A DNA stretch of 64,000 nucleotides, from positions 496,001 to 560,000 of the forward strand of contig NC_089434.1 in assembly GCF_026210795.1 (NCBI RefSeq). Direction: 5' to 3'. Both the position numbers and the translations under genes were made by a program. The DNA is from Rhizophagus irregularis (taxonomy: Eukaryota > Glomeromycota > Glomeromycetes > Glomerales > Glomeraceae). Of the stretch, positions 1 through 64,000 are shown in pieces (the first letter of the stretch is position 1; every line of letters starts with the position of its first letter). The notes under the pieces are model-generated. The model worked only from the letters and a program-made list of their open reading frames with translations, was not told the origin of the DNA and did not search any database.

Positions 1-3000
1 AACTTCCCAAATCAATCGAGAATCACTATTTCCATTTGTTATATGACGTAAACTACACGATTCTACATTCCTTAAAAAGAGCATCTCGTTATTACTCTGA
101 AAATTATCAAATATTTCCTTAATTTTAAGGACCTTTTTAGAGATTTCACTTTGTTCCGCTAATTTAGAAGTTCTTAATGGAAGTCTAAACAACGTTCCCT
201 TAAATTCTTTTGTAAAATCACAACCTAACGCCTCATAAGGATAACATTGATCTGGAAAATGCTTCTTAAATTCCAGGTCAATAAAATTGAATCTATTACC
301 TCTAAATCTTCTAGGAGGGTATCCTTGTGCTGGAAGATATTTTGCATTAGGGTCTAAAAATGCGATATATTTTCCACTTACAAAGCTAGGTAAATCTGTT
401 AAATGAAAAGCACAATTAAATCCTATTCCAAATCTACCAATTTTTGTATCATCATCAGATTTTCCTCCAACTCCAAGTTTAATCAAAGATTGAAAATCTT
501 TTGAAGTAAATTCAGCATCATTATAAATCCATATTGCGGGACCTTGCCAATCTTCCATCTCTTCTGATAAAAAAGATTTTTGTAGTTTATTATGACAAAA
601 TGGTTTTCTTTCGTCTACTATTATGGAAAAGTGTGTGGCTTTAGCATCATCTGCGTTCTATACATAGAAGAGAAATCATTACGTTAATTCTTTAGATGTA
701 ATTATTTTATATTAACTTCGTTCGTGTACTTACTTGAAGAAATTCTTTAAATATGGAGCTCGTCGGATAATCCTAAAAAAAAAAAAATTTAATAAATTTG
801 TGAATTAATGTTAATGCATATATGATGATTAATGAAATTATTAAAGTTACCTCGATAATATGTTTAATTCTAGTAGTTAATAATTCATTTTGTTCATATG
901 CATCCCAATTAATATCTCCACCGGTATTACTAATGCCAGTAATTTTTCCGGCTAAAGTTTGTAATTCCAATTCTTTAGCGATATCCAAAGTTACGAAACG
1001 ATGAGCAAGTTTATAATCTTTTTTCTCATCATCATCAAGTCTATCCTCCATATCATCAAATTGAATTTCATGTAAATTAACAAGAGTATCTTCAGTACTT
1101 GGTATTAATAATCCATCTAATTTTTCTCTTTCAATTCCTTCTCTTTTATTTTCCTTTTGTATTTTTGCGATATGTTCAAGAATTCTAATAATATTTGTGA
1201 TTTCAATCGCGGATAAGATTTTATCTTTATCCACTTTAACCATATTCTGAATAACTAAAATCAAATCCTTGATTCCAATCTCATCACGAACTCCCATATA
1301 TCTAAATAAAGATTTCATTCTATTATATTCCGTTGGAAGTTCAACAATTATAGAATTATTAACATGAAATTTATTTGGAAGATTAAAAACTACTTTTTCA
1401 GCTGGATAAAATATTTCTCCACATAAAATCCATGGATGAGTTTTTAAAGCTTTTTTTATAATCTCAAATTCTACATTAGATTTATAATCCCTTGAACGTG
1501 AATCAAAAATTTCATTAATATATTTATAAATAGCCATACAAATATCTTCCAAATTTTTTGGTGATTGTTTACTAAGTACTAATTTATAACAAAATATTAA
1601 TTGTTCTAAAACTTTTTCAACTTTAGGATAATTATCCCATCTTAAAAATTTTAAAAATTTCTTATTAACTTTTGTTTTAATTATAGGAGAAATTAAACCA
1701 ATTAAATCTTTATCTTTTTGACAATAACAATTATCAGATCTTGAAAATTTTATTTTTTCATTCATATCAATAGTTGGAATCCATTCTTTTTCTAAAATCG
1801 TTTTTGATAATAAATTATTATTAATATTACGAATAAATCTATTATTTTGTGAATCATTAATATTAAATGTATCCCATTTATCATCAATATATTTAAAAAG
1901 TTTGAACGCTTTGTTATGAATTAAAATTTCTTGAACGTTAGAATTTCTTCTTTGATTTATAATATTATTAATTCTATCAATAATATCGTTTGATGATAAT
2001 TCTGATTTAGTTCCTAATAATTTTAAAATTGGAAGGAATTTTTTAGATGATGAACCATATTTTCCAGCTGGAAAGACTTGTTCATTATCAAAGAAGAGTT
2101 CAATTACAGATTTTTCTTTAGGATCAAATAATTCTGTTGGTTTAACTAATTTTGTATCATAAGGAATTTGTTGATTTTGTAACGTCTTAATTGAACTTGC
2201 TGGTACAAAAGAAATATTTCCAAGTATATCCTTAAAATTTTCATCATTGGCAAGTAAAGTTGGTAATCTATCAAAAAGTTTATCGATAACTTTATCTAGA
2301 TCATTAAAATCTCGTAATTCTTTAATATAAGGTAAAACAAAAATTTTCCAATAATTATGACTATTTAATCTTGTGATTTTAATAATATCTTCTAATAAAA
2401 AATTTTGTGAATTCGTAGTAGAAAGAAATCCCCCTTTATCATTCGGATAAATAATTTTTCCATAAGATTTTTCTTCATCATGTGGTAAAAGATACCATTG
2501 CTTATTTCCTGGTAATAATGATATTGGTTTATCAATATTATCAATTTCTATAAATATTGGAAGATGTTTTATTACTTGAATAAGTTTTATATCAATATGA
2601 TTTCTATTATAAATTAATCTTAAATAATTTGATAAATGTTCAACGAACGCTAATGCTTCATGATTTTGTAAAGTACGATCCAAATTCTTTGGATATGTAG
2701 GATCGATTAGAAAAGAATTTAGAACCGATATAATATCATCAGGTTTGATAATGAACGAAGATATTCTAAAAAGAGGAAGAGGTAAACACATATTTTAGTT
2801 ATAATAAAAAAGAAGGGTTAACGATCGATGAAAATTCATAATGTAAATTAAATACTCACTTATTCCATTTAGAAATTTCACTATTATCAAATTCATTGTC
2901 GACGAAAACGGCGCCAAATTTTTCAAAAATATTAATTAAAGATTTACTAATAGTAATATCTTTACTTGTTTGATTAGAAAAAATTTTTTGTGGAGTTTTT

Positions 3001-5565
3001 AATTTTCTTAAAGTAGAATGATTCGTTGGTATTAAATGAATATCTTCAAATTTTGTTAAATCCCAATCCCTATATTTAAAATTTTTCCATAATATATAAA
3101 TCCATTCATTATTATTTAATATTTGTATTTCATCATCCGATTTTTTTCCAATAAAGTTTCCAATAATTGATTTAAAATTTCTTCCGTTATCATTTAAAGG
3201 ATTCAATGAAAATCTGATCATATCTGCTATAACTGATTCATCCAAAATTTTGATATTTAAATTCCACCCTTTTTTTACAATATCATATAAACGGTTATAT
3301 AATCTTGAACTAATATTTTTATCAACAAATTTTTCTAACTGATTTTTGAAAATATTTTCTTCATCATATTCATGACTTTTAGTTGTGCTTGTTGGTCCAA
3401 TATAAACGCAAGAATTGTTGGATTTCATTAATGCACCAAGTGTACCATTAGCTAGCGGAATCATTTTAAATCCTATTAATTTATCAAATTCTTTATTCTC
3501 TTCTAAGATATAATCAAATAATTGTAAAACCTTTTCTCTTGATATTTTATCTTCCCATCTACAACGATTACGACTTAAATAATTACGAATAATAACAGGG
3601 GAATAAAAATTGATGAAGTCATTATGATTAGAATTTTTTAAGATTCTAACGAATTCAAGAGGAATTGTTATTATGGGAAATCCAATCTCTCCGATTATCT
3701 TTGATAAGGAATCACCAATAAATTCATCTTTTAAATAACCGTGAGATAATGATAACCAATGAAATTTTGATTGTTGATGTTGTGATGATTTATATGAACT
3801 AGCTAAAATTCCAACTACTTCACCAATAGGATTTGTTGTAGGAGGTCCTTGAAATACACGATCGTTGATACTAAGACAATTTATGACATTTCGTAAAAGA
3901 TCCTTACAAAAAGTATTTATGCTACCAGTACCAACTTTAACTATTGGCCAAAATTTATATAGATCTTTTGGTTCTATATTAGGGGCTTTGAGAGGGAGTT
4001 CACAAAGAAATTTCGCCCAAGCCTTTGGTAGAACGTTCTCAAATAAATATCGATTCCACATAACTTTATAATGCGCAGATCCATCCTCCGCCTAAAAAGA
4101 TAATAACGTTAGGTAAACTGCTATAAAATTATGAAACAGCACAACTTAACGTAAAGAAATATTGATTGTTTACCAAATCCTCTTTGTCCGCCGCCGACCA
4201 TAAAGAACGTCGATTAGTACTAACCTATTAGGAAAAAAGTAATATTAATCTCAAGGGGTCATTAAATAATAATAATAATAATAATAATTCCGGTTCTTAC
4301 CGCGAAATACCCATGTACAGAGACGCAAAAAGGCATAGATATCGGAAGAGGTAAAAAGCAAAATAATCTTCCGGTATCATTTAAATTATCCAATGGAACA
4401 GCCAGACCAACATTGGGGACGAACTTGTAATCTCTAAGCTTTTCTTTAAAAAGTGCTTCAGCTTCTTTTAAATTATCAAGGTAATTCAAGATTAACCATG
4501 AACTATTAGGCTCTTTAAAATCTCCATTCTGACGAGAAAATGTAGCAACATAAGATGCTTGTGATTGATTATTATCAGGGAGTGATGTAGATTTTAACGA
4601 ACTCATAATTGATACAATATTTTTAACTATCAAACGTCGTTTATTCCTAACTTGATTAGCATTCTCCAATTGAATTGAATAAATTAATATAGGTTCAGAT
4701 TCGCCTTCTTTTAATTCATAAAAGGAGATACGTTCAATATATTTTAAAAACAATAAACAATTGATGCTCTCCTTTTCATAAAATTTTTGAAACATGGCCA
4801 AAATTTCATCTGGCTTATAAATTTTTTTAGAAATATCAGAATCTATAGAATCATCATCAGTACGAAGAGGATAACGAAAAATGGTGCCTTTAAATGATTT
4901 ATCACAAGGGATTCTGAAGGGAGCAAATTGATTCGGATATTCATCATACAATTTCTCATCAACAAAATCGAATTCGACGCCACCATTAAAATACCATTCA
5001 TGTGGATCGAGGATGACATATTTATCGCCGGTGATGAAAGAAGGAGAATCAGTAATATGATAAATTGAATTGAAACCCACTCCCATTACTAAAAAGAATT
5101 AGAAATTTAGAAAAATTAGAAAATTTTATTATATATGATTGTTATTACGTAAAATCAATAAGTAAAACAAGAAAAAAAAAATTATTTTATTTTTTTACCT
5201 CCAATCTTATCATACTGATCACGTTTTTCACTATCAGCCAATTTCAATAAAGATTGAAAATCTCTTTCTTCAAAAATGGTATTATTCTTTGCTAATAAAG
5301 CAGGACCTTGATATCTATCAAGTTTCAAATCAGTTCTATTATAATTATCTAAATCCGGTTCAAATAAATTATCTTTTGGATATGTATTATGATCCAAAAT
5401 GAAAATTTGTTCGGTACTTTTTGCGTCATCAGAATTTTGTAGTATTTCACGAAGAACTTGTGAACCATCAGGATAATCCTCAAGAATTTTACGTAAACGG
5501 TGAGTATAAGGTTCTCTTGGTTTAAATTCTCTTCCTTTTGCTTTCTTAGGAGTTTTATTAGACAT
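1..5565 (-). CDS. Sacsin-like multi-module HSP90-type ATPase protein (3' end beyond window)
   Basis: Seven exons join in frame on the minus strand: 5565-5199, 5088-4301, 4224-4174, 4091-2860, 2765-851, 772-734, and 657 to the left edge, giving at least 1683 residues. The start is the ATG at 5565 (MSNKTPKKAK). The N-terminus has a GHKL ATPase fold of the sacsin type: LREILQNSDDAKST (N-box), the KIG...GVGFNSIYHITD loop, LDPHEWYF, and FKGTIFRYPLR. After splicing, VHGYFA runs into VSTNRRSLW and then AEDGSAHYKVMWNRYL, the order seen in sacsin repeat regions. A second ATPase module begins in exon 6 (FKEFLQNADDAKATH) and continues with KIGRFGIGFNCAFHLTD. Sacsins are chaperone-like proteins; the substrate here is unknown. 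The tandem modules resemble the internal repeats of metazoan sacsin. Family confidence is high; exact splice sites are inferred. Confidence 0.85.
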
Positions 5566-7419
5566 TTTTTTTTTTTTACGTTAAAATGAAGGGGAATAAG
5601 CAGTATCGGGTATGGAGGAAGGATCCAAATTCAATCATTTTATAGGGGGACGCTCAAACAAATATAGACATCAATCATGTAATTGTATCCGGAAAAGGCA
5701 AGATACCGATCCATCCTAAAGGAGGAATCCGGAAAGCCGGTAGACAAGCCTTAATTCCAAAACTAGTAAGCATTAACCTTTTAAGGATTAACGTGACTAT
5801 GCACGCGGTTCCCTAAAGTTTAGCGTTACTAAATTATTACACACAAGATAAGTTGATCAAAGTAGAACAATATGGTAAACTAATAATAAGTTGCTACTAA
5901 GTCAAAATTAGTCAGACTAATGAAGATCCGGAATTTGACAATACAAGTAAATTGGATAACGGAGTTATAGTATGACAACTTGTAATGTTTTTTTCATTCA
6001 TAATCAAAAAACAAATTACCAATTAAGATATTTAAAATACCACAATCAGTTGTTGTGTGCAATCTAGCGCATGTGGTACATAAATCTTAATTTTAAAGGT
6101 GATTGTGATTTTTTTGATTCTTGCACAAAAAAATATAAAATATATTTAATAAAATCTTGAAAATTTTTAATCACATTTTTTACGGAATATGAAGATCCAA
6201 AACTAATGGGTCCATAATTTTGGTCGACTTTTTTAAAAATAATTAAAGTAAATTTTTCGTTGCGAGAAAAAAAAATATTTTGATTCATAATTAAATCAAA
6301 TGTATATCATAAAATAATTTAATTTGAATAAGAAATGATCAGCCGAATTGTTTGACAAAAATAGATTATTAAATTTGGTGACTAAGCAATTAGAAATCAA
6401 AATAATGATGAAATGATGATTTTATCGTACGTTCTTTAGAAGTTAGAACAGTTCTGTATAATGATGATCGAAATTGAACTTTATTCTATTTCCACTTAGT
6501 TTTTTTTTACTTTAGGATCTAAGGTTCAAAAAAAAAAGGATCATTTAATGCAAGAATTTTTTTGTAAAATTTAATTAAAAAAAAATATCAAATTAACAAC
6601 TTACATGTGATTAAAAGTATTAAGACGGAAATTATTTTAAATATTCTGTCACATTACAAAATGATGGGTGTAATCAGTAATGATATAATATCATACCAAA
6701 TACATTAAAATATTTTCCTAAATTTGCTACTAACATAGACAAGTTGATTTTCCAAATAATTATTTAAAGTTTAATTCCTCGTATAATTCGGTCCGCCGAA
6801 TTATGATATTATCACAAATAGATGTTGTATAGTTTCCTGACTCCTGAGTTCGTGCCGCAAGTTGTCAGGTTAATTCCGCTAACGAACGAAACCCTCCTGT
6901 TAGTTATATATCCAGACTTTAAGCTAGGTTAATTACATAACTATTACCCTTCAAAACCTGTTTAGTTTATTGAAATAAATTATACGGATCTATTTGATGT
7001 AAAATCATTTTGTTATCTTATCTTTAATATTATTTTGCGCGTTTTGTAGCGTTTATACTTTATAGCTATGATCACTATATTTGTTTATTTTTATTTCTGT
7101 GATAATAAATGAAAATAAATTATTTTGTGGAATTACTACATCATATGACCATCATATGACATGAGTAGATCAATGAACAATACTAAGATTTTGATTGTTA
7201 CGCAATTAATTTGTTTACTTGTTACGGTGTTTCGGACGACAAAATCCGAAACGCTTCGCCCATGTTTTATCCAAAACCTCCGAAATTCTAATTTGAGAAT
7301 GCTTTTGTAGACAATTTTAGCTTTGTCCAAAACACTAACGACCATAAATGGGTATTGTTCGCACGTTTAAAAGCTGCTGTTTTTTTAATTGTTTTATAAA
7401 ATTACGTCTATTATTCGAA
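5566..7419. other. Intergenic, no convincing gene
   Basis: Upstream of the sacsin-like gene. The sequence is AT-rich with long A and T runs. A 74-codon minus-strand reading frame (6064-6288) has low-complexity composition and no recognisable motif, so it is not called. No RNA gene or complete repeat was recognised. Confidence 0.5.
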
Positions 7420-7830
7420 GTGATTTAGTTCATAAAGCAATTATTAGAGCAATTAAGTAGTTTATTGACGATGACTTTCATAAAAAAGCTGAATTTATTC
7501 AACAAAAAATTATTGCTGACAATCCTATGAAAAAAACTGAAGCAATTAGATTAGAATATAAGTTATATGATCAAAGATAAATTCTTTAACCAAAAATGTT
7601 GCTTTAACTTATTGCGAATATTGTATTGAAAATAGCTCAAAAAATAAATTTTTAAATCGGTCATCTGAAAATAATGATATTGATAATTTAATACAAAAAT
7701 GTCAATTATACACTGGCACCAGAATGTATTGATGGAAGATATGAAGAATGGGATTTTATAAAAGAAATTTGGAAATCAATATGTAATACTTTAGAAAATC
7801 ATGAAAGTGCCGAAAAATGTTACTTTTTTT
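7420..7830 (+). pseudogene. Relic of the kinase family N-terminal region
   Basis: Broken plus-strand pieces match the N-terminal part of the kinases on the minus strand at 12186, 16705 and 57677. They read, in different frames, AEFIQQKIIADNP, EAIRLEYKLYD, LTYCEYCIEN, NNDIDNLIQKCQ, and then DGRYEEWDF and TLENHESAEK. The frame breaks several times, and the segment between the Cys motif and the kinase glycine loop is shortened. The kinase domain itself is missing. It is a dead 5' fragment in the opposite orientation to its relatives. Confidence 0.75.
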
Positions 7831-9901
7831 TCTTTAAGACCAGGTTTCGAAGTACTGGACGAATGAAATTGGTAAGTTCGTCTGACTTCGATTTTTTTTT
7901 TTTCAAGTGTTTTTTCATTTTTTAGGGTAACGGATTTCAACGAACCGGACTTAAGGTCTGTAGGTCTCCGGCTTTCGAAAACTTTTTCTAAAACGTTTCC
8001 TTTAACTTTTTTTTTTCTTTTGAAGGACTCCGGTGAATTTGTTTGAGTCTTGGAACCTGAAACTTTGGCTAGTTTTCGAATCTACTTTTAAAAACTTTAA
8101 AAAATAGTTTTTTTTTCTATAAGAAACATTTTCGCTAACGTTTTTTGTAGTTTAGCTAGTTACTGCTTATTGGGCAGACTCTTGAGCACAAGTTTTAATA
8201 ATTGTTTGCAAAACCAACTGGCAAACCATTAACAGGAAGTAAAGAATTATTGTACTTATAAACTTGTTAATATTAATAATAATAAATTAGTAATTAATGT
8301 AATTAATGCTAATTTACGTTAAAACCTACCAATAAGTAAATAACTGAGCCTGAATTTGCCCGATTTTCCTGACGAAAAGTCACGTGACCGCTTCAGTTAT
8401 GCTAGGTAGTACATTACGGATTTGGCCGGAATTAAGTAGGGAATGATTCAATATTGTAAAGTTAATTTGCTAAGTCACATGATTATATGGCAAATATTTG
8501 TCATGTAACCTCGAAACCAAGATTTAAAAGAGAGAAAGTTTAATATATCATATTTCATGTCTTATAAATTAAAATGTTATGATTTATTAATAATCGTGTT
8601 AATTTTTCAAAAATATTCAAATTAAAAGTTAATTGCACTGCAAATATTGAAAATTAACATTATGGATTTATTGTAATTTTTTAACTCTTATTTTCCATTT
8701 TTTTTTCATTATAAATCACAATAATTTAATCGTTACCTGTTACCATACGAAATATTTGATATTTTTGTGCAGTACCTCACCGTTAAAGTTAAAAAATCTA
8801 TGAATTAAATGATATTTTCAAATCATTATATACTCAATGTACGGTACGATATTATTATCTTGTAAAATATTAGAGTTCTAATTGATTTAAAGGTAAAATA
8901 TTTAACGGATTCACAACTTACCAAAACTTGAGTTAATTTGTAGATAGAACTATAATTATAATTATTAATAACTTTAAAATGAAAAAAAACGCAATAATAT
9001 CATAAACCACAAAAAAAAATTGCTATTTTTTTCGAAATCATAAATAGTTGCATCCATTATGTTAATTTGTCTATACTGTACAATATTAAACTTATTGGTT
9101 ATCCTAAGTGCATTATTTATAATCGTATCCTTTATCAGAATAAAATCTCTTGAAGTTGCTGGATGTGATAAATAAATCTTCTAACAACCGTTAATCACAA
9201 AAATTAGTCAAATTTTTCTAGAGCACATAATTTCACCATAATATTATCAGATAATCTTTTAAGAAATTTTCCTTATCACGAATTATTGAATTAGATCGTA
9301 AAAATTAAGTACAATTAGAATACTTAATTTTATGTTAATGAAAATAATTTAATATAGTTGCTTAATTTGCGAAATTAATAATCTTATTCTCTTATACACT
9401 TAGAGGTAATTTTTATACATTCTTTGAGAACGCTTTCAAACTTTATCCTTATAAGATCATCCATTAAAATGATGTACTAAATATAAGGGTTATAGCGAAA
9501 AGATTTAAGGATTATATAGTAGGTACAAAATATTTAGTCTAACCACTTATAGTATATATATTACATCTGTGAAAATGATGGAAAAAATTAGGATTTTGAT
9601 AATGTAATTTTATTAATTATGCGACAATTGACATGATGACTGTTATTAATTTCATTCTCATTACTTTGGTTTATCAAAACAAATTCACTTAAACCATAAT
9701 TTATAATAAATATGAAATTGAGTTATTTAAAGATTACAAACTAAGAAACTTTGTAAGATAACTTACTACTCTAGACTTAGTGTTTAAAATAATTCAAAAA
9801 TAATAAAAAAAATATGAAGAATACTTTATATACCAATCATAAAAAATTTGTGATTCGTATCTAAATATCTGAAAAATTGAAAAAAAATTAACAAATTAGG
9901 T
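7831..9901. other. Intergenic, AT-rich, no gene seen
   Basis: Long T-rich tracts lie between about 7880 and 8120, then AT-rich sequence with no open frame of interest. No repeat ends were recognised. Confidence 0.5.
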
Positions 9902-12186
9902 TTAAGAATAAATAGTATCTGAAATATCATCATTTAGAAAATTTTCTTTACCATCAGGAATTTCAAATTCATCTTGTTCTTCTGAATGAAGGTTTGGATT
10001 ATTATACACTTCATCTTCATCCATAAATAAGAACATAAAAAATCATTATTATCAGTAATATTACTCCAGTTATACAAAAGTTAATTTCACATACCATCAA
10101 TATAAGAATGATGTTTCATTATTTCTTTGTTACTATTATAATCTATTTGAAAAGATATATGAATAAATAAATAAATCATATTTCGCAAAATGTTTTTGAT
10201 CAATTTAGTACATTATATCGGTTATTTTACTCACCATTTTTTACTTGTAGTTTCTCAAATTTTTCGTATAATTAACTATCAGCATTATTAACTAGAAAAT
10301 TTTTAAGATATGTATTTAATATTAATTTACATAGTTATTTTTAATATGCAAAAAATACTAATAATTACCTTTAAAAATACTGATTTTATTTGATGTGCTG
10401 TAATTCTCCTGATCATTAGATTTGCCAAAATCATCAACTAAAATAAATCTAAATGCATTGATTTTATTATAAGAAATTTATTACGAATTTAATAAAATAC
10501 TTACCGCTATCAGGGATATAAAAATTATCATATGATTTGCTATGAAATGCTAAAAATTTATAAAAATAGTTAACAATAAATAAGATTTGATATATAAATT
10601 GTTCAATTTATACCTTCTTGTTCTCCTGTTGAATTTTAAATAAAAAATAACAATATAAAACATATTATATTAATTATTAGTATTTATAAATGAAGATAAT
10701 TAGTAACTAATATGTGATAATATACCTTCTGTTGCATTTCTTGGTTCAGGAAAACTTTCAAAATTATAAATTTTGCTACTTGTAAATAATATGCTGCTAG
10801 TTTCTTTTACTTCTTTTAAGCTATTTGTTTTATTTCTTTCTAAATTATTATTTTCTTCTAGTTCATTTGGCATATTCAGATATTTTTGGTAAGTTTCTTT
10901 TATTTTTTTCTTAAGTGTTTTAATGTAAGGTCTTTTTAATGGATCAGCATCCCAACATTGTTTCATTAAATTTTTGTATTCTAAAGGAGTTCCTGATACT
11001 ATTCTTGGTCTTATACCATTAATAATATTCATTGCAAGATAATAATCATGTTCATAATTATTAAAAGGCGGCTTTCCAGATGAAATTTCCCACATAAGCA
11101 TTGAAATACTGTAAATATCAGATTTAAAAGTATATTCTTTTCCAGCAATAACCTCAGGTGCTATATAAGGAAGATTTCCATATATACTTTTTGATGATTT
11201 GTTTACAGGACCACAAAATCCAAGGTCACTAATAAGGAATCTTTGATTGACTTGTATAAATAATATATTACCAGAATGTAAATCTCTATGGATTGCATTT
11301 TCATCATGAATACCCTTGAGTGCATTAGTTATGTAATAAATAAATTGAATTTTTCTTTCCCATGTAAGTTGATTATAGTTTTGCTGTAAATATTCTCTTA
11401 AATTTAAATCCATTTTATTCATTACAAGCATGTAATTCCCATCTGATGGATCTTGCGTTAAGCCATGACATTGGACAATATCGGGAGATTTATTACTAAT
11501 AGTAAAATGTGATTTTGCCTATAAAAAAAAAAGAATATTAGTTAATTTATCGCTAATAAGATAATTATTAATTACTGAATCATTAAGTTACTAACCTCTT
11601 CAAACCAACTTTGATCTGCACTTCCAACACTTTCTAATCTTTTAAGTATTACTCCTTGATTTCCAAATCTTGTTAATTGATGCTTCATAGTATCCCATTC
11701 ATAATACGCTCCATTAATCCAAAAAGCTGTATAGATTTCCGAGAATCCACCTTTTGTTAGATATTTAATACTTTGTAAATTATCATATGGAATCCACTCA
11801 ACTATTCTTCGTGGATCAATTGCTTCCATTTGACATTTTTGTATTAAATTATCGATATCATTATTTCCAGATGTCCAATTTAAAAAATTTAATTTTAAAT
11901 AATTTCGAACACAATATTCACAATATGATATAGCTAAACATTTTTGGTTACAATTTTCACAAATTCTTCTCGTCCCCTTATTATATTTAACTTTATTTTC
12001 ATCAATAACTTTATTTATTCTTCTTATTGCATAAGTCTTTTCATCATTTGTAAAAGATTTATCAGCAAGAACCGTTTGTTGTATAAATTCATGTTTTTTG
12101 TCAATGTCATTGTGAGTATTAAAATCTATTAATGCAATCGCTCTAGTTATTGCCACACTAATTAGCTCAACTCTTATAACAGACAT
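9902..12186 (-). CDS. Protein kinase with Cys-rich N-terminus (copy K1), tail broken by a stop
   Basis: Exons 12186-11596, 11518-10726, 10625-10614 (12 nt), 10549-10505 and 10437-10369 join in frame. The N-terminal region holds CENCNQKCLAISYCEYC (possible zinc-binding) and NDIDNLIQKCQ. The kinase domain follows: glycine loop TKGGFSEIYTAFW, lysine in VILKRL, catalytic IHRDLHSGNIL, DLG in place of DFG (ISDLGFCGP), and APEV, so catalysis is plausible. The family tail consists of short phase-1 exons. In the next exon the frame meets TAA at 10274-10272, giving about 509 residues. The family's remaining acidic exons (DEDEVYNNPNLHSEEQDEFEIPD) survive downstream to a natural stop at 9902. The truncation therefore looks recent, or an alternative splice skips it. 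Confidence 0.8.
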
Positions 12187-14451
12187 AACAAAATATTTCT
12201 TTTAATTTTATTGTAAAGAAGGGTTTCGGAACGGAGTTTCATGTACCGGCTGTACCCGCCGCCTTTTGATCAACAAATTTGTATCACATGCTACAACAAA
12301 CCTAAATTCTATGTAGCACAGCATCATTAGATTATAATTTTTGCATGGAAAATAAAATAAAAAATAAAACCGTGCAATAATTTCGATATAAGCTTAGGTA
12401 TTTTGTCAACTTTTGAATTTAAACTTCAAAATTATTTGTTATAATTTAGAATTGAAAGAATTTTCTATGACAGATATTGAATTTTGTCTATTTGTAACTT
12501 TGTAAAAAATTCTAGAATATAAATTGAAAAATTTATCAATTCAATTTTTACAGGATTCATGTGTTTAATGGGGAAGGATTACTAAGTCACGTTTCTATGG
12601 GAAATCGTCTAAGATCACGTGACCTTTACCAAAAAAATTCATATTTACATTTCGAATATTATCCCTTAAACTGTTTTGCAGCCAAATTTGCCTGCAATTT
12701 TGTTTTTTAATTAAAGCCACTTTTAAATACCTTAAAATATTTTATTACATAAACCAATATTTTTATAATAAATTCTATAGTATTTTCTAAATAAAAATCG
12801 AAAAAAAGTTCAATTTGATTAATGATTTTTTAAAAGTAAATGATCGACAAATTATAACAAATAGTAGCTAAATTTTTTAAATTGAAATATCTTTTTATCT
12901 ATTAACCCTAGAAATATAAAATTACCACCATTTGATGCATCTTAATGAGAAGAATCTGATGGAAATAAAATTATCCTTTCACAAATATTATGTGACAGGA
13001 TAACTTATAAAACCTAAAATTTTATGAATTAATATAACTTTTTATTTATCAATTTTAGAGTTATGATTTTATTACCATTAAATGCGCCTTAATAAGAGGA
13101 ATCTAACAAATATAATTTCATCTTTCTATGATCACTAGATCTTTAGATATTGTAAAAATTCAAAAATTTTTAAAATTAATTTAAGCCCCTACAGTTTAAG
13201 GGATAATATCTTCGTGAATTTCTAACAATTTTTTTATTTGCTGAGCTGAGAATCCTCAATTTTCCTTTTTTTTCGATAAATCAAAATAATTTAATTATTA
13301 CAATACTGATATTATTCACTTCAATGATAAGTAGAAATGTATGATAAAAATATGATATTAAGCCTTCGACGAATTTGCTACAATGGATGACTTTAACTTT
13401 TAATGTATCGAAGTTTTTAATTGTTTAATTATTTTTTTTGAGGGGGTTAATTTATAGATAACCTACTTTTTTTTCTAAAAGCTAATAAAAAATTTTGATC
13501 AGATTTCGTGAATTGGAAAATTTTTTTATTCAAGTACGACGATTTCTGCCAAGATCTTCACGATTTATTCATTAGTAAATTATATTACCATGTGTAAGAT
13601 TATTATTATTAACAATTTTAATTACCAAATTTTAAGATTAACTTTATTATAGTTAAAATTCTAATGTCACGAATAAAATTATTATAATTTGTAATAAGAT
13701 TGGAGAACGTTAAAGTATTGTTTATTAACGTTGATTTTTTAGCTAATAAAGTGACTTTAATTTATATTATCATCGAATATTAATCTTTTTTTTCTTAATA
13801 TAATAGAAGAATCAAAATCAACATTGAAAATTTGAATAATTTAAATGGTATACTAATTCATTTAAAGTTTATTACAATACTGTATATTTACTAATAAAAT
13901 TTATCAGATAACAAATTATAGGCTATTAAACTTTATATATGAAATCTTACTATTCTAATCTTAGTGTTGAATATAATTAATCGAATATTAGGATTATTGC
14001 GATTTTCATAAAAAAAATGTTTCGTGTGAATTGTTTTGCATGCCATCAATAACTAAGGATCTTAATAATTTTAACGTAAAATCAATATTTATAAGTTTAA
14101 ACAAAGATGTTATTGTAAAAATTTATGTCGCTTCTTGACATACTATTTTCATGAAGTTAAAGATTATTTTTCAACTTGTTTTAATAAATTCATGTATAAC
14201 GAATGGAATAATCTGTCGTGATTTTACAATGTTTATGACATAAATTTACGTTAAGATAATTAATTTTCGCCTAAATAATATATGGTAGTAAATACATTTA
14301 ATAATTTGAATAAATTTATTAAAATTATTTAAATTACAAACTAAGAATTTTACTACTCTAGTCTTAGTGTTTAAATAATCCAAGATAAAAAAATAAAAAA
14401 ATAAATAAATGATAATAATTTAAAATATAAAAAAAAACATCATTAAATGAT
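12187..14451. other. Intergenic; 5' flank shared with the decayed copy K3
   Basis: The first 500 bases upstream of K1 resemble the sequence upstream of the decayed kinase copy at 19041. Shared pieces include a GGTTTC..AAC.GAGTTTCATGTACCG block and a GTCACGTTT..ATGGG block near 12580 and 19391. The two loci are therefore segmental duplicates. The remainder is AT-rich with no gene seen. Confidence 0.55.
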
Positions 14452-16705
14452 TCAAAATCCATCTAAGTTAAAAAATAATAAATTATAATTAATTATTTGC
14501 TTTAAAAAGAAATATAATTTATTTAAGAACTTACCATCAGGAATTTCCAGTTCAACTTGTTCTTTTGAATGAAGATTTGGATTATTATATACTTCGTCAT
14601 CATCTGTAAGAAAATAAATAATTAAATTAAAAATAATATAAAAATTATTTGTTATTATGTAAAATTTTCACCTACCGTCGACATGTTGAGTTATTTCCTT
14701 TTCATCATCTAAATTTTAAATAAAAGTCGCATTTAATAAATAAATTTGATAAAATGATGATTTATTTGTTAGTAATTTAACTTACCATTTGAATTTATTT
14801 GTAACTTTATAAATTCTTCGGGTAATTTTTCACTATCACCTAAAATTAAGATATAGATTTAATATAAAAATTAATCTCGATTTGACAATAATTAGAATAC
14901 ATTACCTCTAATCATAGTAATTACTTTTGATGATTTGCTATTTCGCTTATTTGATTTATTAAAATCATCAACTAAAATAAATATCAATTATTAAACATCA
15001 TTATGTAATAATTCAATGCCGTAATAATGTTAATAATTACTTACTATTGTTAGGAATGTTAAAATCATACAATTTACTATGATACCCTATTAGTAGTAAA
15101 ATAAAGTATTTTAAAAGTTAAATTATTATGGTAACAAAAAACGGTAGAAATTATTGTTTATATGGTTATACCTTCTTGTTCTTCTATTATAATAAAAGAT
15201 AATATTAATAATATACTTTAAAATAAATATATATATTATACATTTATACCTTCTGTTGCATTTCTTGGTTCAGGTAGATTTCCAAAGTTGTGAATTTTAC
15301 TTGTAAATAATCTGCTACTCGTATAATTTTCTTCTACTTTGGTCATTTCTTCCATCTCTGATTTGATTAATTCATCTGACATATTTTGATAATATAAATT
15401 AATTTTATTCATTCTTTTCCAAAGTGTATTAGTGTCAGGTCTTTTTAATGGATCAGCATCCCAACATTCTTTCATTAAATTTTTATATTCTAATGGAGTT
15501 CCTGGCACAATTTTTGGTCTTATACCGTTAATAATATTCATTACAATATCATTTTCATGTTCATAATTTATAAATGGTGGTTGTCCAGATGAAATTTCCC
15601 ACATAAGAATTGCAATACTATAAATATCAGATGCAAAAGTATATTCTCTTCCAACAATAACTTCGGGTGCTATGTAAGGAAGATTTCCATATATACTCGT
15701 TGAAGATTTATCAGCGGGTCCACAAAATCCAAGATCACTAACACACCAAGAATTATTAAGTTGAGAATATAATATATTTCCAGAATGTAAATCTCTATGA
15801 ATTGCTTTCTCTTTATGAATAAAAAAAATTGCATTGATTATTTCAAAAGTAATATTAATTCTCTTTTTCCACGTAAGTTGACTATGATTTTGTTGTAAAT
15901 ATTTTCTTAAATCCATATCCCTTTTCATCATTACAAGCATATAATTTCCATTTGATGGATCTTGTGTTAAACCATAACATCGAACAACATCCGCCCATTT
16001 ATTACTTATAGTTAAATGTGATTTAGCCTAAAAAGCAATAATTTATAAAAATGTTCATATTAATACAAAGTCTGCATAATTTTATATAATAAATTTAGAA
16101 TATATTATACAAACCTCTTCAAACCAACTTTGATTTGCACTTTCAACATTTTCTAATCTTTTAAGTATTATTTTACAAGTTCCACCTCTTTCTAATTGTT
16201 TTTTTCCAAAATCCCATTCATCATATTCTCCATTAATCCAATCTGCTGTATAAATTTCTGAGATTCCACCTTTTGTTAAATATTCAATATTTTCTAAATT
16301 ATTATATGGAATCCATTCAACCACCGTATTTGGCATAAGTGTTTCCATTTGACATTTCTGTATTAAATTATCAATATCATCATTCCCAGATGTCCAATTT
16401 GAAAAATTTTCTTTTAAATAATTTCGGACACAATACTCACAATATAGTGTAGCTAAACATTCTTGGTTACAATTTTCACAAATTCTTTTTGTTCCTGAAT
16501 TATGAATAATTTTATTTCGATCATAATTTTGAGTTAAATCTCTTATCGCTTCAGTTTTTTCATCATTTGTAAGAATTTTATAAGCAAGGATTGTTTGTCG
16601 TTGGAATTCAAATCTTTTGTGTATATCATTGTAAATATTATTATCTGTTAATGTTATTGCTCTATTATTTGTTGCATAGATTAACCCATATCGAAGAGTG
16701 GACAT
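14452..16705 (-). CDS. Protein kinase with Cys-rich N-terminus (copy K2), complete
   Basis: The most complete member of the family. Exons 16705-16115, 16027-15250, 15183-15172 (12-nt micro-exon), 15086-15045, 14971-14906, 14839-14786, 14708-14676, 14600-14535 and 14462-14452 join in frame to about 550 residues; the last exon is the least certain. N-terminal CENCNQECLATLYCEYC is a probable zinc-binding cluster. The kinase domain has GGISEIYTADW, VILKRL-type lysine (here IILKRL), IHRDLHSGNIL, SDLGFCGP, YIAPEV and DIYSIAILMWE. The substitution of DLG for DFG is common in this family. The acidic C-terminal tail is built from small phase-1 exons and ends near EIPD. No signal peptide or membrane segment is seen. 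A cytosolic TKL-like signalling kinase is likely; its target is unknown. Confidence 0.85.
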
Positions 16706-17579
16706 AATGTAATAATCAATAAGAAAGAAAGAATTATTTTAAGTTCGAGATAAATTAGTAAAATGCAAATTGTTGAACAAACTTCATGTTGTGCCCACAT
16801 AAATTTTGTGATCTTGAGGCGTAGTATTTTACGCCTCTTAACCAAAAAAAGAAAATATTATCGTACTTACTAATTTTAATTTTATTTTTTATTTTATTTT
16901 TTTTTTCAGCGAATACAATTTGATTGTCATACTTAATGAATAGATAATATTCCTTGATTATGTTGATTAATATTCAAATAATTTGGTAAACAAAAATCAA
17001 TGATTGTTATTCAATAGACTATTAATTTGTAGTTATTTTTAAATCTTACTTAAAATCAATATAAACATGATTGATTCTTTAGTTATTTTCAATTGAATTT
17101 ATTTTAAATAAACAACATGGTGAATAATGACATGAAAGATTAAGAAATCATTCAACTTCAACTTACTATTTCTACTAAAAAAGTCATATCTAAGAGAAGA
17201 ATTTCTTAATTATTATTTTTTTTTTTTAAGTTGTAATGATCAATATATGTAATAAAAAAAATAATTAGAAATTATTACATCATAAATTACCTTATGTGTG
17301 GTACTTTAACAATTTAGTGATAAATAAGGAATAGATCAGGCGCGGGATTTTCATATTATGGCACGATTTTCATATTACACAATTATTTATATGGAGACTA
17401 TTCTAAACGTCAGACTGTTTCAAATTTTCAAAAAAGTCAATTAATAACTCATTATTTTTAAATATAAATTAATAAACATTTATCATCAAAAGGGAATTTG
17501 AGAGCCATATGAAACACTAAAAAAATTATTAAAAGAAATATTAAATAGATAATTATAAATAAAATTTATCAATTTATGT
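16706..17579. other. Intergenic, with one copy of a dispersed ~100-bp repeat
   Basis: AT-rich. Around 17330-17420 lies a copy of a repeat also found at 31980-32045/39124-39180 and at 42910-43010, with shared blocks such as CTGACGTTTAGA, ATATAAATAA and CGCCTGATCTATT in matching order. No gene is seen. Confidence 0.5.
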
Positions 17580-19041
17580 ATACCTTCAAGTTCTTTTCTG
17601 TTAAAATAAAGGTATAATTAATGATATATTTTCTAAATAAATGTTATATATATTTAACTAGATAATATACTAATAATACCTTCTGTTACATTTCTTGGTT
17701 CAGGAAATTTTCAGAATTATGAATTTTACTTTTGCCGATAGTGAAATTTGAATCTAGTAGATTATTGTCCTATTTATTTTTACTTCGCTATTTTGCTATG
17801 ATAGATTATTTCTTTCGTTATGTTTCTTGAGTGTATAAATATCAGGCTTTTCGATGGATCAGTATCCCAGTTATATTTTAGGAAATTTCTGATACTGGGA
17901 CTATTATTGCCTTCTACCATTAATTATATTCATTGTAAAGTTATTGATCATGTTCATGATTAATAAATAGTGGAAAGGAAATTTTCCACATAATCATTGC
18001 TAAACTATAAATTTCAGATTTAATAGTAGAAGCTATATAATGAAGATTTCCATATCACTTTTTAATGATTTTTATTTATAGACCACGAAATCCAAAATCA
18101 CCAAGCAATAAAGAATCTCAGATCAAGTTGTATAAATAATATAATATATTTCTAAAATGTAAATTGAATTGCATTTTCATTTGAATCTGGTTGAGTGCAG
18201 TAGCTATGTCATAAGCAAATTGAATTTTTCTTTTCCATGTAAGTTGATTATAGTTTTGATGTAAGTATTCTCTTAAATTCAAATCTTACAAGCATTTGAT
18301 GGATCTTGCATTAAACCATAACATTGGACAATATTTGGATGTTTATTGCTTATAGCCAAATGTGATTTTGCCTATAAAGAAAAGAATATTAGTTGATTTA
18401 TTACTAATAAGATAATTATAAATTACTGATTCATTAGGTTACAAACCTCTTCAAACCAACTTTGATCTGCACTTTCAACATTATCTAATCTTTTAAATAC
18501 TACTTTTCGATTTCTAAATCTTGTTGTTAATCGTTGCTTCATAGTATCCCATCATTCCAAAATGCTGTATAAATTTTCCGAGAATCCACCTTTTATTAGA
18601 TATTTAATACTTTGCAAATTATCATATGGAATCAATTAAACTATTTTTCTCCGATTGATCTGTTTCCATTTGACATTTTTGTATTAAATTATCAATATCA
18701 TTATTTCCAGAAGTCCAAATTAAAAAATTTAATTTTAAATAATTTCGAATATAATATTCACAATATGATATAGCTAAACACATTCTTGGTTACAATTTTC
18801 ACAAATTCTTCTTGTCCCCACATTAAGAAGAACTTATTTCTGTCAGTAGTTTTGTTTATTCATTTTATTGCATAAGTTTTTTCATCATTTGTAAAAGATT
18901 TATTTATCAGCAGCAAGAACCGTTTGTTGTATAATTTCATGTTGTTTGTCTATATCATTATGAATATTATAATCTATTAATGTAATCGCTCTATCTAGTA
19001 CTAATAGCAACACTAATTAGCTTCTCTCGTGTAACTGACAT
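17580..19041 (-). pseudogene. Decayed kinase copy K3
   Basis: Similar to K1 along its length: a start at 19041 (MSVTREKLISVAI), the Cys-cluster region, the exon-2 start near 18373 and the PEPRNVTEG-like end at 17680-17705. The frame breaks within about 16 codons, and further indels hit the Cys region, the glycine loop and the catalytic HRD segment, which has lost the HRDLHSGN core. A remnant of the 12-nt micro-exon region is visible near 17585-17600. It cannot encode a kinase. Its 5' flank matches the K1 flank, so it arose by duplication of the K1 locus. Confidence 0.8.
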
Positions 19042-22000
19042 AACAAAATATTTCTTTTAATTTTGTTGGTTTCAGAACAGAGTTTCATGTACCGTCAACA
19101 AATTTGTATTACATGTTACAACAGATTTAATTCTATGTAATACAGCATCATTGGTTATAAATGTTCAAATACGTACGAACAAAATTTCGATATTACATTA
19201 TTTTATTATCTTATCAACTTTTGGGTTTAAAATTCAGAATTATTTGTTATAATTTTAAAATTTTATGACAAATAATAATTTTATTAGTTGTAAAGTTCGT
19301 AAAAAAATCCGGAATATAAATTAAAAAATTTATCAATTCAATTTTTTACAGGAAAGGGTTCAACATTTTAAAGGTAAGGGTAAGGTTTACTAAGTCACGT
19401 TTTTATGGGCAATCATTTAAGATCACGTGCGTAATCTGAAATTAAGCGAAATTTACCAAAAAAAAAAAATCATTATGAATTATTTACATTAAAATACACG
19501 CTCATTCTCACAAAACTTGTTGGTCTTTCTGAATCAGTATACATGAATAAACTTTAAATCTAAAAAAAAAAGTCAATCACGTTTCGAATATAAATAACTT
19601 CGCGAATTCCTAACAATATTATCATAATTTTTTTACTTGTTGGCATTCCTTGTTTTTACCTTACTTTTCATTATAAATAAAAAATAATTTAATCATTACC
19701 ATACAAAATATTTGAGATTTCGCACTTTCGCGTTAAAGTAAAAAATGTATGATATTAAAAAAAAAAAAATCAATAAATTTTTGACGATAGATATTAAATG
19801 TTTAAAGATAAAATATTTAATAACGAACAGACTTGCAACTTATAACAATTATTAATATGAAAATAAATACTAATTAAAAAATAACCATTATAATATATTA
19901 TTATAGGGATGATGCAATATAGTATCCCTACGTTCTATTAAAACCGCCTCGTTATATATTTCTGTTGATTTATTAATTTCATTTCAAATTTCAACTTCAT
20001 AACAATATGTAAGTTTAACTTAATAACCTTTTACTAGCTGATTTTTAATATATTTGATATCATCATTTCCAAGGCATACATTATAATGTATAATTTCATA
20101 TCTATTTTCCGCATTCAAAATAAGAGTTTAACAAAAAGTGCAACAAGTGATAATAATTATTGATTTTAAAATGTTAATGTGAAATCGAGTAATTCAAATA
20201 TTTTATCTGGAGATTTGCCACAAAACCTGTATAAATTTGCTGAATACTTAGATTGAAAACTTATTTGATGATAAAGTTCAAATTGTTTATTATACTCATT
20301 TTCGACAAAATATTTTCATATGCGTGTGATGCTAAACATAACATTCTCGAATATATATTTTAAAAGTAAAACTTTTAAAATATCAGTAATTCAACGAGTT
20401 GTGTCAAATTGCCAATTATAAAATCATTAAAAATATATCCGTCAAATTATTCAGACTTTTAAGAGTTTCATAAAAAAATGATTGGATAGTAGTAAAATTA
20501 CCGTTTAGCTTGTAAAAAAAAGGATTAATAAATTTTTTTTTAATTCGGTAAAAATTAGAAAATTTTTGTTTTCGTCCAATCACTGAGTGTTGTACACGGA
20601 ACCGTCACTGGATTTTGCGCGAATATAGCTGGTCCGGGACATTTTCCGGGATTTATATGTCCGGAAAGATGCCGATAATCAAATCATTTTTTTTTAAAAA
20701 AAAATAAAAAAAAGAATTTCTTACTTCATCTCTTCGATACAATTCGCATGAATATGACACCAAAATATCATGACAAAATCTAAAAGGACTTACCAAGGCA
20801 AAATTTGTTAATCAAGTGTCTTTGGTTGACTTCAACTCTCCGGATTCAAGAACCTAATTCATCAAAGTGCTCGAAGACATTTTAATAAATAATTTATAAA
20901 TTTTCAAATAAAATGATAATACGTTTGTTAATAATTTTGAAACCATTTTCGATAAGAAGGGAGAAATAAAGATAATTCCTTTTTTTTAGGAATTCGCTTT
21001 TCAAGATGACGAGTCAGGTTCGTATTTTTTTTTTTTTTTTAGTTTACTATATTTAAATGATTTTTATTTCTTTCTTTTTTTGAGCTTCAGCTGAGTTTCT
21101 TACGCGGCAGTTTGGTATTATTTTATTTGTTTTGTTTTTGTTCTCCATTTCGTTCTTTTTTTAGGAATTCTTCAAGATAGCGTGTGAATTCGTTTTGTTT
21201 CTTTGTTTCGTTTCGGTTGGATTTATTCTACAAGTTTCGACTGGGCTCTACAGCGGTAGGTGTAACTTTTTTTTCTTTTTTTCCTCTGCTAAATTTCTGT
21301 TCATCTCTAACAATATTTTTATTTCCTTAAATCTTTTGATCAGGCTCTTTAGTAATGACTAGCAACGTTTTCTGCCTGTTTTATTATTTTTTATCTTTCC
21401 ATCTTCCTTTGATTTTCATATTATCCGTTCTTCTACTGTCACACTGATACGATTTTTTAAATTTTTATAATTTTTATTTATTTACTTTCTTTTGATTTCT
21501 TTAATAACGTTGATTTTTATTAATAAGTAAATTCAATGTACTATTATTAAATCAAATTTAAAATAATAAATGAAGCATATTATTAGAAAAAAGTTATAAT
21601 TATCCCGAAATGTCCTAGGCATGGGATACTTTACAATGTCAATTAGATACCAACACGTTCAATTTAAGCACGATTATTCAATAAGTAAACCCTTTGAATA
21701 TATACTCAATTTCAGAATTAATTCCATGTCATTTTATTTTTTATAGAAAATTTGACGTGTATTATTATTAAGATCGCGTATAAAATCGATGAATAATATA
21801 AAATTGGTTTATTTTTTTACAATATTCATGTCAATTTATATATATACTTCAAGTTGCTAATTTCACTAATGTCTAATTTTATGAACTCCAAATATTTCAG
21901 ATTCTTCGAAACGAAAAAGTAAATTTAAATTATAGCATCGTAATCATTCTAATTTTTGATTATTAATACTGGATCTCGTATTCTTTTTTTTGTGATCAAG

Positions 22001-22269
22001 GAGAGAGCATCATTACAACTATAACATCTATAATGAACAAAACATAAGCAATTTAATTATTACAAATTTGCTCAATTTTAATCTCAATTATTTAATAATT
22101 ATCATAAAATTAAAATCAAAAATTTATTAATTATTAAATAGATCTGACAAGAATTCATCTCCAATCTTCATTTCAATTAAAGTTGCTTGACGAAAATAAA
22201 AGGTCATTGCCGAAATAATTTCGACAATTTCGACATGACGAAATTCACTGATTTCGACATGCATCTTCA
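19042..22269. other. Long intergenic stretch with a promoter-like remnant
   Basis: AT-rich. Near 20585-20650 a block with TTGTACACGGAACCGTCACT resembles the spacer at 52200-52250 between two GTPase-Hint genes, so it may be the remains of another such spacer. T-rich tracts dominate 21030-21500. Short repeats of AATTTCGAC occur near 22210-22260. No gene was recognised. Confidence 0.45.
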
Positions 22270-23173
22270 ATATCTTGTAGTTTTATCTCACGTGCTATTC
22301 TAATTTTCCAAAACTAATTTGTGGTATAGGGCTTTGGCATTAACCCAATATAAGATTTTAAGTCATTCATATGACGCTCCACAACTGATTTAGGTTCTTC
22401 AAACATATCTGGATCTGGCGAGATAACCCAACGGTTTCCGACTTTGTCCAAAAATGATTTGATTCTGTCATTGAAACAATCTTCCATAAAATATCGGTCT
22501 TTAGTTTGTCTCTTTCTACACTTAGAAAAAACAACAATCATATGGCGACAAGATTCTTCTCAACCAAGGAAATTTAGGATTATGTCGTTGATCATCTGTT
22601 CCATTTTATCATATTTACTCCAAGCTTGAAAATTTATTTTTATTGTGAAAATTCATAATATAGAAACAAAATACGCTCATTTGTTGCGTAAATTCTTGTA
22701 AGTACTTACCTATAACGAACAAAAACGCTATTATTCCATGGTTACATCTGACAATTGACTGTGCAATCTCACCCAGGACTTCATCATCATTGGGTCCATA
22801 TGTACTAAAAATACCCGGTGTATCAACTAGGTTATATTCCTTACTATTCAAATTTATTAAAGTATTCTGACAAATATTGGTGCAAGTATCCTTGAAAAAT
22901 AAAATCTGACTGTCAATATTAATCAATGAATTAAATAAATACCGATACCGTATATTTCTTACCAGACCCTCTGATGTTTTGAATTTTTCTTCTCCGATCA
23001 ACATATTTGCCAATGTACTTTTTCCCGCACCTAGTTAAATCTGTTGAGCCAAATAATAATTTTTCCTTCGAATTTCATGCGCAAGACTTCTCACCTGCTT
23101 TGCCAATTAGTAAAATTGTTGGTGCCGTAGAATAAGGGTCAGTCGAAATTCGGTCGCAAAGCTTCGATGACAT
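22270..23173 (-). pseudogene. Type 1 AIG1-like GTPase copy B, stop-broken and without Hint domain
   Basis: The first exons match the intact type 1 genes: 23173-23095, 23030-22963, 22890-22710, and 22624 onward. They encode MSSKLCDRISTDPYSTAP, a P-loop GKAGAGKST and DTPGIFSTYG. In exon 4 the conserved LGREES is changed to LG-stop (TGA at 22562-22560). The frame then continues through VVFSKCRKRQTKD and NRWVISPDPDMFEEP to a stop after PKPYTTN at 22314. Similarity ends near 22270 and no Hint domain follows. It forms the minus half of a decayed head-to-head pair with the relic at 23417. A short GTPase-only product is conceivable but would lack the end of the G domain. Confidence 0.8.
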
Positions 23174-23416
23174 AACGTTATTGTCGAAAAAAAAAAAATC
23201 TTATCAAATAATTCTGCTTGTGTAGCACTGAATGCGCCTTTTTTCCAAAATGAGAAAAATGAAGGGATGCTTATATTTATAAAAATTCTTAATTGAAGTA
23301 AATAATCTCCTGTTTCTTCAGCCAAGCTCTTCGAGGAATACTATTCGAAATATCATTCATTTTATAATAATTTTGTAATAATTCTTTTTTATTTTTTTTT
23401 TAAAAAAAAATTTTAA

Positions 23417-24230
23417 GGTATAAGGGAGATTCGTTTTTGAGTCGAATAATCTGTTGTTTCAGACTCGTTTGCTAGTAATTATAATGAACAACATAGACTT
23501 TAAAAAATAAATCTGAACGAAATTCTCCCTTAATGTAACATTTAAGGAATCTTCGCTTCAAGTAGGTCAAAACCACCTCGATTGAAATAAATAAGAAAAC
23601 GTTCATCATTGTTGGTTGATACACTCAGAATTTTGACATTGGCAAAAGGAATCAAAAGAAACGGCCCAAGAAATCTTGCAATGCGCTTATGTCTTATTGA
23701 TTATATTTGTCACGAGTGTGTAGGATTCTCATGTTCTTTGCACACAAGTAGTTTCCTCATTTTAGAAGCTACCAAGGAGCAGAAACTTATTATCGATCAA
23801 ATTATCAACTCAAATGCAGGAAGGCTTCAACATCAAATTCATTGTTTCAAGAGCAAAAATATTTTCTCAATAGTATTAGCGACAGATTTATTATAGCCTA
23901 ATCGAGGAACAAGTTGACTCAATTGTCACGTTTCACATAAAATTTATACAGAGAAACTTCGTTTGAAGAAATTCGCATTGCTCGAGAGAGAGAACTTCAG
24001 GAAATTGAAGAATAGGAACGCCGAAATTGAAGAATAAATTCAAGCTATAGCATAAAGTGAATACCTCCGCAATAATGATGAAAGGCGACAATAGAAAAAA
24101 TACAAGAAATTTCGACAAAAATCATTAATAATTACGTGTAAATGTTGGGTTGAGATCTGCTACTAATATGAAGATTGGTGAAGAAGGATGTTTTGTTACA
24201 GATTCAAAAGTTACTTCTTAAGTTAGCGAA
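23417..24230 (+). pseudogene. Type 2 AIG1-Hint relic (copy C)
   Basis: Plus-strand remains of a type 2 gene. They include a degenerate P-loop exon (23417-23475, ending in the equivalent of VVSDS), part of exon 3 with a damaged DTPG region (23600-23700), and exon 4 pieces (23767-23900) with a deletion that fuses KIDQIIN to the AGRLQ-like segment. The linker reads FEEIRIARERELQEIEE-stop at 23960-24015. The start of a Hint domain (EGCFVTDSKVT) is at 24180-24215. Frameshifts and stops occur throughout. It faces copy B head to head, as type 2 genes do in the other pairs. Confidence 0.75.
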
Positions 24231-24827
24231 TGTACTAATGTTAGCTGTTTCAACCATTTCACCAATAATTTCATGAGTAGTATTATTATCATTGTTTAGA
24301 ATTGTTTATATAACTAAATAGATATCAACATTGTTGTTTCTCTTAAATCTTTACTCGTGATATAATGAAATATGAAATTTGTAAATCCAAGTATTGTAAA
24401 TTCTTAAGGTATCATAATAAAGATGTGTAGACAATTAAAAACTGAGAATAAAATTGATAATGTATTTATAAATTTTTTTCCATAATGATATTACTGATAT
24501 ATACATCAATAAGTCAAAAAAGAAAAAAACTACCGTACGTGACATCAAAAAGGATAAATCCACATCAGAGAATAATCTAGTTATAATCATATACAGTACT
24601 GTGTCTATGATCAATGTTAATTCAATTAACGTACTCTTTAAATACACGTCCAATTCCAGAATCAATTTAATATCATTGAGAAGACCACATATCACGCATA
24701 GGAATAACAGTGAACATTTATAACAATAAATAAATTCAACAAGATTAAAAAATGTTTTATTTAAAGACGCTTATAAAATTAAGTCAAATTGATCATTAAA
24801 TAGAACATTGGTATAACAAAACTACTT
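24231..24827. other. 3' flank of the type 1 gene, shared among copies
   Basis: No gene. Blocks around 24340-24470 (AAATTTGTAAATCCAA and AGGTATCATAATAAAG) recur downstream of the other type 1 genes at about 43025-43110 and 49430-49510. The duplicated unit therefore extends past the coding region. Confidence 0.6.
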
Positions 24828-26555
24828 TCATAATCTTTTAACAATCGTGTTAAAATAATCTATCTGTTCGAGAATCCATTGACCTCGTTTCAAGTAGCGA
24901 ATATAAGGATGAATTTCTTTTTTACACTCAGGAATGGGCATAATCCATGAGTAGAGACGGAAAGAAATCATCACGAAATCGATGATCGCTTGATAAGGTG
25001 GAGCAACAGCATAGCACGAGCAAAGTATATCATCAACGACAATTTTGCCACTTTGTGTAAGAGGAGCAGTGTAACCAAGTTCCCATTCCTTAAATTAATC
25101 ATAATGAAATAGGGTTAATTAATATAAAAAAATTTCATTAAATACGGAAAACGTAAAATTAATTACTCTTGTAACCCGATGTGGAATCACAGGAATTAAT
25201 TTTTTGCCATCAAAAAGTAAGAGCTCAGTCTCATAAGCTCGAACATCCTCAGCGAAAATGGTTTTTCCTTGAGAAACGAATAAATGGTGTTTAGGTGTGA
25301 GACGTAGGGTGCCTATTGAAAAAAACGAGTGATTCATGCTTAGAAAATATTTGAGAATAAATTATTTAATTAGAAATGTATTTATCACCTTCTGTGCCGC
25401 CTGACTTTAGATAATCGATCCGTTGATACTGAGTCACAGTTTGATTGTCTGTATGGACGACTGCATAAATCTCGCTAAAAATCAATTTACCATTTTTCTC
25501 GCCACAACAAACTTTATCACCGATGTTCAATTGTGACACTTCAATTCTTTTGCCGTCTGCAAGGATAACCTTTGAATGCAGAGGAAAACAACCACCTCCT
25601 TGCTCTTGGAATCCTTCCTTGGCTGCTTCTAATCCTGCATCTATTTGTTCTTCTGTTTCATTTGAATCAATTTCTTGCAGTTCTTTCTCACGTGCAATTC
25701 TAACTTTATCAAACAATTCTGTAGTATAGGGCTTTGGCATTAACCCAATATAAGATCTTAAGTCATTCATATGACGCTCCACAACTGGATCATTTGGTTC
25801 GTCAAATATTTCTGGATCTGGCGAAATAACCCAACGGTTTCCGACCTTGTCCAAAAATGATTTGAGGTCGTCATTGAAACTTTCTTCCATAAAATGTCGG
25901 TCTTTAGTTTGTCTCTTTCTACACTTAGTAAAAACAACAATTACGTGACGACAAGATTCTTCTCGACCAAGGAATCTCAGAATTGTGTCAGTTGTAATTT
26001 TTTGCTCTTTTGTATATCTGCCTCCAGCTTGGAAATTTATTGTATACAAATAAACATTCAGATTATAGAAATAATGTACTTGTCAATTCTTGCAAGAACT
26101 TACCCATAACAAACAAAATCGCCGTTATACCATGACTACATTGGACAATTGACCGTGCAATCTCATTTAGGACTTCATCATCGGGTTTCCGTGTATCAAA
26201 AATACCTGGTGTATCGACGAGATTATATTCCTTACCATTCAACCTGACTAAAGCACTTTGACAAATCTGGGTACTAGAATCCTTGAAAAAAAAAAATGTT
26301 GATTGTCAATGAATCAAATAAATACCAATTCCATACGTTATTTACTGTACCGAATTATCCGAAGTTTTGAATATTTCTTTTTCAACCAACGTGTTTGCCA
26401 ATGTACTTTTTCCCGCACCTAGTTAAATCTGTTGAGCCAAATAATAATTTTGCCTTCGGATTTTAAACGCAAAACTTCTCACCTGTTTTGCCAATTAGTA
26501 AAATTGATGGTGCCGTAGAATAAGGGTCAGTCGAAATTCGGTCGCTGAGCTTCAT
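24828..26555 (-). CDS. GIN1-like: Type 1 AIG1-like GTPase-Hint (Hog) fusion, copy A
   Basis: Six exons: 26555-26483, 26418-26351, 26281-26104, 26027-25389, 25312-25167 and 25088-24828, giving 454 residues. N-terminal AIG1/GIMAP-type GTPase: P-loop GKTGAGKST (split by intron 1), DTPGIFDTRKP, FTKCRKRQTKD in the G4 position, and NRWVISPDPEIFDEP. A charged helix (VRIAREKELQEI) links to a Hedgehog-type Hint domain that starts at GGGCFPLHSKV, with nucleophile Cys. It continues with IGDKVCCGEKNGKLIFSE, the TPKHHLFV motif, then GYTAPLTQSG and VDDILCSCYA. There is no intein HN-Cys end, so autoprocessing like Hog proteins is the expected chemistry; whether it cleaves is unknown. Glomus GIN1 has this domain pair. 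It lies head to head with copy D across 379 bp. Confidence 0.9.
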
Positions 26556-26934
26556 GGTATAGATTGTTAGAAATTAAAATGAAAATGATACCCGAGTTAT
26601 TTAATTCTGCAGGTGTACCACTGTGTACAACCTTGTGTCCGTGTACATCTTGTAGTGTAGGACGAAGATATCACATTAAGATAACACTTTGGGTAAGTAA
26701 CATGGGTTTAACCATGTACACTTTGGCCATCTTAATACTAATATATCTCTCCAATTATCACAATCAGGGGCTTTAGTATTGTTCATTCATATTGTTTTGA
26801 AATTTTTGTGGCATCTTTTGCTGATGCTTATTTTAGGAAATAATGGTATTCGAATTTTCCATTTTTATCATTTTTTATCAAACCTTGTTTTTTATTTCGT
26901 TATCAACAAGAAACCTTTAACCTTATCTCCTAAG
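26556..26934. promoter_or_regulatory. Shared divergent spacer of pair A/D
   Basis: 379 bp between the ATG of copy A (minus) and copy D (plus). It contains GGTGTACCACTGTGTAC at 26612-26628 and a further GTGTACA at 26641. Similar palindromic GTAC blocks occur in the other divergent spacers, near 45296, 52203 and, beside a relic, 40841. A bidirectional promoter is inferred from position and conservation only. Confidence 0.5.
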
Positions 26935-28792
26935 ATGTCTCTTCAGAAAGACTCTTCAAGTAATACTAATTCAAATATTCCTGCCATACTGTTGGTAGGA
27001 AAATCCGGTAAGAATTTATGCACGTGGTGTCAGTTTTACTATAAACATAATTTCATTTTTTTTTTTCAAAAAAAAAAAAAAAAAAAAAAAATTAAGGTGC
27101 CGGTAAAAGTACTTTAGGAAATTTGCTCTTGGGTCGAAATGAATTTGTTGTTTCAGACTCAGCTGTGAGTAATTAGAGTATATACAGTATCATAGAGCCT
27201 TTTAAAACTAATCCAGACAATATTCTCACATAATGTAAACTTTTAAGGAATCCTCGCCACAAGTATGTCAAACTGCTTTGATTAAGATAAATAATAAAAC
27301 GTTCAATATTGTTGATACACCTGGAATTTTTGACACCGGCAAAACGAATCAAGAAATCTTGAAAGAAACAGCCCAAGCAATCTTGCAATGCACTTATGGA
27401 ATTCAAGCCATTATTTTTGTCATGGGTATGTGGAATATTTCGCATTCCTTTATACAGAATTTTTCATATGATTGAAAAAGTTTTCTCATTTTAGAAGCAA
27501 CACGTTTTACTAAGGAACAGAAAGATACTATTAATCAAATTATCAAGTTTCTTGGTCAAGATTCGCTGAACCACATGATTGTAGTGTTCTCAAAATGCAG
27601 AAAGGCTCCGACAAAAGACCCTGACTTGCTCTTTAATTCATTGGTCCAGGAACAGAAGGATTTTCTCAATAGTATTGACAATAGATTCACTGTATCTCCT
27701 GATCTCGATATTTTTGAAGAACCAGACGACCCAATTGTTGAGCGCCACGTGAAAAACCTCAAGAACTATATTGTTGATATTCCAGATTTCTATACAACAG
27801 CTTCCTTTGAAAAAGTTCGCATTGCTCGAGAGAGAGAACTTCAGGAAATTGAACAATGGGAACTCAAAACCGAAGAACAATTTCAAGCTATAGCAAGAGA
27901 AGGCTTTCACGATGATAGTGAATTGCGACAATGGAAGGAAACACGAGAAAATACGAAAAAAAAATTTAAGCAATTACGCGCAAAAGCTGGTTCAGATGCA
28001 GCTGTCAATATGGAGCTTGGAGAAGCTTGTTTTGCTGCAGATTCAAAGGTTACTTTGCAAAATGGCAAAGTTACCAACATTTCGGAACTTGTTATTGGAG
28101 ATTATGTATGTTGTGGCTTTGAGAATGGGAAGAAAATCTTCAGCGAGGTGTTTTTATTTATTCATGCTGACCACGATACAGTGACTGAATTTCAATTAAT
28201 TGATTTCATGAAACAAGATGGATCACAAGGTAATTATTTCATTAATATACAGTATTAATATGTTACCTAGATTTTTTTACTCTCATCGATTTAATTTACA
28301 AAGGAACCCTTTGCGTTACTCCTGAACATCACATTTTCGTGAATGGTGGTGGAACCGATTTTGCCAAAAATGTTATACCAAACAAAACCCAACTTTTTAT
28401 TTCTAACGGAGAGAAATTGGTTCCCGTTACTTCAGCCCGTATATCAAAAGTTAGCATTTTTTTTTTCCTGAAAATTTTTAACTAGTTACTCAATTAGTAG
28501 ATCAAGATCTAATCCCTTTATTTCATTCAACAAGGAACGAAGAAAAGGTTATTATAGTCCCTTGACTCGTAGTGGAAATATTCTTGTTGATGAGGTTCTT
28601 TGTTCTTGTTATGCTTCTGCACCTCCTTATCAAGCCTTGTTTAATTTTGTCTTTGCGCCATTAAAAATCTACACAAAAATTTTTCCTTCTAATTATCTAG
28701 ATAAAGAGATTCATCCTTATGTTAAATTTTTAAGTAGAGGTCGCAGGATAGTAGAATTTCTCGATGATTTAAATATTTCTCGATCTATTTAA
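26935..28792 (+). CDS. GIN1-like: Type 2 AIG1-like GTPase-Hint (Hog) fusion, copy D
   Basis: Exons 26935-27007, 27097-27164, 27248-27425, 27495-28229, 28304-28449 and 28535-28792 encode 485 residues. The G domain has GKSGAGKSTLGNLLLGR, VDTPGIFDTGKT, FSKCRKAPTKDPD in the G4 position, and NRFTVSPDLDIFEEPDDP. A longer charged linker than type 1 (ARERELQEIEQWELKTEEQ, KETRENTKKKFKQ) leads to the Hint domain. That starts at EACFAADSKVTL and shows IGDYVCCGFENGKKIFSE, VTPEHHIFV, GYYSPLTRSG and VDEVLCSCYAS. Exon 2 (68), exon 3 (178) and exon 5 (146 nt) have exactly the lengths seen in copy A, with the same phases. The first ATG after the polypyrimidine-rich spacer was chosen because copy F shares it. 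Confidence 0.9.
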
Positions 28793-29394
28793 AAAAGTTT
28801 CACAATAACTTTGAAGATTATCTGGGGTTTGCTCAAAGAGTTATTCTGATACGAATTACGGGAAATTAAAAAATCTTACTTTATTATATAATAAATATGT
28901 TGAGAATTTTTAATGATATGAAACTCTCAATAATTATAAATATAGTTTTAAGTGATATCAAGAAAACCTATTTGTATAAAAGAGTTGTAGTAATAAAATC
29001 AAACTTTAATTATCAATCTTAATATACTGTACATATGGTACAAATAAGTGTTTATAAAGATTTTTATAACGTTGCTGTTAATTCTTTAAAAAATTTCTTT
29101 ATCGTAATTGTCTTAATTTTTCATTTCCTCTTAATATATTCGTCCAACGATAAGAATAAATTTACTATTACTATTATACTACAAATTATTTTAAACTAAA
29201 GTGAAAGTTATTAAACACTAAGAAATTATTATAGTATTTCAGTTCATGAAGCAATACAGCATCGATTCTTCACCATTTTAGAAATTGTGTGATATATTAT
29301 CTCTTTAAATAATTTATACAGTAAATTAATGTTGCCTAATTAACTTGCTATTAAATCGATCATCTATCTTTAACCTTTGAAAGCCTACTTATTT
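28793..29394. other. 3' flank shared with copy F
   Basis: No gene. The flank resembles that of copy F (47175-47620), including ATTGCTGTTAATTCTTTAAA and GAAATTGTG.AATATATTATC. This shows the duplication extends well past the stop codon. Confidence 0.6.
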
Positions 29395-29396
29395 TT

Positions 29397-29549
29397 ACAG
29401 CCGTTTTCAAAATGGTTGATGCTATTTATTTATGATTAAATATTCGAATACCAATATTCGTCCGGTTTTCGTCCATTATTTGTCTGGTTTTCCGGTTTTC
29501 ATTTTTTTTATCCAAACATAACAGCATCAACCATTTGAAAATGGCGATA
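29397..29549. repeat. Small inverted-repeat insertion absent from the paralogous flank
   Basis: The arms CGTTTTCAAAATGGTTGATGCT (left) and AGCATCAACCATTTGAAAATGG (right) face each other across about 100 bp. The matching flank of copy F (around 47615) passes straight from the left to the right neighbour without it, so it is an insertion. No clear target duplication was found. Confidence 0.6.
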
Positions 29550-29699
29550 ATTGAAATTTATCCAAAGAAAATTTGTATACTTTAACACTCATTTATAACA
29601 AAATTTAAGATTCTTTGCCAAGTACCTACAACTAGGGATTGGAATCGAAAATGGAATCTTTTCAAGATTTTTCTTATAGACACCAACCTGACTTAGAAT

Positions 29700-30209
29700 T
29701 AGAAATGGCAACGGTCACGGATTATGACCGGTCATGACCGTGACCGATATCGGTCGGTCAAGACTTATGACCAACCGTTTGACTGACCGTTTGACCGACC
29801 GTTTGACCGACCGTTTGACCGACCAAATTTTTTTATGAAAAATTTACAGCAAATTTCAAAATATACGGGACACTTGAGAAATTTGATTGTCGGGTTGTCG
29901 GGTAGCCGGGTTACTCAGCAGTAGGTTATTATATAATCTGATATACTACTATTCATTATACTCGTCACGACGTCACGTGTTATTTATACTTTTCTAATAA
30001 ACAACCTACTGCTGAGTAACCCAGCTACCCGACAACCCGACAATCAAATTTCTCAAGTGTCCCGTATATTTTGAAATTTGCTGTAATAAAAACACTGCGA
30101 AAATATAAAAAAAATGATCGGTCAAATGGTCGGTCAAACGGTCGGTCGGTCAAAGGTTCTTGACCGGTCATGACCGATAACTGACCATGACCGACCGTTG
30201 CCATCCCTA
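29700..30209. mobile_element. Inner hAT-like MITE inserted in the outer element
   Basis: 510 bp with exact 8-bp duplications CTTAGAAT at 29692-29699 and 30210-30217. Ends are TAGAAATGGCAACGGTC (left) and GACCGTTGCCATCCCTA (right). Subterminal tandem GACCGACCGTTT-type repeats (29770-29825, 30118-30150) are characteristic of transposase-binding arrays. It contains no coding sequence and itself hosts a mariner-like insert. Confidence 0.85.
29847..30083. mobile_element. Mariner-like MITE inside the inner hAT element
   Basis: 237 bp, almost a perfect palindrome with ~80-bp arms beginning CAGCAAATTTCAAAATATAC and flanked by TA on both sides (29845-29846, 30084-30085). TA duplication and CAG ends fit Tc1/mariner-derived MITEs. 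A related shorter copy is at 48363-48513. Confidence 0.7.
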
Positions 30210-30376
30210 CTTAGAATCAGTTTATAATTTCAGCAAAATGATCAGCACTTGGCCGGCATGAAAATTGGAGTCAGGTTAACTTACATGTAAAAAATTGCTG
30301 AGAATCGATTTTCGAGAATCGATTTTACTATGTTTTGTCAATTTTTGATTAATCGATTCCAATCCCTACCTACAAA

Positions 30377-30862
30377 TGCAGCAGGTGCAGCGGGTTGTCA
30401 ATTCATTTATATTGGTAAAACTAAAAATGGTGTTCTACTAACTCTATAAAAAATATATCAAATATAATTTAACAATAAATAGTTATTGGATGTAGGAATA
30501 GAGTTTGCCGGTTGTTCGACCGATATCCCTCCATCAGTCAATAGGAATATTACGGTGACGCTATCTATTATTAAATTTATTGAAAATATAGTATTATTAA
30601 CTTTTATAACTTTTATTGGTTGAAAATTGAATCTGTACATACAAGTTGATGAAAGTTACGTTATTATTTTTGCAAATAGTACAAATTCTTTTATAGGGAT
30701 GTTAAAATGCTCAACGGTTCAAGCTTACTAGGTTCAGCTCAATACAGTTTGAGCTCAAGCAGGTTAAGCTATTTTATTAAGACAAGCTTCTTAGCAATTA
30801 TTATGTGGTTAGAAATTTGCTTAAATTAAATCCAGTATAAATTAATCTGAATTATTTTGCGT
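30377..30862. other. Intergenic, 3' flank remainder
   Basis: Resembles the sequence at 48895-49100 (GCAGCAGGTGCAGC versus GCAGCAAGTGCAGC), i.e. the rest of the duplicated flank. A TAGGGATGTTAAAATGCTCAACGG block at 30697 looks like one end of another element, with no partner end found. Confidence 0.5.
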
Positions 30863-31226
30863 TTAATCTATCTGTTCGAGAATCCATTGACCTCGTTTCA
30901 AGTGACGAATATAAGGATGAATTTCTTTATCTGTTATTACAATCAGAATGGACATGATCCATGAGTATAGACGGAAAGAAATCATTACGAAATCGATGAT
31001 CGCTTGATAAGGTGGAGCAACAGCATAGCACGAGCAAAGTATGTCATCAACAACAATTTTACCACTTTGTGTAAGAGGAGAAGTGTAACCATTCCTTAAA
31101 TTAATCAAAGTGAAAATGAACAAAGAAAAGTTAATACGGTATAAAGAAATTTATTAAATACGGAAAATGCAAGATTAATTATTATTTTTGTAACCCGATG
31201 CGGAATCACAGGAATTATTAAAATCC
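30863..31226 (-). pseudogene. Type 1 Hint C-terminus relic (copy J1)
   Basis: Minus-strand exon 6 of a type 1 gene with PLTQSGKIVVDDILCSCYA and KEIHPYIRHLKRGQWILEQID, preceded by a remnant of the end of exon 5 (31185-31220, the PVIPHRVT region). Eight nucleotides are missing next to the exon 6 acceptor compared with copy A. The GTPase and the first Hint half are gone. Confidence 0.8.
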
Positions 31227-31389
31227 TTTAAAAATTCTCACAACAAATTTTAGAACTGGAATCATTTTTTTATTTTGGGAAAAAATGACACATCTGAAAA
31301 GTGATATTTTGGCAAAGCATATATAAGAAAAAAAATCCGCATAGTTAAAATATATTGGTCACTCAGAAATAATCACACGAGATATTACG

Positions 31390-31890
31390 TTGTTTTACAT
31401 GATAGCGTAGTCGCTATTCATTTTTCACGTTAGTAATAAAATGTTGATAACAAAATCGGTTCCATGACGAAAAGGTTCCTTGATCGATTAGATAAATAAA
31501 ATTACAAGCAGTATGTATTATATATTATAATAATTTATCTTGTGTCCCACCTTGTTTCATGAAATCTATAATTGAAATTCAGTCATTGTATTGTGGTCAG
31601 CATGAATAAACAAAAACACTTCGCCAAAGACTTTCTTCCCATTTTCAAAGACACATACATAATCTCCGAAATCTCGGTAAGTTTGCCAATCTGTGAAGTA
31701 ACTGCAGCAAAACATTCATATTGCTTAACCTGTGCTTAACCCAATACTTTTATGCTAGAATTCCTTATAATTCTTCCTATTGTCGCTTTTCGTAGTCATT
31801 GCATTGGACAAGAAATTTTGATAATTTGATTGATAGTATTTTTCGTTCCTTAGTAAATGTATTGCTTCTAAAGTGATAAAATTTTTTCAA
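31390..31890 (-). pseudogene. Type 2 GTPase-Hint relic (copy J2)
   Basis: Minus-strand fragments of type 2 exons 4 and 5. They comprise a start-of-exon-4 piece (EAIHLLRNEK-like, about 31840-31875), a Hint start (ECFAAVTSQIGKLTEIS, 31660-31715), VFENGKKVFGEVFLFIHADHN (31600-31655) and a scrap of the VTPEHHIF region at 31420-31475. Large internal deletions and frameshifts are present. It sits on the same strand as J1, unlike the intact head-to-head pairs. Confidence 0.7.
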
Positions 31891-32045
31891 TCATTTGAAC
31901 AAAATATGATTTAAATTTTTTATTACATACAAATATCTGATGATTTAAATACGAAAAATATAATTATAACTAAAAAAATTTGTCTGACGTTTGGATTAGT
32001 CTCCGTATAAATAATTTGAATTGTGTAACTTAAATCCCATGCTAT

Positions 32046-32506
32046 TGTTGTATCAGTTCTTTTACGCTTAAAAATATTAAGCAATTTATATGGTTAGGTA
32101 GCAGAAGGTTTATGTAGTGTATAGACAAACAATATATCAAAATTATCCGATCAGACGTGTTGTATAGCGCTGTATGTCGGCATATACTTCCAAACACGAA
32201 TAAAGGATTTCACTTGATAAAAAACTATCAATTTATAACTTAAATAAAAACTTTTTTTTATTCCCTCCTCATTACAACAAGAAAATTGACCTATATTTAT
32301 AATAAATTATACATATAAGAAGAAATTTAATATATTTACTATGTATAATATGACTAACATGTTCAATACGTTGATCATAACCAACATGTTGATTAGGTTC
32401 GACATGTTAATCATGTTCGGCATATTAATTATGTCCGACATGTCAATCAAGTTAAACATTTGCAACATCGATCAATTTCGGAGTGGCACATGACGATCAC
32501 ATGACA
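32046..32506 (-). repeat. 3' LTR of the Ty3 element
   Basis: 461 bp. Same sequence as the partner LTR apart from 36 extra bases (about 32396-32440) in a tandem array of CGACATGTTAATCATGTT-type units. Confidence 0.9.
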
Positions 32507-32520
32507 TCATCCCTCCCTAA
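32507..32520 (-). other. Putative polypurine tract
   Basis: Next to the 3' LTR the minus strand reads TTAGGGAGGGATGA, the expected purine-rich plus-strand primer. Confidence 0.65.
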
Positions 32521-32942
32521 TTTTCAACTCCGTTGAAAATTTCCGAAGCTTGTAGAACTAAACCTTGATATTCTTGAGTGTTAAGTTCTCTCAGCAATGA
32601 TACGTTGGTCTTTTTAGTTCTCATAATTTGTTTGGCTCCTGGAATTTCGAAAATATAAAAAATCCTAGTAGCAGAGGTCCTGTAATGTGCAGTTAACTGT
32701 CGCACAAAGTAATTGCGCTGCACACTGGACTCAGTTTCTTTTTCCAAAAATCGACCCAAATAATATAAGTGAACAAGGAGTAAAAGCCGATTGTTAAAAT
32801 GCTTAATCCGGTTCAAAGCATCACAAAGAATTTCAAATTTTCTTTCAGGCTTCATATTAGGTTCATAGGGAAGTGGAAAAGGTGTCACTTCAACTGGAGT
32901 TGTTTGTAGTAAATCTTTTAGGATACTTTGATAGGGTTCCAT
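32517..32942 (-). CDS. Extra ORF of the Ty3 element, function unknown
   Basis: 141 residues, sense orientation, between integrase and the polypurine tract. It begins MEPYQSILKDLLQ and ends SEIFNGVEN, and its stop falls inside the polypurine tract. The protein is rich in Leu/Arg, predicted largely helical, and has no Cys cluster or membrane segment. I do not recognise it. Unlike the other frames of this element it is uninterrupted. Confidence 0.6.
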   Translation of the reverse strand: MEPYQSILKDLLQTTPVEVTPFPLPYEPNMKPERKFEILCDALNRIKHFNNRLLLLVHLYYLGRFLEKETESSVQRNYFVRQLTAHYRTSATRIFYIFEIPGAKQIMRTKKTNVSLLRELNTQEYQGLVLQASEIFNGVEN

Positions 32943-33099
32943 ACTAATAATAAAAATAATAAAAAAAAATAATAAAAAAAATGTATATATATATATGTTT
33001 TTTCATTAAACATTAAACATATTAATCCCCAAAAAAAAAAAAAAATGATCTTTGGTCTAATTATTTGTAATACATTATGTACATATATGCATTACGTTA

Positions 33100-34352
33100 T
33101 CACCGTTGATTGTAAAGTTTCAAACGTTCCGAATTTACTGGGGTTTTTAAAATGTCTCCTTGTAATGTCCTTAATTTGTAAACTCCGTTCCCCAAATCCT
33201 CGTGAATGTAATAAGGACCCTTCCAACGGTCTTGCAGCTTTTTCTTTCCCCTCAGCTGACTTTTATATAATAATACAAGATCACCAATCTTGTAAAATAT
33301 TCTCACAAGATTTTCATCATGACGCTGCTTCTGCTGCTGTTGTGCTTCATATATGGCGTCTTGAGTCATCAATCTGTCTTCTGTGACTCTTCCAGTAAGC
33401 ATGCGTATTCTAGCCAATAAATCATCTTGTGAATCTCCTTCATGCAGTTCAGCTTGCATAGTCTTTACTGCAAAATCTACAGGTAGAACGGCATCTCTTC
33501 CATACATGAGATAAAATGGTTTGTGACGCGTGGTGCTTTGCTTTCTTACACGATATGCAAACAAAGCAGAGGACATATACATGTCCCAATCATCATGATT
33601 TTCATTTGAAAATTTCACCAACGCCTCACACAATGTCCTATTAAAACGCTCCACAAGACCATTTGTTTGGGGGTGATAGGCAGTTGATAATTGATGTTTT
33701 ACCCCAAGCTCATCACATAATGAATCCAACATTTCATTAACAAAATGGGACCCACGATTGGTTAGTATTTCTTTTGGGCACCCGTGGCGGCAGATTATGT
33801 CTTCATAGAAAAAAGACACAACTGAAGAAGCTTTTGCATCAGGAAGGGCTCGTGCCTCGGGCCATTTGGTAAGATACTCAGTGGCAACAACTATATACTT
33901 GTTGCCTTTCTTTGTTGTGGGAAGGGGTCCTACGATATCTATGCCTATCCTGTCAAAAGGCATTCCAACTTTGATCGGGTGTAGAGGTTCTACACGTCGA
34001 TTTCCCCCTTTCTTTGGCACTCGTCGCAAGTTCGTACATATCTACGAACATCTTCGTACATCTGCGGCCAGTAATAGCAAACCTTTACTCGCCTATAGGT
34101 TTTGTCCAAGGAAAAGTGTCCGGCCAGCGGATCTGAATGGGTAAAATGTAAAATTTCTCCAATTTCGTTTTCTTTCACAACCTTAATAGGTCTATTTGGG
34201 TTGTTTTTATTTCTTTTGTATAACTGATCATTCAATACAATAAAGTATCGGTCTTTTCGTCTTATTGCATCTTGTTGTTTTTTCGTCATGTCTGTTGGTA
34301 ATGATAAATCCGTCAAAAATCGTATTAATAAATAATATGTGGTGGTATCCAT
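33100..34352 (-). pseudogene. Ty3 integrase, frameshifted and with Asp-to-Asn change
   Basis: The HHCC zinc part (HFTHSDPLAGHFSLDKTY, CDECQRKG) is in one frame (34352-33990) and the catalytic core in another (34029-33100). The break lies at the run of five G (34004-34008). The core has the first Asp in GIDIVGPL and the Glu in NGLVERFNRTL. The second Asp of the D,D-35-E triad is Asn: TNRGSHF instead of TDRGSHF (codon 33759-33757). The C-terminus (GDLVLLYKS, RWKGPYYI) is intact; no chromodomain is seen. Confidence 0.85.
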
Positions 34353-34449
34353 TCCGTTAAATCAATAATGGGAAGTCCGTTAAGTGGTGTCAAAAAAAAA
34401 ATGCGTTAATCCGGTGTGTATATATATATAAAAAAAAATATGGGTTGTA

Positions 34450-35772
34450 TTAAACTCTTATTCGGCTTAGTGTATCGACGTTGGTGTGTTGTTTTCCGGG
34501 GCGGTTAACTATTTCCAAATCATATCCGTTAAGAGTCATCAACCATCTTCCGAGCTTACCAACAGGGTTCGACATGTTCATTAAATACCTTAAAGCGGCG
34601 TGATCAGTTACAACGGTAAATCGTTGTCCGTGCAAATAATGATGAAAGTGCTTGACGGCCCATATAACCGCAAGACACTCCAGTTCCATGACACTATAGT
34701 TCCGTTCATGCTTATTTAGAGTCCAGCTCGCATAAGCAATGACGCGTTCTTTTTTATCGTCATCCTTTTGGGATAATATTGCGCCCAACGCAAAAGTAGA
34801 GGCGTCGGTATATAACAAGAACAGTCTTTCGAAATTAGGATACGCCAATATAGGTGGCATTGTTAAACAAGTCTTTAATTTTTCAAACGCGGCTTGTTGA
34901 TCTTTATCCCAAATATACGGGATATTTTTCTTTAATAACCTATTCAACGGTTCAACGATAGACGAGAAGTTCTTCACGAACTTCTGGTAATACGAGGCCA
35001 GCGCAATAAATCCCCTTAATTGCGTTAAGTCTTTCGGAATGGGAAATTCGTTGATGGTGCGTAATTTTTCAGGATCGGTATGGATGCCTTTTCGGCTCAC
35101 CACATGTCCTAGGAAAGGAAGTTCTTCTTTAAAAAAGAAACACTTCTCAGGACTTAATTTTAAACCAGCCTTCTCTAGACGTGAGAAAACCTGTTCCAGA
35201 TGCACCAAATGCTCTTCGAAGGTTTTCGACCCTACATTAATATCGTCGATGTATACTACCGTGAACTGCCAAAGAATGTCTCGTAACACCATATCCATTA
35301 GACGTTGAAAGGTTGCAGGAGCGTTACAGAGGCCAAAAGGCAACACGGTAAACTCATACGTCCCGAACCTGGTGATGAACGTTGATTTTTCTCGATCTTT
35401 TGGGTCCAATTCGACCTGCCAAAAGCCACTGGCAAGGTCTAAGGACGAGAACCATCGAGATCCTGATAATGTCTCCAACATATCGTCTATTCGTGGTAAA
35501 GGATAGCAATCCTTTTTGGTGACCTTGTTGAGTTTCCGATAATCCACACAAAGGCGCTTCTTCCCGTTCTTTTTTTCTACTACAACCACAGGAGAAGTCC
35601 ATTGACTACTTGATGGCACAATTAGACTGGCCTCCAAGAGTCGTTGTATTTCCTCTTTGATGAACAACTGATTCTGATGTGACGTCCGGTAAAATCTTTG
35701 CTTGATGGGGGTCGCACCTCCGGTATCGATAGTGTGTGTAACCACTGATGTTTGACCGAAATCATTTGAGTT
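34450..35772 (-). CDS. Ty3 pol, reverse transcriptase-RNase H part
   Basis: Same frame as the protease and separated from it by two TAG codons (35826-35824 and 35775-35773). RT motifs: KKNGKKRLCVDYRKLN, FSSLDLASGFWQVEL, LPFGLCNAPATFQRLMD and catalytic YIDDI. RNase H: LYTDASTFALGAILSQ, SVMELECLAVIWA and VVTDHAALRYL. It ends with the usual NVDTLSRI. All catalytic acids look intact. Confidence 0.9.
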   Translation of the reverse strand, partial: NSNDFGQTSVVTHTIDTGGATPIKQRFYRTSHQNQLFIKEEIQRLLEASLIVPSSSQWTSPVVVVEKKNGKKRLCVDYRKLNKVTKKDCYPLPRIDDMLETLSGSRWFSSLDLASGFWQVELDPKDREKSTFITRFGTYEFTVLPFGLCNAPATFQRLMDMVLRDILWQFTVVYIDDINVGSKTFEEHLVHLEQVFSRLEKAGLKLSPEKCFFFKEELPFLGHVVSRKGIHTDPEKLRTINEFPIPKDLTQLRGFIALASYYQKFVKNFSSIVEPLNRLLKKNIPYIWDKDQQAAFEKLKTCLTMPPILAYPNFERLFLLYTDASTFALGAILSQKDDDKKERVIAYASWTLNKHERNYSVMELECLAVIWAVKHFHHYLHGQRFTVVTDHAALRYLMNMSNPVGKLGRWLMTLNGYDLEIVNRPGKQHTNVDTLSRIRV

Positions 35773-35823
35773 CTACGCAAACAGATTATTATATTTTTTT
35801 ATGAATTCATGAAATTGCTGTTG

Positions 35824-37028
35824 CTAGTTCTCATCCAAAGTTCCGGTATGGAAATTTCCCATCTCGATCTCTTTATACTGGTAATAATAATCGTTTTCGA
35901 TCAGAGCCGTTCCCCTTAGTCCATCTTCGATTTCCTGGGCTTCCTTTTGGGTGATGAACTGCGTATGACAGTATAGCTGCTCTTGAGTGGTTTCATCTTC
36001 ACTCTCGTATTCTTCATCAGAATCTTCTATAGCTTCATCATCCGGTTCATCATCTGGTTCCTTATCGGGTTCTATATCCGGTACTTCGATACTGATGATG
36101 TGATGTGGCGTCTTCCGACATTCGGTTGATACTTTAATTACATCACCTTTCCATTTAATTGTCATAGTATCATTATCATAATCCAAGATGGCCTTAGTTT
36201 TTTGCAACCAGTCATTACCGACTATTGCTGCGTAAGAATCAGCATCAGTCACGATAGCGTCCATAGGGATGATCTGATCGTGTATTTTTAAAGGAATATC
36301 TGATACGGCTCCTAGTGGTCTTCGCCGTTCACCATTTACGTTTACCATCACCGTTTTTGATGCTCTAGTTATCTCCATATCTAGATCTTTTAACAAAGAC
36401 AGTGAGATAATACTACCGGCGGATCCAGAATCCAAGATCAACGGAAATTGTATATGTTTGATCGAGGCGTCACAATATAAGGCGGAGGACTTGCTGTTAC
36501 TTGATGTGTTCGCCTGCATCAAATCTTGTAGTTCCGCTATACCTCCGTCTTCTGGCGTCTCGTTATTAACAGCGTTTTTGGTTTGAATTTTCTCGGAATC
36601 CTCATCTTTCTTTCGTATGACCAGTTTTCGTAGCTGTTTTGCTATCGTTAGACTGAACTTAGGATTCATCGCCAACAATTGTCCATTCGTGATGTTGGCT
36701 ACCTGGTCGAAAAACTGTTGCGGGGTATAGGGTTCGACCATTTTATTGATCAGAGCGGTAGTGGTGGGTTTCTTCTTGGTATTTTTTTGTAATACCGTTC
36801 TTCTGGGCTCTGCAGTCTTTATAGGTTGTTTCTTTTTCGGATGAAATTGCGTAACCCGTATCTGAGCTTCATCCTCTTCTAACGTTTTATCCTTTGCTAT
36901 TCCTTCCAAAGAATTTAACCTTGCCTTGCTCCTCGTAGTTCTGGTGGCGGGATAGGTTTCTAATAATGTGAGGTTTGAGGGAATTGTATGTTGGCTTGTA
37001 CTCTCACCCTCATGAGGTACGCCTTCTA
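35824..37028 (-). CDS. Ty3 pol, aspartic protease part
   Basis: Entered from gag by the candidate -1 shift (FKLEGVPHEG). It contains the retropepsin motif FPLILDSGSAGSIISLSLL and a downstream IVGNDWLQKTKAILDY, the usual G-x-D-[FW]-[LM] region. An acidic C-terminal segment (DEPDDEAIEDSDEEYE) follows. The frame ends at TAG 35826-35824, but the same frame resumes immediately and leads into reverse transcriptase. The enzyme would process Gag-Pol. Confidence 0.85.
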
Positions 37029-38648
37029 GTTTAAAGACTGATCCTTATCAGTTTCTTGTGGGACTAATTGGGCTAGTAATTGTTGTGATTGGGCGAGTTG
37101 ATTATTGTTGATTGCCAACACTAGTTGGTTGAGGATTAGATCTTCCTTCACCATTATTTGCGACTGATGTCGTATTGTTATTTCGGTCAGGGCAATTCCT
37201 TACTATGTGCCCAGGCTGTCCACAAGAGTAACAAACAATCCTTCTATTTAACAATTGTTGCGGCTGCGGCGTCACTTGCTGCGGATTTCGATAATTGGTT
37301 CCCCTATATCCCCTATTTCCGGTACTCAACTGTTGTACCTGTCTAGTCAAATCCTGAATGGCTTTGTATAGGTCTTCCGTTTGAGTATTAGTGCCTGCAG
37401 GAGCGAATTTATTAAGATAGGCGTTTACCGCATGTTGGTCTTGATGGGTTAACTCATAGGCCTTCGCTCTGTCTACTGCGGCGTTCCAGGTTTGATCGTT
37501 ATGTGGTTTTACGGTGACGTACAAGTCAGGCAACAACCCGTTTACAAATTTACGAGCTTTAATAGCTTCTGGATATGCGAAGGCGTTAGTCTCTACCTCC
37601 TATATAATTCTTGTAGAGCAGCGGCGTATGTGTTTACGTCTTCGCCGGGCTGCTGTCTTCTTTGTTCCAATTCCGTGGTCCAGATTTCGATCAAGGTTTG
37701 CATTCTGAAGGCGGCAGGGAAATTCAATATAAAATCCGTATTGTTATTGTTGCCAGTCCACGCAACAATCTTGTTCAGATCATTATTCGGCAATGCTTGG
37801 TTGGCATTCCACCAAGTAGAAGCAGCTCCCTTTAGGTATGCTGGTACGACTTCCAATTTTTGTACATTTGCAATACCATTTGCATTACAGGATCTGGTGA
37901 AATCCTCTAACCACGCAACTGGGTCCTGGTTGCCACCATAGAAATATGGCAACTCGGCCACCTTTCCTTCTCGTCTAGGCGGGTTGGCAATGGCCTGTGT
38001 ATTTCCGGCCAAAGCATTGTTGGTGTTAGGTAATGCTTGGGTCAATGCAGCAATTGTTGCGCGTAATTGCTGAAAGTCCTGTTGGTTAGGTTGTGCCATG
38101 TTAATCACTTGTGGGATTACTGGAGCTGGATTATTCGGTGTGTTGTATATAGGTGGTAGGGGAATATGTAAATGGGGAATATTTTCCTCGGAATTTTCAG
38201 ATGTAGTATCACTTAAAGCTTCAGGTTCTGGTGAGGTGGTAGTCTCACTGACTTGATAAAGGACTTCGTTAGGGTCCTGTTGAAATCCGTTAGTTAAATT
38301 ATAGGCGTTGATAAGGTCCTGACGCAATAGAGTATAATCTATTGTTGGTTCTATATCAGCGTATCGGATGCTGAACAATAGGTTATGTATAGCGTTATTG
38401 ATATCTGTGTTAGTAATCGAATACGCAACCTCTTTAAAATATTGTTGAGTGTATCGGGTGTATTCTACAACCGGATAGTTGGAAGAAATCCAGTCCAAAA
38501 AGTGCTGAAAAGTGGGTGTTAAGGGAATTTCTGATGGGTAACAGTTATTACACGAAAGGTCACGATGATAGGCGGTTACGTTATCTAGCCCTAACTGTCT
38601 ATGTATAGCGTCGTGTATAGTATTACGATCAAAATGGTTTTGGAACAT
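37026..38648 (-). pseudogene. gag: Ty3 gag with zinc knuckle, two apparently compensating frameshifts
   Basis: Starts at 38648 (MFQNHFDRNTIHDAIHR). The capsid-type region holds VAWLEDFTRSCNANGI and KGAASTWWNANQA. The frame stops at 37593 (LQELYRR-stop), while the obvious continuation VETNAFAYPEAIKAR is in the -1 frame. That frame carries the CCHC knuckle CYSCGQPGHIVRNC and ends at 37102. A Gln-rich continuation (NNNQLAQSQQLLAQL...) returns to the original gag frame and ends at TAG 37028-37026. One base appears lost near 37595 and one gained near 37105-37130. Gag forms the particle and binds RNA. Confidence 0.8.
37029..37035 (-). promoter_or_regulatory. Candidate -1 ribosomal frameshift site (U-UUA-AAC) at gag/pol
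   Basis: The minus strand reads T TTA AAC and then TAG. The heptamer is in the gag frame in the X XXY YYZ register, and the stop follows directly. Slipping back by one base enters the protease frame (FKLEGVPHEG...), which then stays open into the protease. A short self-complementary ACCTCATGAGGGT lies about ten bases downstream. Confidence 0.65.
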
Positions 38649-38679
38649 AAAAGGGGATTAAAGGTAGGGATCGGAAATT

Positions 38680-38696
38680 CTGGCAGAAGGCACCAA
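38680..38696 (-). other. Putative primer-binding site
   Basis: Directly inside the 5' LTR the minus strand reads TTGGTGCCTTCTGCCAG. The TGGTGCC start is complementary to a tRNA ending GGCACCA. The tRNA was not identified. Confidence 0.6.
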
Positions 38697-38698
38697 TT

Positions 38699-39123
38699 TG
38701 TTGTATCAGTTCTTTTACGCTTAAAAATATTAAGCAATTTATATGGTTAGGTAGCAGAAGGTTTATGTAGTGTATAGACAAACAATATATCAAAATTATC
38801 CGATCAGACGTGTTGTATAGCGCTGTATGTCGGCATATACTTCCAAACACGAATAAAGGATTTCACTTGATAAAAAACTATCAATTTATAACTTAAATAA
38901 AAACTTTTTTTTATTCCCTCCTCATTACAACAAGAAAATTGACCTATATTTATAATAAATTATACATATAAGAAGAAATTTAATATATTTACTATGTATA
39001 ATATGACTAACATGTTCAATACGTTGATCATAACCAACATGTTGATTATGTCCGACATGTCAATCAAGTTAAACATTTGCAACATCGATCAATTTCGGAG
39101 TGGCACATGACGATCACATGACA
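38699..39123 (-). repeat. 5' LTR of the Ty3 element
   Basis: 425 bp, TG...CA ends in either reading. No base differences from the other LTR were seen by eye, but it is 36 bp shorter because of a contraction within a short array of GACATGTTAAT-type repeats. Confidence 0.9.
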
Positions 39124-39127
39124 CTAT

Positions 39128-40930
39128 TTAATTAAAACCCGTGACATACCTCCGCCTGATCTATTTATGGTCAAAAACTATTCGATCCGTGTGCATTCCA
39201 ATCAACTAATCCAATTTCGGTTAATTCGGTACTAAATTTTTTTTTCGGATTCCTTTTTTTCGGAAATTTCCCTTTTTTTAAACCGATTTCTTTCTTTATC
39301 CTTTTTCTTCCCCCCAAATTTTTTTTCTTTTTCTTTCAACTTTTTCTTATTATTAAATAAAGAAATTTTTAAAATATCATTATAACATGTAGGAAAATTG
39401 ACTGACGTTGATAGAGAGATGATTAAGATTATTTCAATTAAATTGAACGCTGGATAAATTGTTTGATTTTCAAATTCATAAAAATCAAAAAAAATTGATA
39501 TTTTTACAATATTTTATAATTAATTGGTTTATTTGATAATAGGTTATTATAATCAAATCCATATCCTCCAGATTTTTAAATAAAGATTTTAATTGAAATG
39601 GTTTAGTTAAATTAATATAAAATGAGTATCAAAAGAGTAATAATAAACGAAATGAACAGATTCTAATTTTAATATTTTTCTTAAGTTGGTTATAACTTAT
39701 AAGTTTAAGATTGACGTAATATAAATAATAAGAAATAATTATAATAATATTTTCATAAAATTAAAGTTTTTTCGAAAATACTTCTAAAAAAATTAATCAA
39801 TTTTTATTAATAATTATTTTTTCACAATTCCTTAATTAATCCGAAATTTCATTCTACACTCAAACGTCAAATCATTAATAATTAATATCATTCTAATATT
39901 ATTAATATATAATTTAATACGTATTATTTTATTATTTTTTGTTAACTAATTATTACCATATTAAATTCCTAATTATAAACAAAAACCATCTTTAATTTAC
40001 TTAGTATTAAATTATGATACTAAATTTTTCTATTTAAACAAACTCATTGGTCCCGGTGCGAAGCAACGGGTGACTGCTATTATAATCCTAATTTTTTTAT
40101 CAATTCGAAATTTTTTTTTTTAAAAAAAAAATTCTTTATAAATATTTTATTACATAAATATATATAAACTTCACATTAATTAAAAAATAATATCAATTAA
40201 AATATTAAATAATTAATAAATTGGAAATAGTTCTCTCAGATGTAAAAGAAATTATCGAAACTTCGAAGCTTTAGAATTGGCTAATTTAAAGAAAGAGGAT
40301 TAGAATTATAATATAGGCAAGAAATCCTATATAATTTTTTTTATAGGTAATTTAGTATTTTGCAGCTTCAATTTTTTTCACAAGTTCTGCAAGAAAATTA
40401 AAAAAAAAAAATTAAAAATTTAATAAACATGAAAAAGCTTAAATATGATTGTGTTTATAATTTATTTATTTAAAGATAAATAAATGCAACATGCTAGTAT
40501 AAGTGTATAACAAATAAAAATATTTATTTAAATTTTTATTTTCATATTTTAAAGAAGGAGCGAGCGCCATTGCATAGGACTTCAAGGGATTGAAAAAGTG
40601 TATGGCGTGGCTGGTAAAAAAGTATGTATGATTTTTTTAACTACATACGTACATCTTCTATATTTATATTTAGCAATCAAAATAGTACGTACGATTTAAA
40701 ATCATACGTACTAACAAAAATCCAATCTTATTCCATGGAATCATGGATATCTAATAAAAACTACATATCAGATATACACCGATGCTACCCCCTTTCGTGG
40801 GCCCCAGTTATTCATTGATATCTACTCTAAAAAGATTTTCGGTGGTACACAGTGGTACACGGTGGTACTCAGAAATTAAAATAAAAATGATTTCCTTAAA
40901 AATGAGAATTATTTAAATCTGTTAGACAAA
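39128..40930. other. Intergenic; repeat remnant and spacer remnant
   Basis: 39230-39400 is T-rich and is matched in inverted orientation by 42690-42960, so both belong to one repeat family. The rest is AT-rich. At 40841-40870 triple GGTGGTAC/GTGGTACAC blocks mark the 5' flank of the relic that starts at 40936. No gene is seen. Confidence 0.5.
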
Positions 40931-40935
40931 ACATT

Positions 40936-42246
40936 ATGACATTGGAGTTGAGTAGTCGAATCTTGACTGATTCTTATTCTAAGGCACCAGCAATTTTATA
41001 ATTGGCAAATCAGGTGAGAAGTCTTGCGTTTATAACCCCGAAGGAAAAATCATCATTTGGCTTGATAGTTTAACTAGGTTCAATTCAAACCATTGGAGAA
41101 TCGGGTAAGAAACATACGTATCGGTATTTATTTAATTCATTAATCAGCATTGACAATCAACATTTTATTTTTCAAGGATTCTAGTACTCAGATTTGTCAA
41201 AGTACTTAATCAATTTGGATGGTAAATAATATAATCTTGTTGATACACTAGGCATTTTTGATATAAAGAGACTCAATGATAAAATTCAGAATGAGATTGC
41301 ACAATCAATTGTCCAATGCAATCATGGTTTAATTGCGATTTTGTTCGTTATAGGCAAGTTCTTGCAAGAATTGACATAATAATGAACGTATTTTATTTCT
41401 ATATTCTAAATATTTTTTGTAAACAATAGATTTTAAAGCTGATGGTAGATATACAAAAGAGCAATAAACTACAACTGACGCAATTCTGAATTCCTTGGTG
41501 GTCATGAAGAATCTCGTCGTCACATAATTGTCGTTTTTACTCATTGTAGTAAGAAACAAACTGAAGACCGATTTTTTATGGAAGAAAATTTCAATGACAA
41601 CCTCAAATTATTTTTGGACAAAGTTGGAAACCGCTGGGTCATCTCACCAAATCTAGAAATTTTCAAAGACAAAATGATCCAGTTGTGGAGCGTCATATGA
41701 GTGGCCTAAAGCATAATATTAGAATATTGCCAAATCACTATACCACAAAATTTTTGAAAAAGTTAGAATTGCACGTGAGAAAGAACTGCGAGAAATTGAT
41801 CAAATGAGAAGATTTACAAACGAAAAAATAGATACCGGATTAGTCGTAGCCAAACGCATTCAAAGGTTATTCATTCTTACAGACGACAGAAGAACTGAAG
41901 TATCACAATTGAGCATCGGCGATAAAGTTTGTTGTGGCGAAAAAAATGGTAAATTGATTTTTAGTGGGATTTATGCAGTCGTCCATACAGACAATCAAAT
42001 TGTGACTCAATATCAGCGAATCGATTATCTAAAATTAGACGGCACAGAAGGTGACAAATAATTTCCAATTGATAATTTATTCTCAAATATTTTTTAATAG
42101 CATGAATCACTCTTTTTTTTTCCGATAGGCACTCTACGTCTCACTCCAAAACACCATTTATTCGTTTCTCAAGGAAAAAACCATTTTCGCTGAAGATGTT
42201 TGAGCTTATGAGACTGAGCTCTTACTTTTTGATGGCAAAAAATTTA
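40936..42246 (+). pseudogene. Type 1 GTPase-Hint relic on + strand (copy I)
   Basis: Begins MTLELSSRILTDSYSKAPAI, then meets a stop where other copies read LLIGKTG. The P-loop GAGKST exon is destroyed. Pieces of exon 3 (NLVDTLGIFDIKR; the DTPG Pro is now Leu), exon 4 (FTHCSKKQTEDRFFMEENF, KVGNRWVISP), the Hint start (IGDKVCCGEKNGKLIFSGIYAV) and exon 5 (LRLTPKHHLFVSQ) follow, with several indels and a lost Hint nucleophile region. It stops near 42246 within exon 5. It is the only type 1 copy on the plus strand, so this segment has been inverted. Confidence 0.8.
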
Positions 42247-43464
42247 ATGATTATAAATATCAGTTATATATTAATTGGGATTTATTTGATTATTTCTTTA
42301 TCTTATTGGATGTGCATTTAAAAAGAATATAACTAAAAATACTGTATATTGTTATTTTAATTACCTATAACTATATTAATCACGTTCATTTCCCTTTTTT
42401 GTGAGCCTTTTCCTTTAACAACATTTTGAATATCATCCGCTATTATTGTCTTTTTCGTTTTTTTTTTTAATTTCATTGCTTCAGATTTTGCTAAAATATT
42501 TAATGATTTCGAAAATTTTGATTCTCTAATTCTTATTTTGTTATATCCCTTTCTGGAATTTTCTCTTTTCGTGAAATCGAAATTTTATTTTCCATCTCTT
42601 ATTAAATTTTTTTAATAAAATGATGTTTCTTAATGGTAACCCGTGTTTTTGTGTAAAAAGGCTTCATGTTTAATTTTCTTCTCTTTTTTTTAAAAAAAAA
42701 GCCAAACCGAGAAAAGTTCAGCGAGAAAAAATTTTTTTTTTTTTTTTGCGTAAAACATAAATCTGAAATTAATTTTTTTTTGGCCCATTAGAATGAAACA
42801 CTTTGCTGATTCATGATTCATTAATTGATAATATTTGAAGATTAGATATTGTTACAAATTTGGCTAACGAAAAAAGGAAAGTTTGAAAGAAAAAGAAAAA
42901 AATTTCGGTTTAAAAAACCACCTGAAAAAGAAAAAAAAAATCGGGTCACGCGTTTCACATTAACACAATTCAATTTATTTATACAGGAGGATAATCTAAA
43001 CGTCAAAGAATTTTTTTAAAATAAAATATAAAATTTGTAAATCCAAATATTGTGCATGACTGAATTCTTAAGGTATCATAATAAAGAGCGTAACAATCAA
43101 AACCGAGAATAAAATTGATATTGTATACTTTCTCTTTGGGCTCATTGTGTATATATCAGTAATATCATTATGCAATCTTTTTTTTATTTTAATGTGCTCT
43201 ATAAAAGCTACAAAATAAAAAAAAAATTATCAAATTCTGATATAGATCATATACTGTGTATACGATCAAATTTCAAAATCAATTCTACTTGTCTTTAATG
43301 CCATTGAGAAGACCACTCACTTATCATGTACAGGAATAACAGCGTACATTTATAGCAATAAATAAATTCAACAAAATTAAAAATGTTTATTTAATGACGC
43401 TTATAAGGTTAAAACAAAATTAAACATACAGTAGATCTAATAAAATTGGCATAACTAAACTACT
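42247..43464. other. Intergenic, T-rich repeat remnant
   Basis: 42690-43010 contains the inverted match to 39124-39400, including the ~100-bp block with ACAATTCAATTTATTTATA and TAATCTAAACGTCA. 43025-43110 is the shared 3' flank of type 1 genes. No gene is seen. Confidence 0.5.
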
Positions 43465-45230
43465 TCACGATCTTTTAATAATCATGTTAAAATAATCTAT
43501 TTGCTCGAGAATCCATTGACCTCGTTTCAAGTAACGAATATAAGGATGAATTTCTTTACTACACTCAGGAGTGGGCATGATCCATGAGTAGAGGCGGAAA
43601 GAAATCATTACGAAATCGATGATCGCTTGATAAGGTGGAGCAACAGCATAGCACGAGCAAAGTATATCATCAACAACAATTTTACCACTTTGTGTAAAAG
43701 GAGCAGTGTAACCAAGTTCCCATTCCTCAAATTAATCAAAGTGAAAATGAACAAAAAAAGGTTAATACGTATAAAGAAATTTATTAAATACGGAAAACGT
43801 AAGATTAATTATTACTCTTGTAACCCGATGTGGAATCACAGGAATTAATTTTTTGCCATCAAAAAGTAAGAGTTCAGTCTCATGAGCTCGAACATCTTCA
43901 GCGAAAATGGTTTTTCCTTGAGAAACGAATAAATGGTGTTTTGGAGTGAGACGTAGAGTGCCTATTCGAAAAAAACGAGTGATTTATGCTTAGAAAGTAT
44001 TTGAGAAACATTTAATTAGATATTTATTTATCACCTTCAGTGCCGTCTAACTTTAGATAATCGATCCGCTGATATTGAGTATCAGTTTGGTTGTCTGCAT
44101 GGATGATTGCATAAATCTCGCTAAAAATCAATTTACCATTTTTTTCTCCACAAAAAACTTTGTCGCCGATGCTCAATTGTGACGCTTCAATTCTTTTGCC
44201 GTTTGCGAGAATAACCTCTGAACGCAGAGAAAAACAAGTACCCTTTTTTTTCACTTCTTCTTTGGCTACGACGGTTCCTGCATCTATTTTTTCACTTGTT
44301 TTTACCAATCCAGTTTTATTCTCATTTGATTCAATTTCTTGCAGTTCTTTCTCACGTGCAATTCTAACATTATCAAACAATTCTGTGGTATAGAGATTTG
44401 GCATTAGCCTAATATAATGTTTTAGGTCATCCATGTGACGCTCCACAACTGGATCATTTTGTCTTTTGAAAATTTCTAGATTTGGCGAGATGACCCAGCG
44501 GTTTCCGACTTTGTCCATAAATGATTTAAGGTTGATATTGAAATTATTTTCCATATAAACTCGGTCTTCTGTTTGTTCTTTTTTACACTTGGTAAACACA
44601 ACAATTATATGACGACAAGATTCTTGACCAAGGAATTTCAGGGTTTCATTAGTAATATCTTGAAACTCTCGTCCAATTTTTTCCCAAGCTTGAAAAGTTG
44701 TTGTATACAAAATAAACATTCAGGATATCATAGAAATAAAACACGCTCATTAATACTTACAATAACTTACCTAAGACATATAAAATCGCTGATATACCAT
44801 GACAACATTGGACAATTGACTGTGCAATCTCATTTAGGACTTCACGGTCGGGTTTCTGTGTATCAAAAATACCCGGTGTATCAACAAGATTATATTCTTT
44901 ACCATTTATATTTATTAAAGTACTTTGACAAATCTGGGTGAGAGAATCCTTGAAAAATAAAATGCCAGTTGTCAACGTTAATTAATTAATTATATAACAT
45001 ACCGATACTAGTTTCTTACCGAACCATCCGATGTTTGGAACTTTTCTTCTCCAATCAACATATTTGCCAATGTACTTTTTCCCGCACCTAGTTAAATCTG
45101 TTGAGCCAAATAATAATTTTCCTTCGGATTTTTATGCGCAAGACTTCTGACCTGTTTTACCAAATAGTAAAATTGCTGGTGCCGTAGAATAAGGGTCAGT
45201 CAACATTCGACTACGAAGCTCCAACGTCAT
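43465..45230 (-). CDS. GIN1-like: Type 1 AIG1-like GTPase-Hint fusion, copy E
   Basis: Exons 45230-45152, 45087-45020, 44948-44771, 44688-44035, 43961-43816 and 43725-43465 encode 461 residues. The G domain shows GKTGAGKSTLANMLIGEE, DTPGIFDTQKPD, FTKCKKEQTED and NRWVISPNLEIFKRQ. The charged linker EKELQEIESNENKTGL is followed by the Hint start KGTCFSLRSEV, where Thr rather than Gly precedes the nucleophile Cys. It continues with IGDKVFCGEKNGKLIFSE (Phe-Cys instead of Cys-Cys), TPKHHLFV, GYTAPFTQSG and VDDILCSCYA. Intron 1 uses GTCAGA as donor, weaker than the GTGAG of copies A and G. It faces copy F across only 188 bp. Confidence 0.9.
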
Positions 45231-45418
45231 AATATTTTCGTCAGAATTAAAATACAAATGATTTTCTTAAAAATGAGGATTATTTAATTTTGCTAGTGTA
45301 CCACCGTGTACAGTACTACCGAAAATAGGGGTATGTTTCAGAATGCTTATTTTAGGAATTAATAGTCATTTTTGTTTTTTACTTGATCGACAACCTAATT
45401 GAAGCCTTGTCTCCTAAG
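45231..45418. promoter_or_regulatory. Shared divergent spacer of pair E/F
   Basis: 188 bp between opposite start codons, the shortest spacer of the pairs. It contains GTGTACCACCGTGTACAGTAC at about 45296-45316, a near-palindrome also found in the other spacers. A bidirectional promoter is inferred. Confidence 0.5.
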
Positions 45419-47174
45419 ATGTCTCTTCAGCAAGACTCTTCAAGTAATACTAATTCAGATATTCCTGTCATACTGTTGGTAGGAAAATCCGGTAAGAACT
45501 TATGACGTAATGTCAATTGTTGTTTATAAATATAATTTCATTTCTCTTTTTTTTTAAAAAAAAAAATCAAGGTGCTGGTAAAAGTACTCTGGGAAATTTG
45601 CTCTTAGGTCGAAATGAATTTGCTGTTTCAGACTCAGCTGTGAGTAATTATAATTAATATAATAGAGACTTTTAAAAACAAATCGGGACGAAATTCTTAC
45701 ATAATGTAAATTTTAATAAGGAATCTTCGCTACAAGTGTGTCAAACTGCCTTGATTGAAATAAATAATAAAACGTTCAATCTTATTGATACTCCTGGAAT
45801 TTTTGATACTGGTAAAACGGATCAAGAAATCTTGAAAGAAACAGGCCAAGCAATCTTGCAATGCGTTTATGGAATTCAAGCCATTATTTTTGTCATGGGT
45901 ATGTAGAATTTTTCACATTCTTTATACAGAGTCTTTCAAATGGTTGAAAAAGTTTTCTTACTTTAGAGGCAACACGTTTTACTAAGGAACAGAGAGATAC
46001 TATCAATCAAATTGAAAAATATCTTGGCCCGGATTCGCTGAATCACATGATTGCAGTGTTTTCAAAATGCAGAAAGGCTCCGACAATAGACCCTGACTTG
46101 CTCTTTAATTCATTAGCCCAAGAACAAAAGGATTTTCTCAATAGTATTGACAATAGATTCACTATATCTCCTAATCTCGAGATTTTTGAAGAACCAGACG
46201 ACCCAATTGTCGCGCGCCACATTAAAAACCTCAAGAACTACATTGCTGATATTCCAAATTTCTACACAACAGCTTCCTTTGAAAAAGTTTGCATGGAAAT
46301 TGAACGTCGACATTTGGAGGAAACACGAGAAAATACGAAAAAAAATTCTCAGCAATCACGTGCAATTGCTGGTTATAACAATATGGTGCGTGAAGCAGCA
46401 GGTTGTTTTGCTGCACATTCAAAGGTTACTCTGCAAAATGGCAATGTCGCCAACATTTCGGAACTTGTTATTGGAGATTATGTATGTTGTGGTTTTGAGA
46501 ATGGGAAGCAAATCTTCAGCGAAGTGTTTTTATTTATCCATGCTGATCACGATGCAGTGACTGAATTTCTATTAATTGATTTCATGAAACAAGATGGAAC
46601 ACAAGGTAATTATTTCATTAATATATTTATATATACTACCTAAAATTTAAGTATTTACTTTACTTAATCAACTTAATTTACAAAGGAACCTTTTGCGTTA
46701 CTCCTGAGCATCACATTTTCTTGAATGATGGTGGGACTGATTTTGCCAAAAATATTATACCAAACAAAACTCAATTTTTTATTTCCAGCAGAGAGAAATT
46801 GATTCCCGTTACTTCAACCCGTATAACAAAAGTTAATATTTTTTTTTTTCTGAAAATTTCTAATTGGTTGCACACTTAAAAGATCAGACCCTAATCTCTT
46901 TATTTCATTTAATAAGGAACGAAAAAAAGGTTATTATAGTCCTTTGACTCGAAGTGGAACTATTCTTGTGGATGAGATTCTTTGTTCTTGTTATTCCTCT
47001 GCGCCTCCTTATCAAGCCTTATTTAATTTTGTCTTTGCGCCATTAAAAATCTACACAAAAATTTTTCCTTCTAATTATCTAGATAAAGAGATTCATCCTT
47101 ATGTGAAATTCTTAAATAGAGGCCGCAAGATAGTAGAATTCCTTGACTATTTAAATATTCCTCGATCTCTTTAA
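45419..47174 (+). CDS. GIN1-like: Type 2 AIG1-like GTPase-Hint fusion, copy F
   Basis: Exons 45419-45491, 45572-45639, 45721-45898, 45967-46605, 46686-46831 and 46917-47174 encode 453 residues. Closest to copy D, with the same MSLQ.DSSSNTNS start. The G domain has GKSGAGKSTLGNLLLGR, DTPGIFDTGKT and FSKCRKAPTIDPD. The linker is about 32 residues shorter than in D, lacking most of ARERELQEIEQ. Hint: GCFAAHSKVTLQNG, IGDYVCCGFENGKQIFSE, VTPEHHIFL, GYYSPLTRSG and VDEILCSCYSS (last Ala is Ser). Reading frame and splice phases are intact. Confidence 0.9.
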
Positions 47175-47680
47175 ATTTAAAAAGATAGTGTTGTGATTTA
47201 TTCTAATAATAAAATTAAAGCTTATTACAAATCTTAAAATACTATATATAATGATACAAACAAGTTTTTATAAAGAGTTTATAACATTGCTGTTAATTCT
47301 TTAAAATTTTCTTTATTATCCCATCGGTAAAATATTGGCCGGTTCATCACTTGAATTGTCATAATTTTCATTTCCTCTTAATATGTTCATCCGATGATAA
47401 GATTTAATTAACTGTTATTATTTTTACTACAAATTGTTTTACACTAAGAAATTATTATTATGATTTATATGATAGTTTCAGTTCATTGGAGCAATACGGC
47501 ATCAATTCTTCTTCATTTTAGAAATTGTGTAATATATTATCTCTTTAAAGGAAAAAATTAAGCTTAGATAATTTATAAATTAATGTTGAACATCTATCTT
47601 TAACCTTGAAAGCATATTTATTTAATTGAAATTTATCCAAAGAAAATTTTATATATTTTTAAGAAAAAAGTCACTTTATA
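47175..47680. other. 3' flank, shared with copy D
   Basis: No gene; colinear with 28793-29625 apart from the insertions present there. Confidence 0.6.
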
Positions 47681-48869
47681 TAGAGCTGCAACCCGTTACC
47701 CGTTTATCCGGATACGATCCGGGTATACTCGGGTATTTATGAGTATCCGAGCCATGGAATAGCAAATGGGTAAAAATGGGTAATGCCCGTTTTTGTATCC
47801 GTTTTGTGTGATACACATATACTGTAAGGGCTGGATTTACCTAGTGAAATTATTAATTTTTGGGGCGCAGGATTATATTTAAATTTACTGCGGTCTGAAA
47901 TGACGTTAAACTATTGGGTATTTTATGACTTTCCCAGCGTAACCTGAAAAAAAAGTCACGAAAAATCACGTGACCTTTTTTGTCACAACCGGCACACCCC
48001 ACTGCGTTTCCATTTTTCTATAAGTATCTGAGGGACAGTTTTTTTCGAGTAGGTAAAACTTATTCGTCACTACTTATTCGTCACATGTGCGCCACACTTA
48101 ATTTCAGTCAAGTTGCGTAATGCCGGCCATTTCGTGACATTTTTTTCAGGTTACGCGTATTTTATTTACTGCGTCCGAAATGACGTTTAAGCTAGCGGTT
48201 TATTTTTATTGGCTATTAGAGAATCGGGTAGATCATCAATTATCATGTGCGAGAGAAGGCAGGAGAATCATTTATAAAATCGTATTTCGTAGAATAACCA
48301 ATCTCTAATTTTGTTTACTACTGTATATTACTCTTTAGAAAAAGGGAATTATTATTTATGTACAGCTAATTTCAAAAAGGTCGGGACATTTAGCAAATTT
48401 TAAAGAACTCGGAAATATTCGGTAAAGATAAAATTATACCACCATTCTCGGAACAGTACTCTAAAATTAGCGTATAATTTACATAAGTGCCCCGTACATT
48501 ATGAAATCGGCTGTAATTGGTTCTTTAGTTATTTAAATATATTAAATATATTAATTGAAGTTTAAAAGATTAATAATCTTGGAAATTCTTTTCTTTCTTG
48601 AATTAAATTTTGCCAGAGTTAAGATGTTAACTCTGGCCAAAATTTTAATGCCGGCCGGAATTAAGGGTTATATGGATTTTTGCTTGGCCGAATGAAATTT
48701 TATTAAATCTGCCCAAAATTATAATATTCGGCCGGAATTAAGTGGTGTGTTGACGGCCTTTAACAACACTTATTTAATAATTTTAGTTTAAACAATATCA
48801 AAGTAATAAATATCTTGATTTGTATATTTATTGATCCGGATCCAGAAATTCTGATGGGTCGCAGCTCTA
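47681..48869. mobile_element. Degraded hAT-like element with nested inverted repeats
   Basis: Ends TAGAGCTGCAACCCG (left) and CATCGGTC-type complement GGGTCGCAGCTCTA (right) form an imperfect terminal inverted repeat. GGGTATCCGG-type subterminal repeats lie at 47700-47800. No 8-bp duplication was found. Inside are a 218-bp inverted-repeat insert (47939-48156, ends CGTAACCTGAAAAAAA.GTCACGAAA) and a mariner-like MITE (48363-48513). The segment is absent from the copy D flank. Confidence 0.6.
48363..48513. mobile_element. Mariner-like MITE, second copy
   Basis: 151 bp with ends CAGCTAATTTCA and its near-complement, flanked by TA (48361-48362, 48514-48515). The arms resemble those of the MITE at 29847-30083 (CGGGACA block). 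Confidence 0.6.
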
Positions 48870-50287
48870 TTAACCAAGTATCTACAACTGCAGCAAGTGC
48901 AGCAAGTTGTCAATTGGTTGGTTCCTCGTTTTCTAACAAGACTACGAATATAAATATCGTATGATTCTTTTATATTAGTAAATTAAAAATGGCGTTCTAT
49001 TTTCTCTAATATTAAATTAAAATTTAAATTAACCATACCGGATACTGGATAAAACCGCTACGACCAAACATTATGTTAAATATAGCTTTTATAACAATAA
49101 ATTATTAAATTTGTTAAAATGCAGTATTATTCTTTACAATCAACTTTAATAACTCTAATATATTTTAGTTCTAAAATTAATATCTCCTTTAAATCCTGTT
49201 TTAGCACAGGATAAAAAAATTATAATTTTATAATAGTATAACTGTTCAACACTTTTTCATGTTTTTTTTTTACGCCAAATAGCCATGAATAATATAGATA
49301 TTTGAATCTGAATTTTGTTATAATGAAACAATTTCAAATAATGATAATAAGTTATCAACGTGTTTGATCCCGGCATTTATAGTTAAGGCATCCGCTTGTC
49401 GTTTCTCTTAAATTTTTACATGGTATAATGAAATACAAAATTTGTAAAATCCAAATACTGTACATGATTGAATTGAGGATTCATTTAAGGTATCATGTTA
49501 AAAATGAGTAATAATTATAAATCGAGAAATCGTATAATGAATGCGAAAATATGAATAACCATAGGAAAACTATTATTACACCTTATTCACTTATTCTAAA
49601 GACTAAAATTTGGTTCAAATTTCCTTTGAAATATGGCATATATATTGAATTAGAAAGTTCCTGTCTGTTTATTTCTTTATTGCGATACATTTTTGATTTG
49701 CAAAAGCTGTTATGATCGTAGTAAATTATTTTTTTATTTGTTGAGTATAAATGACAAAATTTTATAACTTTAATAATAGAGAAAGAAGACGAAGAAAAAA
49801 TATTTTGGGACATAAAATGATCTATTTTGAGCTTACTGGTCAGTAATACAATGGAGAAATTACTTTATCAGGCATTTACTATTGATGATTTATGTTTAGC
49901 ACAAATGAATGTAAGCCTGATAAAACAGTTACTCAGCACAAAGTTCAGATACTGTATCTATTGAACAACTTCTCATCAGTTTCATTACTAATTCAATTAA
50001 ACATTTCCTTTAAATATATGCCCAATTTCCGTGTTTTTAATATCATTAAGAAAAGCACTAATTATTCATAGGAATAACATTAACAAATATTTCGATCCTA
50101 TGAAGGTGAAAGGTAAATTTAAACCTTCGAGAGCATATCGACAACAACCGAACAACTTGATTATTGCAAATTTGCTCAATTTTAAATTCAATAAAATTAA
50201 CAAAATTAACGAAATTAAAAAAGTTTATTTAATATATAACATTGTTAATTAAATAGATAAAATAAATATAATAGAATATGATTGTAT
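48870..50287. other. Intergenic between pairs
   Basis: 48880-49100 continues the duplicated flank of copy D. 49390-49510 is the shared type 1 3' flank belonging to copy G. No gene is seen. Confidence 0.5.
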
Positions 50288-52074
50288 TCATGCTCTTTTA
50301 ACAATCGTGTTAAAATAATCTATCTGTTCGAGAATCCATTGACCTCGTTTCAAGTAACGAATATAAGGATGAATTTCTTTCTTACAATCAGGATTGGGTA
50401 TAATCCATAAGTAGAAGCGGAAAGAAATCATTACGAAATTAATGACTTGCTGATAAGGTGGAGCAACAGCATAACACGAGCAAAGTATATCGTCAACAAC
50501 AATTTTACCACTTTGTGTAAGTGGAGCAGTGTAACCAACTTCCCATTCCTTTAAGTTAATTAAAGCGGATTGAAAAAACGTTAATATAAAGCAAATTTAT
50601 TAAAATATGGAAACGTAAGATTAATTACCTTTGTAACCCGATGTGGAATAACAGGAATTAATTTTTTGCCATCGAAAAGTAAGAGCTCAGTTTCGTAAGC
50701 TCGAACGTCTTCAGCAAAAATTGTTTTTCCCTGAGAAACGAATAAATGGTGTTTTGGTGTGAGACGTAGGACGCCTATTAGAAAAAAAGATGACACAATG
50801 TTATTATGATACATTTAATAATGAATGATTTAAATTGGAAGTTAATTTTTATTACCTTTTGTGCCATCTGACTTTAGATAATCGATCCGTTGATATTGAG
50901 TCGTGGTCTGATTGTCTGTATGGATGACTGCATAAATCTCGCTAAAAATCAATTTACCATTTTTCTCTCCACAAAAAACTTTATCACCGATGTTCAATTG
51001 TGACACTTCAATTCTTTTGCCGTCTGCAAGGATAACCTTTGAATACAGAGAGAAACAACCACCTCCATTATCTTCGAATCCTTCCTTGGCTGCGTTGATT
51101 CCTGCGTCTATTTTTTTATTTGTTTCTACTACCCCAGTCTTTTTCTCGTTTGATTCAATTTCTTGCAATTCTTTCTCACGTGCAATTCTAACTTTTTCAA
51201 ACAATTCTGTGGTATAGGGTTTTGGCATCATTTTAATGTAATATTTTAAGTCATTCATATGACGCTCCACAACCGGATCATTTGGTTTATCAAAGATTTC
51301 CGGATTCGGAAAGATGACCCAGCGATTTCCGACTTTTTCCAAAAACGTTTTGAAGTAGTCACCAAAATCATCTTCCATTTTATACCGGTCTTCAGTTTGT
51401 TTTTTATTACATTTAGTAAAAACAACAATCATATGCCTACTAGATTCTTTTTCGCCGAGGAATTTCAGGATTACGTCAGTTGTAGCTTTTTGCTCAAGGG
51501 TGTCTTTGCCCCATTCTTGAAAATTTACAATAAATGAGTATTTGGAATATTTACTGTAAATAATCACTAATTACGGTAAATGTAACGTCGATTATTATTT
51601 GTTTACCTATAACATACAAAATTGCTATGGTACCATGACTGCATTGGACAATTGATCGCGCAATTTCTTTCAGGGTTTCATCATTTGGTTTTCTTACATC
51701 AAAAATACCCGGGGTATCAACAAGGTTGTATTCAATACATTCATCATCATGCAATTTAATTAGATCACATTGACAAAACTGGGTACAAGATTCCTTGAAA
51801 TAAAATGCTGAATATCAATATCGGTCAGTATATTAGATACTAAAAAATAGCTACGTTTTCTTACTTACTCGACTATCTGACGTTTTGAACTTTTCATCAT
51901 CTTCAAACAGTTTATTTGCCAACGTGCTTTTTCCCGAGCCTAATTAAACCATTTTAGGTTAAACTTCAATTTTTCATTTGGATTTTTATTCTCACCTGTT
52001 TTGCCAATTATCAGAATTGCTGGCGCCGAAGAATAAGGGTCCGTCAAAATTCTCCTACGAAGATCCAATGTCAT
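50288..52074 (-). CDS. GIN1-like: Type 1 AIG1-like GTPase-Hint fusion, copy G
   Basis: Exons 52074-51996, 51939-51869, 51793-51607, 51515-50856, 50774-50629 and 50548-50288 encode 467 residues. The most divergent type 1 copy: exon 2 has one extra codon and exon 3 three. The G domain has GKTGSGKSTLANKLFEDDEKF, DTPGIFDVRKPND, FTKCNKKQTED and NRWVIFPNPEIFDKP. Linker EKELQEIESNEKKTGV; Hint start GGGCFSLYSKV, then IGDKVFCGEKNGKLIFSE, LTPKHHLFVSQ, GYTAPLTQSG and VDDILCSCYA. All Hint signature residues are kept, and the extra codons preserve frame, so it is likely functional. It pairs with copy H across 986 bp. Confidence 0.9.
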
Positions 52075-53060
52075 AATTTTTTTGAACAAAATTCTTATAA
52101 TTTTTTAAAAAAAAGCTGATGATAATATAACATCAAAAGCTGAAATTTATTATATTATTTATATTCATGCAAATTGCCATTACTATTTCTTTACAGTAAC
52201 CACCATGTACCACGGAACCATCACTTTTTTCGTATAACCAGGGATTTTATGATATTTTTCATAGTTCATTATGATATAATGATCTACAGTTATAAGTGGA
52301 AATTACATCATAATGAAAAACGAGGGAAAAAATATTTTTTGTTTATTAATTAATTAATCGGCTAGAGCGTAAATGTAAAGTTACTATGAGTAATATGGTT
52401 AACAACATGGCGGGTGTAGATCCAGAATTACGGAATTGTTTAACTACTTGATGGCTATGGCCTTACGTAAGATTTTCTTTTGTGTAGATCCTATTTACTT
52501 TTTAGGAAATCAATAAAATTTTATTTATTAGCTAATATTTGGATTACGCCTACTATGTCTGAACCAACCCTGGTTAAAAGTTAAAACAATTATGTTAAAA
52601 AGTTCACACAAGCCATAAGTTTTTCTCCCAAGTAGATTTTATACTTGCATTAGACGGACTATCGTCATCTTGTATTCCTTAATAGTGTTAATCATTAATT
52701 TTTTTGTTTATTATTTATTAGTGAGAATATTTTTTCACATAAAGATTCGTTGCTACATCTGATCATGATGTAAATTTTTATTATGTAAAAAAATATTACG
52801 TGGTGTTAGTACTTAAAATCACGACCAAAAAAGAGTAAGTCTTTTGACGACCATTAGTTAGCAAAAGAACTTTAAATATTTTTTAAAAAAAAATTGATAT
52901 TTTTAGATCTGAAAGAAAAAAATTTTTTCTTGCGATATATTCATGTAAAATTTCGTTTAATCCTCAAAATTGGCTATTTTTCTTTTTTTGTTTTGTTTTC
53001 ATTCCTTCGAATTGATTAAATTTTTTATCCAATAGTACTAATAGTACTCAATCTCTTATA
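52075..53060. promoter_or_regulatory. Divergent spacer of pair G/H
   Basis: 986 bp, the longest spacer. CACCATGTACCACGGAACCATCACT at 52201-52225 resembles the GTAC blocks of the other spacers and the block at 20590. The remainder is AT-rich, possibly expanded by insertions. Confidence 0.4.
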
Positions 53061-54778
53061 ATGTCCCACCAATACTCTTCAAGTAATGATAATGTAAATT
53101 TCCCAGTTATCCTACTAGTAGGAAAAACCGGTAAGATATTGCACTTATATTTATTTAAATTATCTTAAAAAATTACAGCTTTTGTTCTTGTTCCTAAATT
53201 AAAGGATCTGGAAAAAGTACCTTGGGAAATCTGCTTTTGGGAAGAGATGAATTTTTTGTCTCTGATTCGACTGTAAGTAATTGTAATGAAAAAAAATCTT
53301 TACAAATTATTCAAATAAATTCTGAAATTTTGATATAATGGAACTTTTAAGATTTCCTCAACTAAAAAATGTCAAATGGCCTCGACTATAATAAATGAGA
53401 AAATGTTTACTATCATTGATACACCCGGAATTTTTAGGACTGATAAAACGAATCAGGAAATTCCGAGAGATATGGAGCAAGCAATCTCACAATGTGGATA
53501 TGGAATTCAAGCTATCATAGTTGTTATAGGTGTGTATGATATCAGAATATTTTTATGAAGTTTTCAAATGATTAAAAAAAGTTTCCTCATTTAAGAGGCT
53601 ACTCGTTTTACAAAGGAACAGAGAGACACTATTGATCAAATTATCAAATTTCTCGGCAAGGAGTCGTTAAACAACATGATTGCGGTATTTACAAAGTGTA
53701 AAAAGGCTCCAACAATAGATTCTGATTTGCTCTTCAATTCATTGGTTCCAGAACAAAAGGAATTCCTAGGTCAATTTGACAACAGATTTATTGTATCGCC
53801 TAATCCCGATATTTTTGGAAAACCTGACGACCCAATTGTTGCACGTCATATGACGAAACTCAAGAATTATATTGTAGGCTTTTCAGATCTCTATAGAATA
53901 GATATCTTTGAAAAAGCTCACAGCAACCGACTACGAGAAAATCAGATATATTATACATTATATAATTTGTATACATTTGTAAAAAATTCATTTAAAGATC
54001 ATGCAATTGAAGAAGAAGAATGTTTTGCCGCGGATTCAAAAGTCACTTTGCGAAATGGCAAAGTTATCAAGATTTCGGAACTCGTTATTGGAGACTATGT
54101 ATGTTGTGGATTTGAGAATGGGAAACAAGTCTTCAGCGAAGTGTTATTATTTATTCATGCCGACCACAATTCAATGACGGAATTTCAATTAATTGATTTC
54201 ATGAAGCAGGATGGGTCACTGGGTGATTATTATATATTAATATACCATCTAGAATTTTATTTTATTCTTTTGTTCTAATCTATTTTATTTATTAACGTTA
54301 AGGAACCTTTTGCATTACTCCTGAACATCATATTTTCATGAATAATGGTGGAACCGGGTTGGCCAAAAATGTTATACCGAACAAAACTAAACTTTTTGTT
54401 TCAGATGGTGAGAAATTAGTTTCTGTTACTACAACACGTATTACGAAAGTTAGTATATTTATTTTGAAGTTTTATTGTATTGAAAAGAAAAGAAAAAACT
54501 CATTACTTTCGTTTGATAAGGAACGAAGAAAAGGTTATTATAGTCCGTTGACTCGAAGTGGCACCATCCTTGTTGACGAGGTTCTTTGCTCTTGTTACGC
54601 TTCTGCGCCGCCATATCAATCCTTGATCAACTTTGCCTTTGCACCATTAAAAATCTATACAAAAATTTTTCCATCTAAACATCTGGAGAAGGAGATACAT
54701 CCTTATGTGAAATTTTTAAATAAAGGGCGCGGAATAGTAGAATTCCTTGATTATTTAAATTTCCCTAAAAAGGCTTAG
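53061..54778 (+). CDS. GIN1-like: Type 2 AIG1-like GTPase-Hint fusion, copy H
   Basis: Exons 53061-53130, 53205-53272, 53352-53529, 53596-54222, 54303-54448 and 54521-54778 encode 448 residues. The G domain shows GKTGSGKSTLGNLLLGRDE, DTPGIFRTDKT, FTKCKKAPTIDSD and NRFIVSPNPDIFGKP. Both members of this pair have GSGKS where the others have GAGKS. The linker lost the ARERELQ helix and reads SNRLRENQIYYTLYN. Hint: EEECFAADSKVTLRNG, IGDYVCCGFENGKQVFSE, ITPEHHIFM, GYYSPLTRSG and VDEVLCSCYAS. Frame and phases are intact. Confidence 0.9.
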
Positions 54779-56317
54779 ATTTTTTGATATTTAAAAAAAC
54801 TAGGAGTATAACTTTTAAAGATTACTGAGGTTCTTCTACTCAGGAAATTTATTTTGTTCGAATTAAGTTAACTAGGAAAATTTATCTACTGATCCTTTAT
54901 AATATTTTTATTTAAGCGAATATTGATAAATGATGTCTTTTAAGGCTAACGGGCACGATTCGAAAAATGTAACTTAATTTAATAAATTTTTAGTTCATTG
55001 TATAAAATGTTATAATATTACTTCTAAAATTTGATATCAATTTAAATACATTCCAAAAGTTTATTTACGATACTTGATGGTTGCAAGAGAATATAATTTT
55101 ATTATGGTTTCGTCCAAATATCTTTTAAAAACATTTCCATTTTTTGATGATATTAAAAATTCAGTAAGTAAATCCAATTGTGATTGAATTAATTTGTATG
55201 GATTTTAAAATTTTAAAAGTAAAGGAAACCATTTTTTTACACCTATAATTAAACGATGTACGTGTTAGCTACATGTTAGTCATGTTACGATTGTTACGAT
55301 TGTTATGAGGTACAGACAAAATTCAATATTCCTAGCGCCGTCTAACGATTCTTATTCGTCTTTGAAATATAATTAAAATCTTCCAGAATAATACTGCAAT
55401 TTTAGCAAGGTTAACCTTCCTCTATTTCTTAAGAAAAATGTTAAGCTAACTTCTTTCACTTATAAGCAAACTATTTTAACGGAAATGTTGTTACAGGATT
55501 ACAGCAGTTAGTTTAGTCAATTAATTGTGTCAATTTAACGATTGGAATTGTAATGGGTAAGAAGTAATTACAGGGTTTAATAATGAAGAAATAGTAAAAA
55601 AAAAGTTTTTCCATTTATAACTGATATAAAAGATGTTTCACTTTATTAAGTTTGGAAGTGATAGTTGAATATAAAATTTATTTACTTAATGGCGCACCTT
55701 TTTAAAACTGAATATTTCTAAGTAATGTTAATATAAGCAATGATAACGATAGAGTATAGACTTACAATAAGCTTAAATACTGGTACTAGTTATTTTTTTA
55801 TAAATTATTTAGTTTTCTTGTTTAACTAATAATTTTTAATAACGGATAATAAAATTAGTAAATTATAGAAAATTGCTCAAACTTCAAAGTATAAATAACG
55901 ATAAATATACAATATTAAAAAATTCTATTTACAGTATTAGTTTAAGATTACCTATAAAAATTTGTACATGGTACATTGGAAAAGTTGTTCTTTAGAATAA
56001 TGACTACATAAACCTTAAATTTAAAATAAAGCGAACAATTTCTTTCGCTTAATTCTTTTAATGTTTTCAACTGAGAAATTTCATTCTATTATGTTTAATA
56101 ATAAGATTATCAATAATACATCAGCCATTTAATGATGCATTGAAAATTCATCATATAAATCATATTTTTTACATCACCTCAAAACGTTCAAATTTTGATA
56201 ATTGAATATACTTTTATTATAATGGTTTGTCAGCTTTAACATATTGAGAAAGTTTGTAAATGCTTAATAAAAAATTTCAAATTTTATTAATGTAAAAATG
56301 TATCTTTTTTCTTACTA
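54779..56317. other. Intergenic up to the assembly gap
   Basis: AT-rich; no open frame or repeat end recognised. The sequence just left of the gap does not resemble the kinase tail expected there. Confidence 0.5.
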
Positions 56318-56517
56318 NNNNNNNNNNNNNNNNNNNNNNNNNNNNNNNNNNNNNNNNNNNNNNNNNNNNNNNNNNNNNNNNNNNNNNNNNNNNNNNNNNN
56401 NNNNNNNNNNNNNNNNNNNNNNNNNNNNNNNNNNNNNNNNNNNNNNNNNNNNNNNNNNNNNNNNNNNNNNNNNNNNNNNNNNNNNNNNNNNNNNNNNNNN
56501 NNNNNNNNNNNNNNNNN
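56318..56517. other. Assembly gap of exactly 200 N
   Basis: A round number of unknown bases, typical of a scaffold gap of unknown true size. It interrupts the kinase copy K4. Confidence 0.95.
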
Positions 56518-57677
56518 GTGCAAGATCATAATCATGTTCGTAATTATTAAATGGTGGTTGACCAGATGAAATTTCACACATAAGTATGCCAATACTATAA
56601 ATATCCGATTTAACAGTATATTCTTTTCCATCAATAATTTCAGGTGCTATATAAGGAAGATTTCCGTATATACTTGTTAATGGTTTATCTGCAGGGCCAC
56701 AAAATCCAAAATCACTAATAGACCAAGCATTATTAAATTGTGAATACAATATATTCCCAGAATGTAAATCTCTATGAATTGAACTTTCATTATGAATATA
56801 ATAAATTGCATCAATTATTTCATAAATAATTCCAATTTTTTCTACCCATGTTAGTTGATTATAATTTTGTTGTAAAAATTCTCTTAAATTAGCATCTTCC
56901 TTCATCATTACAAGCATATAATTTCCATTTGATGGATTTTGTGTTAAACCATAACATTGAACAATTTCTTGACGTTTATTACTTATAGATAAATGTGTTT
57001 TAGCCTATAAAAAGTAATTTCAAAATTTTATTATTAATAATTAATTTTAAATAATATAAGTTTTTAGGTATTTTTAGATTACAAACCTCTTCAAACCAAT
57101 TTTGACTTGCATTTTCAATATTTTCTAATTCTTTTAATATTACATCATGTTCTCCAAGTCTTTGTAATTGTTGATTCTCAGAATCCCATTCTTCATATTT
57201 TCCGTTAATCCATATTGCTGTATAGATTTTAGAAAATCCACCTTTTGTTAAATATTCAATATTTTGTAAATTATTATATGGAATCCATTCAATTATCGCA
57301 TTTGGCATAAGTGACTCAACTTGACATTTTTGTATTAAATTATCAATATCATTATTTCCAGATGTCCAATTTGGAAATTTTGCTTTTAAATAATTTTGAA
57401 TACAATATTCACAATATGTCATGGCTAAACATTCTTGGTTACAATATTCACAAATTCTTCTTGTTCCTTCATTATAAAGAATTCTATCTCGATCATAATA
57501 CATATTATTAAGTCTTATTGCTTCATTTTTTTCATCAGTTGTAAGAGAATTGTCAGCAAGAATTGTTTGTTGCATAAATTCATATTGTTTGTGTAAGTCG
57601 GCATGAATATTAGGATCAATTAATGACCATGCTCTATTAATTGCTGCATAAATTAAATTTCTTCGAATATTAGACAT
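56518..57677 (-). CDS. Protein kinase with Cys-rich N-terminus (copy K4), cut by the gap
   Basis: Exon 1 57677-57087 and exon 2 57004 to the gap at 56517. N-terminus MSNIRRNLIYAAINRAWSL; Cys cluster CEYCNQECLAMTYCEYC; NNDIDNLIQKCQVES. The kinase domain has TKGGFSKIYTAIW, VILKEL, IHRDLHSGNIL, SDFGFCGPADK (DFG retained, unlike K1 and K2) and YIAPEIIDG, then breaks off after FNNYEHDYDLA. The C-lobe end and the acidic tail should lie in the gap, but no tail exons are seen beyond it, so the scaffold join may be wrong. Confidence 0.85.
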
Positions 57678-58963
57678 AATATTATAGGGCTTTTAAATTT
57701 CCAACTTTGAACAATGAACATTTACGCCTTTAGCCTTTTTTAACGTATACTCCGGATTGCGTAACTACAAACTTAAATTTAGCATGATCTACTGCTGAAT
57801 AATGTTTCACAATATTTTAATGTTTCACAATGTTTCACCACATGACATTTGTGATTATGCATTTAATTTAAGAAGTGAATTACCTAAAAAGGCAATAAAA
57901 GTATTATTAATTTTTTTAACGAAGAAAAACAATTATTATGTAATAACTTTTCGTTCAAAAATTACCTTTTTTTCTCCATTATTTTTTTTTTAAAAAAAAA
58001 AAAATCTAAATATATATGTAATAATTAAATAACAATGCGCAGAAATTGAAGTTAAAATGTTTTTTTTTATTCTGTGTACGAGTATAAATAATTCTAGAAT
58101 TTGATTCTATAAAATAAAAAAACATTCCTTTTTTAAAAAATTAAAAAAAAATAATTAATAAAAAAAAATTAATAGGATTTTTTTTATACATATGGAAGTT
58201 TCAATATGTTCTTAGGTCACATACAGTAAAAGCAAAAGACCCAGCTAGCTATGGCCTATAAGCTGCATGAATGATCCAATTCAACAACAACAATGGTCAA
58301 TGGTGAAAGCATTTTTGTTTTGTTATTATTGTTGGAATAATAAAATTTTAAGCGAACTTAATGTATTATTGTGTAATAACAAATCATCTTTCTAATAAAT
58401 TGATAGTCCTTAAATCACTTTAATAAATTATTTGATAAAAAAATATGCTTACTTATCTATATCCGTTAAAATTTTAAACCATGTAACATTGAACTCTAAA
58501 AGTATTTTTACACGGATGTATGAATTTAACTTTAGATTCCATTTATTGAAAATGGTCTTTAAAGTTATGGAGATTTATATAATTCACTTTCAATTCAATG
58601 TACATCTATTTTCAAATTCATTTTTATTTCTACTGTGCTGTACATTAATACATTTATAAATTTTTTTATATTATTTTCTAATTTCCAATTTGTTATATTA
58701 ATATACATTAAAAAAAAAATACTGAAATTTACGCTATTAATTTAAAAATGACTTAGTTTTAACTTTTCTTAACTTTATGCAAAAAAAGTTTCGCTAATAA
58801 TTATAAGTAAACATTAAAATCTGGTTGTTTTTTGGAATAAAAAAAGATATTCGTGAGATAAATAATTATGAATATAAAGAATACAATAGAATGGAATCTA
58901 CATAATTAAAAAATTTGGTAATATTTAGATTTTTGAATTGTGTAACATGGAAACGCTTGATAT
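57678..58963. other. Intergenic
   Basis: Upstream of K4. AT-rich, with short plus-strand frames of low-complexity composition. No gene or repeat end recognised. Confidence 0.5.
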
Positions 58964-58972
58964 ATCTGTGCC

Positions 58973-59517
58973 GCAAAAATTACCTCCTCGTATTACTTTC
59001 TTGACCCGGTCAAAATATGCATGATTATGTATGACAAAAATGTTCCTTTCTTGACCTGAAACGCGATATGCGATAAACAAAAAAAGAAATATTTTATTCT
59101 TTATTTATATTTAACAAAAATAATGTTCTTTAATACTTTTTTATTTCTACAATATTGATAAAATAATTTTATTTTATTTACAAAAGATAGCCGATAAATA
59201 GATTACATTTAAGAGAATTAGGTAATAAATACTAAACTACAACCCGCATAAAAATAAGTATTAAAATAAAAAAAAAATAATAAATTATTTTGTCATTAAT
59301 CATTAATGATAAAAAAATAAATTATTCTTTTTGACATTAAATATTGATCTCCTTGTGTATATAACTCTTGAAAACTGAAATTATGGAAATAAGAAAAATA
59401 ACAACGCGTTAATGTTTTTTGCAGGTCAAGAAAAGAACATTTTTGTCATACATAATCATGCATATTTTGATCAAGTCAAGAAAGTAATACGAGGAGGGTC
59501 AAGAACGTAATTTTTGC
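58973..59517. mobile_element. MULE-like inverted-repeat element with 9-bp duplications
   Basis: 545 bp with ends GCAAAAATTAC and GTAATTTTTGC and inverted arms of about 100 bp (CCTCCTCGTATTACTTTCTT and ATGCATGATTATGTATGAC in both). An exact 9-bp ATCTGTGCC flanks it at 58964-58972 and 59518-59526. A 9-bp target duplication with long arms is typical of Mutator-like elements. There is no coding capacity. The left arm lacks about 12 bases present in the right. Confidence 0.8.
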
Positions 59518-59526
59518 ATCTGTGCC

Positions 59527-61694
59527 TGGTCTATTGTGAAAATTTTTGTGATCTAATTCAGTTCTAGTTAATGAAATTTTGATCAGATTTTTTTTTTTAT
59601 ATCATAATACTGATAAAGAAAGTTTAGTTTATTAATCATATTTCCCCTCGGGATGATGCGATCGGCCGCATTAGAATGTTAAAAAAATTTTCCAATATAT
59701 TTTTCTTTTTTTTTTTAAACCAAAAAATTTTTTTTCAAAATTTTTTTTTATATTTTGATTTTTTAAAATCGAAATTTTTTTTTCCAAATCGGTTTTTTCT
59801 TTAAGCCGGTGTTTTTTGGTTTAATTTTTCCCCTTTATAATCTAAATAGTAATTTTTTTCCTTAATTCTTTTTTTTTCGTTCTTTCACTTTTTAGGTTTA
59901 TATCTGTGATCGGATCGATACTGTAGTATTACTATAATTTTTTCTTTCTTGGTTACTTTTTTTTACTAATATTTCATTTTTCTTAATTTTTTTTTGTTCT
60001 TTTGACTTTTAGGTTTAGATCGGGCAGTGCTTTGATGTAATCAAAATAAATACTTTTTTTTTATTTAAATAAATACTGTATATTTTATATGATTTCTTTT
60101 AGGTTAGTAGAATAAATATGATTTTTTAAAAATATCCAGCAAAAAAAAAATAAAATTGATAATTTTTTAAATTATAAATATATATTTTTTAAATATTGTT
60201 AGTTGGTATAATTAATACTTATTTTATTATTGTTCATTTTTTATTGTTAATTATTATGACATAATTTATTTTATTTAATATAGTTAAAATTTTTAATCAA
60301 TTTTTATTTTTCATTCACATTATAATCCAAATTATAAATAAATAAAAAACCTTTATGTAATTATTAACTCAATATATGAAATTTTATACTAATTTAAACT
60401 CATTAATCATTTTGCAACGCAACAGTTTACAGCAAGTTATCATAAAAAATAAAATACAAAGTTAAATAATGAATTTTAATCGGTAATTATTTTTTTATTT
60501 ATCTTTTTTTATTTTTAAAACTAGTAGAGCCCAAATTACATATATTTGATAAAACGAAATATATAAAGTTGAATATAAAATATGTCCTAGATGAACTACA
60601 CGCATAAATAGAACAATGTAACAATATAAATAAAAGTTGCAATCTGACAAAAGTTATCTTCTTTTTCTGTTATTAATATACTTTTTTTTTTGAATAAAAA
60701 AAAGATAAATCTTAAAATAAAATTCAAAGAAATTAAGTAGTAAGCTTAAATTTAATCTGCCTGAAATTTATTCATAATGATAAAACATACTTTTTTTCAA
60801 AAACAAATGAATAAATGAATTAATTAACGTATAATTGAAAAAATGACAAACATTTAATATACTGTTGTTACAAAAAAATACTGTAGTCAATCTGAACACT
60901 AGTTTCATAGGAATTTGATGTATCTACACATAATGAACATAGAATTCGATGTCAAAATCATTGCCTAGAAATTAAATTTCTTAGTGCAATAATGTAGCCT
61001 TACTAATAATTGTATTATTTAGACAAAAAATATATATATATTATAGTATTTAATAATAAAGTCAGTTAATAAATGAACGTGAACGTAATAGTTTTTTGTA
61101 TAGATTATACAAGAATTTAATTTTACGGTGATTATGAAAAAGCATAAATTTTTTAATAACTTAATACTAATTTTAACCTATTGATTCGTTGTGAATATGA
61201 AAAAGGAAAGGTCTAAATAACATGATGTATTATTCCATACAATGATACAAGTACTTTTATTATTGATCAAAAAAAATATATATATAATATATATTTTTAA
61301 ATGGATTCTTTGTGTAATTCTAGATTGTTAAAATTAATTACTCCAGAGGATATCATGGCTGGATAATACAGATATATGGATATTATCCGGATAGCCGCCA
61401 GGATAGTAAGAAGCGACATTCGCGAGTTTATCTGGATTGATTCACCACCAAACCAACAGAATGTGTCATGTTACTCATGTGTACTGTACATTAAAATAAA
61501 AATCGGATTTTTTATTTTAAAAAATCAAATCAAACTAGATATTCAATTAATCAAAATCCGGGTATTCGGATCATAAAAAATTTTTATTTTTCAACAAAAA
61601 AAAAATAATAAATAAATAAATAAATAAAATAAACCCTAAATCTAAATATAAAATCAAATAAACACTATACTATAAACCCTTCATTTACTAAATA
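59527..61694. other. Intergenic, homopolymer-rich
   Basis: 59690-60020 is dominated by T runs with AAACCGG-like scraps similar in style to 39230-39400. The rest is AT-rich. No gene is seen. Confidence 0.5.
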
Positions 61695-63275
61695 TTAAAT
61701 ACTAATATTATACATCTTATGAACATCATGAATACTATTAAATTCCATTATTTCAACTCCTTTATCTTTAATCCTATTTAATAATTTTAATTCCTCATCA
61801 TTCAATTTTTTATTCAATTTCATCACACCAAGAATTTTTAAACTATTATTACTTTTTTCAATATAATTTAAAATAATTTTAAGTAATTTAAATTCAATAA
61901 TATGTTTTAAATTAATTATTTCAAAATTATTATGACAATTTTCTAAAAATTCCTCAAGTTTTAAAAAATTGATTGATTCACGAAGACGAATAGTAAAAGT
62001 AATTTTATTAATATTAATAGGTATATTATTTGCTAAATTTATAAAAAATTTATCAATATTATAAGAAATATTAATATTTAATATTCTTATTCTTAAATTT
62101 TTTAAAAATTCTAATACTGATAAATCAATATATAAATAAATTCTTATTTCTAAAAAAATAAGATTTGAACAATACATTGATATATTTTCAATAAGTTGAA
62201 TTGTAGGATTTTCAATTAATAATCTTTGTAATGATTCTCCTAGATATTTGATCATTAAAGATGTGACATCATCATTCCATCTATTACGTATAAATGATAA
62301 TTCCTTGAGCTTAAATGAAGCAAAATTTAAAATCTCACATTGATTTAATAATATACCTTCACAAGATTTAAATATTAAATATTCTAAATTATATAAATTA
62401 TTAAACCTTTTTAAATTAACGTTAATAAAGTTTGATCTTATAAATTCAATATGAACTAAAGAATGCTTTTGAAATTCTAAGGATAAAATAATATTATTTA
62501 ATAAAGAATAACAATTCCATATCTTAAATATTTTAAGTTTGTTTTTCCCTTGAATAATTTTGTAAAGATTTTCCCATATAGTATTTTTGGAATTGACTGA
62601 CCCTCGAGTTTGAGTAAGCTTAATTATCAATTTACTCAAATTTAAACTATTATTAGTTATATTTCCTAAAAATTCTTGTTTAATTTCATTATTAATGATA
62701 TCATCTAATGATAAACTTAATGATTTTAATTTTGTTAAATTTGAAATAAAGTTTTGAACATTAAAATTTTTAAAACCTTGTTTATAAAATAAATGTAATG
62801 AAATATCTAATTGTTTAATATTTCTACTTTGACGTAAAATTGATTGATGAAATATTGGAATAATATCTTCATACATTTTATCTGTAAATATCGATAAACC
62901 TAAATTATAATTTATAAACATAATAATAAAAGACTTTATTTTAGAGTGATTGTAATCTTCTAAATATTTTAAATATTCAAATAATGGTTTATGTTCTTCA
63001 TAATCAATATTATTATTATTATTATTAATTTGATTTATTCCTAATTGATTCTTTAATTGTAAAATTTCTTCTTTATTAAAACATAAAATTATGGTTGAGA
63101 TTATCATGTATTTTTTTTTGGATATTATTACAAAAGGATTTGTATAAAGTAAAGGAATTGCCGTTTTACACCAAAATCTATTAACTAATAAACAGTTAAA
63201 TAAAGTTGTTCCATCATTTTGAAGGTATTGTAAAATATCATAAACACAATCATCTATTAAATAAGGCAATGACAT
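61695..63275 (-). CDS. F-box-like protein with LRR-type repeats
   Basis: Intronless, 526 residues. The N-terminus MSLPYLIDDCVYDILQYLQN...LFNCLLVNRFWCKTAIPLLY has the F-box pattern: Leu-Pro near the start, I/L-L-x-x-L, and C-x-x-V-N-R-x-W. The remainder has irregular leucine-rich segments (LTKLKSLSLSLD, LSKLIIKL, LEYLIFKSCEG, FKLKELSFIRN) as in LRR F-box proteins. Members are substrate adaptors of SCF ubiquitin ligases; the target is unknown. Asn/Ile/Lys richness reflects base composition. Large expansion of such genes is known from arbuscular mycorrhizal fungi. Confidence 0.8.
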   Translation of the reverse strand: MSLPYLIDDCVYDILQYLQNDGTTLFNCLLVNRFWCKTAIPLLYTNPFVIISKKKYMIISTIILCFNKEEILQLKNQLGINQINNNNNNIDYEEHKPLFEYLKYLEDYNHSKIKSFIIMFINYNLGLSIFTDKMYEDIIPIFHQSILRQSRNIKQLDISLHLFYKQGFKNFNVQNFISNLTKLKSLSLSLDDIINNEIKQEFLGNITNNSLNLSKLIIKLTQTRGSVNSKNTIWENLYKIIQGKNKLKIFKIWNCYSLLNNIILSLEFQKHSLVHIEFIRSNFINVNLKRFNNLYNLEYLIFKSCEGILLNQCEILNFASFKLKELSFIRNRWNDDVTSLMIKYLGESLQRLLIENPTIQLIENISMYCSNLIFLEIRIYLYIDLSVLEFLKNLRIRILNINISYNIDKFFINLANNIPININKITFTIRLRESINFLKLEEFLENCHNNFEIINLKHIIEFKLLKIILNYIEKSNNSLKILGVMKLNKKLNDEELKLLNRIKDKGVEIMEFNSIHDVHKMYNISI

Positions 63276-64000
63276 CTTAAGAAATTTTAGGAAGAAAATA
63301 CGAGTATCGGAGTTATGTTAGTTATTACAGTATTATAAGCCCAATTTTAGAAGTCATATGGTTGTACATTTTATAATACTGCGACACGAACTGTGGATAA
63401 ATTAGAATGCCGTAATTGCTGACGTGTGTGACGTATGACATATTGTATGTAAAACATTTATTGATGTATTGATGTGTTACACTGCTGATCATACGTTGAA
63501 CAATAATTTTTATTTTTATCACAAAAAGAACCGTCATTAGTACAGTCTACAAGAAACTATATAAAACAATTTCTACAAGTAGGGCATAAGAACTAATGCA
63601 TGAAAAGTCTTCCTAAGACAACATTCTTCTGGTGGAAATGGGAAATAACAAAAATATCTATACTAGATAGATATCACCAAAAAAGAAATAAAATAAAACT
63701 ATGCAATATAAGGTTGAACAAACTTGAATAAAATTAGCCAATCAAAATATTATATAGTATATATCATATAATACAAATGAGCCACACTCTCCTATTTTGA
63801 AATAATTAAAGAATAATTAAAGCATTTTACTAAGTCCATTCAAAAAAAAATAATTATTATTTTTTGATCCCACATATAGCAAATGGACAACTTCTTCAAA
63901 TTTGAACCGGCGATTTAAAAAGTTATATCCAAATTTTTTTGTCTCTTGTTCTTAAAAAGAAAATTTTATAATTTCAAAACAATACATATGGCTAGTTCAT
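63276..64000. other. 5' flank of the F-box gene
   Basis: AT-rich; a 70-codon minus-strand frame at 63325-63537 has no recognisable feature and is not called. Confidence 0.5.

What the first reader, a model, noticed from the sequence alone, without database searches (positions are those of the whole stretch)
22270..54778. Repeated head-to-head pairs of two GTPase-Hint fusion types
Four times a type 1 gene (minus; CGEKNGKLIF, TPKHHLF, APLTQSG) faces a type 2 gene (plus; CCGFENGK, TPEHHIF, SPLTRSG): B/C decayed, A/D, E/F and G/H intact. Lone or inverted copies (I, J) are all broken. The GTPase-Hog fusion itself is known from Glomus GIN1; an obligate two-type divergent pairing is not something I know to be described. 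AIG1/GIMAP GTPases are known to dimerise, so a matched pair of partners that both carry a self-processing domain is a reasonable, untested idea.
Basis: partly seen in the sequence, partly recalled or inferred. Interest (0 to 1): 0.9.

Follow-up and report, generated by a model that had tools for sequence, protein, structure and literature searches.

The report
Paired, facing GTPase–Hedgehog-domain fungal genes
A root-dwelling soil fungus carries repeated pairs of facing genes, each encoding a membrane-type GTPase fused to a Hedgehog-like self-cutting domain; by gene numbering the same two partners are also neighbours in a related genus, so the partnership looks old and worth testing.

Summary
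The window (Rhizophagus irregularis) holds five tandem blocks, each with one type 1 (T1, minus) and one type 2 (T2, plus) AIG1-GTPase/Hog gene, originally head to head. Three blocks are intact and one is decayed. The 'lone' copies I and J are two halves of one T1 gene cut at the same point by an inversion, beside a T2 scrap and a Gypsy element: a fifth, wrecked pair. In the genome searches T1/T2 appear only here, apart from two scraps. The blocks are tandem copies, so they count as one event. Independent support is T1/T2 neighbours by gene number in R. clarus and Funneliformis geosporum, and a second divergent pair type on contig 17. The family also has at least three intact unpaired genes, so facing is not a family rule. 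Both Hog domains keep Cys1, TxxH and SCY and have a sterol-recognition-like tail. They carry His at Hedgehog's general-base Asp, the D46H swap known to stay active with wider sterol tolerance. Best reading: an ancient co-inherited pair of GIMAP-like GTPases, each self-cleaved and probably lipid-tagged, acting as partners. Pairing is shown; activity, adduct and dimer are inferred. The fusion and its Glomeromycotina expansion were already known.

The parts
22266..23173 (-). Block 1, T1 remnant (GTPase part only, 2 stops)
23655..24245 (+). Block 1, T2 scraps
   Evidence: tblastn pieces 23655-23991 and 24165-24245
24828..26555 (-). Block 2, gene A, T1 intact AIG1-Hog (6 exons; model contained in P0015, OCT59_025889)
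26556..26934 (.). Block 2, divergent intergenic region (379 bp)
26613..26628 (-). Element GTACACNGTGGTACAC upstream of A
26935..28792 (+). Block 2, gene D, T2 intact AIG1-Hog (linker splicing differs between my model and two annotations)
30864..31217 (-).
31493..31902 (-). Block 3, T2 remnant (inverted)
32045..39123 (-). Gypsy-type LTR element inside block 3 (LTRs 32045-32506 and 38698-39123; ORFs between read by eye as reverse transcriptase, integrase and gag-like)
40845..40870 (+). Two overlapping copies of the element upstream of J (one with 1 mismatch)
40936..42244 (+).
43465..45230 (-). Block 4, gene E, T1 intact
45231..45418 (.). Block 4, divergent intergenic region (188 bp), element at 45296-45311
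45419..47174 (+). Block 4, gene F, T2 intact (model contained in P0004, OCT59_025893)
50288..52074 (-). Block 5, gene G, T1 intact
52075..53060 (.). Block 5, divergent intergenic region (986 bp)
53061..54778 (+). Block 5, gene H, T2 intact

Best explanation
T1 and T2 are the two members of an old, co-inherited divergent gene pair. Each encodes a GIMAP/AIG1-type GTPase fused through a short variable linker to a Hedgehog-class Hog domain (Hint plus a sterol-recognition-like tail). Proposed working: (1) both genes are read from one short intergenic region; (2) each precursor cleaves itself at Cys1 of the Hint domain; (3) the thioester is resolved by a lipid alcohol, most likely a membrane sterol, leaving an intracellular GTPase with a lipid at its C-terminus, the job that hydrophobic C-terminal segments do in membrane GIMAPs; (4) T1 and T2 GTPases meet on the membrane and work as partners, as GIMAP2 and GIMAP7 do. 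Shown here: pair architecture, block duplication, conserved catalytic residues, predicted folds, neighbourhood by gene number in two other species. Inferred: shared promoter, cleavage, lipid adduct, heterodimer.
Against: The HPR motif of the first SRR helix (H374, P379, R381 of human SHH) is not fully kept: by eye, His is Asn or Asp in T1 and T2, and Pro is Ser in 7 of 13 T1 rows, as in A, E and G. Of 5 Gigasporaceae rows, 5 keep His and Pro and 2 keep all three. T1 keeps Arg at the finger position in 10 of 13 rows, so the asymmetry is partial. Glomus cerebriforme has T1 but no T2 in the hits. Strand in Funneliformis and R. clarus could not be read. Intact unpaired relatives exist. No experiment shows cleavage, adduct or binding. 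The guanine-specifying Asp of the G4 motif is not at its usual place in this fungal family (by eye; motif recalled), so nucleotide use is uncertain. The tail and linker of the T1 model are of low confidence.
Confidence: 0.42

Rival explanations
1. The facing arrangement is only the frozen result of one old inverted duplication that was later copied in blocks; T1 and T2 are ordinary paralogues with no working link.
For: The blocks share flanks and duplicate as units. Sister clades of the same family have intact unpaired genes: C2:5513378-5515241, C2:5887689-5889674 and C24:767771-769422, and less surely C2:5659467-5661573, whose model needs a doubtful 5-base exon. Inverted duplicates are common in duplicated families (established knowledge).
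Against: Neighbourhood kept in Rhizophagus and Funneliformis while the types fell to 43-52% identity. Both types in R. clarus show one protein nearest the A/D pair and two nearest the G/H pair. A second divergent pair type (3a/3b) on contig 17.
Confidence: 0.33
2. The pairs are a nonself-recognition or mating-response system, with fast-changing GTPase and linker parts reading partner identity.
For: An Aig1 gene (GBC10892.1) rose in co-inoculated R. irregularis isolates in all three hosts (PMC7490403, passages), and another paper links AIG1-Hint (C46) proteins of this species to that response (PMC8778642, passage). T1 GTPase changes faster than its T2 partner at similar overall dS: dN 0.195 (A-E) against 0.057 (D-F).
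Against: GBC10892.1 was not shown to be a window gene. dN/dS stays below 1 in the GTPase and Hint parts in 6 of 6 comparisons; one of six linkers exceeds 1. No allelic data were seen.
Confidence: 0.12
3. The Hog domain works as a plain self-cutting protease that frees the GTPase by hydrolysis, with no lipid attached.
For: Altered HPR motif in the first SRR helix; His instead of Asp at the general base.
Against: D303H of Drosophila Hedgehog has similar catalytic efficiency to wild type and takes more sterols (PMC9163320, section 11). SRR-like helices and a mostly kept I/L-H-P-Y motif.
Confidence: 0.13

Closest known systems
GmGIN1 of Glomus (Funneliformis) mosseae and the Glomeromycotina AIG1-Hint (peptidase family C46) expansion
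   Same: Same two-domain architecture; for GmGIN1 a bona fide Hog domain and no signal peptide are reported (PMC2362128 and PMC8778642, passages).
   Different: No two-type division and no facing pair described in the passages read. Which type GmGIN1 belongs to was not determined here.
Hedgehog C-terminal autoprocessing domain (1AT0; D46H variant 6TYY)
   Same: Hint fold, Cys1, TxxH, SCY, helical tail after Hint.
   Different: N-terminal partner is an AIG1 GTPase; natural His at D46; HPR motif of the first SRR helix altered.
GIMAP2/GIMAP7 of vertebrates
   Same: AIG1 GTPase fold; a two-member partnership in which one stimulates the other.
   Different: GIMAPs as described in PMC8201404 (passages) anchor by hydrophobic C-termini, not a Hog domain; the fungal family lacks the usual G4 Asp; dimerisation untested here.
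Divergent 3a/3b AIG1-coiled-coil-Hint genes on contig 17 of the same genome
   Same: Head-to-head genes of two subtypes of the same family.
   Different: Long charged, coiled-coil-like linker; the 2664 plus gene has no Hint found; the two subtypes split within their own clade.

Membership tests
AIG1/GIMAP GTPase family (PF04548) | AIG1 domain above Pfam cut-off | tested here: met
   103 bits (H, T2) and 90.5 bits (G, T1) against 27
AIG1/GIMAP GTPase family (PF04548) | GIMAP G-domain fold | tested here: met
AIG1/GIMAP GTPase family (PF04548) | GTP-dependent dimerisation | not testable with these tools
   only single-chain models offered
Hog (Hedgehog-type Hint) domain | Cys1, TxxH and SCY catalytic set | tested here: met
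   C253, T325, H328, S392, C393 invariant in 38 of 38 rows; Tyr of SCY nearly invariant
Hog (Hedgehog-type Hint) domain | Asp at position 46 (Hint numbering) | tested here: not met
   His in 36 of 37 rows with a residue there; Asp only in Endogone P0026. D46H in Drosophila Hedgehog stays active
Hog (Hedgehog-type Hint) domain | C-terminal SRR/ARR helix-loop-helix | tested here: met
   helices 401-407, 409-417, 429-446 (T2) and 401-417, 429-453 (T1, low confidence); sequence match to Drosophila Hh runs past the Hint end
Hog (Hedgehog-type Hint) domain | HPR motif of first SRR helix | tested here: not met
   N or D instead of H in T1 and T2; S instead of P in 7 of 13 T1 rows (register by eye)
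Hog (Hedgehog-type Hint) domain | self-cleavage with sterol transfer | not testable with these tools
   needs biochemistry
Conserved divergent gene pair (T1/T2) | both types adjacent in other species | tested here: met
   by gene number only: R. clarus _16450004/_16450005; F. geosporum 4492/4493
Conserved divergent gene pair (T1/T2) | head-to-head orientation in other species | not testable with these tools
   the protein search gives no genomic context, and the contig collections still open to me hold viruses and prokaryotes
Conserved divergent gene pair (T1/T2) | T1 never without T2 across species | tested here: inconclusive
   no T2 named from Glomus cerebriforme, F. caledonium or R. diaphanus in the hits; clusters are at 90% identity, one name is shown per cluster, and annotation may be missing

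The most novel reading that the evidence does not exclude
A heterotypic pair of self-lipidating GTPases: two GIMAP-like GTPases made from one divergent promoter, each cut by a Hog domain with a natural D46H active site and tagged with a non-cholesterol sterol (R. irregularis commonly makes 24-methyl- and 24-ethylcholesterol as major sterols, PMC7151148 passage), so that they meet on a membrane and T2 completes the active site of T1. This would be a non-secreted, non-animal use of Hedgehog chemistry.
Probability: 0.22. Interest if true: 0.85.

Novelty: new variant of a known kind. Interest (0 to 1): 0.57.

Why it matters
The AIG1-Hog fusion was described in 2002 (cited in PMC2362128) and, in what I read, has no tested mechanism. 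A conserved two-type pair gives a concrete test: express T1 and T2 together and look for cleavage, adduct and binding. The natural His at the Hedgehog general-base site is a ready-made comparison for the engineered D46H enzyme. If a sterol is attached, Hedgehog-type lipidation would reach intracellular signalling outside animals. The inversion in block 3 also shows one way in which a pair of facing homologues is lost.

Tried and rejected
Rejected: that the repeats are independent pairings (tandem block copies). Rejected: that I and J are lone copies (shared breakpoint). Not supported: T1 and T2 spread genome-wide (counts there are lower bounds). Considered: inteins, BIL and Vint. The Hint models also match inteins and BIL at lower Z, but sequence and tail favour Hog; Vint gave about 20 bits, below its cut-off of 27.

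Not counted as AIG1-Hint genes: spliced hits that gave an AIG1 part without a credible Hint part (C14, C24:2.171 Mb, C23, C7:3.673 Mb, C3, C21, C2:5828 kb), weak hits on C25 and C7:5.14 Mb, and a minus-strand hit on C24. C2:5806592-5808483 has two AIG1 parts and no Hint.

Literature: searches for the fusion or its arrangement listed no paper on two facing types. For the general-base His I searched D46H and read passages or a section; none mentioned it in this family. Only open-licence PMC papers are held; Requena 2002 was not read.

The element GTACACNGTGGTACAC: with up to 1 mismatch it occurs at 4 places in the genome, all 4 upstream of A, E or J, against 1 match of the reversed control. G and the decayed block 1 have no match at that level. 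With 3 mismatches the window gives one further match, inside the Gypsy element. This may be plain block homology and is not proof of regulation. Intergenic regions of A/D and E/F share short conserved stretches; G/H shares none of significance with either.

Partial use: trees used 57 of 60 assembled rows for the GTPase part and 51 of 60 for the Hint part, quick method, SH-aLRT only. Alignments A2 and A3 used 38 of the 175 proteins known by then. Some database proteins (for example P0009, P0043) may be truncated annotations.
Full report
WHAT IS THERE. The window is positions 496001-560000 of contig C6 in a 146.7 Mb, 32-contig genome. I take it to be Rhizophagus irregularis: the model of gene A is contained in protein OCT59_025889 and that of gene F in OCT59_025893, and contig C2 has the length (6138810) listed for OCT59_012508. 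Spliced models show three intact pairs of facing genes, A/D, E/F and G/H. Five genes have six exons; D was modelled with seven, and two annotations splice its linker otherwise. One decayed pair lies at 22.27-24.25 kb.

THE 'LONE' COPIES. T1 homology in I and J stops at one and the same base of each intact T1 gene (25198 in A, 43847 in E, 50660 in G). I holds the 3' part on the minus strand, J the 5' part on the plus strand, with a T2 remnant and a Gypsy element between. The simplest account is an inversion of about 11 kb with one end inside the T1 gene. So the array is five blocks, and no T1 or T2 in the window is without remains of a partner. The T2 end of the inversion was not located: no T2 tail was found between 42245 and 43400. 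The element's LTRs show no mismatch, only 36 gap positions, so its insertion looks recent (inference).

ONE EVENT OR MANY. Blocks share sequence across both genes and the flanks. A-E and D-F have nearly equal dS (0.285, 0.297), and G and H are the outer branch in both types (A-G 0.455, E-G 0.485; D-H 0.806, F-H 0.785). The lower T1 values come largely from the Hint part and may reflect gene conversion (inference). Hence the blocks most likely multiplied as pairs, from one founding pair.

GENOME-WIDE. With T1 and T2 proteins as queries, the close matches outside the window are two scraps: C7:1.917 Mb, T1-like with 7 frame breaks and 2 stops, and C2:2.2256 Mb, a T2-like tail. More distant AIG1-Hint relatives lie on C17, C2 and C24. 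On C17 two minus genes (2660184-2662494; 2667397-2669711, one frame mark) face two plus genes (2664015-2665475, one frame mark, no Hint found; 2670594-2672880, one frame mark); a further plus gene (2651086-2652614) has no Hint found. The frame marks may be modelling faults. Minus and plus genes form two groups in the GTPase tree; in the Hint tree one minus gene (2660) groups with a plus gene, which suggests conversion. On C2 the genes with a Hint part lie on the plus strand. Two of these (5513378-5515241, 5887689-5889674) and one on C24 (767771-769422) are intact without a facing partner in the stretches read; a third on C2 (5659467-5661573) is less sure. Facing is thus repeated in the family but not general.

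OTHER SPECIES. T1 and T2 each include Rhizophagus and Funneliformis proteins. F. geosporum 4492_t and 4493_t are T1 and T2 with the same longest-contig length (32302). R. clarus _16450004 (T1, nearest G, 82%) and _16450005 (T2, nearest H, 71%) are neighbours by tag. Strand was not available. R. clarus shows three T1 (P0013, P0021, P0033) and three T2 (P0002, P0009, P0011), in both types one nearest the A/D pair and two nearest the G/H pair. Against: Glomus cerebriforme gave two T1 (P0017, P0122) and no T2.

THE PROTEINS. T1 and T2 share 43-52% identity across types. The N-terminal half is a GIMAP-like GTPase, the C-terminal part a Hog domain. Cys1, T and H of TxxH, and SC are invariant in 38 rows. 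The Hedgehog general-base position is His in 36 of 37 rows. The residue before Cys1 is Gly in 9 of 13 T1 rows (others S, A, A, T) and A, G, E or Q in 7 T2 rows (3, 2, 1, 1). dN/dS is 0.15-0.27 in Hint, 0.14-0.52 in GTPase and 0.26-1.55 in linkers. Residue numbers and the variant name L100Q of 3ZJC place GIMAP7 Arg103 at the Arg of T2 'EATRFT'. It is Arg in 7 of 7 T2 rows and 10 of 13 T1 rows, with Lys in window E and G by eye.

HOW IT MIGHT WORK. See Best explanation. Shown: pair, duplication, residues, predicted folds. Inferred: shared promoter, cleavage, lipid, heterodimer. D303H of Drosophila Hedgehog keeps activity and widens sterol use (PMC9163320, section 11). R. irregularis commonly makes 24-methyl- and 24-ethylcholesterol as major sterols (PMC7151148, passage). 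These make sterol transfer plausible; the altered HPR motif (motif from PMC7906309 passages) argues for caution.

KNOWN OR NEW. The fusion (GmGIN1) and the family's Glomeromycotina expansion are in print (PMC2362128, PMC8778642, passages). My searches and the passages I read showed no description of two facing types or of the natural His in this family; the library holds only open-licence papers.

Noticed in passing
32045-39123: Gypsy-type LTR element; its LTRs align with 0 mismatches and 36 gap positions, so insertion looks recent. It lies inside the inverted block 3.
   Followed up: partly
10700-12186, 15236-16705, 56315-57677 (-): Three protein-kinase-like gene pieces (by eye) flanking the cluster on both sides; one holds a 200-base run of N at 56318-56517.
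   Followed up: no
C17:2660184-2672880 (L030, L031): A second head-to-head arrangement of AIG1-Hint genes with long linkers; the Hint part of one minus gene groups with a plus gene (possible gene conversion).
   Followed up: partly
C2:5497204-5500078 (L032): AIG1-Hint gene whose Hint part lacks the SCY stretch in my models, so perhaps inactive in self-cleavage.
   Followed up: no
C10:20139-178937: Cluster of AIG1 GTPase matches on both strands, with no match on that contig among the 28 Hint matches.
   Followed up: no
P0026 and P0037 (Endogone sp. FLAS-F59071): Two Endogone AIG1-Hog proteins, one with Asp and one with His at the Hedgehog general-base position: a natural D/H swap inside one strain.
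   Followed up: no
26613-26628, 40845-40870, 45296-45311: 16-base near-palindromic element GTACACNGTGGTACAC, found in the genome (up to 1 mismatch) only upstream of T1 genes A, E and J; absent at that level upstream of G.
   Followed up: partly
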